Source: Akanthomyces muscarius (lineage: Eukaryota > Ascomycota > Sordariomycetes > Hypocreales > Cordycipitaceae). From it: 64,000 nucleotides of DNA. Below the pieces are notes generated by a model. That model had not been told where the DNA came from and made no database searches. It saw nothing but the letters and a program-made list of their open reading frames with translations. Made by a program: the position numbers and the translations under genes. The DNA is taken from contig NC_079243.1 in NCBI RefSeq assembly GCF_028009165.1, positions 5,070,025 to 5,134,024 of the forward strand, written 5' to 3'. Shown here in pieces: positions 1-64,000 of the stretch (positions within the stretch are counted from its first letter, which is position 1; each line of letters opens with the position of its first letter).

Positions 1-1944
1 CATGGCTACCAAGCGAGACGAGGAATTAAAAGAAGAACAGCGCACTGCAAATGCGATGAGCAGTGACAGGGTGTCCAGAACAACCCGAATGAATAGACAA
101 AACAAGTGTTATCCCTGCGCTGCGCTGCAGACTCTTTCGCTGTTGTGCTTATGACTTATACCAGAAGCGCCAGATCAGCCAAAAATGCACCAAGTGACTG
201 GAAACCACCAAGAAAAGCAGAACCCCTCCAAAAGAGATGGGAGATTGACAGATCTAGGTTGCGCAACAGCTTGTCATCAGACTGGAAACTTGAAATAAAT
301 ATTCGAAGCTAGCACTCACATGCCAGGGCAGACCATGCACGGTGTCGGACCGCCACCGACACGCAAGGCTGCAACCAAGGCAAACGTCACGGGAGAGATA
401 GACGCTAGCTACTGTGGAAATTCTCGGCCGACGCGCACAGTGGCGAGAAATTGACGAGGCAAGAAACAAGAAGAAGCCAAGCGCCAGTCAGCCCAAGCAG
501 AGAGCAAATGCACTGGGACGCTGACTAGTTATTGACAAGCCGAAGCTACGTCGAGGTGGCAACGCCTTTGCTCGTATTTCCGAGAAGACTGGACGAGAGG
601 GTGTTGCCGATTGATCCATTTTTTTATTCAAAATATTCTTCTCCAGGCACCAGTGACTCTGCGATATCGATTGCCCTCGGGACCATGCCTCTTTGTTACA
701 ATTGTCACAGTCACACAGCACAAAAATTAAAAATCGACGAATCGGCACGAAGAGCAACACAGGTCGGGCGTAGCCTGTGGCGTTCACTGACGGGGCTGGA
801 TCCCCACTGTCAGCGACGACCGCCTATAGGTACCCAGTATGCACAAGGTGCCCGGTCAGACAGCGAGCTGCATGTACCAAAATGCACCATGTAGCTATAT
901 CGATGCAGGTGGCTCGGCCCAACCAAACCACGAATGGCATTGACCGCCTTTGACTTACAGAGCCCTGGATTTGGCCAATACCCCGGTGGAATGCATTCAG
1001 GCGGGTAAGGAATCCTGCACTACTGATGTGAAGACATTGAGGGCGGCTCACGAGGGTATACGTTTGCGGCGGCTTTCTTCACAATTTCTCCTCAATGAAC
1101 GCGGGAGGTGGCATCGTGAGTGAGTCCCACGCTAAAACTTATCCGCTCTGTCACTGGGCAGTGCCCCAGCGCTCTTAACGGTGTTGTAACTTGTTCTAAT
1201 ATCTTTGGCTACGCCAGCGGTGTCTCATATCCACCTGGCGACAACCATGAGCGTGAGCATGGCTTTTTGCATGCTCACTATATCAAAATTGAACTGTGAA
1301 AGCTTTATTGAATAGACAAGGCAGCTGCGGACCCAGTGCAACAAATACTTTTCACGGAGCAAGCATTCCTGTTAAATGGGGCACTTGACCGGTGCGGAAA
1401 GTTTGTAGGGCTCCCCGTCTTTCAAGCTGCACGGGTCCCGACTTCCCTGACTTCGGGACCACCGTGACCCTCTACTTTTGACGACTGTCCTCGGTTTCTG
1501 TTTGTGTAACCCTAAGTTTAAAGAAAAAAAAAAATCAGCGGTGGCGGGGCCTGCGCCGTCATTTCGACCGGACGGCTCAGTTTTCTACCGAAGGCGAGCA
1601 ATGTAAGTCTCAGCCACCATAGTATAACTATTCACATGGCAGAGAAAGCAAACCCGACAGTAGTTATGTAGCGCAAGAGCTCGTGCCCAACAGGCAAAGT
1701 CCACGCCTGTTGATGCCCCCCTGGCCCGGGCCGTGCTTGGGTACACATACCAGCAGTGATCATTCGTAAGAGCCAACGTGGCGGATGCCATCTGGGTCCC
1801 AGGCAACCAGGGACACGGCAAGCCGCAAGAATACTTGCCTTTTCTGCCGCGACTGTGGTGACTCATGATGCCCAGGTGCTTCTGTTCCAGTGACACTATG
1901 CCTACGTGGCTCGGCTGCAGGTCGTCCTAGCCCTCTCCACACAC
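1..1944. other. Intergenic DNA, no supported gene
   Basis: The composition is GC-balanced and unlike the AT-rich block that follows. The open frames here are short (at most about 120 codons), overlap on both strands, and show no recognisable domain, start context or splice signals. I see nothing I can annotate as a gene. It is the sequence left of the nested transposon insertion. Confidence 0.6.
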
Positions 1945-1946
1945 TA

Positions 1947-1986
1947 ACGTCGATCACCCACTTGGGAGCCAACCCACCTGGGAGCC
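1947..1986 (+). repeat. Left terminal inverted repeat of the Fot1/Pot2-type element
   Basis: This 40-bp repeat matches the reverse complement of 10950-10989 with one G/A difference. A 16-bp unit (AACCCACCTGGGAGCC) is tandemly repeated at 1971-1986 and 1987-2002; only one copy is present at the right end. Confidence 0.9.
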
Positions 1987-2181
1987 AACCCACCTGGGAG
2001 CCACTCTAACGCGTCGCGTCCGTCTCTATCACCTCCTTACAACAACCGCAATAACTCACACATTTATTATTATAATTTAATTCTTTTTTAATAAGAGTAT
2101 TATAAATACCTATTATACTAAAGAAGACCTTTAAAATGTAATTTAAGATATTATTAGTAGTATAAGCTAATATAAGGCTAG

Positions 2182-2409
2182 TGTGAAGGATTCGGGCTTT
2201 GCCCGCTCCCTAGGGACTTAATACGAGAGCTTACTAAGCTCTTATATTAGGCGTAGATTATACTTACTTTATAGTGTAGATTATAAGCTAGATTAGGGGA
2301 GAGGGAGAGGGAGAGAGCCTCCCCCTTCTTTCTTCTTTCTTCTCTCTTTAAGAGAATTAATAACTATTATAACACTTACTTATAGTAGCTATAAGGCTAG
2401 TCTATAATA
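2182..2409 (+). repeat. 5' LTR of the Ty3/gypsy element
   Basis: It is 228 bp, begins TGTGAAGG and aligns end to end with 9145-9372. It contains a purine-rich GGGGAGAGGGAGAGGGAGAG run and a CT-rich run. The GCTAG target duplication precedes it. Confidence 0.9.
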
Positions 2410-4379
2410 ATTAATTCTCTTTATAAAATAAAGAATTATAACCCTTATAGTACCACACTAAAGACATTCCTAGGCGTATAAGAATAGTATAACGCCCTTA
2501 TAGAATAGAATAGGAGATAAGCTAAAGAGATATAGCTCCTTTATGAATAAATACTACTCTTATAGAATTAGGCTATACCGCCCCTAGGAGTAACTACTAT
2601 ACCTTCTTCCACTAAATTAACTAATACTAGTAATAATCTAATAACCTATAAAAGGAAACCACTCTTATAAGGGGATAAATTTAATAGTAACTAAAAAGCC
2701 TTTATAAGCTAGAAATAGGCGATTACCTATAAGCTTAAAATTAATATAGAATTTATTAGGCCCTTAAAGATATAATTTATATATATTTAGTTAAATCTAA
2801 GCTTAGTAACTTAACTTAAAGTTATTATATACTTTAAGGTAGGTGGATATAATAGGGAGTCTAACCTTTATACTTTCCTAAACTACTTAAAGATAGTATT
2901 TAGTGACCTTTACTAATAGGAACTTATAATAATAAAGCTAAACTACTTTAAGTAAAGAGAAAGAGAACCCTTCTTATAGTTCTATATATAATTTAAATAA
3001 GAGCTAGCCCTAACTAGTAGCTTACTTTAAAATAATAAGGTTAAACTTACTAAGCTCTGCCTAGTACTTTTAGATATAATATAAAGGCTTATAGTTAGCT
3101 AATAAGTATTATAGATAAGCTATAAGTCTATAATATAGAAACTATAAGAACTCTCTATTAACTTAGAATTATATTAGATTAAAGAAAACTACTAATATAA
3201 TATTTAGTAGAGGAACCTATTTCTAAGAAAGGACTTAAAAGGGGACACTTTAATAATAGGTATATAAGGCCTATATGTCCTACCCTCCTCTAACCTAAGG
3301 CCTTAAGGATAAAACTCTTTATATTAATAAGCTACCTAGGTAACTAAAAAGGTTCTCTAAAAATAAAAGGATATAGACGCCTACCTCTATTATAAAAAAG
3401 ATAGGTACTATATTAGTAAATACTACCTCCTACTAGTATACTAACTAATAACTAGGATAAATAAGATTAATACCTATATAAAGGAGGACACTATATTAAA
3501 TAACTTAGAAAATAAGGACGCTTAAAGAAAAGACTCCTTTTAGGCTAATAAAATATAAATATATTACTAAAAGACTAACTAAAAAATATATACTAAATAG
3601 AAAAAGTATAGAAGGATATAGTAGATAGAATAAATATAAAACTATTTCTTATACTAGCTATCTTTAAAACCTATACCCTAATAGATATCCTTATAGATTT
3701 AAAGTGTAAGTATTATAGAGCTATATAGGAGGATACTATAAACTCCCTATAATTAGAACGTGTACTACTCCCTTTATAGTAGTAAATTAAACTTACTACT
3801 AAAAACTCCTTATAGTTCCTAATATCCTATATAGCTAGGGTATAAATAGATATTAATAGTTAGGTATTCCTAATACTCTTTTATATTATACCTTCTCTCT
3901 CCTAGTTATTAATCCTAGGATTACCTTAACTAGCTTACTATAAATTATTAATAGATATAGAGCGGCGTTATATCTACCTATAGGTAGTAATAGGATAGAA
4001 GATATACTCTCTAGACTAACACTAAATTATATAAGGCTCTAAACTACTAGATAATAGCTAGTTTTACTAATAATTAAAATAGGATTAAACTATATATAGT
4101 ATAGAGATAAAGGTCTTAGTTATAAGTATCTATAAAATTAATAGTATTATATAATATACCTTAAAGAGCTTAAAAAGCTTATTAAAATAGTACTAAGCCT
4201 TTTAGAGCCTATTTATAAGGAAGGATATAACTACCCTCCTACTATACCGTCCTAGTTTTAATTATAAAATTAAAATCTATATAAAGTTAGATAAGAGCCC
4301 TAAATAACTTCTATATAGTAGGCTATATTATATACTATAGGACTAATTACTTAAACTATATTACTAACTAACCGCCCTT

Positions 4380-6330
4380 TTTAATAAAGGCTAGATCTAA
4401 GCTAGCTCCTTTTTAGCTATAACACCTATACTCTTAGTTAAAAAGGTAAATAAAAGCTAGTATTTTTATATTAATTACTAAGGTCTTAACACTATATTAG
4501 AAGATAACCGCTACCTATTACTACTTATTAAAGAGACTATCTATTCCTTATTAACTATAAAGTAGCTTACTAAGTTAGATATCTACTCTACCTTCTATAA
4601 GCTATAAATAAAGCTTAGTTCTAAAAAGTACACTATATTTTATATAAGATTTAGATTATTTAAGTAGCTTATCTACCCCTTTAGCCTTTTAGGTACACTT
4701 ATTATATTCTAATAATATATAAACTAGGTTCTAGGTGACACTCTAGATAACTATATTATAGCTTATCTTAATAATATTCTTATTTATAATAATAATAACT
4801 TTATTAACTATAAGTAGAAGGTTACTATAATACTATTATAGCTTAATAAGGCTAGACTCTATTTTAATCTTAATAAGTATAAATTCTCTATTAAGATAGT
4901 GAAATATCTTAGGTTTATTATAAAGGTAGGTATATTACTTACACCTAACTTAGAGAAGGTCTAGGCTATTTATAAATAGGAGCCCTTATAGACTATAAAA
5001 GGGGTAAAGAGCTTTCTTAGTTTCTTTAACTTCTATTAGGAATTTATCTTAGAATTTACTACCTTATTAGAGCCACTTACCTAACTTACTTAAAAGTATA
5101 TCTAGTTCTACTAGGGGGGAGAGGAGGATACTGTCTTTAAAAAGCTAAAGTTATTATTTCTCTCTAAGCCTTACCTTATACTCTAAGATCCTACTAAGAA
5201 GGCTATAATTAAAACTAACTACTTTAGTGTAGGGCTAGGAGGTTACTTATTATAACTTAATAATAGGAATATTCTATACCTAATTATATATTACTCTTAG
5301 AAGCTAATAATAGTAAAGTAGAATTATACTATCTATAATAAGGAACTCTTTACTATAATTAAGTATATCTAAGTATAAGAAGTAAAGCTTTAAGGGTAAG
5401 AGTACCCTTTTACTATACTTACTAACTATAAAAACTTAAAGTACTTTATAAAACTATATATTATTTTAGAATAATAGGCCTACTAGGCTAAATTCCTCTC
5501 TATATTTTAATACTATCTCTACTACTAGCCTAGCCCTCTTATATAATAGCTAGATATACTTAGCTATTAGGAGATATATAAAGATAGACTAGACCGCCTA
5601 CTAATAGGGATCCTAAGGCTAATTAATATTACTATAATAAAGGATAGTCCTTATACTAGGGTACTAATACCCCTATTTATAGATAATAACCTTAATATAC
5701 TATAAGAATTAGTAGTTTAAATAGACCTAAGCTATATAATAAAGATCACTATAGTCTAAAATAACACCTATATATTTCCGCCTAAAGCTAACTTAAAGGA
5801 TTAAGTAGTAGACTATACTATCTCTGCCTATTACTACCTATAGTTCTAGGGCTATCTCTAGGTACCTAATTAGGAGCCCCTTACTATTACTCTAATTAAG
5901 AAAGTATATACTAACCCCTTTTTAGTATATCTAGGGAAGAATAACACCTTCCTCCTCCTTATATAGTTATACTACTAGTCTAGTATATTATAGGATATTA
6001 TATAGTATATCTTAAACTATACCTATTTTAGAGCCTATAAGTCTAGGAAACTATAATAGGGCCTCTTTTAACTAATACTAATAGCTAATTACTATTAATA
6101 ATAAATATCTATTAACTTTATAACTAATTTACTAGTATAAGATAGTAATATACTATAGTTCCTTATAGTAATTATAGACTAGCTATCTAAATTTATTTAA
6201 CTAGAAGTAATAACTATAATAATAGCTAAGGCTTATACTAAACAGTTTCTCTTATATTAGTAGCGTTTCTATAGCTTCCCTAAGTAAATTATTAGTAATA
6301 AAGGCTTTAACTAAGTTAAGGAATTTTAGT
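4380..6330 (+). pseudogene. Degenerate gypsy pol (reverse transcriptase, RNase H and integrase remnants)
   Basis: The plus-strand translation is broken by many TAG/TAA codons but keeps the order of Ty3/gypsy motifs. A PxLxVKK-like start of the RT appears near 4425. A relic of the catalytic box reads AYLNNILIY at about 4761-4787, where the family has AYLDDILIY; both Asp codons have become Asn by G-to-A change. A KYLRFII motif follows near 4900, and then a KGVKSFLSFFNFY segment before the RNase H domain near 5000. Further on, a relic of the integrase motif (family form HGxPxxIVSDRG) reads as FPK-stop-IISNKG around 6275-6305. This cannot encode a working enzyme. Exact limits cannot be set by eye. 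Confidence 0.8.
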
Positions 6331-9144
6331 ATATATTATACTACCTAATAGGCACTAAGTAACTTCTCTTTACTATATATTACCCCTAAATAGATAGTAA
6401 TATAAAGAGGGTAAACTAAGAAGTATAAGTAGTACTATATATACTTATTTTATACTTATAGTATAACTAGATATAATAACTACTAACTATATAATAGGTG
6501 TTAAATAATAGAGACTCTTTTATTACTAGTTATAGCCTAAACTTCTTACTTTATAGTTATAATAAGGAATTAATCTAGACACTATAAGAGGTAATAATAA
6601 TACTAAAATCTCTAATAAGACACGCCTAGATATTTCTTAAATAAATTTAAGATAAAGTTAAGCTTATATAGTCTATTATTATATATATATAATAGTAATA
6701 AAAAGACTCTATAAATTAGATATATTAACTAACTAAATAATTCTATATTAATAATAAAGTATAGCTTTTTTTTTAAAATATTATTATATTATAGCTAAAT
6801 AAGAAACTTAACTAAGTCTATATAAAATATATAATAACTAATATATTATTACTATTAATAGTTATATTAGATATCCTTAGTAATATCTATAAAACCTTCT
6901 ATATTAACCTTATTAAAAGAGCTACTACTAATCCTTTACTATCTTAGGCTTATAATAACTAGACCTTAGTACCTATACTAGTAGAAGATAAACTAGGTTC
7001 TAATCTAGCTAAAAAATACTTTATTAAGAAAATCCTATACACTTAGAACGCCTATAAGCGTATAAAGAAAAGAGAAGTACTAGTAAAATAGACTAGCTAT
7101 CCTACTCTAATATAAGAGCCCTTAGTAGCACTAATAAATAGTATAGCCCTATAGGAATTTAAAGCGGAATAAAAAGACACCTAGACTAATAATAGCTTAT
7201 ATATAGCTTATTACTATATAGTAAGAGCTACCTAATATTATAGAAAAGATATAGGCCTAAATTATAACTCTTAGAAAAATTTAATTAATAAATAGTATAT
7301 TACTATAAGAGCCCCCCTAAGAGCTTATAGCTTCTTTAATACCACACCTAGCCTTTTAGTATATATAACTTAGACCTATATAGGTATTAGAAAATAAAAA
7401 AATAGTAAAGCTATAAGTATATACTAGTATAATATAAAAGACTAGGTATAAAAGGCTAAAAGTAAAAGGAAAAATAGGTGGGAGTATAATAGTACTATAC
7501 TAGGTATATAATAAAGATATCTTACTCTTTATTAGTAGACTACTTATAATTAGGGCAGGGGGAATATAAATAATAATAAGTGTATAATAAAGGTAACTTA
7601 AAAGAGTAAGAGTAATAATAGTACCTAAAGTAGTAATAACTAGAACTATAGTAATATAAAGAGTATAAAAAGTAACACTTATCTTACTTATTATTAAGAT
7701 AGGTAAAAGTATAGTATTAAAAAGTAGTAAGTATAGTAATTAATATAAGGGTGGCGATTATTTACTATTATACTATAATATTATAGTTATTATATTCTAT
7801 AATAGTAGTAATAATAGTATAGTTCTCTATCTATATAAATAATTAATAGTATACTAATAGAGGAGGAGTAAAGGGTATACCTAAATAGCTTAAAGGCTAA
7901 TAGCTAGTCCTTAGAAGGCTTATATAGTTTATACTATCTCCTAAAAGAAGTTATAACTCTAACTAAAAGTAAAGGCGAAGACTATTTATAATAATATAAG
8001 AGGGGGTAATATAGATAAGGCCTTAGTTAGGGGGGGAGTAATAGTAAATATATCCTAAGTAATATAAGGCTATAAGTATATAAACTTTAAAGCGCTATTA
8101 TACTAATAAAGAGCCTTTTTAAAGGTAGGTATAGTAATAAGAAACTTATACCCCTTTTAGTAAGGTATACTAATAGCTACCTTTATAATAGCTCTCTTCC
8201 TATTAATAAGAGACTATAAACGTTTAGTAATATAATAGAGATATATATTATTAGTAAAAAGTGCCTAGTTATAAATATAGGGCTTCTTTTTATACTAGTA
8301 AACTAAATAGGAGCTAGTACTTATCTAAATATAAGTAAGTATTAGATTTTTAGTAGCAGTATAAAGGTATATAAGGTAAAGGTATTCCTCCTTATTCTCT
8401 AATATAAAAGCCTTATTATCTAAATTACTAATAATAAGAATACTATTAATAGAGTAGTAAGGGGCTTTATGCCTTAAAGGACTAGCACTATTACTACCTT
8501 ATAGTAGAGGAGGGGGAGGGGGAGCTATTATAGTAGATATAGTATAAAGGCGTTAAGGAATAGTAAGGGAGTTATCTAGATTTAAAAATTAGGAAGTTAA
8601 TAGTATATAGGTAGAGGATAGAAGGTAGAATATAGTTATAGAAGTTTATAAGAGGTTTAGTAGGATAAAGAAAGGAGATAAGATAGGGATAAAAAGAAAT
8701 TTATAAGAAGTAATAATAATAGCTATAACTATAAGACTTCTTTTATAGGATATTTACTTTAAAGATAAGTAGTATTATAAAAGGGCCTTAAAGGCTATAC
8801 CTAGCTTTAATTATAGTATAAAAGTAAAGTATATTATAAAAGTATTATATATAACTAGTTAGGGTAAGTAAATAAAGTAAGGTATAGCCTTTATAGCCTA
8901 CACCTAGCCCCCTATTTATATATAGAGTACTAGTATATAAGTTTCTCTATATTATAGTATATATAGTGGAGGTATAGCGTATAGTATGCCTGTATAGTAT
9001 AAGTATATAAGAATAGTTAATCCACACTAGGACACACCTATACTAGTACGGCGATAAAAAACCTTTTTCTAGTGGCCGATATATATATAGTGTTAACACT
9101 ACTATTTTACATCTATTTTAGCCTAGCCTAGGAGGAGAGGGGTA

Positions 9145-9372
9145 TATAAAGGATTTAGGCTTTACCCGCTTTTTAGGGACTTAATATAAGAGCTTACTAA
9201 GCTCTTATATTAGGCGTAGATTATACTTACTTTATAGTATAGATTATAAGCTAGATTAGGGGAGAGGGAGAGGGAGAGAGCCTCCCTTTTCTTTCTTCTT
9301 TCTTCTCTCTTTAAGAGAATTAATAACTATTATAGTACTCACCTATAGCAGCTATAAGGCTAGTTTATAATA
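9145..9372 (+). repeat. 3' LTR of the Ty3/gypsy element
   Basis: It is 228 bp, the same length as the 5' LTR. The differences are mainly C/T or G/A transitions. GCTAG follows immediately at 9373-9377. Confidence 0.9.
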
Positions 9373-10900
9373 GCTAGAAGATATTAGGGAATCCCTTAAT
9401 AAACCCTTAGTGGCCGGCTAAAGGGAAAACAGCTTAAAAAGGATGTATTTAAATAGATATAACGCCTTTTTAATACTTAAAAGAAGTATCTCTATAACTA
9501 GATTCTAATTTAGGATATAGTAGGCCTTACTCTAGCTTATAGCTAGGTCTAAGAGATAGCTTAGAAAGTAGCTGCCCTTAATAGTAATATAAGACCACTT
9601 AGTAAGAATTAGTTATAAGGATTCCTTTATTAAAATCCTAAGATTAAGACCTTAAGAGGTAAGAGACTTAATATAAAGAGGATTAATAGTATATTAACTA
9701 ATACTATATAGGAATTCTTTCGCCTTATTAACCTTCCTGCCCTTATAATATTCCTCTTAAGCACTAATATAATATAGATAAGATAGGCCTAGTAATAGGC
9801 TAGTAAGAGAATAGCTTAGTACTAAGGTTATTAAAGAAGTAAATAGTAATAAAGAAGTAGTCTAGGCTATATTATTAGAGTATAATTATTAAGTGTATTT
9901 TAGCTACTAAGAAGAAGCTTAACCTACTAGTTATCTTCTAAGGTAATAGTGTTTAATAATAATACTTCCTAAATAAACTTAATCCTTATACTTATTAGTA
10001 TTTTAAGGCTATAAAGAAAGGTTAGATAAATAATAATATTACTCTTTACTAGCTTAAAATAGTCTTTATCTTAGAGATAAAGCTATACCTACTAAACTAC
10101 TAGTTACTAGTTATTAATAGCTATAAAAGTTATTATACTACTAAATTTCTATAAGAATATTACTAGAATAACATTTTTATCCTATTCCTACTAGTATATA
10201 GTAGTTATATACTTTAACCTCTTAATATAGCTATCTTTAGCCTTATAAAGAGGTATTATATATTATATCTTAAAAAGTATCTAACTATTACTAATTTATC
10301 GCTACTTAGTAAAAAGATCTTCCTAGAGTGTTATTTAAAGGTATAGGAACTTAGAATTACTAAAGTAAATATTATTACTAGCTAGTAGGCGGTAGGACTT
10401 TAGCCTGTTAATATCGTGAAGCTATTACTTAGTCTTTTACTTCTTTTAGAGACACTATAACGCCTAGCTACTCTAAAGAAGCCTTAGGCGCCTTTAATAA
10501 GCTACTATATTAATATTATAACTCTATCTAATAGCTAAGGCGTTAAAAGGCTCTTTTTTAGCCTTAAGTGTACTTAGAAAATATCGCCTATATACCGCCT
10601 TATTAAATAGAAGATATAGAAGGGAATTAACCTATAAAATAGTATTAATATTACTTTAAGGATATAGATTAGTTATCTTTAATAATAGATTAATAACTCT
10701 AAGCTATAGAGGTGAAAGAAAGTCTGACCGAATCCTAATAAAGACTTTATTATAATTATAGAGGTTAATATAGTACGCCGCTAGCTTAACGCGTAATTAC
10801 TTAGTGTAGAAGAGGCAGGGATAATTGATTTATTAGATACTAAGATCTCTAATAGCGAGGCTATTACCTTATAATTATTTAGTAATTAATTGATTTTATT
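9373..10900 (+). pseudogene. Degenerate pogo/Fot1-like DDE transposase
   Basis: Reading through stops on the plus strand gives the hallmarks of the DDE domain of pogo/Fot1 transposases. A relic of the first-Asp motif reads IDKIGLVIG at about 9774-9801 (family form xDExGxxxG). RLLVINSYKSYY at about 10096-10140 matches the family RLLILDGHxSHH, and YSSYIL-stop-PLNIAIFSLIKR near 10195-10250 matches HSSHLLQPLDVGCFSPLKR. The substitutions are the G-to-A and C-to-T changes RIP produces (D to N, H to Y, Q to stop). Its N-terminal part lies left of the LTR insertion (2003-2181). Confidence 0.8.
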
Positions 10901-10949
10901 TGTGGCTATTATAAGGCATTTTATCAGCAGGCTCTTATTAGGTAATAGT

Positions 10950-10989
10950 GGCTCCCAGGTGGGTTGGCTCCTAAGTGGGTGATCGACGT
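10950..10989 (-). repeat. Right terminal inverted repeat of the Fot1/Pot2-type element
   Basis: This is the reverse complement of 1947-1986 apart from one transition. It is followed by the target-site TA at 10990-10991. Confidence 0.9.
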
Positions 10990-10991
10990 TA

Positions 10992-11467
10992 ACTAATAAT
11001 GGGTTAAAACTTGGCAACGATTGGCAAGGCAGAGGCAAGGCAGAGAGCCAGTCACTTAGAACCACAAGTGCGATACTCTGAGCTGACTTTGTTCACGACT
11101 GCTCATTGAGAATGTTCCAATTTGCACTGGCGCTGACTTTTCTAATTTCCCCAAAAGCTAAACGCCGATATTGAAACGATTGAGTCGTTCACTTTAAAAC
11201 CTAATGAACTTCAAGCTTTTATTTCTTCTCGTAGCAACGTATTGATTGACTATTGAGGCTGAGCTAGGCTCTCTACGAAAAGTTCGACCCAGGCGCGCCG
11301 CTCAATAGTACTATTTTTAATAGCTGATAGACTGAATTGAGCATAATCCTCGCCCTACCCGGAAATGCATTTTATGTTTAAAGTACCAGTAGTAATTTTC
11401 TCCGAATACAACTACAAGGTCTGAAGCTCAGCCCCGACTTGTCCATGGGATACCCTAAGAATAACTA
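10992..11467. other. Intergenic region upstream of the phosphoesterase gene
   Basis: Composition returns to normal immediately outside the transposon repeat. A short duplicated phrase (GGCAAGGCAGA) occurs near 11030-11055. It presumably contains the promoter of the gene at 11468, but I see no strong TATA element. Confidence 0.4.
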
Positions 11468-12523
11468 ATGGCTAGCGCGGCTGTTGCTTGCCTCAAAGCG
11501 GGGGCTGACAAAAGTACTTCTCAACGCTTCCACTTGCAACTTACAAGAATGGCGTCCGATTCTGAAGCATCCCGACTACCTGGACAGAGGACTAGAGTAT
11601 CCAGTAGCTCAGTCACGCCGGGAAAAATGCCCAGCGGCAAGCTTTACGCCATCGCGGATATACATCTAGCCTTTACAGACAACCGATTAGCTTGGTCCAG
11701 ATTGGCATCCCATCCTGGGGATGGGCTCATCCTTTGCGGCGACGTGGGAGAATCCGCCGATCACTTGCGAGTTGCTTTCTCGAAAGCGACTGCGTGCTTC
11801 GATGCCGTGTGGTGGTGTCCTGGCAATCATGAGCTGTACACGATGCGCGGTAAAGGTAGCGGCGCTCGGGGAGAGCAGAAATATCAAGAGTGTGTTGCTA
11901 TCGCACGGGAACACGGCGTTCTCACACCTGATGAAGATTTCGCCATTTGGGATGGAGAAGGTGGTCCAGCTGTCATCGCCCCCATCTTCACCTTATACGA
12001 CTATTCCTTCAGGCCCAACAATGTGAGCTTAGACGACGCTATCCAGTGGGCGAGCGAAAAGGACACGGTAGCGACGGATGAGTTTATGCTTCATCCGGAC
12101 CCGTATCCTACGCGGCAGGACTGGTGCCAAGCGCTGGTGCAGAGATTTGAGAGCAAGCTGGAGGCGGCAAGGGCACAGTTCCCGTCCCTGCCCTTCGTGA
12201 TTGCAAACCATTGGCAGCTACGCGAGGATCTTGTTGAGCTCCCGTTGATCCCGAGGTTTAGCTTGTGGTGCGGCACCAAATTGACAGACCGCTGGCATCG
12301 GAGATTTAACGCCAAGGTGGTTATTAGCGGTCATATTCACATCCGGCGAACCGACTGGAGGGATGGGTGTCGGTTCGAGGAAGTCAGCCTTGGGTATCCA
12401 CGGCAGTGGAAGAAGTGTGCTGAAATGGGCAAAGGGATAAATGAAATGCTGAGAGAGATTCTACCTGGTCCAAAAGTGCCTGACACTGAAAATGTACCGA
12501 CTCAATGGAGAGTCTATGGGTAG
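11468..12523 (+). CDS. Calcineurin-like metallophosphoesterase
   Basis: This intronless 351-aa protein has all five metal-binding blocks of the calcineurin-like phosphoesterase fold, in order: ADIH (D64, H66), GDVGE (D92), PGNHE (N120, H121), ANHW (H248) and GHIH (H289, H291). Such enzymes use two metal ions to hydrolyse phosphomono- or phosphodiesters; the substrate cannot be read from the sequence. I see no signal peptide or membrane segment, so it is probably cytosolic. The 53 residues before the core are Ser/Arg-rich and not typical of the fold. Translation may therefore start at M28 (11549) or M54 (11627), the latter just before the GKLYAIADIH strand. Codon use is normal and there is no RIP damage, although the gene stands 480 bp from a RIP-degraded transposon. 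Confidence 0.85.
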   Translation: MASAAVACLKAGADKSTSQRFHLQLTRMASDSEASRLPGQRTRVSSSSVTPGKMPSGKLYAIADIHLAFTDNRLAWSRLASHPGDGLILCGDVGESADHLRVAFSKATACFDAVWWCPGNHELYTMRGKGSGARGEQKYQECVAIAREHGVLTPDEDFAIWDGEGGPAVIAPIFTLYDYSFRPNNVSLDDAIQWASEKDTVATDEFMLHPDPYPTRQDWCQALVQRFESKLEAARAQFPSLPFVIANHWQLREDLVELPLIPRFSLWCGTKLTDRWHRRFNAKVVISGHIHIRRTDWRDGCRFEEVSLGYPRQWKKCAEMGKGINEMLREILPGPKVPDTENVPTQWRVYG

Positions 12524-12917
12524 AGACGTTTTGTCCACGGGAGAGGTATGAGGGTTGCGAAAAGGCTGTATTCAGATGGTTCCTTACACATATACACTTG
12601 TTTTCTATTTGACCCAGTAGCTTCTTAACCAGCTGGCAGATGGTAGTAGCTTTCTAGAATTCCGTGCCTGATTGGCCAGGAACTTTCTGCTTAGCCATCG
12701 TGGGTAACAGAAGGCCCATCCGCAAAGCCTCGCACACGAATGTGACGGGTAGAGACCATTCTCTACCGCTACATGTAGCTTTTTGTGCCTGAATCGAAGA
12801 TGGCCCTTGTAATGCTTATCCTAGGGCACTTGACTTCGAAAATAGATACCTTATTAAGATAAACTTAAAACTAAGATAAACTTATATCAATTTTTACTAT
12901 AAATAGAATATTAATAG
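12524..12917. other. Intergenic region between convergent genes
   Basis: This serves as the 3' flank of both the phosphoesterase (plus strand) and the OPT transporter (minus strand). A short AT-rich patch with two copies of AAGATAAACTTA lies at about 12857-12886. No gene is seen. Confidence 0.5.
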
Positions 12918-15751
12918 CTACCAACTTCCTGCAGGTGGCCCGATAAACGTGCCATCTGTAGGGGGGATCCTGGTCCGTGCCATTCTTGTCGCGTCAATGG
13001 TCTCGTCAACGACAGTGACTCCCCACCAAGATGGAAAAGACTTGGCCGACAGTCCAAGGCCCAAGGCAAACAATACGATGCAGATTGCATTGCCGACGTC
13101 GAGGGCACCAGCCAGGACGTAGGTGTAGCGGGACCACCAGCCCTTGTACTTTCTCATGATGTAGATGTTGAACAGGCAACCGACAACAAGCCAGTTGGAC
13201 AGGTTCCAGAGCGTAGCAGGAGGAATCATACCACCAATGCTGAAGATCGCAGGGAAGTAGACGTAGCGCTGGTAGTATGCGTTAGCTCATGCTGGGTGAT
13301 TTCAAAGTTGTTCGCGGGGAACTTACGGCGATGCTGCGCGGGTATCTTCTGGCAATAAGCCAGTGGGCGACTGTGCAGACAAATCCAACCAGCCAGAACC
13401 AGTTAATCCATGAGAACAGAGCTCCGGGACCAAACATTCGCTTGGGACCAACAACTCCCCAGATAACACTGGCGTTGTAGAAAGTACGAGCACCCGGACA
13501 GGTGAAACCTTGCTTTTGATCATCGGAGCAGAACTCGGGGATGTTGCCCAGAAGGAAATTGAAAGTTGCGACTTGGACAAGCGACAGCCAAACAACAGCG
13601 AAGAACTGGGCACGGAACATGGATCTGGGAGGGATTTTCATCTGGAGCAAGTTAGTGGGCTATTTCAACGCAGAAACATTCACATGGGGGAGTGGAGCTC
13701 CTACATAGTGTCCGACCTTCATATCCGAGACAAAGGTGAGGCCGTTGGCCATGAGCATGTAACCCCAGCTCTTGAACAGCATCATCGCAACAGGTCTGCC
13801 AGGTAGCATGTATCCGACAATGAACTCGGTGATGATGTTGAGGCCGGTTTGCTGACTAGTGATGGCTTGGATAATTCCTAGTGTCATGTGTCAGCCATAT
13901 ATCAACATGGTCAATAGTTCAAAGTGCTACTTACCGACGGGGAGGATCATGACGACACCCATGATGACACAGAGGATGAAGCCCCACCATGTCAGTTTGG
14001 TGTCCCAAGTAAGAGAAGCGGCCAAGGCGAAGGCAAAGGAAACGACAAAGACAGACAAGAACCACTACGTTGCACCGTTAGCTGTTGACCTGCAGGTTTG
14101 ATGGTGCTTGTGGTGTTTACCCATTCAGGGGCCTCAGGATACTTTCTCATGAGCTTCAAATGAACGTCGGGCTCTTCATACTTGGCATTCCTGGTACGGC
14201 GCCAGATGTCCTTTCCGTAGAAGAGAGCAACGTGTACAACGGTAGACATGAGTGCAGCGAAGCCCAAGGCATATGCCATCGTGAATACTGGGCCAATCAA
14301 AAGAGGCGAGTATGCCTCGTATGCCTCGACATTCAAGGTGAGGTCCTTGTTCAGAATCCTCGACGTGTTGTATACTAAGCCAAAGTGGTCAAAGTTCTTG
14401 TTTGCGCTCAACGGGAGATAGCGATAGAACTCTGCACCTCCAAATGCCACGGCGTATCCGCAGACCAGGATGACGAGCGCACCAAAGAGGGAGTTCCACA
14501 AGGCAAAGGAAGGGAACTGCAGAGGATTACCAAAGAAGCCTGCAACGCCACTCCAATCCAGAGTTCCTGGAATGAAGCCGAGGCCGTTCCTTCCACCAAA
14601 GACCTGGCCGAGTCACATCAGCAATTTGGACTCGTGTATGAGACTTGGGACGTCAGTCTTACCTGGTTGACTGCAACATTGTTGGGGGCAATCCACGTGG
14701 GGAACAGTCCAAGCATTCCGACGAACGGGGCAATGGTGTTAGGAATCCAAGACCAAAGGAAGGTGCCGCCGGCAACGATCATAAAGAACTTGTATCGACC
14801 CATCGTCCAGCCGTGGACAGGATCTACGGAACCTCTGGAGTGCAGACCGTCCATGACGGAGCAAGTGATGAGAGTCGCAGGCCACTGTGAATAGAGTAAG
14901 CAGGAACTCAGGCTTGTCGTTTGTGCCGACAGACTGGCCTCAAATTTGGCGACCAAAATTGCGGTGGAAGTGGGCTACTTACAACCATGGCAGCGGGCCA
15001 AATCAAGAAGCGGCGCATGACACCGGCAAGTCCGAAACCCATGGCCTGGGTTGACATGATCAAGAGGATTTGGAAGCCCCATCCCCAAGCCTGACCGTAG
15101 AAAATTTGCTGTGCAATCAAAATGGAAATGGCGTAGCTGATTGTCGTTCCCGCAGCAGCCATCATGGTGATGAGCGTGTGCTCCTTCTTGTTGAAAGGGC
15201 CGGGGTTAAGCTGAGCTCCAAAAATCCTGGCGTTGGGCATGAACTTTGCCCAAGCAGTGCCGAGAGGGTATGCGATGAGCTGGACGACAGGACTGGTGAT
15301 GGAAACTTGGAGGTAGTGCTCATAGAGGAGAACGTTCATGGCGCCAACGATTGTACAGATGAGAAAGCCAATGGACCAGGCGCGAATGGTGTCGACATAC
15401 TGGCTCGCGTCGTCGGTCGGTTTGACCTTGATGCGAGTTAGCTCTTGCGTCGATGCGCAAGCGGTCACGGAAAGCACTTACCGAGGAGCGGACTTCCAAG
15501 TACGGCGAATCTTCCTCAAGAATGGATACCTCGACGGCGGCCTCCTTTTCAGGGTCTCCAGAGGCAATGGCGCTGTCGACAGCATCAATCTTCTCGTGGT
15601 CCATGAAGGGATCCCATCGATGCTGATCCTTCATGCGTCGAAGGTGGAAATCAGCACGTGAGACATCTTCGCCATGGCTCTCGGTGCGTTCGACACTGGT
15701 AGCGACTTCAGAGACGGTGCTCTTGTTTCTGAATCTGCTGGCGAAGCCCAT
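12918..15751 (-). CDS. OPT-family oligopeptide transporter (8 exons, 795 aa)
   Basis: Exons read on the minus strand are 15482-15751, 14983-15426, 14663-14884, 14121-14603, 13935-14064, 13705-13877, 13327-13641 and 12918-13268. All seven introns (55-98 bp) have GT/AG ends, several have CTAAC or CTGAC branch sites, and the joined frame is open for 795 codons, the usual OPT length. Recognisable family segments are a hydrophilic N-terminus ending SPYLEVRSS, NPGPFNKKEHTLI, the Trp/Pro-rich FLWSWIPNTIAPFVG, RKYPEAPEW, GLNIITEFIVGYMLPGRP and GHYMKIPPRSMF. The rest consists of multiple hydrophobic spans. OPT proteins import small peptides or related compounds across the plasma membrane by proton symport. 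The start was chosen as the first Met (MGFASRF) in the exon 1 frame that follows the TATA-like box. The substrate is unknown. Confidence 0.92.
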
Positions 15752-15860
15752 TGTTTCGGGCGTGTGCGCAATCACACCTTGTCGTGGATAACAAAAAAAA
15801 AATGAAAGTCACAGACAAGAGTATGAGGCTCAGGCAGAAGCTGGGGTGGTGGGAGAGAGC

Positions 15861-15867
15861 ATTTATA
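15861..15867 (-). promoter_or_regulatory. TATA-like box of the OPT transporter
   Basis: TATAAAT on the minus strand lies about 110 bp upstream of the OPT start codon. A CT-rich stretch and an A/T run occur between them, a common fungal core-promoter arrangement. Confidence 0.45.
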
Positions 15868-15869
15868 CA

Positions 15870-17100
15870 GACTTTTGATAGACTGTAGAATGGAACTCTT
15901 GACAACGCTGTCGTCGCCTCGGTGCCGAAGCCCCTGCTGTGCTTCTATGGGGAAAAGTTACTTTCCTGGGGGCAAAAGTTCCCCTTCTCCCACAATCCTG
16001 CAAGCCACTTTGCCGCCGTTCAAGCTAAGTGACAAAAAGAGTCCCCGTCAGCTACAGCCCTCTTTTAGAAAGTTCCAAAGGTTGTCCAACTTATTTTACC
16101 CAGGCGGCATATCTGATTGGCCGCCTGCCAGTCTTGTCCTCGGGAACTTTTGGCTGCTCCTTCTTGAATGGGAGTGGCAAGATGGGGCGCCAAGGAGCTA
16201 CCAAGGGGGCAGGCGACCGGACTGAGCTATTACAAAGTTCGAGAACGCCCGCGCTCAGTCCGCCCGCAATTTGTGTAAAAGTACCGAGTTAGTGGGAGCC
16301 CACGAACATGGACAAAATAGCTAGGCAAAGGACGATATTCATCTGAAAGCTAGTATTCTTCGCAAATACGCTCTCACCAGTCAAGTCAGGAAAACTGTAG
16401 GAGCCATGGTGCTCAATTTGTGGGGGTTAAGTTAAACGCAGATAGACCCCAAAACGCGCCTACGCTGGGGTACAAGGGGGGCCCTAAAGCAAAAAGCCGA
16501 GTGAGGCTGAAAATCATTTTCTGGAGTCACATGGTTCTCCGCACAATGGCTATCATCATGCATTGTTGGAGGAGAGGAGCCATAGATAACTAGATGGTAG
16601 CGGTCTCAGGCAGTAAGACTAGTTGGCGCCAGAGATCATCAACAAACTATCGCAGGATGGACGCTAGTGACGCCACTCAACCAAAAGTTCCCGACTAGCT
16701 CGACTAAGCCTGAACAACGTGCGATTGTAGGGATTAACCATAAAATTAAGCTCACAAGAGATGGGAATCACCAGTTCGTCGGCCACACAATGCAGGTTTC
16801 AGATGTGAGACTGTGGTTTATTGCTGTACAATCCCTGATAGGTAAGCTAAGTTGGGGATATTCACGCTATAGGATAGGAGAGTGTAGAGATGGTAAGACT
16901 ACCAAGATAATGTGACTATTTCGGCGTTTACTTCCTATGTAGATAGTGCTAACGTTAGTACGTAGCTTAAAGAAAGACTGCTAAATGTGAGGGTACTTTT
17001 GCTGCTCTTTACCTTTCCTAAAAAAGAACCTAGCCGAGTATTAGGCCTATTAGAGCGAATAAGCCGAGTCTAAGAAGTAAAAGCTAAGGTGGGCACTAAG
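15870..17100. other. Long intergenic stretch, no supported gene
   Basis: The first few hundred bases probably form the OPT promoter. The open frames are short (at most 116 codons) and overlap, with no recognisable domain. I see nothing else that can be named. Confidence 0.5.
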
Positions 17101-17114
17101 AGATAAAGCAAAAT

Positions 17115-17670
17115 GTGGAGGACAAGCTTAAATACAGTCGTCCCGTGCAGCACGGCAAAGTTGATAGTGTTAGTAATCTATACGGACTAACTCATTCTCC
17201 TAGGCGGACTGATCACGTGAATGGCTGCAACAAGTTCTATAAGGTCGTCTCGGGCGATAGCTGCTACAACATTGCGCAAGCCGCGGGGACTGTTGAGATA
17301 GATCACAGGTTGCTGGGAGAGCATAGGAAGAAAGTGTCAATTATATTGTTGTATCGACTGACTGGGCCTGTAGGCAACTGTACGGAGAGATATAGTAGGC
17401 TACGGAGGAACGTTTTTCCGGTGCTGTTAGGACCTGTTAACAGGGATCAACCTAGGTGACTTATACTCGTGGAATCCCGCCGTCAATAATAACTGCACCG
17501 GCATGCAGGCTTACGTTTACGTGTGCGTCGGCGTTAGTACCGCCGTCTTAATGATGCCTATTACGACTACCACCATATCGTCGGGCTCGGGCCAGGCCAC
17601 GCCGACACCCACCAAATCGCCATGCATTAGCGCTCGGAATCACCTGCAGGCACTATAGACCGCCCGATCA
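17115..17670 (+). pseudogene. LysM-domain gene split by a short insertion
   Basis: The first half of a LysM module (CNKFYKVVSGDSCYNIAQAAG) is encoded up to 17289. The second half (LYSWNPAVNNNCTGMQ, then YVYVCVG) resumes at 17447. Between them is a 153-bp insertion flanked by GGGA on both sides. Removing the insertion and one GGGA joins the halves in frame with AAG-INLGD at the seam. LysM modules bind chitin or related glycans and occur in secreted fungal effectors and hydrolases. Downstream, a Ser/Thr/Pro/Gly linker (SSGSGQATPTPTKSPC) typical of LysM proteins leads to a TAG near 17655. No upstream signal peptide was found. As it stands it cannot make a normal LysM protein unless the insert is spliced out. 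Confidence 0.75.
17290..17442 (+). mobile_element. 153-bp insertion in the LysM gene (MITE-like)
   Basis: It begins CTGTTGAGATAG and ends CCTGTTAACA, with GGGA as a putative 4-bp target duplication (17286-17289 and 17443-17446). Its first 60 bases recur inverted at 17765-17834. It has no coding capacity. It lacks consensus intron ends at the inferred junctions, so I prefer a transposed element. Confidence 0.6.
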
Positions 17671-17764
17671 AAAGCCCCTAGCGAGGGTGTGCTGAACGCG
17701 ACTTCTAGGCGCAAAAATACGATAGCCCCGTAGCAACGTCCGTGGCGGAGGCCGAAGCACATGT

Positions 17765-17834
17765 TGTTAATATCATAACATAATTGAATATATCTTCTCA
17801 TGCTCTCCTAGCAACCTGTGATCTATCTCAACAG
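17765..17834 (-). mobile_element. Second, shorter copy of the LysM-insert sequence, inverted
   Basis: Read on the minus strand it begins CTGTTGAGATAGATCACAGG, as does the insert at 17290 (one G/A difference over the first 35 bases), and ends TTAACA after only 70 bp. I see no clear target duplication. Either it is an internally deleted relative, or the two together are the arms of a 545-bp inverted-repeat structure. Confidence 0.5.
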
Positions 17835-18001
17835 AAAGCGGTTCAGAAGTTGGTTGATTATAGGGTTCAGCCTTCAGAACTTGATGCAGATGGATGCTCG
17901 GCTCCATCGCTGTCCAAGACCCGGCCGTGGAGTGGTGCTGAGTCGGAAATAATAAACTCATCATAAATATCTAGCAAAGTAGGTGAAGAACGAGGTTTCG
18001 C

Positions 18002-18166
18002 CTACAACTGAGCCAGAGCCTGCGCAGGACCTTTCTCATCGTAATCGGCTCTGGAAATCCACATGCCCGGAGTGTTCGCGGAAGCCATCATGGACCCGCC
18101 GCGCCAGGCGAAATTCTTACACTCGGGAGGCACTTGCACCTTGGGTTTCATGGCCGGAGGAGCAAG
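18002..18166 (-). pseudogene. Actin-like C-terminal fragment
   Basis: The minus-strand frame matches the conserved end of actin. It has PPEC-K in place of PPERK, then W-R-GGSMMAS in place of WIGGSILAS, then MWISRADYDEKGP in place of MWISKQEYDESGP. Only about 50 residues are present, with no start or upstream actin core. It is fused in an open frame to unrelated sequence (LYIKAEAALAPPA). It could derive from actin or an actin-related protein. It is a gene relic, not an expressed actin. Confidence 0.65.
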
Positions 18167-18226
18167 TGCGGCTTCAGCCTTTATATAAAGGTAGGAGGTA
18201 TACAATACGCCGGCGTATGGAGGTAA

Positions 18227-18880
18227 GAGATGTGCAATATGCCTTCGTATGGAGCAATGCGAGGGCGCATGCGAGAGTATCAACCGCGGTAATGGCATTT
18301 TCACATGCAATGACGTCTATGGGCCCCGCATCATTTCTACAGCGCTTGATTCCCTTGGCGAGGATGGGAGTAATAAATGAACTTGAGAATAGTAGGCCCG
18401 ACAGAGCAAGTGCCATCGTCAGCGATTGCGATCTCCCTGATTAGGTCCACCTCGTGCGTCTAAGAGTTAATAACGGCATGGTTTGTGACGATGTTCTTAG
18501 CGGTGCCTTCTGAGTCGACCTCGATGACTTTGTATGAGGTCGAAGCCTTGATTCTGTCAACGAGAGCGTCAACAATATCAGCGAAGAAAACCTCATAGCC
18601 ATAATCGTGAAGGAAACAGGCAGAATAGCAACGGCCTTAATATATCAGTACATACTATTAAGACACTCAATAACATTGAAATATGCCCCCTGTTCCTTAT
18701 TGAGCTACAGAATGATAGCCACTTGCATAGTGGACGCTACATTAAGACCAGCGAGGGAATTAGACTGCGGCTACTGCATGATTGAACTAAGGAGAGTCAG
18801 CATAGCAACGGGGTGCAGTTCTGCACCAGAGAGAGCGGCGTACCGATATTGCCGGCGATAAAAGGAACGGCCTCTTTCAT
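18227..18880 (-). pseudogene. Mannitol-1-phosphate 5-dehydrogenase remnant
   Basis: The minus strand carries pieces in the order of the fungal enzyme. MKEAVPF-AGNIG (near 18845-18880) is the N-terminal nucleotide-binding motif. FLHDYGYEVFFADIVDALVD, then SYKVIEVDSEGTAKNIVTNH, follow at about 18610-18470. An in-frame TAG comes after VINS, then THEVDLIREIAIADDGTCSVGP, a frameshift, and ITPILAKGIKR with PIDVIACENAI down to about 18260. About 230 bp of unrelated DNA separates the first two pieces. The intact enzyme interconverts mannitol-1-phosphate and fructose-6-phosphate with NAD(H). The stop, frameshift and insertion make this a clear pseudogene. The actin-like fragment lies just beyond its broken 3' end. 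Confidence 0.8.
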
Positions 18881-19304
18881 TGCGATTGTGGTGTCCTTTG
18901 AGTGATGTGGTATTTTGGATATAATCGGGCTAGATTGAAACCCGATGAAAAAAGTTTGAGAGGATGTTACTCGGAGAGGGGAATGGGGTCTTGGTTAAAA
19001 ACATCACAGATGTACAATCAAGGCAAAGAGCTGGGATAAACATGTGGAAAAACAGGCCGTGACAGAACTTAAATAAACCAAGAGGGTAGAGAGCCTAGGT
19101 ATAATAGATGTCATGCTGCAAGACTTAATATTCACTAACATTTCCGAGCCGAACAAGTTTATTTGTAGTTCTTCCACCAGACGACAACAATCTGGTCGCA
19201 ACGCTAGCGTGTCCCTATAGGTTTGGAGTGTCGCCGAACGTGAACGACTCACCAAACCTTTGCAGCATTAGCAACAAATACCACCTACCAGCGATGGAGG
19301 TAAC
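18881..19304. other. Intergenic region
   Basis: This lies between the dehydrogenase relic and the 3' end of the aldo/keto reductase. No domain-bearing frame is seen on either strand. Confidence 0.5.
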
Positions 19305-20330
19305 TTACATGGCAGGATAGCGATCTCCTAGTATTTCTGTATTCTTGATGGCGTCGCGGATTTCCCGGTTTTCTGCATCGGAAACGATGATGCTCTGCGA
19401 CTTGAAGTTCTCCTCTAGGTATTGAGTGCCTCTTGTTCCAGGAATTGGAATAAAGTCATCGCCCTGGGCCAGGATCCATGCTAGAGTCAGTTGTGCTGCG
19501 GTGCACTGTTTCTTGGCAGCGATTTGTTTGATCTTTCCAACCAGTTCCAGGATGCCGGGGAAGTTGTCCTTAGAGAACTTTGGCGCGGCGGACAAGAAAG
19601 GATCAGCAGCGACATCCTCCCAAGACTTGATGCCAGTCAATAAGCCACGTCCCATTGGACTGTAGGCTACAATGGCGATATTAAGCTCTCGGCAAGCCTG
19701 AAGAAGTCCAACCTTGGGGTCTTCAATATCAAGAGCGAACGGGCTGAATTCAATCTGCAAGGCAGTAATGGGATGAACAGCATGTGCGCGTCGCAATGTG
19801 GCGGCGGAGACCTCGCTCAAGCCAAGATACTTAATCTTGCCTTGGCTACTCATCCTGTTAGTGGTTGTAGGACATGCAATAAAAAGAACGGCTCACTTTT
19901 TTAGCTCCACCATTGCTTCGACGGTATTTTCGATGGGTGTCTTGCCGTCTACGCGATGGCAGTAGTAGAGGTCGATTACATCGGTCTGGAGACGTTTGAG
20001 ACTCGTCTCGCAGGCTTTCTTAACGTACTCCGGACTGGAATCTAGAGTCACGCCAGAAGAGCCGATTTGAATACCGAACTTTGTGGCCAAGAAGATGTCG
20101 TTTCTCTTCCCAGACTTAGCGAACCATTTGCCGATTACTTCTTCGCTGTCGGCGTAGATGTCTGCCGTATCCCAAAAGGTTTGGCCGATTTCATGGGCTC
20201 GGTTGAGAAGAACGAAGCGTTCTTCGACAGATCCAGCAGGCCCGTACGTACCGCCAATGCTCATGGCACCAAAGCCAACAGCATTGACTGTAGGCCCGTT
20301 GTGACCGAGTGTTCGAGATGTAGAAGACAT
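19305..20330 (-). CDS. Aldo/keto reductase
   Basis: Two exons (19897-20330 and 19305-19854) are joined across a 42-bp intron with a GTGAGC donor and CTAAC directly before the acceptor. They give 327 aa, a normal length for the family. The catalytic tetrad is visible as D54 (WDTAD), Y59 (IYADSE), K84 (ATKFG) and H125 (YYCHR). The second exon carries [22 protein letters not shown] and the C-terminal NADP-binding segment [15 protein letters not shown]. It is probably a cytosolic NADPH-dependent reductase of carbonyl substrates, similar to the YakC/AKR13 type; the natural substrate is unknown. The gene is divergent from the Zn2Cys6 regulator, 660 bp away, which may control it. A slightly later acceptor is possible and would drop the residues MSSQ. 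Confidence 0.9.
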
Positions 20331-20420
20331 GGGTAAAGTCGTTAATGAATTGGACTTGATTGGAAGATGAATAATTGTATTGCTGGGAGTTAATCGAGCC
20401 TAGAATGGCGGGATACGTAC

Positions 20421-20428
20421 CTATATAT
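20421..20428 (-). promoter_or_regulatory. TATA-like box of the aldo/keto reductase
   Basis: A TATATAT run lies about 90 bp upstream of the reductase start on the minus strand, in the shared divergent promoter. Confidence 0.4.
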
Positions 20429-20430
20429 AA

Positions 20431-20993
20431 TATTTTCAGACGCAAATCATATAGACAGCGCCACGTACGGTCATGCTTTGTAAAAAGAGTGGACGCAGGC
20501 TCGCAGCTTTTTCAACAAGACTGCATAATGACCTTCAGCGGCCAATCAAAGTGCATGGTTCCCGAAAGGCCCAGGAACCGGGATCTCGACTCATCCTAAT
20601 TGCACGCATCAGGTAAGCATCACGATGGATATGATTCGTCGCAGAAATCTGCAGTCACTGTAGGAAATGACATAACAACAAGGACCGGGCATACTGAATT
20701 GTGCATGAATTAATCACCCGTTTGGAAGACTTGGGAGAGCACGGCTTCAATGGGATGTCAGAAATCTACTGTCCAATAAGACGTCACACTTCCCGACGCC
20801 CCCATCCTAATGTCCGCAAAATCCGTCCCGCCTTCCAGGCGTCAACTAGTAGGATGGATCCCGGTCATATCCGCTCATCATCTGCGCTGGAACCTGGCAG
20901 GTTGTCTTTTAACGAGCTACTGCAAAGCCCATTCTATCAGTGCGTATAGCATCTCCTAGGATTACGCAGTTGATGTCTATTACCGAATAAACA
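20431..20993. other. Divergent intergenic region
   Basis: This lies between the reductase (minus) and the Zn2Cys6 regulator (plus). It probably contains both promoters. I see no convincing operator repeat such as a CGG-Nx-CCG pair. Confidence 0.45.
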
Positions 20994-22724
20994 ATGACGC
21001 AAGTTCCCAAACGGGCACACGTCAAGTCTGGTTGCCGAACCTGCAAGTGAGTCCACTAGCTCACCTACCCTACAAGCCCCCTCACTCACCGAGTATTCAG
21101 AACCCGACGCGTAAAATGTGACGAAGCTCGTCCCGCCTGTTTGAAATGCACCAAGACGGGACGTGTATGTGAAGGTTACGGTATATGGGGAGGTGGTTCC
21201 GCTCAAGGGCCGGCTTACGAGACTGATTTAACCAGTTTTGCTCGCGTCAGTGCACTTCGCCAATACAACCTCAATATAATGACTCCACAGAGATCTTTAC
21301 ATCAGAGGCAAGCATTCGAGTTCTTCTGCCAGAGTCAATCTCTCAAAATCTCCGGCATGTTCAAATCGGATTTCTGGGACCACCTCCTGATTCAAGTCAG
21401 TGCCACCGAATCCCTTGTCTTCTTTGCTTTAGCTGCAGTTGGATCAGCCCACAGAGCACATATCACCCGAAGGCTTTCCTATGCCGAGTCAAAGGAAACT
21501 CTTGCAAAGTCATACGAGAGTTTGGCATTGACTGAGTACAATAAAGCCGTCAAAGAGATGAGCCAAATCGTTGTGAAAGAGGACGATTCATCCCTAAGGA
21601 TCACAATCATTGCATGTCTTCTTTTTATTTGCGTGGAGATGATGCTTGGTCGGCATCAGGTGATGAAAAGTCATTTCCGATATGGAAGCACACTCCTTCA
21701 CAAGATACAAAGTGGTGATCAGGACCCGATTGATCGTCATATCGTCGATGCATTTGGCAAGATGACAATGCATCTCGCACTTCTTGGGCAGACATCGCAG
21801 AGTCTTGTTGCCTTTCGTCATGGACCCACCTACGATATGGATGTGCCATGCGATGACTGCTTCGATACACCGCGAATTGCCAGTCAGTCACTTGACGAGC
21901 TTCTCCAGGCCATCTTTGAGCTCATGGCACAGGCCGATGATCTCGATCCATTCAAGACTATATCTCATGAGCTCGTCAGTCAACAAAGCACATTGAGGGC
22001 ACGCTTGGCTTCTTGAAAAAATGCTGTTCAAACAGCAATAAAGACAACTTTCGCCACAGCGTCACTCTTGGAACAACTGGCTGTACGACTCTTACTGAAC
22101 TATCATAGCATGGCCGTCATTTTGCTTGGTACATGCTTGTCTCAAAAGCGAGAAGTTGCATATGATGCGCTTACTCCGAACTTTGCTTCAATCCTCTCGC
22201 AAAACCAAAATATCTTCCGAGTCATTGACCATCAGAGGTCGTTAGAAGATGGCATCAAGCTCTGCAGTGTTGATGAAGTATTCACCGTAGAAAAGGGAGG
22301 GTTTCCTTCCTTGTACTTTACTGCTCTGAAATGTCGTGTGCCCGAGATTCGGCGCAAGGCCATTCGGATGTTACCTAGCATTACACACACTGAAGGCCTG
22401 GCCAACGGCTTGATCTTGAGCCAGATCGCCCATAGGATCTTCATTCTCGAGGATCCCCAAGGCGCAGCAAAGATGATGGACGACTTTACCACGCTTGAAT
22501 CTGAAGGCTGCCCTGAAGAGCTTGTGCCAGAAGAAGCCAGATTTCATCAGGTAACTGCGACCCTTTTTTTAGAAGGAAATGCTAGACGAGCGGATCTCGC
22601 TTGCAGCAGGTACAAGCACACTCGAAACGAGACAACTACATGGGAAACCTCTTATCACCACGTGCACTTGCCACGAGGGCAGAACACTGGACTGGCGAAT
22701 CATACTTCACAGACAATACGCTGA
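20994..22724 (+). pseudogene. Zn2Cys6 fungal-type transcription factor with in-frame TGA
   Basis: Exon 1 (20994-21046) and exon 2 (from 21101) are joined across a 54-bp intron (GTGAGT...CAG). The joined frame gives a complete Zn2Cys6 cluster of form CxxCx6Cx6CxxCx6C (GCRTCK, KCDEARPACLKC, GRVC). The body that follows (ALAAVGSAHRA, then RITIIACLLFICVEMMLG) is typical of the poorly conserved middle domain of these regulators. At 22014-22016 a TGA interrupts the frame after 322 codons. The same frame then continues with good coding character (LLEQLAVRLLLNYHSMAVIL) to 22724. A TGG-to-TGA change would explain this. The extreme C-terminus also looks degraded: coding resemblance shifts frame near 22600. 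It is either a recent pseudogene or a truncated regulator. Confidence 0.8.
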
Positions 22725-22829
22725 AATTTGCCCATTATTGGACGCAAACAGATGCATGCGCAGCTGAACTCTTGCTCTTAATGGAGCGTCGAATGACGCC
22801 TTGCTGGCCTACTAACCCAGTCCAGCACA

Positions 22830-24213
22830 ATTGCAGTAGAGTTAGATTGGAAATTAGTAGCAATAGGGGGTAGAGTCAGATTTCCGCGACTAGGGGTAGA
22901 GTTAGATAAATTAGCAGGTCCACTACTAGTAGTATAGGCTAATAGGATTATAAAGATAAAAGGTATTATCTAATATAAATACGCCTAATATATAGTATAT
23001 AAAGAGAAAAGAATAAAGATATAATAAAGTAATTAAGGTAGAAAGAAAAACTTATTACTTTTAAATAATTAATTACTTAGTACTAACTTTAATAAGTTAG
23101 TTTTAATTTATTAGTATAGACTCTATTAAACTATTTATATTTCTTAAGTAATACTATATTATAGTATATAAGAAATATAAGTTTATTATAATTAAAGATA
23201 AAGTCTTTATTTATCTTAGAGTATAATATAAAGATATCTTTTTATAATAATAAATTTTTTTTTTAAAGATAATAAAAAACTATCTAACTATTAATTAAAA
23301 CTAAAGTAATTTAGTTAGCTTTTTATATCTACCTTTTACTATTAGTTATATTATATACTTTATACCTTTATAATAAAATAGGCTAAAGTACTACTAATAT
23401 ATATATATTATATAATAACTTATTATAATAGCTTATTTACTAAGTTATAGTAGGTCTATTTCTTAGAGAGTAAGTTAAGCTTAAAGCTATAGGGTAATAT
23501 ATTAAGTAGTATTATAGGTGTTTATTAAAAGTAGAACTCTTAATAGTAAAACTATTATTTAGATTAATTAATAGAGATCTAAACTACTTACTACTAGAAT
23601 ACCTCCTCCTTAAGTACCTATCTATCTCTCTATTATATTCCTTAGATTACTTAGATTACTAGTAATTTTAAGTGATCTATCTAATAAAGATACTACCTTA
23701 GATTACTACTAGCTTACTATAATCCACAGTGATCTAGTCACGTGACTTAGCATCCTAATCGGGCGACCTATAGGCGCCCGCCTAGTCGCTCTTTAGGCCG
23801 CTTCCCCGGTCTGCCTTACATACATTCTAGTTCGTAATATAGCTATAAAAATATAAATATACTACTATACTTATTATAACTAGGAAAATAAGTATACTAT
23901 AAGTTAACCTAATTTTAAGTGTAAGATATCTCTAAGGGGTAATATAGATAGTATAAGTAAAGTAAAAGTGTAGAAATAGCTATTATAAAGGGATAAAGTT
24001 ATTTATTAAAGGGTTTTCCCTTTAAGGTATACTAGTAAGTAGTTTAAAATTAGTTATTTATTACTACTAGTATAGGTATATCTTATATATATATTATAAA
24101 TATTAATAGTAATAGCTATACTATTAGTAGTATTAACTATAAAAAGAGTTTAAATCTTAGATATAATAAAGAGTTCTATATAAGAGTATATATTAGCTAT
24201 ACTATAAGGTGGT
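22830..24213. other. AT-rich RIP-degraded DNA with a small GC-richer island
   Basis: TA-saturated sequence begins near 22920, just after two short GGGGTAGAG-containing phrases. No frame is open. A less degraded patch at about 23735-23825, containing CACGTGAC, interrupts the AT-rich DNA. It may be part of an LTR or another element, but I could not pair it with a second copy. Confidence 0.6.
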
Positions 24214-24215
24214 TA

Positions 24216-26058
24216 ATAAGTAAGCGGCGTAAATAAGTAAGTAACACACCTCTATTAACCCTTTAACCTTTAATTATAAATAATTTAACTACACTATTAA
24301 AAAACATCTAAAACTAATTAGAATCCTCTTCCTTACTAGTTTCTATATCTATAATATAAGTGTGTATAGTATACCTAGTCTAACTATACACACTATATTA
24401 CTAACTATACGTTTTAACCCTTACTTTATAATAACTATAAGCCTATATTTCGTCCTTTACTTAACTATCTATATCTATCTACTCTTTTAAATCTCTTATA
24501 TCTTATATAAAAAGAGATCTTTTAGTTTATAGCCTTATTTTTTTAGCCTATTAGTACTTACTAATTAGCTTATTTATAGCTTTAAGGCCTTATACCTAAG
24601 TATATAAAAATATAACTTTATATATAATAACTATTATACCTTTTTTAAAACTATTAAGTGTATTAAGACTTTTAGTTAGAGAGCTATTTAAGTAATTAGT
24701 AATTTTTTTTTTTAAAATTAAAGACTATAAAACTACTTTATTTACTATACTTAGTATCTAAAAGACCTAAGATTTAGCTAATCCTAAATATAAGTTTAAA
24801 GGACTTAGTATTATAAACTTAAGTTCTAAGGTAAAAATAACCTTTTTAGGATTAAAAGGGGTAATTTTAGTGCCTTAAAAACCACCTTAGATATTTTCTT
24901 TTATAATAAACTTATTAAAAGTATTAAAAAATATAAAAAAGAAGTCTTTTTTAATAATATATATAATACTAGCCTTTATAAGATCTTTAATTTATCACCT
25001 ATAAGCCTTTTTTAGTAGACTAAAATAGCTAATATCTAAAAGCTAGAGTATATAGGAAGAATATATAGGTATATAGAGGGTAATAATATTCTTCTTTTAG
25101 TAGAAAAGCTTAAAGGTAGTTAAGTAGTAACTTTTATAGCTATTTAGAATTAAAAGGTAATAACTACCCTCTTTTTAATCTTTTATATATATATTAAAAT
25201 ACTTAATTTAATTTATACTAATTTTATTTATTATCTAACTATTTAAGCTTATATTAATACACTAATCTAAGGGTAGGTATTTATCTTTATACTAAGATAT
25301 AAGGTATTTTTAGCCCTTTATTATAATATATAGTAGTACTATAAAGCCCTAGGAATTTACTACCTAAATTATAATAACTTATTCTTTATTATTAGGCTAT
25401 ATTACCTTTACTTTTTTAACCTAATTAGAGCTTATAATAATTATTTTTATTATAATAAAGCTTATTAAAAACCTAGTCTTATTAAAGTTATAAATATTAG
25501 AGTCTATAATACTATATTTTATAATTATATTCTCTAGAAGTATAAACTAACTATAAATAATAATTAGATCTTTATATTTAGCTCTCTAATAATTATATTT
25601 TTATTAAAAATATATAGTAAGCTCTAGTTATTATTATATAAGGTTTTTACTTAGTATACTCTAATATATTTACTACTATATTTAGCTAGTAGTTAGTTTA
25701 CTATATCTTTTATATTTATATACTAAAAGGGAAGGCCTTATAAATCTAGTTAGAGAATATATTTTATTATAGCTCTCTCTTTTAAATTAGTAAGCTTCTT
25801 TAAATTAGTAGTATAATTATATTATAAGTTTTAGCTATTATATTAGCATTAGATAGTTATTATAAGGACGTTATAGATCTTCGCTACTTTATAGATACTT
25901 AATTTAGGTGATTTTTTAATAGTAGATAAGGTAAGAATTATATTACCTTCTATAGAAGTGTTTTCTATAAGTTATTATTAAGTAATTATAATATAAAGAT
26001 AATAGTTAGTGTTTTATAGTAGAGGTGCGCTACTCGCTTATTTACGCCGCTTACTTAT
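24216..26058 (-). mobile_element. RIP-degraded pogo/Fot1-like DNA transposon, copy A
   Basis: It is 1843 bp, bounded by 38-bp inverted repeats (24216-24253 and 26021-26058) that begin ATAAGTAAGCGGCG and differ only by transitions. TA flanks each end. On the minus strand near 25464-25497 the translation reads NIYNFNKTRF, the decayed form of the family motif NIYNFDETGF. The coding strand is therefore minus. No frame is intact. Confidence 0.8.
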
Positions 26059-26060
26059 TA

Positions 26061-26754
26061 ACTATATTATTAGTATAATTAATATATAATAAAATAAAAT
26101 AAGTCTAAGCTCTATATTAGAGTGTTAGGAGAGGACTTACTTATAGCTATAAGTCTATAACTAGACTAAATATAATAGTAAGATATATATAAGAGCCCTT
26201 ATAGAAATATCTTAAAGGCTATAACTTTTATAGTAAAGATTAAATATAATCTATTTCTTAGCTAAAAGAGAAAGATAGGTATATAAATATTAGTACCTAC
26301 AATTCTAATAAATAGAAACTTACCTATATTTTAGTAGCTATTAGTCTAATACTTAATAAATATAAAATAATAGTATATAATACTAGTTAACTTACTAGAT
26401 ATTAGCTTATAATATCTAAGCCTAATAGCTACTAATTAAACACCTTTCTAATTATAATAAAGTTAAATATATAGTACTAATATAATACTAAATAATATAC
26501 TTAATATATATGTATTATAATACCCTTATATTATAACTATAAAAGCCTAATACCTTATAATAAGTACTAAAATAATAACCTTTTTTTCTTTAATATAATA
26601 TATTTTTTAAATATTATAATTAATTTATTATAAAGTTCTATATTTAGAAATAAAAATTACCCTTCTAAATATTCTCTTTTAACCTATAATAATAACTTAT
26701 TATTAAAGCCTCTACTATAATATATAAAATATAAAATTAACTTATATAAAGTAA
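26061..26754. other. AT-rich RIP-degraded spacer
   Basis: This is TA-saturated DNA between two related transposon relics. I cannot assign it to an element by eye. Confidence 0.5.
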
Positions 26755-26767
26755 CTTAATATAGTTA

Positions 26768-28348
26768 ATAAGTAAGTTACTTAGATAAGTAAGTTACTTA
26801 TATTCTCTAACTCTTTATCTTTTAACTATTAATAACTTAACTATAATATAAAAGAATATCTAAAATTAATTAAAATCCTCTTCCTTACTAATATCTATAT
26901 TTATAATATAAATATATATATTATAACTAGTCTAGCTATATATACTATATTACTAACTATATATTTTAACCCTTATTTTATAATAACTATAAGCTTATAT
27001 TTTATTCTTTACTTAACTATCTATATCTATCTACTCTTTTAAATCTCTTATATCTTATATAAAAAGAGATCTTTTAGTTTATAGCTTTATTTTTTTAGCT
27101 TATTAGTACTTACTAATTAGTTTATTTATAATTTTAAAGCTTTATATTTAAATGTATAAAAATATAACCTTATATATAATAGCTATTATACCTTTTTAAA
27201 AACTATTAAATATACTAAGACTTTTAGTTAAAAAGCTATTTAAGTAATTAGTAATTTAGTTTTTTAAAATTAAAAACTATAAAACTACTTTATTTACTAT
27301 ACTTAGTATCTAAAAGACCTAAAATCTAAAAGTTAAAGTATATAAAAAGAATATATAGGTATATAAAGGGTAATAATATTCTTCTTTTAGTAGAAGAGCT
27401 TAAAGGTAATTAAGTAATAACTTTTATAATTATCTAGAATTAAAAGATAATAACTACCCTTTTTTTAATCTTTTATATATTTATTAAAATACTTAATCTA
27501 ATCTATACTAATTTTATTTATTATCTAACTATTTAAGCTTATATTAATATATTAATCTAAAAGTAGGTATTTATCTTTATACTAAAATATAAAGTGTTTT
27601 TAGCCCTTTATTATAATATATAATAATACTATTAAGTTTTAAAAATTTACTATTTAAATTATAATAACTTATCCCTTTTATTAAGCTATATTATTTTTAC
27701 TTTTCTAACTTAATTAAACTTTATAATAATTATTTTTATTATAATAAAGCCTATTAGAAACCTAATTTTATTAAAGTTATTAATATTAAACTCTATAATA
27801 CTATATTTTATAATTATATTCTCTAAAAGTATAAACTAACTATAAATAATAATTAGATTTTTTTATTTAGCCCTCTAATAATTATATTTTTATTAAAATT
27901 ATATAATAAGCTTTAATTATTATTATATAAGGTTCTTTATTTAATATACTCTAATATATTTACTATTATACTTAATAAGTAGTTAATTTATTATATTTTC
28001 TATATTTATATACTAAAAGGGAAGTCCTTATAAATCTAGTTAAAGAATATATTTTATTATAACTCTCTCTTTTAAATTAATAAGCTTTTTTAAATTAGGT
28101 ATAGAGTTATATTATATAACTTAATTATTATATTAGTTATAGACAGTTATTTAAGGTATATTATAGATTAATATAGCTTCTTTATAATTTAGTTTTAAGT
28201 CTTTTTTAAGAGCTTAAAAGGTAAGAATAATACCTATCTCTTTTAAACGGATTTTTATAAATTATTATTAAATAATAGAAGTACTAAAGTAAAGGGTATT
28301 AAAAACTAGGTGGAGTAGGTGACTTGCTTATTTAGGCGACTTACTTAT
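26768..28348 (-). mobile_element. RIP-degraded pogo/Fot1-like DNA transposon, copy B
   Basis: It is a direct repeat of copy A, with long stretches of recognisable identity (for example around 24310-24530 and 26870-27090), but is about 260 bp shorter. Its ends carry ATAAGTAAGT inverted repeats with TA outside. The minus strand near 27755-27790 reads NINNFNKIRF, again a decayed NIYNFDETGF. The inverted similarity continues about 12 bp outside the ends (26755 and 28361), so the true termini could be slightly wider. Confidence 0.75.
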
Positions 28349-28366
28349 TAACTATATTAAGTAAAA

Positions 28367-29290
28367 ATAGTAATTTTATATAACTTACCTAAAAGCCCTA
28401 TATAACCCTAGCTAGCTATATCTAACCTCCTCTTAAGCTAGCTATAGCAACTTTATTATTTACTATTAGAGTAGATATAGTTCTATAGTGTACTAATAAT
28501 AGTTATTTAAAAGGGCTAATAGTGTTTTAACTTATATTATATAGAGTTTCTTTAAGCTTCTAATAATTAGTACTATTAATAAGATACTTCTAAGTAACTA
28601 ATATAATATAAATAAGACTAGACTTATAATAGGTCTTTAAGAGAATAACTTAATATTAAAGTTATTATAGAAGAGAATTATCCTAAAAAAGTAATTTAGA
28701 ATATATTATTAGAGTATAATCTTTAAGTATATCTTAATATTAAGTAAGAGTCTTAATTTACTAGTACTATTTAATAATAAGAGTTTTTAAAAGTAATAGT
28801 TTCTTAAAGAATTAGGCCTTTTTAAAGGCTAGAAGTTTAAAGTAATAGTTTAAAGCTAAACTAATAATAAAGTCACTCTCTATTAGTTATAAACTATCTT
28901 TATTCTAAAAATAAGACTACCTTTAAGTTAATACTATCTCTTTATTATTAATAGCTATAAAAGCTATTATATAATAGAATTTTTATATAAATATTATTAT
29001 TATAATATATACGTTCTATTTTTACTAGCTTATAACTTTTATATTCTTTAACCTTTTAATATAATAATATTTAGCTTAATTAAAGTCTTAGGGTTATAAA
29101 GAGATTAGTAACTAGTCTAATAATAATAATTTCTTACCTATTAGAAAAAGGATTTTTCTTAAAAGTTATATTATTATTAAAATAGCTAGTCTATTAAATT
29201 AAAATATTTATATTAGGTAATAAAAAGCTAGTATATTACTAGTTAATATAATAAAGCTAGTAATAAGTAAGTTACTTATTAATCCACTCC
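28367..29290 (+). mobile_element. Fragment of a third pogo/Fot1-like transposon
   Basis: The plus-strand translation carries INSYKSYY near 28945-28975 and, near 29030-29090, a YIL-stop-PFNIIIFSLIK segment. This is the same DDE region seen at 10096-10250. A 40-base phrase at about 28710-28753 is also close to 9885-9918. Its right edge has a TAATAAGTAAGTTACTTATT palindrome like the ends of copies A and B. No complete inverted-repeat pair was found. Confidence 0.65.
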
Positions 29291-31072
29291 TAATAACACT
29301 AAAAATACCTCTTTTAGAGCTAAAATTAGTACTTATAGAAGCCTTACTAGAGGTTAAAATACCTACTAATATATATTAACTCTAATACCTTCTTTCTAAT
29401 AATATATATTCTTTAACTAACTAGTAAATCTTATAGCTAATATAATATAATATTATAAAGTAATTTTATACCTAATAAGTCTAAATTCTCTTTTTAAAAT
29501 AAGAGAATATAAAACTTTATATAATAAGGAAGCTATTATTATAAAAATAATAAAAAGAAGTAAATTCTAACCCTAATTTTATCTTTATTAAAATTATAGA
29601 TATTAAAAATATATATAACTAGTTTAAAATATAACTAATAAGGGTTATATATAATATTCTAAGAATTAAAGTTATAAAGTAATTATTTAGTTAATTTCAT
29701 ATCTAATAGTGTATTTATTATATTATTATAATATCTTTTAGATTTATTATATAGTATTTAGAAAGTGGTGTTAAAGACGCAAATCGCGCTGAGATGTGGG
29801 TAGGGCTAAGAAGTGGGTGGCCTATATTAGCGTTTACTCTATAACCCCGACCCTTCTCTTATTACCACAGGGTGGGCATTCTCTAAGTAGTAGCGGGCAT
29901 TACTAGTAAGGCGGATTATAGCAACACTTATAGTAATATAAAACCTTACCCACATTATTACACGTCTTATCGCCTTTAGCTTCCTAAAAATAACCCTAGG
30001 TTAAGACTACTCGTAACTTCCTCCTCTTTACTAAATGCTAGCATAGGGAAAGATTAGGGTCAGGCAGTAAGCTGCCAACCTACAACACGCTGTTAGAAGG
30101 CAAAAGGGACGAGGTCCGAGACGCGGGTGTCAATAGGGACATATTGTCGCCCATCCTTACTGCGCTGCTACTAATTGCTGGCAGGAGAGTGGCAGATTTA
30201 CAGGGACGGATAGCTCTAACCCTAACTAAAGTCGAAATAAACAAAAGGGACATTACACTTCAGTTTCAGTGTACAACTCTATCCCTAGCTCTATCAATTA
30301 TAGCAAACTATTATAATACTTTCTACCTATACGAAATGGTGAGGGCTTAGAGCATATAGAAATGAAAACGACTCTGTGGATAACTGCTGTACATGTAGCA
30401 GTGTTGCCAGTTCGTTCAAACGCATGTTCACCAATATGTAACAAGGAGCTTTATTGATTGTTAGGTGCAGAACAGCAATGACAAGGCATTCTCTACTATC
30501 TAAGGATACTATTCACAAGATTCGAAAAACAGCTCTGGGATTCGTTATTCTCTATTATATTAAGATACTGTCTATCTTAAGGTGCAAAGCTACAGCTACG
30601 ACATGAGGGTCACAAGCGTTCCATTGGAGAACAGCTACTTTATTAATCCAGTTGCTACGCACAGTGATTAATAGAATCAAAATTTCGATATCAGTTCGAC
30701 CAGCTTTTTCTGCTGTCGGGTTCATGTATAACGACGCTTGAGTCGGTGCTGTTTCGTGTCGTTCTCCGGCCCTGTGGCTTCACGGTGGGACGCTGTGAGC
30801 TCGGCGCGCTCTTATATGCTTAGCTGGAAGGACATGAGAAACGATTGGTGATGAGCAAAACACGGAACAGGCCACGTTACGGCCAAATATACTAGAATAG
30901 ACAGAATAAACTGCGCCACAAGCTCTAAGACTGCATTTATATCGACCGACCATATATCAAGGAACACACCTACATCACACGTTGCAGAGCTCATGTTATC
31001 AACATCACACTTCCATAAACCACGGTGTGGCTCGATAGTAGCGTGTGGCAGGCAGGCAGTGGATCACAGAAA
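29291..31072. other. AT-rich tail, then GC-balanced intergenic DNA
   Basis: RIP-like composition fades near 29760. The rest has only short frames, the longest a 68-codon frame at 30144-30350 with no known domain. I see no gene. The last few hundred bases are the 3' flank of the Rua1-like gene. Confidence 0.5.
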
Positions 31073-31959
31073 CTAAGGTGGCTTCAACAAGCCAATAGTT
31101 GGTTCGTGGTGGTGTGGGTGCTGCTGCAGGGGGTGCATGTACTGCGGTATTGACGGGTAGATACCATCGCCGTCGGCCATGGCCGCGTACCACGCGGGCG
31201 CGAGACCATGAGATAAAGTTGTTGGCGTCGTGCTTTGGACTCGCTGCTGGTCGTACATACCAGCGAGGCCAATCGGCGACAGATGAGGACGGGGCATACC
31301 CACGTTATGCGCCCGGTCTCTCTTCAGTTTGGGTGTATCTTTGACTTTGGCAGGGGAACGACACTGCGGAAAGCCGTTGTTAGTTACTCCTCAACGTGAA
31401 GATTATTCGTACCAGCATATACCTTGTATGTATGACGGAACCATGCCGTGCCCTTCTTCTTCCTGCCGAACAGTCTAATCCACGTATTGCAATTTCCACA
31501 CAGGCCTTCCCACACATCCATTTTGCCATCTATTCGTCTCTTATCTAGAGGCCCCTGGAAGGGGGCCCCCGTGGCGGCGCTAATGCCGTGCGTAAAAGCC
31601 TTATGATACCAGTAGGCCGAAGTTTTGAGGACCAGCCACCGACCCGGCTTGCACAGGCCACACCAACCCTCGCGCTTTTCGCCGTGCCCCCTCACCCACT
31701 TCGGCGTGTGCATGTCGCCTTCAAACCGAGGCTCCTGCTTGTGGGGTATCAAATCTGGATCTGATGGTTTCAGGTCCTCCGGTGGTGGTGGCGCGGGCTT
31801 CTCCAGGAGAGCCAGATATAAGTCCACTGATGCGGGGAGGTCTGCGTAGTAATTGTTAAGGGGTAGCGGCTCCGCGCTGTTTTGTAGTAACTCTAGGAGG
31901 CTGTGAGATGCCAGCGTTGGAGACAGTGGCAACCCGAGGTCGTAAGTGCCGTGATGCAT
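31073..31959 (-). CDS. Rua1-like transcription regulator, C-terminal domain protein
   Basis: Two exons (31423-31959 and 31073-31363) are joined across a 59-bp intron with a GTATAT donor, an AACTAACAA branch site and a CAG acceptor, giving 275 aa. The core (GDMHTPKWVRGHGEKREGWC, then GLCKPGRWLVLK, AYWYHKAFTHGISAATGAPF, DVWEGLCGNC and KKKGTAWFRHTYKC) is the Rua1 C-terminal domain, a Cys-rich region found in fungal regulators named after Ustilago Rua1. Splicing restores the expected YKC...KVKDTPK ending. The tail is His/Pro-rich. Only about 65 residues precede the domain, short for this family. The start codon lies just 14 bp from the edge of the 11.3-kb duplication, so the 5' part may have been lost or replaced at the breakpoint. 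Confidence 0.85.
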
Positions 31960-32780
31960 GCCGTAGGAAATTATTAGAGGGCGGTTTGGGGTCGGGTTAG
32001 ACAGTTAGATAGCAAATAGAAAAAAACTTGGCAGAAAAAAAAGTGAAGTGACTAGCAAGAGTAAGAGCAAGAGGTGGGAACAGCGAACGGGCGGTAAAGA
32101 TGCACGCTCTTAAAAGTTGATAGCTGACTGCAGCAGGCTGTAATGGACATTTTGGTCGGCTCTACGAAGATTTTAGACTGCAAATCAGTGGTATTCCGGA
32201 TTGCGCATGCCATCTTCCTGTTAACGTGCGGTAGGATGGAGCAGAAGCAGATCTGACTCGAGACGACGCAGATGTCAAGCTGCGATACGGCACGGGCCGC
32301 AGCGTTACACATCCCGGCTTCTGGCGAGCGCGTTTTCCCCACCGAGGGCAAGGCAGCCAATGCAGACCATGGAAATGGATGGTCGGTACCCCTGTCAAAG
32401 CCACAGTACCTCCCGTTGGTCGAAATGCTTGGTCGGACCCCTTGTCCATAGCTCAGCCTCGTGTGATTGTGACGGCCATGTGTAAACAAAGAAGAGATGA
32501 TCTGTTCAACTGCGACGCGTTATCACACTGCACCCGCTCGTTCTTTTTACGGCGAGTGCACAGGCGCAGAATAGGGGGTGGAAAGAGACAACAATGGCCA
32601 AGCGGTGGTGTCGTCGCACATTCTTTCCTGTCTGCGCCCGGGGGCACTACCCTAGATAAAAGGATGCGGTTGCAATAGGACCCAACACAGCCATCTCTAT
32701 CCTCTCTTGCTATAATAATAACCAAGTTGGAAAATAAAACGTGTATACAGGTACCCAACTACGTGACTTGAAGGATTGTC
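31960..32780. other. Intergenic region at the duplication edge, promoter of the large gene
   Basis: The duplication starts at 31973. The rest is an 800-bp leader before the 1643-aa gene. The 145-codon minus-strand frame here has no domain and overlaps other frames. Near 32655 there is GATAAAAGG, a weak TATA candidate about 125 bp before the start. Confidence 0.4.
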
Positions 32781-35700
32781 ATGACGCGGCGAAAAGTGAG
32801 TCTCACCTCCGAAGAGCAACAACTTCGGCGGGAATTGGAGAGACAGCGGTCATTCCGTCGACGACAAGCCGCTGCACAAGCAAGACGAGACCAAACCATT
32901 GCCGATGTGGCGCAAGAACCTGCCATCAGCATTATAAACACAGTCGATCATGCTGAAGAGCAGATCAGAGACAACGCGGCGTCAACACATGCCGGACAAG
33001 ACAATGTCCCAGACACCGACGATGGTCAACGGCAAGACCAACAAAGCCGTTCGAAGAACGAACTTCAAAAGTCATGCGAGACATATGGTCTTCATAGTGC
33101 TGCTTTGGGCCGCGTTGAAACAACTGACTTGACGAGGCAGAGTCCACCATGTCTGACAGCACCCGAGCAACGATACAACCTCCGTGAGCGCAAGAGCCCT
33201 ACGCCGAACGCCTTCCTCTCAGACCAAACAACGAAAGTCTCAAGAGAGCACGAGAAAACAACGGTGAAGAGCGCACCTGTTTGCCTTGCTCTACGGCCTG
33301 CTACTGGCAGTGTCTCTATCCCGGATAAGCGAGGTGAAGACGCTCCACCTACACTGTCGGCGACCAAAACATCTTCCTCCACCCGTCGAGTCCAGCAACA
33401 CAGGGCCAGGCAGCGCATTACGCGCTGGCAGGAGCACATCGACGAGGCAAACACACCCCAGAGTCAAGTGCGTATCCTGTCACCCGCTCCGATTGAACCG
33501 CCAGTCGAATCGACAAGTGCGACCTTCCCCACAGCGGCCGACCCGCCCGACCCGGGCGATGAGCACACTGCAGAGGAAGCTAATGGAGCGGACGCCACGC
33601 TTGTACGATCGGTGATTGTTGTGTCGACGGGCGAGACCTTTTTTGGTACCACCGCAGAGAATGACGAGGAAGAACGCGACCACCCGTCCGCCGCCGACGA
33701 GACGAAAAACGTGAACGAGACGGTCAGCGACTGCGCGGGTGAGCACCAAGACAACCATTCTGAGCCAGAATGCAGTGCGAGAGATGAGTCCGGCTTGTTT
33801 GTGTCGGATGAGAGTTGGGATCTCAGTGTGGAGGGGTATGTTGGGGACGATTCTACGCCGTGCGTCGAGACTTTGTCCTCTCCAGACGGACCTCAGCACG
33901 CACTACCCACTGAAGCTGGGTCAGCATCATCCGTTGCTCCCCATCCTCTTGATGAGATTGTTGCCGCCATTGAGTCGGCTGAGTCTACCGCCGGTCGTAC
34001 CTTTCTCTCACGTCAATCCGATGCCTACCTGCGCATATTCCAAGAGACGCTGTCTGGTCGCTGCGCTTGTATGTATCCTCTACATACCAACATATCTGCA
34101 GAGCTGACGGAGCATATAGGTCAAGAGCCCCATCAGCAGTCGCCTGATGTAGACCGGGACTGCTTTTCCATACAGGAAATGACACAGTGGATCCGAGATA
34201 GGCTCGAGCCTGCACTGGAACCGCAGCACGAGCGAACCGAGGGTCGACAATGGCAGTCACTTCTTGCCCAACCACCAGCATCGCTGTCGCTGTCCAAGTC
34301 GGAGTGCGACATCCGCATACACGACGTGCGCATCACGAGAGCATGGGATGTGGACAGTATTTGGCTCGGCCCCACAAGCCTCGCCGCCATCCGGCCTGAC
34401 AACAACTCATTCCGGCTCTCCTTCAACCCGCCCTATACGCGGTCCATCGCGGGGAATCAGATCATCGCGCCGCATGGCGTCGACCTGGGCCACACACGAC
34501 ACACGCTGCTCGGTTCGTTCGTCGCCGGCGGCATTCCTATGGACGTGTTTGTCTTTTTCCCCAACACCAACGATGGCAAGCCGGTAAAGCCACAGCGAGC
34601 ACGACAGCAACGTGCCGCCAAGTCTCCCTACACCCTGTCGCTCGCGCGCCAGGAGGAACTGGTGAACGGTGCTATCTTGCCAGCCGTCCAGTCCACGCTA
34701 CCGGCTTTGTTTCGACAAGAAATGCCTTCCACATTTGCCATCGCCAATGCCAAGTGCAAATCCTATCAGGAGAAACCAGCGACGGACCGCTGGTCGGCAG
34801 ACGACAGCTCTCGTGCCGCCCACTTACGCTACACCGTTCCAGGGCAGTACCTTGGCGAATTTTGGCAGGCCTTCCAGGCAAGATGCGCTCAAATCAGGAT
34901 TTCCGTCATAAACGGCGCATCTGCATTTGCCTACTTCCAGAACCCCAAACTGTTATTCCAGGTCCATGACACCAAGAACAGCTTTGCGCAGCCGACTCTT
35001 GGTCAGTCCTTGGACCTTTTTGTGAGCAATGTGATGCGCGCACTCAACCCGATGTTCCTCGACTTCCGGTCCTGCTGGTTGGATATCGGGCTCCGCGATC
35101 TGGCCACGGCGTCCACCACAGAGGGTCGGGACGAAGTCCCCGTCACACTTTTGTGGAAGAAACGATGTCTAGAGAAATTTCACGCTGATCTTCGAGACAT
35201 TTCGCTAGATATGGGGCTCCAGTCCGAGTACTTTCGCACGTACCACCTTCGTGATGCGGCTACCTACGACGCCAAAGTGCGAAGTGTGGCGGCGCGTGTG
35301 CCCCAACCAACCGACCCTGGCCACCCCAGCTGTCCAAAACTAGGTGTCGTCCATGCGAAGGCGTACAACTGTGATAAAGAACGATTCTCTGTCATTGCCA
35401 GTGATTACCGGCCTTTTGCCGCGCCTTCGCTTGCAGCCCTGGCACTGACAGACACCATGATGAAAGATGTTTTCACTGCGGGCCATGACCGTGCCAGCGC
35501 CATTACCGGGGCGCCACAGAGGCGGAAGCTGGTGGGGGCGTGGGAAGCCAATAAACGCCATCTTGATGCTGTAGCAGACCACGACGCGCCCACGAACGGG
35601 TACGCCGTCCGCAAAGAGATCACGTTTCGGCTTGACGCCATCCTCACGATGCTTCATGGTGGTAAGTTTAACCGAGGGGAGCAGGACGGGACTTTAGACC

Positions 35701-37799
35701 ACCAAACTGTAGGTGGTGCCTCTTGTACGTCCGTGGGAGATCTTGAGCATAAGCCTTTTTGGGTGTTGCCAACAGCAGACGTGAATGACTTTGTCTGCAC
35801 CATGGCGCGCCGGTTTGTCAAACCACTCGACTATATTTTCGCTAACAGCGGCGAGAAAGACGAGGCATCTTCCCATGCCAAGCGGAGCTCACGGTCACTC
35901 GTGTGCTTCTATACCGCCGAGCTTTTCCTGCGACTGCTCGTGTCGTCCTTAAATAGCGATAGGGACTACTTCGCCGACAAATGGATATGGGAGAACCAAT
36001 GGCAGTTGAAGCAGATCAAAGATGGACGGCGTGTCCAGTACACACGACGTGGACTCGGCCTACGCGAAACGGTCTGCGACTTAGGCCTTCTCTGGCTCAG
36101 ACTAGACCAGCTCGATTGGATGCACGGTCACCTGTCCATTCCGAAGCTGCTGCAATTGTACATACCTCGCAATCCTCTGCACCCGGAATGGGCAGCCCAG
36201 TCTAGTGTCCGGGCTTTTGCGTGTAGTAACGTGTCGGCTGCGTACATCATCGAAGACCTAATGCTCAAAGCAGCACATCTACGCGAACACGACCGAGCCA
36301 GCTTACACATAGCCATAACGGACGAAAAAACGGCGGTTCACATTGCAGCGCAGGAGGTGGCAAGAGAATACGGGCTCCACATGCTGAGCAAGCTGTTGCT
36401 GTATTGGCGTAAGGCATTGGAGGAATACGACCAAGTAAAGAACAGCCAAATACGGCGTAAGTATCCCAATGGACCAAACTCGCTCGCGACAGCTCTCGAG
36501 TCCATTCAAACTCCTACTGGGCGCATGGTCACCCCGCATACTATACTGGATATTCTGGACGAGGCGTGGGAGATTCGGCAGCTCGCAGGGACGCCGGACA
36601 GCACACCACACCTCCCTACGGGCCTACCAAACTGGATGGCAAAACGGGCTCCCAAAGAGCAGCTATGGAGCAGAAATGTGTTCGACACACTGTTCGAGAC
36701 GCCGAACAAAGTGACATGGGCCGGGAACGCGTTCCGGGTCTTCTACGAGCGACTACGCGATCTATACAACGCAGCGCGCCACCCGGACGCGGTCCCATTT
36801 GGCAACCTGTTTCGGGACACCATCGGTCGCTACATCACCGTCATGTTCAATCCAGACCGGACGAAAGAGATGAGCGTAAGCCACGGACGGAGCTGCTGCT
36901 ATAACCATCTGCCAACATTCTTTCGCATACAATTCTGGGCTCCCCTCATTAACCCATACCGGTACTTAGCGGACACGTTCGAGGTACGTAGATGGTCATG
37001 AGTAGATTCAGCATTATACTAAGACGCGAACGTCTAGATTAAAAAAACGGCTTTCCCTCTTTCACCGAAGTGGAAAAGAGCATATCAGGCGCTTCACTAT
37101 AGAAATGCAGAGCTCGTCCAAAGTTTCCGCGCGGTGCGCGGACTGTCCATAACAACAGGCTGGGTAGCTCGCCAACCATTGGATACGGTGGTGCGCCTGG
37201 CTGGTGATCTTCAAAGGTGCTTTGCATGTCTCTTGCGGGTGGCCGGACCTCGGCACTTGAGCTTGCCAGGGAGTCCACCATCTGGCTTCTGGAACTTCAA
37301 TGATCCGGATTCGATCGACCTTCAGCTGTGGGAGGTGCCGGTCGAGAGTGGTTCGCCGCATGGGGGGGCGACGCCGACCGTGATCCTGCCCACACTACCT
37401 GTCCTGAATTTTCTGCGGCACGCCAGCCGAGCTGCCGTTGGTGCCATGCCTCTGCTCACCGAACCGCCGTCTGCCCAAGCCCGTGGTGAGCTATGCCGTC
37501 TCCAAGAATTTGTTAACGTTATTGAGCAGCTCTTTGAGGACCCTTCAGGTAAACGGAGCCTGATTATCACCAAACTTAGACTCTTAGAAGAAATCAAGAG
37601 CATGCATAACGGGTCAGGTGATGATCGGCTACTTTTCGAATTTCTAGACCAAGCAGAAGCACCTCAGACGTATAGATATGTTGACGATAGGGCTCTACAC
37701 GAGGGTGACGAGAGCGCGGACGAAGACGAAGACATAGAGCGCAGCAGTGGGAACAGCACTGCCGGTGCTGAAAGCGACAATAGTGACGCAAGTCTATAG
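32781..37799 (+). CDS. Large uncharacterised protein, 1643 aa (copy 1)
   Basis: Exon 1 (32781-36983) and exon 2 (37071-37799) are joined across an 87-bp phase-0 intron (GTACGT donor, TACTAAG branch, GAAG acceptor). Splicing replaces a stop at 36999-37001 and links ADTFE to WKRAY. I do not recognise the family. The first 45 residues are highly basic and helix-prone (RRELERQRSFRRRQ). Residues about 50-390 look disordered and acidic with an RYNLRERK patch near 130. From about 440 to 1500 the chain looks folded, rich in Trp, Phe and Tyr. The tail is strongly acidic (DESADEDEDIERSSG). I see no signal peptide, membrane span, helicase, kinase or nuclease motif. The charge pattern suggests a nuclear or nucleic-acid-associated role, but that is a guess. 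It is duplicated intact at 53521. Confidence 0.85.
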
Positions 37800-39424
37800 A
37801 GCGAAGAACATACGATTTGCTAATACTACTTCCATGTACCGCTACTCCCGCGTGACAAGTTCATGAGGCGTCGCGACTACCGACGCGGCCGACGCGGCCG
37901 ACGCTGCCGCCGTGACCTCGCCCAGACCAGTCGACTAAGCTGATGTTGGAACCAACGAACCCTTACGTCGACGAGAGGCCGATATTGGTCGGGCTTTTGT
38001 TTAGTTGGTTAACTGACGCCCGATGGATGGCCTGTCCACTTGTCTAGCGAATCTGTATGTGGATTCCTCCCGCGAGATTTCCTCCTCGGCATCCTGGATC
38101 TGCTCTTTCGTCAAGGCATACCCATAGCTGACCATTTAAAATTCGCCGCTATCTAGGCGGTGAGCAAGGAAAATTGGCCAAACGGCCCTGGTAACCTGGT
38201 TCTTGTTTAGTTTGACGGGGACGTGATGTCGACAATGTCGCCGCCTGCTATTGCTTCGGTGTCCTCACTTGCGCCTTATTTGGCCGACCGTACTAGATTC
38301 AGACGCGGTCTTCCTCAACACAGGTGGGAGAGGCTGCCAGTCTTCTGGCACTTGCGTGTGAACTTGGCCTGACTTCCACTGTGGCCCCGGGTAGAGGCGG
38401 GATATCCTTCGCAGCGTGCAGCGAGCGATGTAAAGCAAGTCAACCATGGACTCTTAACTATTGTCTTCCTGCCAAGAGGTATCCGCCCACGGTAACACAT
38501 TTAATCGTAATATTCTTCCGTGTGGATCTAATTAGGAGGGTACGTGCGCAGGGAATGGCTCACTACTTGGACAGGGTTTCGAGTTACGAGTAGTAAGGCA
38601 GGCCGTGGTTTAGCATAAGCCTCAAGCATAGCAAATATCATGCCAACCATCGACTTGACAACGAAGTCCAGCTAAGACCCTTCATAGAGGGCCGCTTCCA
38701 ACGGGCACTCTATCACTACCAGTTGATTCGGAAAATTAAGAAAGAAAGGGAATCTAACAGCAAGCCGCTATATCCTCAAACAAGTGACAAATTAGCAGAG
38801 CGTAGATTGTGGATACGCGCATATAAAGTAGTAGTAGACCAGTCGCTCGTTGCGGCCTCACAACATGCCCTTGGGTGACATGCCATCGGAGCGGCGGACG
38901 GAGCTATGTTCGTTCAGCCCCATACGCTATAAATGGCGGCCTCCGCCAGGCTTGCTCCTCCTGGACGCCGCCATGGGTCCAAATCAGGCTGCGCAGCCTA
39001 GCGCACTCTGGCAACGGTCACACTTCACACAAATTCTGAGCCTTGGCGGCATTAGCGCCGCATTGGTGGCGCCAAGGTACACCAATAGCACAGATCACGA
39101 AGAAAGTCCTCGAAGTTCATCTCCATCCCAGCAGCCTTGCCACGATCCACCTCACCGTAGAGTACGCTCTAAAACCCCAGCCGGCCCAGTGTACGTGGCT
39201 TATACTACTACGCGAGCGACGACGGGGATAAAGAACCTGCAAGATGACCATAATAATCGACGATGGCGACGCCTTTCCGCTGCATAAAGCCACCGCGCGA
39301 AATATAGTCATGCATGCTCCGTCAGCATGGTACTTTTTCCTGCGTAAGTACACAGATCAGGTTAGTGAAATGGTTCATAGCTGTCAACATACGATTAGAG
39401 GCCAACAGTATCGTGAAAGCTAGG
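37800..39424. other. Long intergenic stretch, possible remnants
   Basis: Short GCGGCCGACGC repeats occur at about 37884-37900. A plus-strand frame of about 95 codons without a start (near 38605-38872) reads like protein (RALYHYQLIRKIKKERESN, then ERRLWIRAYKVVVDQSL) and may be a fragment. A short frame at about 39244-39420 (GDAFPLHKATARN) faintly resembles the start of a BTB domain. Neither can be called a gene. Confidence 0.4.
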
Positions 39425-39432
39425 TATAAATA
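39425..39432 (+). promoter_or_regulatory. TATA box of the putative secreted-protein gene (copy 1)
   Basis: A perfect TATAAATA lies 102 bp upstream of the start codon at 39534. Confidence 0.55.
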
Positions 39433-39533
39433 CTCGCCGCGCTGACCTAGAGACGAGGAATCCCTTATGCTTCTCTTTCATATCAGCAGCGTAATAGCAT
39501 TTCTCCTACCGAACGCTCCTGTTTGGTCTTAAA

Positions 39534-40955
39534 ATGCGTGGTTTTCTCGTCCTTCTTGGACTTAGCTCCGTCGTATGTGGCTCTGTTGCAGAACCACGCC
39601 ACAGCGACTCTTACAGCGAATGCTATGCAGACAGAGGGTGCGTTATTTTCAAGCGTCTAGCAGATACAAAATCGGTTATGCAAACTTACAAGCGACAGTC
39701 TGGAGCAGAAGGATCTCAATGAAGCCGGTCGATTCTTGGAGGAGAACCTGGCCGCTACCCCAGCGGGACTGCCCATGGCCATGAATGAATGCGCGTACAA
39801 GCGCCATAACACCACCATCATGTCCATCTGCAACGGCAGCGCGCGTAACCGCACTATTACCCAGGGTGAGGTGAAGCGTGGCATCGCCCAGCTATTCAAG
39901 GACTGCAACAAGCTTGGGACGTTCACAGGTGTGCACGTGGTCAACAACCTCACCTTTGCCGCGTACGGGATCTTTGCCGGCATCAACATCAAGCCACCTG
40001 GCGGCAAGAACCCACCTGACACGCCAGGCTCGGTGAGAAAACGCGGCAGAGGAAGCTGGCTCGAGTTTGTGGGCGACAGCCCTCTCGGTGCCCGGGCCGA
40101 CGAGACCGCAACAGATTGCCCGGTCAGCTTTTTTGGAAAGTCGCGCACCGATTGTCCCAGGCCCGAGGGCATCACGCTAAACGAAGACGGATCCTGCGGT
40201 CCGATTCGGCCCAACATGAACTCGTGCCAGACCTTCTGCGAGCAGAAACGTACCGGCCTGCTTGGACCAGAGACACGGGCACCTGGCGAGGCCGGAGAGT
40301 CGCAGCCGCCAGGCCAGGCACTGGCCTTGACCAAGGGCAAAGAGACGTCTATCAGCCAAGGCTTCTCCGCCGGTCTCGAAGGTGTGGTCAAGGAAGTGTT
40401 CGGAGCAGGTGTTACATATGAGTGTCAGTCTGCCTTTCTCCCCTATCGAATCATGATGAGGGCTTCATACTAACTATCAGCGTATAGGGAGCCATGGTTC
40501 CGCTAAAATGGAGTCCATCGAGCGCACAGCTGATCCAGCGGCCGACCCAGAGATGTGGACGCGATGGGTCTTCTTCCCAAAACTGATCGAAAGCTGTGGC
40601 ACCATCTCCAAGAAGAAGTCAGAACTGCAGATTGTCGGAAAAGGCGGAAGCGTGCCGGCTTGCAAGGGCGATGTCGAAACTCTCACAGACAAGTGCAGCA
40701 TTTCGCCCTACCTCGTCGACGGCGAGGCTTCTGCTCTGTGGGCACTGCGTACGTTCCGTTTTCTTGTCCTTGTTTATTCTTCATGCTCTTTTCTATACGC
40801 TCATACTAACAATACTAGGGTACGAGTGGCAAGATGGAGTGATGAAGCCAATGGATCAGCAACATCCGAGCTACAAGTCTATTTGCAACACTCCGGACCC
40901 GGACGGTGATGGAGAGGACGAGTGTATTGGGGGCGTTCCTCCAGCGCCCGAGTAA
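39534..40955 (+). CDS. Putative secreted Cys-containing protein, 4 exons (copy 1)
   Basis: Proposed exons are 39534-39572, 39661-40423, 40488-40748 and 40819-40955 (399 aa). Introns 2 and 3 are strong: each has a TACTAAC branch site and AG, and the joins give TYEWSHGS and LRYEWQDG. Intron 1 uses a perfect GTATGT donor but leaves a short hydrophobic leader (MRGFLVLLGLSSV). Unspliced, the same start reads as a better signal peptide (LSSVVCGSVAEP) but stops after 62 codons. The 5' end is therefore uncertain. The body has about a dozen Cys, several N-glycosylation sites (NTT, NGS, NRT, NLT) and a TSISQGFSAGLEG...AGVTYEWS stretch like the beta-rich cores of some secreted fungal proteins. No family is assigned. 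An identical copy is at 60274. Confidence 0.7.
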
Positions 40956-41598
40956 CTCTGCTTTAGTCGAGGGCCATCAAGAGACTGCCTGGCTTCGCCA
41001 GTGTGAAGTCTGGTCTATCTGGCTAGAGAGGTAAGCTTGACATTTCAGGCAAGTGGGTTTAGGCAAATGGGCGTAGTGGCTTACAATAAAGTCTGGACGA
41101 CCATCAGCTAGCGCCGATTAGGGTAGAACCAACCAATTTGTTTGCATTATGTGCGAGCACTATGATATTTTATTGGCGGCGTGCATGACGCGTGACGTGC
41201 CAGTCTCCATGAAAGACTTGGCGGCGTACCTTGGTCTATAAGGCTGCTGCCTTGGAGACGCCGGTACTTGTCCCTTTTCTGAAGACGGCGTGAAGTATTG
41301 TTGTTTCTTGCCTGTGGAAAAAGAGGAAGCGTGGATTGCTGAGCTGGTGTCACGCCATGCAGGCGCAGAATCTCGGTGCATCGTGAATAAATCTCACCCC
41401 AAAATGGGTCACAGGAAGATGTCATGAAGAAGAAGTGAGGAGTATGATAGAAGACTTATTCTACCGGGAAGTAATAGTGGTTTTAGAATGTGTATGTAGT
41501 ATTACTTCCTAGTCTAGACAGGGCAGCTCGTAGTCGTTGTACAGGGCCGCTACGAGCGGGCTCCGTCAACGACCTAACTATGATGGATCCACTTTCAT
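40956..41598. other. Intergenic region between convergent genes
   Basis: Two overlapping minus-strand frames of 73 and 92 codons lie at 41147-41425, with no domain or splice support. This is the shared 3' flank of the secreted-protein gene and the GPI-like gene. Confidence 0.45.
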
Positions 41599-42239
41599 TT
41601 ATACCATGTAAGCCACGAGAGCCACCACGAGCGAAAACACCACGCCCCGTGATTTTGTAGTCCGGAAGCTCGCGCCCTGGCCCTCCGCCTCTCGGCCTTT
41701 CTTCACCAGGCCATAGTCAACCCATTCACACCTACTGTCGACGGTTATGGGCGTCGAATTCTTCGCCCCTGATTGCACCGCAGCCTTGGCACAATCCTCC
41801 CAGCCTTCCGCGAGCGTCTGGTTTGACGTAGCACAGTATTTCGATATGCAATTATACTCTGTGTAGTATCTGTTTGCTATGCCTTGCGTGGTGTCAGGAT
41901 CCAAGGGGCAGCAGGGCCGGAGCAACTCCCACTCATCCCCAGCACCTAGTGGATAGGGGCTAGCATCGGAGCTTTCCTTCGCAGAAAACGTGGCTCGGCA
42001 CAATATGGGCAAGTGATACTCTTCAGGTAGACGCCCGCAAGCGACTCTGTCAAACACCCATGACTGTTGGATCTGCCGAGCGTCAGCTCTACGCCGTCGG
42101 CCGGATGACAGCCAATTGAACTTACCGCAAGAGGATCACCGAGTGTGAAGTTGAGAATCTTTCCCATGTCGTATCGCGTGGCGGTGATGGGAAGAAAGAG
42201 GAAAAGGCTCGGGGCTCGGCGTCCAGACTTTATTTTCAT
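41599..42239 (-). CDS. Putative Cys-rich, GPI-anchored surface protein (copy 1)
   Basis: Two exons (42126-42239 and 41599-42072) are joined by a 53-bp intron with a GTAAGT donor, a GCTGACG branch site and a GCAG acceptor, giving 195 aa. The N-terminus (basic KIKSGRR, then SLFLFLPITA) resembles a signal peptide. The middle has about ten Cys (LLRPCCPLD, YNCISKYCATS, WEDCAKAA), suggesting disulphides. The C-terminus ends in a hydrophobic stretch (GVVFSLVVALVAYMV) after a polar spacer, as in GPI-anchor signals. No family is recognised. Translation could instead begin at the internal Met (MGKILNF), which would remove the leader. It is convergent with the secreted-protein gene and divergent from the SET gene. 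Confidence 0.65.
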
Positions 42240-42693
42240 GCCACACTCGCTCTGCTTCCAAACTCCAATGGACAACCCTGGTCAGACCTGGCACCACACG
42301 CCCCGCCCTGTATATGACTGTATAGGCCCATCGGGAAATGAGCAGGCCATCGATCGTCTCGGCTTCACGAGGCTATGACAAGAACAACAGTCACGCGCCA
42401 CCAGCGTAGCAAAAGCGCATGCTACCACGGAAAAAATCAGGCTGCAGGGCTACCTAAGCCCTGTACGCCACTAGGACAAGCTTAAGCTAAGCTTCCATAC
42501 AAGTCTGCATTAGCGCTCAACGGCGTGGTGGGGTAGGCCACCGGCGCCACCGTAAGATGAAGCCGTGTCAAGGTGGCTCGTATGGCGGTCCGGACGGACG
42601 ATACAGTCCTTTCCGATGTCTCCTCCCTTCCGACCGTACCATGAAAAGAGCGTCAACGTACGCTCGTGCGCGGATGCATTTCGTCTGCCAGAC
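42240..42693. other. Divergent intergenic region
   Basis: This lies between the GPI-like gene (minus) and the SET gene (plus). It is about 450 bp with no strong TATA box and presumably holds both promoters. Confidence 0.4.
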
Positions 42694-43700
42694 ATGAAGC
42701 TCTCGGGACTGCTGCCTTCTTTGCTGCTGCTCACAGATCAGGTACGTGATTGTACAGCGTGCTTGTGGGCGCCACGGCTTCTGTCGGCCGGATGGCCCTA
42801 TGCGCGGCAAGCCGAGGGGACCAATTGCCCAGCGCCGGGCGTGCTGCGACGTCTAACACTAGGGCGAAAGGCGCTACCGGCCAGGTTGCAAAAGTCCTTA
42901 GGCTCTTTTCATCTATATTCTTCGCACGAGTTTGGAAGTCACGGCGGCATAGGCGTACTGGGAACAGCCGACCAGGCCGACTACCTTGGACGACTAGCGG
43001 CGTTTTATGAAGAAGATGCTTTTTCCACGCAAAACACGGAAGAGGCCGGCTTGCTCGACGTGGTCAACACTCCCGGCCGGGGCCGCGGTCTGATCGCTAC
43101 GCGGACGCTGCAGCGCGGAGATGTAGTCATGGCTCGTCGGCCGGTGCTGCTGCTTGACTTGGACGTGTACACAGACCTGGACAGGGCGCAGTGGGTGGAG
43201 GTTCACCACGAGGCGGTCGCCGCACTGCCTCTACGAACGCGCTCCATGTTTTGGCAGCTAGACGGTGCTGGGCAAGTCGACGCCTTGACGGATCGGATTC
43301 GAACCAACGCGTTTGCGGTGATGGTCGGGGACAAGGCATACCACGCCGTTTTCCCGGATATTTCAGTACGTGGCGCACCACACTGACAGGCTAGCGCGAG
43401 ATCTAGCACCACTCAGACGCTGACCTATGGAAGATGCTGAACCACGACTGCGGGCCCAACGCTGCATATCATTTCGATGTGGCTTCCCTTACGCAATATG
43501 TGACGGCTACGACGACGATTTTCGCCGGGACAGAAATCACAATATCGTATCTGCAGCCCGCGATGGCCCTCCAATCACGCCGCCAGCATTTACGCTCGTT
43601 GTGGGGGTTTCACTGTTCGTGCAGCAAATGCGAAGCAGAAGAAGGCGCCGAGTTGCAAGCAGTTGCCCCAGCCAAAGAGGAGTTTTCAGCGGATGGTTGA
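42694..43700 (+). CDS. SET-domain protein with a signal-like N-terminus (copy 1)
   Basis: Exons are 42694-42741, 42817-43365 and 43434-43700 (287 aa). Intron 2 (68 bp, GTACGT donor, GCTGAC branch) is certain in effect because it joins FPDIS to MLNHDCGPNA. Intron 1 (75 bp) is frame-neutral; it removes 25 codons and joins MKLSGLLPSLLLLTDQ to GTNCPAPG. SET motifs in order are GRGRGLIATR, then the core NHDCGPNAAYHF, then GTEITISYL, with a post-SET-like WGFHCSCSKC. SET proteins transfer methyl groups from S-adenosylmethionine to lysine. The leader would send this one to the secretory pathway, unlike chromatin SET enzymes. The protein ends soon after the Cys cluster, so it is short compared with SMYD/SET5 relatives. 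The start could lie further upstream in the same frame (42565). Confidence 0.8.
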
Positions 43701-44590
43701 TTTAAAAGAAAAGGGTTTTTAAAAAACATCGATTGTGTGATATAGAGCCGCACCGCTGAGCTGGCATCTAGACCAAAGCTGTTGCCAAGCTGTGATTCTC
43801 TGAGTATTGTGTCCAGTTCAGGGTATGGCCAGGCATAGGGCGCAAAGCTGCGCTGCGAATAATCTACAGGATCGCAATGCGGATGAGCCAAAGGTTCGTA
43901 CTACAAACAAAAGCATGGTGGATATAGGGAAGGCCACTACATTCAAGAGCTCAAATGGGATTCTTCAATAGACCCTCTACAATACTCTGTACAACGCCTC
44001 CAACCCAACTGCCTAAGTATCTTGTCCCAAAAGAAAATCAAGCGAAGCTGCTTTGAGCCGAATCTGATCGGGAGGACGGCGCCAGGCAGCGGGCCTGGCT
44101 CGTTACGGCCCGGGTATGGATTAGCGATGAAAAAAAAACATGGCGAGAGCAAATATTCAAACCACGCGGCATGGCGCAGCGAGGCGCTTCGTATTATGCC
44201 AACCAATAAGCAGATCGTAACTGTATAAGTGCTGCAGGGTAGGGTTCGGTGTAGCAGTTAATGAGTTGATGAAAACTAGTTGGTGAAGTAGGACAGTCTT
44301 CACGAAAGACTCATAATGCACGGACTAAGAGTATATTCTAGTAGCCTGTTCTGCTCAGCTCTTTTTCCTTTTCTTCTTTTCTTCCCCCCCCTTTTTTTTT
44401 GGGTTTCCAGTTCTTTGTCTCAGTCCCGGTCCCTCTCTTTTTTTTGCCTGTTTAGTTTTTCTCGTTAACTAAACTCTACCATTTTTTTTTAGTTACTCCT
44501 TTCGTTGCTGCTGTCCTGTTCCTCTTCCTTTCCCGCCCCTACCCGCCCCTCCTTCCCTTTCTCCCTCAGCCTCACCCTCACCCGAGCCGT
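43701..44590. other. Intergenic DNA with a pyrimidine tract
   Basis: No supported gene is present. A long C/T-rich run with C8 and T10 tracts occupies about 44360-44580. This starts the transition to subtelomere-like sequence. Confidence 0.5.
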
Positions 44591-44599
44591 AACGCCAAC

Positions 44600-45000
44600 A
44601 CCAACACCAACCATAACCCTTCCACTTAGGGTTAGGGCGCTGCGAGACAAAGTGCGTGCAGCAGGGTGAAGGGGAAGACGGAGGATTGTTTTGACCCTCT
44701 CTTCGTAACCCCTCGCTGAAACAGTCTAGACACTAACCATCCGACCCTCTTACGTCTCTTCCTTCCTTTCTTCCTTCCGGTGGACAGCGTGCGAGGAGAG
44801 TCTTTCGCTCTCTGTCCTTCTTCCTCGGTGACAGAGCTTAGGGCACTGGAGGCGGGACCAGTACATCTTCGCTGGAACGGGAAGCGCGTGTTTTTGGAGC
44901 TACAAGTTGAAGCAGAGACCTAGTCACTACTCTCAACGGACAACCCTAACAGAACCCTAACCCTGGCGTACCCTAACACCAACCCTGAGTGTAAGTTATG
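44600..45000. repeat. Interstitial telomere-like motifs
   Basis: Short CCCTAA/TTAGGG-like units are scattered here: ATAACCCTT and TTAGGGTTAGGG near 44620-44640, then ACCCTAAC units and CCCTAACCCT near 44942-44990, mixed with CCAACAC repeats. They occur in both orientations. They are too few and degenerate for a functional telomere but consistent with subtelomeric or formerly terminal DNA. Confidence 0.6.
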
Positions 45001-45389
45001 CCTAGAGTAGGGTCAAGGGTTGTGTAGAGGACTGGTCCTAAGAGTGTCAGTGCCTACGCCTGTCTTCGCAACTCGTTGCCGAGAGCGCCCTCCCCCTTCA
45101 CTTCCGCCCTCCCACCCTTTCGCTTCTCTTTCCTTTCTTGTGGGTGGACAAGGTGTGAGGCAAGCCTTTTGCTGCTTTTTTCCTTAGCAGACGGCTTCTT
45201 CACACAGGAGGTTGGAGTACGGCTGGTGCAACGTGCGGGGCTTGTGCTTCTGGAGCTGGAGCTGTAGTGAGCCTGTTTACGTCTCTACTACTTTACGTCT
45301 GTGCCTCTTTACCTCTTTCCCTCTTCAGCTTTTTAGCTCTTTACCTTTTCTACTTTCTTGCCTTTTAGCCTTTTAGCCTCTTAACCTCT

Positions 45390-45545
45390 GAAAGTGTAGT
45401 TTGTGTTGAAGTTGAAGTTGAAGTGTAGTTTGTGTTAAAAGTGAAGTTGAAGTTGAAGTGTAGTTTGTGTAGAAAGTGAAGTGAGGTTGAGAAGTTAGTG
45501 TTAGGTTGAAGTTGAAGTTGAAGTTGAAGTTGTGGTTGAAGTATA
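45390..45545 (+). repeat. TTGAAG-type minisatellite
   Basis: Repeats of GAAGTTGAAG and GTGTAGTTTGTGTT alternate over about 155 bp. They look like a low-complexity subtelomeric array. Confidence 0.75.
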
Positions 45546-45742
45546 AATTTTTGGAGGGTGGGGGTAGTGGTTAGGGTTAGAAACTGTAAATTGAGTTATC
45601 TAAGCTAGCTCGCTCGGGAATTTTCTAATAATACATTTAGAGAAAGTAATAGTAAGGAAAGAAAGTAAAGAGGAGAGTGTCCTAAGAAAGAGAGTATAGG
45701 GTAGGTAGTATAGGGTGGGTGGTATAGGGTAGGTGGAGGGGG

Positions 45743-45957
45743 GGTGCTAGAATATGTGTTCTAGCTATAGAAGGTGCTAGGACGTGGGTTCTAGCTGATA
45801 GAGGTGCTAGAGCGCGTGTTCTGGCTGCTAGAGGCGCTAGAGTGTGTGTTCTAGCTGCTAGAAGGTGCTAGAGCGTGTGTTCTAGCTGCTTAGAAGGCGC
45901 TAGAGTGTGTGTTCTAGCTGCTAGAAGGTGCTAGAATGTGTGTTCTAGCTGGTAGAG
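45743..45957 (-). repeat. 30-bp minisatellite in the retrotransposon 3' region
   Basis: Seven units of about 30-31 bp follow the pattern GGTGCTAGAGTGTGTGTTCT + AGCTGCTAGAA (plus strand). They lie between the retrotransposon stop codon and its 3' end. Confidence 0.85.
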
Positions 45958-46005
45958 GGTGTTACTATAGGTGTTATAGTGGGTAGAGGGGCGTTATAGT
46001 GGCTC

Positions 46006-48855
46006 TTAGCTGCCTAGGAGCTGCTGGGAGGCAGTTGGGGAGCTGGTTGACCGCTGGGAGCGCTGGGGTGGCTGCTGGGAGGCTGTTGTAGAGCGCTGGG
46101 AGCGCCGGAGGGGCGGCGGCGGGGAGGGGAGGTCCGGCAGGCCCTTGGCGGCTCTGTTCCGGGCCTTCTGGGCGGCTGTCATAGCCTTGTATTCCCTCTG
46201 GAAGCGCTGGGACGAGGTTTCCGGTGGCTGGGAGCCTTCTGAAGGCGCTAGAGAGCGCTGGGTTCCTTCTAACAGGTGCTGCATGTACCGGGAGGCGCCC
46301 GTGGGGCGCTGGGCGGCTGCTGTAGGCTCTGAAGGGCGCTGGGCGGCTGTTGCTGGCACTGACGGGCGCTGGGCGGCTGTTGCAGGCACTGACGGGCGCT
46401 GGGCGGCTGCTGCAGGCACTGACGGGCGCTGGGTGGCTGCTACAGGCACTGAAGAGCGCTGGGCGGCTGCTGCAGGCACTAAAGAGCGCTGGGCGGCTGC
46501 TGCAGGCACTGACGGGCGCTGGGCGGCTGTTATAGGCGCTGAAGAGCGCTGAAAGGACCGCTGGACGTGCTGGGGGGGCATGAGGGTCTGTGTGGCAGGT
46601 CCTCCCCGGAGCCCTTCGCGTATAGCGGCCCACGAGGTGCTAGGAGGCGGCTGCTTCCTAGCGATAGAGGCGCTAGAGTGTACCCGGGCCTTGTAGAGCG
46701 CTAAAGAGACCATTGTGTCCAGCCAGGTAGCTGCCACAGGTCCTATAGTGGTCTGCAGGTCCTTATAGGTCTTTGTGGTTGCCTTTTCCATTAGGCCACC
46801 AGCAGAGATAATAATCGGGTAAAATTGGGGTCCTAGGGACCTGTATTTAGCCCTTTTAGCGTCTGCAGCCTCCTGTAGGGCCTTCTGGGGGTCCTCTCGT
46901 GCTGACGCCTTGTTTATAGCGACAATTTGGACGTCATAGTACCTAACCGAGCCATTTAAGGTTGTGGATAGGTCTGGGCGGAGGTCCTGGTTACCCTGGA
47001 GCTTCGGCTCGAGCTTTGGGTCCAGGGTAGCAACGGTTGCGTTGAACAGGGCCCTGACGATGGCGTTATGGCGGATTTGCCAGTGCCTTTCAGCGCCTTT
47101 ACAGGTATCCTCGTGTCCTATCGTGACTATAGAGCCACAGTAGGTACAGGGTACGTTAAGTGGGCGTACAGGAAGAATAAGACGTACCCTAAGGCCTTCT
47201 GTGACTTGGAAGTCTGCTAGTTTGGTTTGTTTTGATGTTGGCAGCACTTCCAGCCACTTCCGGCTAAGGTAGGTCGAATTTTCCAGTAGGGCCCGTTGTC
47301 CGTGTAGGGTAAGCTGGTCCTTGACCCTCTGGAGCCTTCCCTGGTTGATGTCCTTTATAGAGGGCTTATCTGGGGGGATTCGGACCTGTCCGGGCCCTTC
47401 CGGGGCTTCCAGGGGTACCTGCACGCCCCAGCTAGGCGCTGGGAAGGACGCTAGGTCCGCTGGGAGGTCTGTTGGGAGCGCTATAGGGGCGCTAGAGAGG
47501 AGGGGGCCTCTCTGGAAGCCGTCGAGCACTATAGAGGACGCTTTCTGGGCGTGGCTATAGTGTGTGTAAGGCATCTCCGCGTATAGGGTAAGTCCTAGGC
47601 CTCCCATACGTGTTGGGAGGGCTAGAAGGTCCTGGTTGGCTTGGATAGGTGCTGAGGGATCTTTCGAGGCGAGCTTTTCGACGGTGTGTAGGGTAAGGCG
47701 GTCGATTTCGTAGTATAGGTCTTCCAGGCCACTAGGAGCTAGCTGCCTGAGAAGGTGCCTAAGTAGGAAGGTAATACTTCCTCGTAGGAGAAGGAGAGCA
47801 TGCTGTTTAGGCATATTCTCTAGAGTAGATAAGACTCTCTTAAGAGTATCTATCTTACCCTGTAGGAAGGCTCTTCTTTGCTCTAGGGGGCCTATATAGG
47901 TTCCTAGGGCGTTGAGTCCTTCTTTTCTGACCTCTTCTAGGGTATAAAAGGTGGATTTGTAGGGGTTTAGCTTGATTGGGGACCCGTGGAAGGCCTGGAA
48001 GACCTTTTCCCTAGGGTCCTTCTCTCTAGAGATAATATAGGTATCATCTAGGTACGAGATAAAGACGTCCTTTGGCAGGGCCTTCTGTGCAGCCTCTAGG
48101 GTAGGGCGGTACGCTAGGGACCAGATAAAGGCGCTAAGAGGGTCTCCCTGGCGTACCCCTGAAGAGCTCGCTATAGTGCTTCCGTCCTCTAGGAAGAGTA
48201 CCGCGGCGTGGTTATACGCCCACTGTGCTGACCTGTAAAATACAGGGGCATAGAGGCTAACAGCAGCCGCTATAGCCTTCCGAGGGAGGGCGTTAAAGGC
48301 GTTTTCGGCGTCTAACGAGCCGATAGAGCGTGCTTTTAGCTTATTCCCCCCTGTAATTGCCTCTGAAAGGAGGAAGATCGCTGGTTCCACGCCTCCCGGG
48401 CTTCCAACGCCTAGTTGGTTCGGTAGGAGCATGCCGTCCTGGTATAGGGTAGCTAGGATCGCTTTCGTAGCTACCCTATAGAGTATATCGCCTATCGCGA
48501 TAGGTCTTATACCCCCGTCCTTCTTCTTCAGGGCAATAAGCCGTGAGGACGTTAGGAGGTCCTTTCCAGGTGCTGTGCCTTGCCGTATCATGTCCGCCAG
48601 CAGCCGTAGGAGCTCTAGGACCGCTGAATCCTTCGCTATAGCGATGTCTAGCAGGTACCGGGTCCAGCCGGACGGTCCGGCGGCCTTTTCCCTGCTTATA
48701 GAGCTTATAGTGGATAGGATCGCTTCTATAGGGATCTTCTGGCCTGGAGACGGGCTTGTTGGGGAGTTGAAGGGGTCAGAAGGCCCTATAGGGTGTTTCT
48801 GACGGAGGGTCTCTAGGGTAGAGGCGTCTATAGGCGCTAGTGGCGAATTGTCCAC
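46006..48855 (-). CDS. Non-LTR retrotransposon: reverse transcriptase and restriction-like endonuclease part
   Basis: This frame has 949 codons. Reverse transcriptase motifs run from about residue 55 to 330: AAGPSGWTRYL, the fingers motif RLIALKKKDGGIRPIAIGDI, the catalytic D182 in SLDAENAFN, GVRQGDPLSAF near 233, and YLDD at 268-271 (YADD is more usual). From 570 a CCHC finger (C570, C573, H581, C585) is followed by RPD (626-628) and D641 in DVQIV, the signature of the restriction-like endonuclease in CRE/R2/R4-type elements. Eight decapeptides follow at 771-850. The frame is continuous with the upstream zinc-finger ORF apart from one TAG at 49015-49017, so the first Met here is probably not a natural start. 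Confidence 0.88.
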   Translation of the reverse strand: MDNSPLAPIDASTLETLRQKHPIGPSDPFNSPTSPSPGQKIPIEAILSTISSISREKAAGPSGWTRYLLDIAIAKDSAVLELLRLLADMIRQGTAPGKDLLTSSRLIALKKKDGGIRPIAIGDILYRVATKAILATLYQDGMLLPNQLGVGSPGGVEPAIFLLSEAITGGNKLKARSIGSLDAENAFNALPRKAIAAAVSLYAPVFYRSAQWAYNHAAVLFLEDGSTIASSSGVRQGDPLSAFIWSLAYRPTLEAAQKALPKDVFISYLDDTYIISREKDPREKVFQAFHGSPIKLNPYKSTFYTLEEVRKEGLNALGTYIGPLEQRRAFLQGKIDTLKRVLSTLENMPKQHALLLLRGSITFLLRHLLRQLAPSGLEDLYYEIDRLTLHTVEKLASKDPSAPIQANQDLLALPTRMGGLGLTLYAEMPYTHYSHAQKASSIVLDGFQRGPLLSSAPIALPTDLPADLASFPAPSWGVQVPLEAPEGPGQVRIPPDKPSIKDINQGRLQRVKDQLTLHGQRALLENSTYLSRKWLEVLPTSKQTKLADFQVTEGLRVRLILPVRPLNVPCTYCGSIVTIGHEDTCKGAERHWQIRHNAIVRALFNATVATLDPKLEPKLQGNQDLRPDLSTTLNGSVRYYDVQIVAINKASAREDPQKALQEAADAKRAKYRSLGPQFYPIIISAGGLMEKATTKTYKDLQTTIGPVAATWLDTMVSLALYKARVHSSASIARKQPPPSTSWAAIREGLRGGPATQTLMPPQHVQRSFQRSSAPITAAQRPSVPAAAAQRSLVPAAAAQRSSVPVAATQRPSVPAAAAQRPSVPATAAQRPSVPATAAQRPSEPTAAAQRPTGASRYMQHLLEGTQRSLAPSEGSQPPETSSQRFQREYKAMTAAQKARNRAAKGLPDLPSPPPPLRRSQRSTTASQQPPQRSQRSTSSPTASQQLLGS
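46306..46545 (-). repeat. Eight in-frame decapeptide repeats in the retrotransposon protein
   Basis: Tandem 30-bp units encode variants of PSVPAAAAQR, at residues 771-850 of the reverse transcriptase frame. The array keeps the frame open. Its function is unknown, and it may be a flexible linker. Confidence 0.9.
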
Positions 48856-49014
48856 TATCGTCCTAGACGCTCTTCCTAAGAAACCGGCTTCTAGAAGGTG
48901 TGTAGCCTTCTTTTCGGCGGTAGAGAAGGACGTGTCTTCTCGTATAGGGTAGGTAGGGACCTCTAGGGTATCTAGGTTGTCTGGATAGTCCTTTAAGAGC
49001 CTAGGGAGGTTTCC

Positions 49015-50010
49015 CTACTCTAACCCGAGCCCTAGGATCCTAGGGAGTAGTAGGAAGTGTAGGAGGGTTGTTTCCGAAGGCCTAGCGACGAATTTTACAG
49101 CAAGCCGGTTCGCTACTAGATGGAAGATCCGGGCAGGCCTAGGTCGGAGCTTATAGGTCGGTATAGGTACCTTCATAAAGCGTTGTAGCTGCTGTATAGC
49201 TGTTTTGGCGAGTATAGGTGCTAGAGTAGCCGTGTGGGCCTCCTGGGCGCTCGGGGAGGATATGTATAGGGTAGGTCTTTGTGCTGGGGTGGGTGGTTCG
49301 AACCAGGCAGCGGCCTGGGATGTGTTGATAGAGCTGTGGAGGCCTGCTAGCCTCTCTGGGGCTCGGATTGTCTCTTCCTGGCTGCTAGGGGCGTCCTTTG
49401 CAGGTGGGACGGGTCTTCTAGCAGGTCTAGGACCCTCTGAAGGTCCTGATAGGCGTCTTTTTGTGCCTATTTGGACCTGGATAGCCTGGGAAGGCGCTGG
49501 AACGTCGTCTTCGGAGGCGAAAGGGTCGCTAGAGGGCGCTGGAGAGTCTTCCACAGGTACGGAGGAGACCTGGGAGGCTGGCGTACAGCTTCCAGCGTCT
49601 CCTAGCTCGATAGAGGGTGCCAGGGAGTCTTCTAGGCTGTCGTAGAGGCCTTCTGAGGGGGTTGGAGAGGGTTCCGGGTCCTGTATAGAGCCTTCTAGGT
49701 GTACTAGGAGGTCTATAGGGAGGGTCGAGTCGTTGGAGGGCGTTGGGGAGGGCTCTTTGACTTGTATAGGCTGTGTGTGTACCCGTGGAAGTGTAGAGAC
49801 CTGGGAGGTTCCTTTAACGCCGTGGACCTTGGCTCTGTGGGTTGCCACGCCGTGGCGGCCACGGCAGGCTGTGCCACAGTCCGGGCAGCTAACAAGGCCT
49901 GTAATTTGCAACTGACGGTCCGTATAGTGGGCTTGGGGGTGGTTTTTGCGTATATGGTCGAGCAAGTCAGCGTACCAGCCTTTACAGGTCGGGCACCTGT
50001 CCTTTGCCAT
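49015..50010 (-). CDS. Non-LTR retrotransposon: N-terminal zinc-finger part
   Basis: From the Met at 50010 (MAKDRCPTC) this part has 331 codons before the TAG at 49015-49017. Two C2H2 fingers are visible: C6, C9, H19, H24 and C42, C45, H58, H63. They are followed by a long Ser/Pro-rich acidic linker (PSPTPS repeats). N-terminal C2H2 fingers bind target DNA in R2-like elements. The open frame extends upstream to 50280, but that part is translated minisatellite (HTPEAASSL repeats), so the internal Met is the better start. After the TAG the same frame continues without a break into the reverse transcriptase ORF. The native product was probably one polyprotein of about 1334 residues. Confidence 0.75.
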   Translation of the reverse strand: MAKDRCPTCKGWYADLLDHIRKNHPQAHYTDRQLQITGLVSCPDCGTACRGRHGVATHRAKVHGVKGTSQVSTLPRVHTQPIQVKEPSPTPSNDSTLPIDLLVHLEGSIQDPEPSPTPSEGLYDSLEDSLAPSIELGDAGSCTPASQVSSVPVEDSPAPSSDPFASEDDVPAPSQAIQVQIGTKRRLSGPSEGPRPARRPVPPAKDAPSSQEETIRAPERLAGLHSSINTSQAAAWFEPPTPAQRPTLYISSPSAQEAHTATLAPILAKTAIQQLQRFMKVPIPTYKLRPRPARIFHLVANRLAVKFVARPSETTLLHFLLLPRILGLGLE

Positions 50011-50069
50011 CGTAGCGGCCTTGGGCCAGTGCTGGAGGCTGCTGGCGGCTATGGGCGTGTGCCAGAAGG

Positions 50070-50300
50070 CTGCTAGCGGCTTCGGGCGTGTGCCGGAAGG
50101 CTGCTGGCGGCTTCGGGCGTGTGCTGGCGTGTGCCGGAAGGCTGCTGGAGGCTTCAGGCGTGTGCTGGCGTGTGCTGGCGTGTGCCAACGTGTGCCGACG
50201 TGTGCTGGAAGGCTGCTAGCGGCTTCGGGCGTGTGCCGGAAGGCTGCTGGCGGCTCCGGGCGTGTGCTGGCGTGTGCCAACGTGTGCCGACGTGTGTTAT
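50070..50300 (-). repeat. Minisatellite at the 5' end of the retrotransposon
   Basis: Imperfect units built from CTTCGGGCGTGTGCC + GGAAGGCTGCTGGCGG (plus strand) and GTGTGCTGGC run through the region just upstream of the zinc-finger Met. Confidence 0.8.
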
Positions 50301-50316
50301 GGACGCCTTAGCGCTA

Positions 50317-51230
50317 CTATTATAGGTACTAGTACTAGAAAGAGGCCGCTAAAGACACTTCTAAGACCTGTTATAGTGGATAGAGCTATAAGAGGTGCTA
50401 GAAGGCTTCTAGAGGGCTATTTATAGTGGTAGTTACTATAGAAAGCAGGAAAAGGTATAAAAAAAAACACAGCCTTTCTTATAAGAAAAGGATTTCTACT
50501 AGAAGGGACTTCTAAAGTGTACTTCTAGTAAAAAGAGAACCCTTTTAGCTACTAAAAGTACTAGGTACTTCTTTATAGCTAGAAAGGCTAAGATAGGACA
50601 GTATACTAGTAAAAGGCACTTATAAAGTGTATTTTAAAAAGTAGGTAAGAGAGAGGCCACCTACTAGAAAAACCAAGATTCTTCTAGTAGAAAGAGGTAT
50701 ATACTAGAGGGTACTTCTAAAGTGTGCCTCTACTGGATAAATCTACTAGAAAGGACTTCTAAAGTGTACTTCTAGTAGATAGATAGGACGTCTATAAAGA
50801 TACTAGGTATCCTTTATAGAGAGATAGGACATCTAGTAGAAAATACTAAGTATCTTCTAGTAGAGAAAGGTATCTAAAGAGAATAAAAGTATTCTCTAAT
50901 AGAAAGGACCTTATAATAAGGTAAAGGTAGGTAAGTAAAAGTAAAGAGGTAAAAAGGATAGAGAGTAAAGAGTAGGAAGTAAAGGGTAGAGAGTAAAGAG
51001 TAGAGAAGTGCTTAGTAAAAAAGGGAAGATATGTTTTCTTTAAGAAGAAAGAGGGTAAGTAGAAAGACTACTTAGAAGAGGTAGAAAAACAAAGAAAAGA
51101 AGAAGTGTGTGTGTAAGGGAGAGAAGGAAGGAAGAAAGAGGGAAAGAAAGGTATTATATAGCTAGAAAGGCCTCGGAAAGACTCTAACAGGTCTTCTAGG
51201 GTGAATCTAGGCCCTTCTAAGTCTCACAAG
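50317..51230. other. Repetitive subtelomere-like DNA, no gene
   Basis: Repeated phrases such as CTTCTAAAGTGTACTTCTAG (about 50500-50780) and AGAGTAAAGAGTAG (about 50950-51010) are present. It may include the 5' untranslated region of the retrotransposon. No frame is supported. Confidence 0.5.
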
Positions 51231-51248
51231 GCAATTTCACAGCCTTTA

Positions 51249-51490
51249 CACTCTTCCCGGCCTATTTTCAGCTCTCTACAGGGCTCTCCATGTCTCCCAG
51301 GGCTACCCACGTAACTAGACCCCTGTTTCCAGCGCCCTAGGACCCCTACCTGTCTCGGAAGGCAACTAGCACTCTTCCCGGCCTGTTTTCAGCTCTCTAC
51401 AGGGCTCTCCATGTCGTACAGGGCTACCCACGTAGTTCGACCCCTGTTTCTAGCGCCTATAGGACCCCTACCTGTCTTAGAAGGTAACTA
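51249..51490 (+). repeat. 121-bp tandem repeat, two copies
   Basis: Units begin CACTCTTCCCGGCCT at 51249 and 51370. A third, decayed start occurs at 51492 (CACTCTTTTAGG). Differences are mostly C/T transitions, and the third unit passes into AT-rich DNA. Confidence 0.85.
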
Positions 51491-51499
51491 ACACTCTTT

Positions 51500-52066
51500 T
51501 AGGGTTATTTTTAGCTATCTATATTACTTTTCTATTTACTATTTCTATTTCTTTTTTAAATTAAACTAGTTTTTTATTTTATTTTTTTATTCCCTTACCC
51601 TATACTAAAAGTACCTTTCTATTCTACCTTATTCTATATACTAGTAAATATAAAAAGGACTTTTTCTATAAAATAAGCCTTATCTTATTATACTATTTAG
51701 TTACTTTCTATTATTTTTCATAGTAGTTCTTTTTTTCTATTTAAGATACTATATAATTTAAAGATTTTTAGTATTTATCTTTATATTATAGTCTCTTTAT
51801 TAATAGAGAAATAAAAGAGATCCTTTTACTACTTTACTATATTCTATATAACTAGACTCTATATTTACTTTACTATTATATTCTAGTATAAAACCCTATT
51901 TTACTTATATTCTAGTTCTTTTTAGTAGAGTACTATACTATTATTAAACCTTTTTACTCTATCTTACACTTTATAGTTCTTTCTTTTCTTCTTACTACTA
52001 TATCTTATTTTATATAAGACCCTACCCTATACTTTACACTACTTTCTTCTATATATTATAGAAGCC
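51500..52066. other. AT-rich, T/C-biased DNA
   Basis: This is low-complexity DNA with many TTTCTA and CTATAT runs, lying between the tandem repeat and the telomere-like array. No gene is present. Confidence 0.5.
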
Positions 52067-52074
52067 ACTTTACG

Positions 52075-52712
52075 TCTAACCCTACCCTAAACCCTATACT
52101 ACCTTTAACGTCCCTTAAAGAAGCCACCCTATATCTAACCCTAACCTAGACCCTAAGCTACTTTTTCTATTCCTTATAGAAGTAACCCTAAGTCCAACCC
52201 TAACCTAGACCCTAAGCTATATTTTTAAGATCCTTCTAAAAGCAACCCTAACCTAGACCTAAACCTAGACCCTACCCTATTATTTTAAGTTCCTTATAGA
52301 AGAAACCCTAACCTAAACCCAAACCTAGACCCTACATTTAAAAGTACTATAAAGGACTTATATTTTCGCGCTAGCGGAAATAATTCGCGTTAAAAGACAC
52401 GTTTAAACCCTAACCTAGACCTAAACCTAGACCCTAAGCTACTTTTTACATTCCCTATAGAAGAAACCCTAACCTAAACCCAAACCTAAACCCTAAGCTA
52501 CTTTTTACGTTCCTTATAGAAGAGACCCTAACCTAAACCCAAACCTAGACCCTACATTTAAAAGTACTATAAAGGACTTATATTTTCGCGCTAGCGGAAA
52601 TAATTCGCGTTAAAAGACACGTTCAAACCCTAACCTAGACCTAAACCTAGACCCTAAGCTATGTTTTCAAGTTCCCTATAGAAGAAGCCCTAACCTAAAC
52701 CTAAACCTAGAC
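52075..52712 (+). repeat. Degenerate CCCTAA-type telomere-like array adjoining duplication copy 2
   Basis: Dozens of CCCTAACCTAGACCCTAAG and ACCTAAACC variants, spaced by TTCCTTATAGAAG phrases, run to the exact start of copy 2 at 52713. The C-rich strand reads left to right, as at a left chromosome end. A block of about 110 bp containing CGCGCTAGCGG occurs twice (52331-52440 and 52551-52660) with a 220-bp period. Confidence 0.8.
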
Positions 52713-53520
52713 ATTAGAGGGCGGTTTGGGGTCGGGTTAGACAGTTAGATAGCAAATAGAAAAAAACTTGGCAGAAAAAAAAGTGAAGTGACTAGCAAGA
52801 GTAAGAGCAAGAGGTGGGAACAGCGAACGGGCGGTAAAGATGCACGCTCTTAAAAGTTGATAGCTGACTGCAGCAGGCTGTAATGGACATTTTGGTCGGC
52901 TCTACGAAGATTTTAGACTGCAAATCAGTGGTATTCCGGATTGCGCATGCCATCTTCCTGTTAACGTGCGGTAGGATGGAGCAGAAGCAGATCTGACTCG
53001 AGACGACGCAGATGTCAAGCTGCGATACGGCACGGGCCGCAGCGTTACACATCCCGGCTTCTGGCGAGCGCGTTTTCCCCACCGAGGGCAAGGCAGCCAA
53101 TGCAGACCATGGAAATGGATGGTCGGTACCCCTGTCAAAGCCACAGTACCTCCCGTTGGTCGAAATGCTTGGTCGGACCCCTTGTCCATAGCTCAGCCTC
53201 GTGTGATTGTGACGGCCATGTGTAAACAAAGAAGAGATGATCTGTTCAACTGCGACGCGTTATCACACTGCACCCGCTCGTTCTTTTTACGGCGAGTGCA
53301 CAGGCGCAGAATAGGGGGTGGAAAGAGACAACAATGGCCAAGCGGTGGTGTCGTCGCACATTCTTTCCTGTCTGCGCCCGGGGGCACTACCCTAGATAAA
53401 AGGATGCGGTTGCAATAGGACCCAACACAGCCATCTCTATCCTCTCTTGCTATAATAATAACCAAGTTGGAAAATAAAACGTGTATACAGGTACCCAACT
53501 ACGTGACTTGAAGGATTGTC

Positions 53521-56500
53521 ATGACGCGGCGAAAAGTGAGTCTCACCTCCGAAGAGCAACAACTTCGGCGGGAATTGGAGAGACAGCGGTCATTCCGTCG
53601 ACGACAAGCCGCTGCACAAGCAAGACGAGACCAAACCATTGCCGATGTGGCGCAAGAACCTGCCATCAGCATTATAAACACAGTCGATCATGCTGAAGAG
53701 CAGATCAGAGACAACGCGGCGTCAACACATGCCGGACAAGACAATGTCCCAGACACCGACGATGGTCAACGGCAAGACCAACAAAGCCGTTCGAAGAACG
53801 AACTTCAAAAGTCATGCGAGACATATGGTCTTCATAGTGCTGCTTTGGGCCGCGTTGAAACAACTGACTTGACGAGGCAGAGTCCACCATGTCTGACAGC
53901 ACCCGAGCAACGATACAACCTCCGTGAGCGCAAGAGCCCTACGCCGAACGCCTTCCTCTCAGACCAAACAACGAAAGTCTCAAGAGAGCACGAGAAAACA
54001 ACGGTGAAGAGCGCACCTGTTTGCCTTGCTCTACGGCCTGCTACTGGCAGTGTCTCTATCCCGGATAAGCGAGGTGAAGACGCTCCACCTACACTGTCGG
54101 CGACCAAAACATCTTCCTCCACCCGTCGAGTCCAGCAACACAGGGCCAGGCAGCGCATTACGCGCTGGCAGGAGCACATCGACGAGGCAAACACACCCCA
54201 GAGTCAAGTGCGTATCCTGTCACCCGCTCCGATTGAACCGCCAGTCGAATCGACAAGTGCGACCTTCCCCACAGCGGCCGACCCGCCCGACCCGGGCGAT
54301 GAGCACACTGCAGAGGAAGCTAATGGAGCGGACGCCACGCTTGTACGATCGGTGATTGTTGTGTCGACGGGCGAGACCTTTTTTGGTACCACCGCAGAGA
54401 ATGACGAGGAAGAACGCGACCACCCGTCCGCCGCCGACGAGACGAAAAACGTGAACGAGACGGTCAGCGACTGCGCGGGTGAGCACCAAGACAACCATTC
54501 TGAGCCAGAATGCAGTGCGAGAGATGAGTCCGGCTTGTTTGTGTCGGATGAGAGTTGGGATCTCAGTGTGGAGGGGTATGTTGGGGACGATTCTACGCCG
54601 TGCGTCGAGACTTTGTCCTCTCCAGACGGACCTCAGCACGCACTACCCACTGAAGCTGGGTCAGCATCATCCGTTGCTCCCCATCCTCTTGATGAGATTG
54701 TTGCCGCCATTGAGTCGGCTGAGTCTACCGCCGGTCGTACCTTTCTCTCACGTCAATCCGATGCCTACCTGCGCATATTCCAAGAGACGCTGTCTGGTCG
54801 CTGCGCTTGTATGTATCCTCTACATACCAACATATCTGCAGAGCTGACGGAGCATATAGGTCAAGAGCCCCATCAGCAGTCGCCTGATGTAGACCGGGAC
54901 TGCTTTTCCATACAGGAAATGACACAGTGGATCCGAGATAGGCTCGAGCCTGCACTGGAACCGCAGCACGAGCGAACCGAGGGTCGACAATGGCAGTCAC
55001 TTCTTGCCCAACCACCAGCATCGCTGTCGCTGTCCAAGTCGGAGTGCGACATCCGCATACACGACGTGCGCATCACGAGAGCATGGGATGTGGACAGTAT
55101 TTGGCTCGGCCCCACAAGCCTCGCCGCCATCCGGCCTGACAACAACTCATTCCGGCTCTCCTTCAACCCGCCCTATACGCGGTCCATCGCGGGGAATCAG
55201 ATCATCGCGCCGCATGGCGTCGACCTGGGCCACACACGACACACGCTGCTCGGTTCGTTCGTCGCCGGCGGCATTCCTATGGACGTGTTTGTCTTTTTCC
55301 CCAACACCAACGATGGCAAGCCGGTAAAGCCACAGCGAGCACGACAGCAACGTGCCGCCAAGTCTCCCTACACCCTGTCGCTCGCGCGCCAGGAGGAACT
55401 GGTGAACGGTGCTATCTTGCCAGCCGTCCAGTCCACGCTACCGGCTTTGTTTCGACAAGAAATGCCTTCCACATTTGCCATCGCCAATGCCAAGTGCAAA
55501 TCCTATCAGGAGAAACCAGCGACGGACCGCTGGTCGGCAGACGACAGCTCTCGTGCCGCCCACTTACGCTACACCGTTCCAGGGCAGTACCTTGGCGAAT
55601 TTTGGCAGGCCTTCCAGGCAAGATGCGCTCAAATCAGGATTTCCGTCATAAACGGCGCATCTGCATTTGCCTACTTCCAGAACCCCAAACTGTTATTCCA
55701 GGTCCATGACACCAAGAACAGCTTTGCGCAGCCGACTCTTGGTCAGTCCTTGGACCTTTTTGTGAGCAATGTGATGCGCGCACTCAACCCGATGTTCCTC
55801 GACTTCCGGTCCTGCTGGTTGGATATCGGGCTCCGCGATCTGGCCACGGCGTCCACCACAGAGGGTCGGGACGAAGTCCCCGTCACACTTTTGTGGAAGA
55901 AACGATGTCTAGAGAAATTTCACGCTGATCTTCGAGACATTTCGCTAGATATGGGGCTCCAGTCCGAGTACTTTCGCACGTACCACCTTCGTGATGCGGC
56001 TACCTACGACGCCAAAGTGCGAAGTGTGGCGGCGCGTGTGCCCCAACCAACCGACCCTGGCCACCCCAGCTGTCCAAAACTAGGTGTCGTCCATGCGAAG
56101 GCGTACAACTGTGATAAAGAACGATTCTCTGTCATTGCCAGTGATTACCGGCCTTTTGCCGCGCCTTCGCTTGCAGCCCTGGCACTGACAGACACCATGA
56201 TGAAAGATGTTTTCACTGCGGGCCATGACCGTGCCAGCGCCATTACCGGGGCGCCACAGAGGCGGAAGCTGGTGGGGGCGTGGGAAGCCAATAAACGCCA
56301 TCTTGATGCTGTAGCAGACCACGACGCGCCCACGAACGGGTACGCCGTCCGCAAAGAGATCACGTTTCGGCTTGACGCCATCCTCACGATGCTTCATGGT
56401 GGTAAGTTTAACCGAGGGGAGCAGGACGGGACTTTAGACCACCAAACTGTAGGTGGTGCCTCTTGTACGTCCGTGGGAGATCTTGAGCATAAGCCTTTTT

Positions 56501-58539
56501 GGGTGTTGCCAACAGCAGACGTGAATGACTTTGTCTGCACCATGGCGCGCCGGTTTGTCAAACCACTCGACTATATTTTCGCTAACAGCGGCGAGAAAGA
56601 CGAGGCATCTTCCCATGCCAAGCGGAGCTCACGGTCACTCGTGTGCTTCTATACCGCCGAGCTTTTCCTGCGACTGCTCGTGTCGTCCTTAAATAGCGAT
56701 AGGGACTACTTCGCCGACAAATGGATATGGGAGAACCAATGGCAGTTGAAGCAGATCAAAGATGGACGGCGTGTCCAGTACACACGACGTGGACTCGGCC
56801 TACGCGAAACGGTCTGCGACTTAGGCCTTCTCTGGCTCAGACTAGACCAGCTCGATTGGATGCACGGTCACCTGTCCATTCCGAAGCTGCTGCAATTGTA
56901 CATACCTCGCAATCCTCTGCACCCGGAATGGGCAGCCCAGTCTAGTGTCCGGGCTTTTGCGTGTAGTAACGTGTCGGCTGCGTACATCATCGAAGACCTA
57001 ATGCTCAAAGCAGCACATCTACGCGAACACGACCGAGCCAGCTTACACATAGCCATAACGGACGAAAAAACGGCGGTTCACATTGCAGCGCAGGAGGTGG
57101 CAAGAGAATACGGGCTCCACATGCTGAGCAAGCTGTTGCTGTATTGGCGTAAGGCATTGGAGGAATACGACCAAGTAAAGAACAGCCAAATACGGCGTAA
57201 GTATCCCAATGGACCAAACTCGCTCGCGACAGCTCTCGAGTCCATTCAAACTCCTACTGGGCGCATGGTCACCCCGCATACTATACTGGATATTCTGGAC
57301 GAGGCGTGGGAGATTCGGCAGCTCGCAGGGACGCCGGACAGCACACCACACCTCCCTACGGGCCTACCAAACTGGATGGCAAAACGGGCTCCCAAAGAGC
57401 AGCTATGGAGCAGAAATGTGTTCGACACACTGTTCGAGACGCCGAACAAAGTGACATGGGCCGGGAACGCGTTCCGGGTCTTCTACGAGCGACTACGCGA
57501 TCTATACAACGCAGCGCGCCACCCGGACGCGGTCCCATTTGGCAACCTGTTTCGGGACACCATCGGTCGCTACATCACCGTCATGTTCAATCCAGACCGG
57601 ACGAAAGAGATGAGCGTAAGCCACGGACGGAGCTGCTGCTATAACCATCTGCCAACATTCTTTCGCATACAATTCTGGGCTCCCCTCATTAACCCATACC
57701 GGTACTTAGCGGACACGTTCGAGGTACGTAGATGGTCATGAGTAGATTCAGCATTATACTAAGACGCGAACGTCTAGATTAAAAAAACGGCTTTCCCTCT
57801 TTCACCGAAGTGGAAAAGAGCATATCAGGCGCTTCACTATAGAAATGCAGAGCTCGTCCAAAGTTTCCGCGCGGTGCGCGGACTGTCCATAACAACAGGC
57901 TGGGTAGCTCGCCAACCATTGGATACGGTGGTGCGCCTGGCTGGTGATCTTCAAAGGTGCTTTGCATGTCTCTTGCGGGTGGCCGGACCTCGGCACTTGA
58001 GCTTGCCAGGGAGTCCACCATCTGGCTTCTGGAACTTCAATGATCCGGATTCGATCGACCTTCAGCTGTGGGAGGTGCCGGTCGAGAGTGGTTCGCCGCA
58101 TGGGGGGGCGACGCCGACCGTGATCCTGCCCACACTACCTGTCCTGAATTTTCTGCGGCACGCCAGCCGAGCTGCCGTTGGTGCCATGCCTCTGCTCACC
58201 GAACCGCCGTCTGCCCAAGCCCGTGGTGAGCTATGCCGTCTCCAAGAATTTGTTAACGTTATTGAGCAGCTCTTTGAGGACCCTTCAGGTAAACGGAGCC
58301 TGATTATCACCAAACTTAGACTCTTAGAAGAAATCAAGAGCATGCATAACGGGTCAGGTGATGATCGGCTACTTTTCGAATTTCTAGACCAAGCAGAAGC
58401 ACCTCAGACGTATAGATATGTTGACGATAGGGCTCTACACGAGGGTGACGAGAGCGCGGACGAAGACGAAGACATAGAGCGCAGCAGTGGGAACAGCACT
58501 GCCGGTGCTGAAAGCGACAATAGTGACGCAAGTCTATAG
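53521..58539 (+). CDS. Large uncharacterised protein, 1643 aa (copy 2)
   Basis: This is identical to the gene at 32781, with exons 53521-57723 and 57811-58539. It has the same basic N-terminus, disordered acidic region, long folded core and acidic tail. Its promoter region (52713-53520) is duplicated with it, so this copy could be expressed in the same way. The difference lies further upstream: telomere-like repeats begin 808 bp before the start, where copy 1 has the Rua1-like gene. Confidence 0.85.
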
Positions 58540-60164
58540 AGCGAAGAACATACGATTTGCTAATACTACTTCCATGTACCGCTACTCCCGCGTGACAAGT
58601 TCATGAGGCGTCGCGACTACCGACGCGGCCGACGCGGCCGACGCTGCCGCCGTGACCTCGCCCAGACCAGTCGACTAAGCTGATGTTGGAACCAACGAAC
58701 CCTTACGTCGACGAGAGGCCGATATTGGTCGGGCTTTTGTTTAGTTGGTTAACTGACGCCCGATGGATGGCCTGTCCACTTGTCTAGCGAATCTGTATGT
58801 GGATTCCTCCCGCGAGATTTCCTCCTCGGCATCCTGGATCTGCTCTTTCGTCAAGGCATACCCATAGCTGACCATTTAAAATTCGCCGCTATCTAGGCGG
58901 TGAGCAAGGAAAATTGGCCAAACGGCCCTGGTAACCTGGTTCTTGTTTAGTTTGACGGGGACGTGATGTCGACAATGTCGCCGCCTGCTATTGCTTCGGT
59001 GTCCTCACTTGCGCCTTATTTGGCCGACCGTACTAGATTCAGACGCGGTCTTCCTCAACACAGGTGGGAGAGGCTGCCAGTCTTCTGGCACTTGCGTGTG
59101 AACTTGGCCTGACTTCCACTGTGGCCCCGGGTAGAGGCGGGATATCCTTCGCAGCGTGCAGCGAGCGATGTAAAGCAAGTCAACCATGGACTCTTAACTA
59201 TTGTCTTCCTGCCAAGAGGTATCCGCCCACGGTAACACATTTAATCGTAATATTCTTCCGTGTGGATCTAATTAGGAGGGTACGTGCGCAGGGAATGGCT
59301 CACTACTTGGACAGGGTTTCGAGTTACGAGTAGTAAGGCAGGCCGTGGTTTAGCATAAGCCTCAAGCATAGCAAATATCATGCCAACCATCGACTTGACA
59401 ACGAAGTCCAGCTAAGACCCTTCATAGAGGGCCGCTTCCAACGGGCACTCTATCACTACCAGTTGATTCGGAAAATTAAGAAAGAAAGGGAATCTAACAG
59501 CAAGCCGCTATATCCTCAAACAAGTGACAAATTAGCAGAGCGTAGATTGTGGATACGCGCATATAAAGTAGTAGTAGACCAGTCGCTCGTTGCGGCCTCA
59601 CAACATGCCCTTGGGTGACATGCCATCGGAGCGGCGGACGGAGCTATGTTCGTTCAGCCCCATACGCTATAAATGGCGGCCTCCGCCAGGCTTGCTCCTC
59701 CTGGACGCCGCCATGGGTCCAAATCAGGCTGCGCAGCCTAGCGCACTCTGGCAACGGTCACACTTCACACAAATTCTGAGCCTTGGCGGCATTAGCGCCG
59801 CATTGGTGGCGCCAAGGTACACCAATAGCACAGATCACGAAGAAAGTCCTCGAAGTTCATCTCCATCCCAGCAGCCTTGCCACGATCCACCTCACCGTAG
59901 AGTACGCTCTAAAACCCCAGCCGGCCCAGTGTACGTGGCTTATACTACTACGCGAGCGACGACGGGGATAAAGAACCTGCAAGATGACCATAATAATCGA
60001 CGATGGCGACGCCTTTCCGCTGCATAAAGCCACCGCGCGAAATATAGTCATGCATGCTCCGTCAGCATGGTACTTTTTCCTGCGTAAGTACACAGATCAG
60101 GTTAGTGAAATGGTTCATAGCTGTCAACATACGATTAGAGGCCAACAGTATCGTGAAAGCTAGG
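58540..60164. other. Intergenic stretch of copy 2
   Basis: This is the same sequence as 37800-39424, with the same weak remnants and no gene I can support. Confidence 0.4.
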
Positions 60165-60172
60165 TATAAATA
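60165..60172 (+). promoter_or_regulatory. TATA box of the putative secreted-protein gene (copy 2)
   Basis: TATAAATA lies 102 bp upstream of the start codon at 60274. Confidence 0.55.
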
Positions 60173-60273
60173 CTCGCCGCGCTGACCTAGAGACGAGGAA
60201 TCCCTTATGCTTCTCTTTCATATCAGCAGCGTAATAGCATTTCTCCTACCGAACGCTCCTGTTTGGTCTTAAA

Positions 60274-61695
60274 ATGCGTGGTTTTCTCGTCCTTCTTGGA
60301 CTTAGCTCCGTCGTATGTGGCTCTGTTGCAGAACCACGCCACAGCGACTCTTACAGCGAATGCTATGCAGACAGAGGGTGCGTTATTTTCAAGCGTCTAG
60401 CAGATACAAAATCGGTTATGCAAACTTACAAGCGACAGTCTGGAGCAGAAGGATCTCAATGAAGCCGGTCGATTCTTGGAGGAGAACCTGGCCGCTACCC
60501 CAGCGGGACTGCCCATGGCCATGAATGAATGCGCGTACAAGCGCCATAACACCACCATCATGTCCATCTGCAACGGCAGCGCGCGTAACCGCACTATTAC
60601 CCAGGGTGAGGTGAAGCGTGGCATCGCCCAGCTATTCAAGGACTGCAACAAGCTTGGGACGTTCACAGGTGTGCACGTGGTCAACAACCTCACCTTTGCC
60701 GCGTACGGGATCTTTGCCGGCATCAACATCAAGCCACCTGGCGGCAAGAACCCACCTGACACGCCAGGCTCGGTGAGAAAACGCGGCAGAGGAAGCTGGC
60801 TCGAGTTTGTGGGCGACAGCCCTCTCGGTGCCCGGGCCGACGAGACCGCAACAGATTGCCCGGTCAGCTTTTTTGGAAAGTCGCGCACCGATTGTCCCAG
60901 GCCCGAGGGCATCACGCTAAACGAAGACGGATCCTGCGGTCCGATTCGGCCCAACATGAACTCGTGCCAGACCTTCTGCGAGCAGAAACGTACCGGCCTG
61001 CTTGGACCAGAGACACGGGCACCTGGCGAGGCCGGAGAGTCGCAGCCGCCAGGCCAGGCACTGGCCTTGACCAAGGGCAAAGAGACGTCTATCAGCCAAG
61101 GCTTCTCCGCCGGTCTCGAAGGTGTGGTCAAGGAAGTGTTCGGAGCAGGTGTTACATATGAGTGTCAGTCTGCCTTTCTCCCCTATCGAATCATGATGAG
61201 GGCTTCATACTAACTATCAGCGTATAGGGAGCCATGGTTCCGCTAAAATGGAGTCCATCGAGCGCACAGCTGATCCAGCGGCCGACCCAGAGATGTGGAC
61301 GCGATGGGTCTTCTTCCCAAAACTGATCGAAAGCTGTGGCACCATCTCCAAGAAGAAGTCAGAACTGCAGATTGTCGGAAAAGGCGGAAGCGTGCCGGCT
61401 TGCAAGGGCGATGTCGAAACTCTCACAGACAAGTGCAGCATTTCGCCCTACCTCGTCGACGGCGAGGCTTCTGCTCTGTGGGCACTGCGTACGTTCCGTT
61501 TTCTTGTCCTTGTTTATTCTTCATGCTCTTTTCTATACGCTCATACTAACAATACTAGGGTACGAGTGGCAAGATGGAGTGATGAAGCCAATGGATCAGC
61601 AACATCCGAGCTACAAGTCTATTTGCAACACTCCGGACCCGGACGGTGATGGAGAGGACGAGTGTATTGGGGGCGTTCCTCCAGCGCCCGAGTAA
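60274..61695 (+). CDS. Putative secreted Cys-containing protein, 4 exons (copy 2)
   Basis: This is identical to the gene at 39534. Exons are 60274-60312, 60401-61163, 61228-61488 and 61559-61695, with the same uncertainty about the first intron and signal peptide. No base change separates the copies, so the two proteins would be indistinguishable. Confidence 0.7.
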
Positions 61696-62338
61696 CTCTG
61701 CTTTAGTCGAGGGCCATCAAGAGACTGCCTGGCTTCGCCAGTGTGAAGTCTGGTCTATCTGGCTAGAGAGGTAAGCTTGACATTTCAGGCAAGTGGGTTT
61801 AGGCAAATGGGCGTAGTGGCTTACAATAAAGTCTGGACGACCATCAGCTAGCGCCGATTAGGGTAGAACCAACCAATTTGTTTGCATTATGTGCGAGCAC
61901 TATGATATTTTATTGGCGGCGTGCATGACGCGTGACGTGCCAGTCTCCATGAAAGACTTGGCGGCGTACCTTGGTCTATAAGGCTGCTGCCTTGGAGACG
62001 CCGGTACTTGTCCCTTTTCTGAAGACGGCGTGAAGTATTGTTGTTTCTTGCCTGTGGAAAAAGAGGAAGCGTGGATTGCTGAGCTGGTGTCACGCCATGC
62101 AGGCGCAGAATCTCGGTGCATCGTGAATAAATCTCACCCCAAAATGGGTCACAGGAAGATGTCATGAAGAAGAAGTGAGGAGTATGATAGAAGACTTATT
62201 CTACCGGGAAGTAATAGTGGTTTTAGAATGTGTATGTAGTATTACTTCCTAGTCTAGACAGGGCAGCTCGTAGTCGTTGTACAGGGCCGCTACGAGCGGG
62301 CTCCGTCAACGACCTAACTATGATGGATCCACTTTCAT

Positions 62339-62979
62339 TTATACCATGTAAGCCACGAGAGCCACCACGAGCGAAAACACCACGCCCCGTGATTTTGTAG
62401 TCCGGAAGCTCGCGCCCTGGCCCTCCGCCTCTCGGCCTTTCTTCACCAGGCCATAGTCAACCCATTCACACCTACTGTCGACGGTTATGGGCGTCGAATT
62501 CTTCGCCCCTGATTGCACCGCAGCCTTGGCACAATCCTCCCAGCCTTCCGCGAGCGTCTGGTTTGACGTAGCACAGTATTTCGATATGCAATTATACTCT
62601 GTGTAGTATCTGTTTGCTATGCCTTGCGTGGTGTCAGGATCCAAGGGGCAGCAGGGCCGGAGCAACTCCCACTCATCCCCAGCACCTAGTGGATAGGGGC
62701 TAGCATCGGAGCTTTCCTTCGCAGAAAACGTGGCTCGGCACAATATGGGCAAGTGATACTCTTCAGGTAGACGCCCGCAAGCGACTCTGTCAAACACCCA
62801 TGACTGTTGGATCTGCCGAGCGTCAGCTCTACGCCGTCGGCCGGATGACAGCCAATTGAACTTACCGCAAGAGGATCACCGAGTGTGAAGTTGAGAATCT
62901 TTCCCATGTCGTATCGCGTGGCGGTGATGGGAAGAAAGAGGAAAAGGCTCGGGGCTCGGCGTCCAGACTTTATTTTCAT
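62339..62979 (-). CDS. Putative Cys-rich, GPI-anchored surface protein (copy 2)
   Basis: This is identical to the gene at 41599-42239. Exons are 62866-62979 and 62339-62812. The signal-like leader, Cys-rich centre and hydrophobic tail are the same. Confidence 0.65.
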
Positions 62980-63433
62980 GCCACACTCGCTCTGCTTCCA
63001 AACTCCAATGGACAACCCTGGTCAGACCTGGCACCACACGCCCCGCCCTGTATATGACTGTATAGGCCCATCGGGAAATGAGCAGGCCATCGATCGTCTC
63101 GGCTTCACGAGGCTATGACAAGAACAACAGTCACGCGCCACCAGCGTAGCAAAAGCGCATGCTACCACGGAAAAAATCAGGCTGCAGGGCTACCTAAGCC
63201 CTGTACGCCACTAGGACAAGCTTAAGCTAAGCTTCCATACAAGTCTGCATTAGCGCTCAACGGCGTGGTGGGGTAGGCCACCGGCGCCACCGTAAGATGA
63301 AGCCGTGTCAAGGTGGCTCGTATGGCGGTCCGGACGGACGATACAGTCCTTTCCGATGTCTCCTCCCTTCCGACCGTACCATGAAAAGAGCGTCAACGTA
63401 CGCTCGTGCGCGGATGCATTTCGTCTGCCAGAC

Positions 63434-64000
63434 ATGAAGCTCTCGGGACTGCTGCCTTCTTTGCTGCTGCTCACAGATCAGGTACGTGATTGTACAGCGT
63501 GCTTGTGGGCGCCACGGCTTCTGTCGGCCGGATGGCCCTATGCGCGGCAAGCCGAGGGGACCAATTGCCCAGCGCCGGGCGTGCTGCGACGTCTAACACT
63601 AGGGCGAAAGGCGCTACCGGCCAGGTTGCAAAAGTCCTTAGGCTCTTTTCATCTATATTCTTCGCACGAGTTTGGAAGTCACGGCGGCATAGGCGTACTG
63701 GGAACAGCCGACCAGGCCGACTACCTTGGACGACTAGCGGCGTTTTATGAAGAAGATGCTTTTTCCACGCAAAACACGGAAGAGGCCGGCTTGCTCGACG
63801 TGGTCAACACTCCCGGCCGGGGCCGCGGTCTGATCGCTACGCGGACGCTGCAGCGCGGAGATGTAGTCATGGCTCGTCGGCCGGTGCTGCTGCTTGACTT
63901 GGACGTGTACACAGACCTGGACAGGGCGCAGTGGGTGGAGGTTCACCACGAGGCGGTCGCCGCACTGCCTCTACGAACGCGCTCCATGTTTTGGCAGCTA
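63434..64000 (+). CDS. SET-domain protein (copy 2, cut by the window end)
   Basis: This is identical to the gene at 42694 up to the window edge. Exon 1 is 63434-63481, and exon 2 runs from 63557 to the last base. The part carrying NHDCGPN and the Cys cluster lies outside, so whether this copy is complete cannot be judged here. Confidence 0.75.
   Translation, partial: MKLSGLLPSLLLLTDQVRDCTACLWAPRLLSAGWPYARQAEGTNCPAPGVLRRLTLGRKALPARLQKSLGSFHLYSSHEFGSHGGIGVLGTADQADYLGRLAAFYEEDAFSTQNTEEAGLLDVVNTPGRGRGLIATRTLQRGDVVMARRPVLLLDLDVYTDLDRAQWVEVHHEAVAALPLRTRSMFWQL

Follow-up and report, generated by a model that had tools for sequence, protein, structure and literature searches.

Near-identical units, some in tandem, at many contig ends of a fungus whose RIP methyltransferase genes appear to be interrupted

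Introduction

How can a long direct repeat stay unmutated beside transposons that have been destroyed by RIP? RIP is a fungal defence that mutates repeats, and RID and DIM-2 are the enzymes that normally drive it. The repeat lies in a window of 64,000 nucleotides, the whole stretch of DNA analysed here (C3:5070025-5134024), whose end is also the end of contig C3 (5,134,024). The initial annotation of the window offered several ways out: a duplication younger than the last meiosis, a strain that had lost RIP or sex, or an assembly error.

Results

The two copies are identical letter for letter, as had been claimed: 31973-43260 and 52713-64000 agree at 11,288 of 11,288 positions, and the proposed alignment for SNPs returned 0 mismatches. 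The annotated boundaries are also exact, with a left extension of 0 at 31973/52713, and the annotated length of at least 11.3 kb is a lower bound, the right side being cut by the window end. Because contig C3 stops there as well, it is the assembly that cuts the second copy short. The true repeat period is 20,740 bp (31973 to 52713), head to tail, and each unit comprises a K module (13.6 kb) and an R module (7.1 kb).

23001..30000, no strand: RIPped AT-rich DNA directly proximal; 2001-11000 is similar
31384..31959, minus strand: flank, Rua1_C-like ORF whose ATG lies 14 bp away from the unit; this gene was probably cut short at a former chromosome end
31973..52712, plus strand: unit 1, complete K+R, 20,740 bp, proximal to distal, defined by the period and by 100% copies at other contig ends
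31973..45580, plus strand: K module, 13,608 bp, with the same first base at 14 printed junctions
32781..37001, plus strand: K protein, 1,406-aa ORF
45569..45580, plus strand: interstitial telomeric tract GGTTAGGGTTAG, directly proximal to R
45581..52712, minus strand: R module, 7,132 bp, a telomere-inserted non-LTR retrotransposon with its 3ʹ end proximal at AAACTGTAAATTG
46006..48855, minus strand: R ORF, reverse transcriptase (RVT_1) and restriction-like endonuclease part
49015..50280, minus strand: R ORF, N-terminal part, in the same frame as the reverse transcriptase part, with an in-frame stop between them
52056..52712, no strand: degenerate telomere-like 59/60-bp repeats at the distal (5ʹ) end of R
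52712..52713, no strand: head-to-tail junction of the R distal end and the K first base, identical at C2L and C2R
52713..64000, plus strand: unit 2, first 11,288 bp only, the rest cut by the contig end

The identity that had been noted is thus real, but the simple two-copy duplication built on it is ruled out by genome-wide matches of the unit at many contig ends, which form a tandem and dispersed chromosome-end array. In the genome, a 1,001-bp piece of the unit is matched 16 times (12 at 100%, 3 at 99% and one at 73%). Of the 24 contig ends, 10 carry starts of this unit (A type), 12 in all; a 31-kb variant (B type) adds three more, and every one of the 15 pristine K starts found lies near a contig end. 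The unit copies that we fetched show 8 differing cells in about 136 kb, including private differences at C5L+C11L, C1L and C2L.

The first base of K is identical at 14 of 14 printed junctions, beside 13 distinct flanks. Six of these junctions are telomeric, one is on a variant repeat (C4L), two are on R's own end, and five are non-telomeric with the same exact first base (C3R, C3L, C5L, C6L and C7L). TTAGGG or GGGTTA occurs in the last 24 bp of flank at 6 of the 14, versus 0.36% of 24-mers at 11-22 kb in the window. In the assembly, the head-to-tail R/K junction recurs at three contig ends (C3R, C2L and C2R). Inside it lies a full unit at C3R and C2L and a solo R at C2R, and the outer copies stop at 11,288, 7,581 (C2R) and 9,741 (C2L), the first of these at C3R. 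At five contig ends (C1L, C3L, C5L, C6L and C5R) the sequence breaks off at unit position 20,738. No A-type end has an assembled telomere; (CCCTAA)n is kept at five contig ends. At C4L there is a head-to-tail pair whose inner unit is old and RIPped.

A and B types differ by about 0.5-3% in the shared part of K and by more in R, with no RIP bias shown in these differences. The copy at C5R is the same as A wherever it was read up to unit position 17,568 and then has 113 mismatches in 3.2 kb, so that the switch lies inside R and not at the K/R border. In the B type a RecQ-type helicase sits with R; none was found among the tested ORFs of the A block.

What are the two modules? The R module is a MoTeR/FoTeR-like telomeric retrotransposon. 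Its reverse transcriptase domain matches PF00078 (RVT_1) at 4.9e-14, and the endonuclease motif C-X2-C..H-X3-C-X9-RH(D/N)..E..(R/K)PD-X12-(D/E) is present in A and B copies when spacers are allowed down to 15; by eye we count 18 for the RHN-to-E spacer, one below the quoted 19-33. Unlike the split A-type frame, that of a B-type copy is uninterrupted over 1,361 aa. The R 3ʹ end adjoins telomeric repeats at 6 of 6 printed junctions (C1R, C2R, C10R, the old copy at C4L, the inner copy at C8R and the A unit), and likewise in the B unit. Solo copies of R without an adjacent proximal K occur at C1R, C2R and C10R. R has 25 relatives among 7,990 scored sequences, the named ones coming from the ascomycetes Fusarium, Rhynchosporium and Cladobotryum. 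On the RIPped C4 unit R is pristine, and hence the histories of R and K differ.

The K module has a fixed proximal end, ATTAGAGGGCGG (ATTAGGGGGCGG in the B type), and ends distally in a short TTAGGGTTAG tract. Residues 480-1406 of its protein are conserved in Hypocreales: a search with this region gave 57 relatives among 7,992 scored, the named ones being ascomycetes, all Hypocreales. A first search gave none because its words came only from the first 500 residues. The whole ORF matches no Pfam family at E<=0.001 and the predicted fold of residues 480-1406 (pLDDT 74) matches no fold at E<=0.001, which argues against K as a recombinase. Neither Pfam nor fold searches (E<=0.001) revealed a Starship/Crypton tyrosine recombinase captain near the fixed end of K, although a very divergent one could escape them, and no inverted repeats of the unit's first 26 bp were found at its other end. 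We had considered whether the truncation of internal K copies proves target-primed insertion; this argument was dropped since by eye the copy at C8:666880 runs beyond its BLAST end after an indel and that at C5:56315 is ambiguous.

Older copies tell of a time when RIP was active. Two AT-rich stretches, 2-11 kb and 23-30 kb, have TA/AT of 1.5-1.9 and (CA+TG)/(AC+GT) of 0.06-0.19 in 2-kb bins wholly within them. They had been described as near-pure TA; AT-rich and RIP-marked they are, but at 14.6-31% G+C per kb that wording is overstated. An older K copy on C4 differs by 1,343 substitutions over 5,093 ungapped bp, and 1,319 of these are C>T or G>A. Two such generations are also seen in a gypsy element: its old copies are RIPped (170/179, 156/196 and 176/199 substitutions are C>T or G>A), and its young copies are 100% identical over 1,201 bp at 10 places, two of them internal, an eleventh, partial copy also being 100%. 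Because older copies of the same family carry RIP, a spread younger than the last RIP is supported, in line with the first of the suggested options.

In this assembly, both genes expected to drive RIP appear to be interrupted by premature stops. Two in-frame TAG codons lie in the RID-like gene and a single in-frame TAA in the DIM-2-like gene, all within the catalytic domains, and neither gene is RIPped overall. None of the three stops is removed by any intron that a simple search could find (GT..AG borders, 42-160 nt in a multiple of three, branch-site motif); as a control, 4 of 5 DNA_pol_B matches are free of stops. The suggested loss of RIP thus gains direct support, within one assembly, from these stops and from the second, unrelated transposon that is pristine and multicopy. 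The one gene examined lends no support to a loss of sex: in the parts covered, MAT1-1-1 has an open frame except for two stops that fall within the conserved alpha-box intron. No interrupting stop was seen in the three long frames of TERT.

Discussion

Together, these observations lead us to favour, as the probable explanation, a recent loss of RIP followed by the spread of chromosome-end arrays through telomere-linked recombination. RIP would have been active until shortly before the spread and then lost. Recombination may then have lengthened eroded or broken chromosome ends, copying K+R both between ends and in circles to give tandems (the TAIR or rolling-circle type known from Pyricularia), and with no RIP the copies would remain identical. 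Transposition of R into telomeric repeats may have supplied interstitial telomere tracts as potential seeds for copying. Given the stop in the A-type R frame, the latest spread is more readily ascribed to recombination than to self-driven retrotransposition, and tandem units with identical junctions common to several ends, a trait of TAIR-type arrays, are found in the assembly at C3R, C2L and C2R. That the loss came before the spread is our inference, and the stops could be old, in a lineage that retains older RIP marks. Both the stops and the tandem copies rest on one assembly. Against telomere-linked recombination stand the five non-telomeric flanks at the exact first base of K, which copying through telomeric tracts does not explain, and the pristine R on the RIPped C4 unit. 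A general telomere failure has no visible cause in the TERT frames, where no stop was seen, and telomeric repeats are kept at five ends.

If the stops are real, this genome holds a natural double loss of both RIP methyltransferases with a before-and-after record, in which two element families are present as RIP-destroyed old and pristine young copies. The loss of RIP could then be dated against the spread of the elements, and it could be tested whether RIP normally restrains chromosome-end arrays and telomeric retrotransposons.

An unlikely, although serious, alternative is that RIP is functional, that the units spread in mitotic growth since the last sexual cycle and that RIP is due at the next, the stops being sequencing errors or leaving enough activity. 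The RIPped older copies of two transposon families and the open MAT1-1-1 fit this, as does a spread that must be very recent because the copies are nearly identical. However, three in-frame stops in two methyltransferases, against none in most polymerase matches, and A/B differences free of RIP bias argue otherwise.

It is doubtful, too, that the fixed end of K arose by retrotransposition of K+R, with an R-sense RNA read through K to a 3ʹ end at unit position 1 and reverse-transcribed by the R enzyme onto telomeric or broken ends. This would account for the shared orientation of K and R, for telomeric flanks that mostly show the same target phase (GGGTTAG/element) for both, and for the exact base at which K meets non-telomeric DNA at unrelated flanks (C3R, C5L, C6L and C7L). 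It would need an RNA of 20-31 kb, however, and K's own genes lie on the strand opposite to that RNA, the A-type R frame has a stop, and the switch inside R at C5R is a mark of recombination. Only tentatively do we consider K+R a giant (20.7-31 kb) chromosome-end element, its K end enzymatically defined and joining both telomeric repeat and broken DNA, long held by RIP, released by the double loss of RID and DIM-2, now at most chromosome ends and a fungal counterpart of rotifer terminons.

The suggested assembly error is less likely still, since the junction recurs at three contig ends whose inner structures differ, and the copies are not the same at a few sites; on the assembly alone it keeps a small probability. 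An assembler that circled through a unit single at each end would explain near-identical units at many ends, outer copies ending at arbitrary positions, five ends stopping at one unit position and A-type ends without telomeres. It would not explain the C4L pair with its old RIPped inner unit, the private differences or the 6.3-kb gypsy element that is also tandem at C1R and C4R. Exemption of chromosome ends from RIP in this fungus is highly improbable: the pristine K starts do cluster near contig ends, but strong RIP marks the K copies that lie 25-26 kb (C5) and 38-43 kb (C4) inward, and gypsy copies in the interior are pristine.

Long gene-bearing repeats at many chromosome ends are known from the yeast Y' arrays of telomerase survivors and from rotifer terminons, giant terminal blocks that bear a reverse transcriptase. 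In contrast to Y' survivors, the TERT frames here give no sign of telomerase loss, and unlike that of terminons the reverse transcriptase is of the R2/RLE type, not Penelope.

Other likenesses come from Fusarium, Pyricularia and Zymoseptoria. FoTeRs are telomeric non-LTR retrotransposons of Fusarium oxysporum with reported decayed, RIPped copies; like them, R has RVT_1, a CCHC and (R/K)PD endonuclease motif, tandem repeats, a telomeric 3ʹ junction, a chromosome-end location and, in the B type, a RecQ-type helicase alongside (PMC12857005). It differs in being 7.1 kb long and in belonging to a block of 20.7 kb (A) or 31 kb (B) repeated across ends, the A block being also tandem and its tested ORFs yielding no helicase. 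The MoTeR arrays of Pyricularia, with telomere attrition-induced replication (TAIR), share tandem chromosome-end amplification, identical junctions common to ends and, possibly, interstitial telomere tracts as seeds (PMC7367193, PMC8381367). In contrast to the arrays described there, the unit here is larger, with several other ORFs, no telomerase fault is seen, and the spread goes together with interrupted genes for the RIP methyltransferases. In Zymoseptoria tritici, dim2 was lost by amplification and RIP of dim2, a likewise recent loss of a fungal cytosine methyltransferase that altered repeat evolution (PMC8016269); here, by contrast, the stops lie in RID-like and DIM-2-like genes that are not RIPped overall.

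A tandem repeat unit shared among contig ends

The unmutated direct duplication of at least 11.3 kb proposed in the initial annotation was borne out: the 11,288 bp of 31973-43260 recur without a mismatch at 52713-64000, and the left limit is exactly 31973/52713. The window, C3:5070025-5134024, runs to the last base of contig C3 (5,134,024 bp), and the right copy is therefore truncated there. Units repeat every 20,740 bp and consist of two modules:

31973-45580, K module, with a 1,406-aa ORF
45581-52712, R module, a MoTeR/FoTeR-like telomeric non-LTR retrotransposon; coding frame on the minus strand

A 1,001-bp piece of the unit occurs 16 times in the 36.2-Mb assembly (12 at 100%, 3 at 99%, 1 at 73%), and the first 500 bp at least 19 times: 12 at 100% (A type, as in the window), 3 at 97% (B type, a 31-kb variant) and 4 older ones at 72–79%. 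The 12 A starts occupy 10 of the 24 left (L) and right (R) contig ends: C1L, C2L (two), C2R, C3L, C3R (two), C4L, C5L, C5R, C6L and C11L. The other 14 comprise three with B type (C7L, C8R, C9L), two with telomere plus R or its distal part (C6R, C10R), two in arrays of a gypsy element (C1R, C4R), and seven that look like ordinary contig breaks in the 1 or 10 kb read per end (C7R, C8L, C9R, C10L, C11R, C12L, C12R). (CCCTAA)n was found solely at C6R, C7L, C8R, C9L and C10R. C10L and C11R have 1,412 identical bases in common; therefore, C11 and C10 are probably a single chromosome, broken near a stretch reading N.

A-type copies differ from the window unit in 8 cells of ~136 kb of fetched alignments, a sum in which overlaps are counted, the window itself enters twice and the outer 10 kb of C5R, with 113 mismatches, is omitted. 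The C3L unit and the inner C2L unit were read at full length, and most other A copies in part. A two-base change is common to C5L and C11L, C1L has two differences (one also in C5R), and there is one each in C2L and in the solo R of C2R.

RIP in old copies and the state of the RIP genes

The older K copies are heavily RIPped. Over an ungapped 5,093 bp, the C4 copy has 1,343 substitutions, of which 1,319 are C>T or G>A (655 at CpA, 588 at CpG); in stretches over 150 bp, the corresponding fractions are 240/252 in C5, 67/74 in C8 and 50/60 in a second C5 copy. Differences between A and B have no such bias (140/514, overlapping alignments counted). Of 46 A/B differences, the old C4 copy carries the B state at 27 and the A state at 16; at the other 3 it matches neither type. 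Since RIP itself can produce part of the agreements with B, we read this only as suggesting that the three may be lines of broadly similar age.

A Ty3/gypsy element, classified by Pfam, has the same two age classes. The young class comprises 10 places matching over 1,201 bp at 100% and one partial match, likewise at 100%; 7 older places match at 67–82%. Three of the seven, fetched in part, are RIPped (C>T or G>A 170/179, 156/196 and 176/199). Two young copies are internal (C4:334853, C7:429724) and nine lie in 6,299-bp tandem arrays, with long gag and pol frames, that reach both contig ends:

C1:7422657-7450776, gypsy tandem array at C1R
C4:4835910-4856708, gypsy tandem array at C4R

The C1R array lies distal to an R element.

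The PF00145 profile matches two genes in the assembly:

C3:2361401-2363800, RID-like gene, two in-frame TAG in the catalytic domain
C2:4639401-4643000, DIM-2-like gene, one in-frame TAA in the catalytic domain

The first label is our assumption, from gene size and a motif; DNMT1 similarity continues through both TAG, ungapped at the stop. The second gene has 9baq/9bap, which we take to be Neurospora DIM-2, as best PDB matches (E 1.5e-135), and its alignment is ungapped at the TAA. A simple intron scan removed none of the three stops, and neither gene is RIPped overall. As controls, four of five DNA_pol_B matches are without stops, the fifth being 52 residues in a 94-codon frame with two; the TERT RBD matches have none, and the MAT1-1-1 match has two, which we place in its intron. 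The stops, like the tandem copies, are drawn from a single assembly. For newly introduced repeats Neurospora requires only RID, and for heterochromatic repeats of the genome DIM-2 as well (PMC11969663); hence, loss of both would leave neither RIP route.

Probable recombination between ends and the fixed K start

At C4L and C5L a pristine unit sits outside an older RIPped one, so these ends have grown outward in layers. C5R, in the stretches read, is A up to unit position 17,568 and variant beyond; hence, recombination has occurred inside R. Because units are layered, shared and switched, recombination between chromosome ends is indicated. We propose that RIP would have been lost first, with inter-end recombination following.

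In Pyricularia (PMC7367193, PMC8381367), ends that lose protection invade interstitial telomere tracts and are extended by copying outward, in some cases around a circle. By analogy, this scheme could serve as a model for the A. muscarius arrays. TTAGGG or GGGTTA occurs within the last 24 bp of the flank at 6 of 14 printed K junctions, against a background of 0.36% of 24-mers at window 11-22 kb. However, the scheme leaves a fixed first base of K beside non-telomeric DNA without explanation. That base is constant across all 14 printed junctions, of 15 pristine starts, with 13 distinct flanks (the C3R tandem equals C2R); the outer C2L unit, which makes the fifteenth, shares the tandem junction of these two. 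K follows a (CCGGGT)n variant at C4L, broken R pieces at C5L, C6L and C7L, AT-rich DNA at C3L and a genic stretch at C3R. An RNA route driven by R would explain a single exact start in such settings, as would a K function of unassigned kind. Searches of open-licence papers, screened mostly at title and abstract level, yielded no description of this combination of features.

R directly follows GGGTTAG at all six junctions printed, those of the A unit, where R begins at window 45581, and of C1R, C2R, C10R, C4L (old copy) and C8R (inner copy), and likewise in the B unit. Its frame carries RVT_1 together with a restriction-like endonuclease motif and a zinc-finger motif, the last a pattern match in the B frame; it spans 1,361 aa in B type and is divided by an in-frame stop in A type. 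R has 25 relatives at E<=0.001 among 7,990 scored, and its RT part 19 genome matches, 17 at 99–100%. R is poor in CpA/TpG (TG at 0.03 of expectation in 51500-52712), as if shaped by past RIP; the RT frame is largely open despite this. At C4L, a pristine R (C4:28628-30190; RT part 100%) sits on RIPped K: it was added after K was RIPped, or converted, or is RIP-resistant.

Content of the K module

Among 7,992 scored, 57 are relatives of residues 480-1406 of the K ORF, and those with names come from Hypocreales; the ORF matched no Pfam family and no fold at E<=0.001. B-type K, read only at C7L, additionally encodes a RecQ-type helicase alongside OrsD-like ORFs. In A type, ~7 kb takes the place of this part, and none of its three tested ORFs had a Pfam match.

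At C7 ~7,906-15,466, the helicase sense strand has 1 CT in 7.56 kb (~251 expected), a depletion read at C7L and, for the overlapping first 2 kb, also at C9L. It spans the RecQ helicase frames as well as 3.5 kb of noncoding sequence; the 978-aa helicase frame is without CTN, GCT, ACT, TCT and CCT codons. An old RIPped helicase fragment in C5 is not depleted (34 CT, 23 expected). AG, the 3ʹ splice dinucleotide, is normal on the helicase sense strand, and the R-sense strand is correspondingly almost without AG. The depletion ends at the first CT within R.
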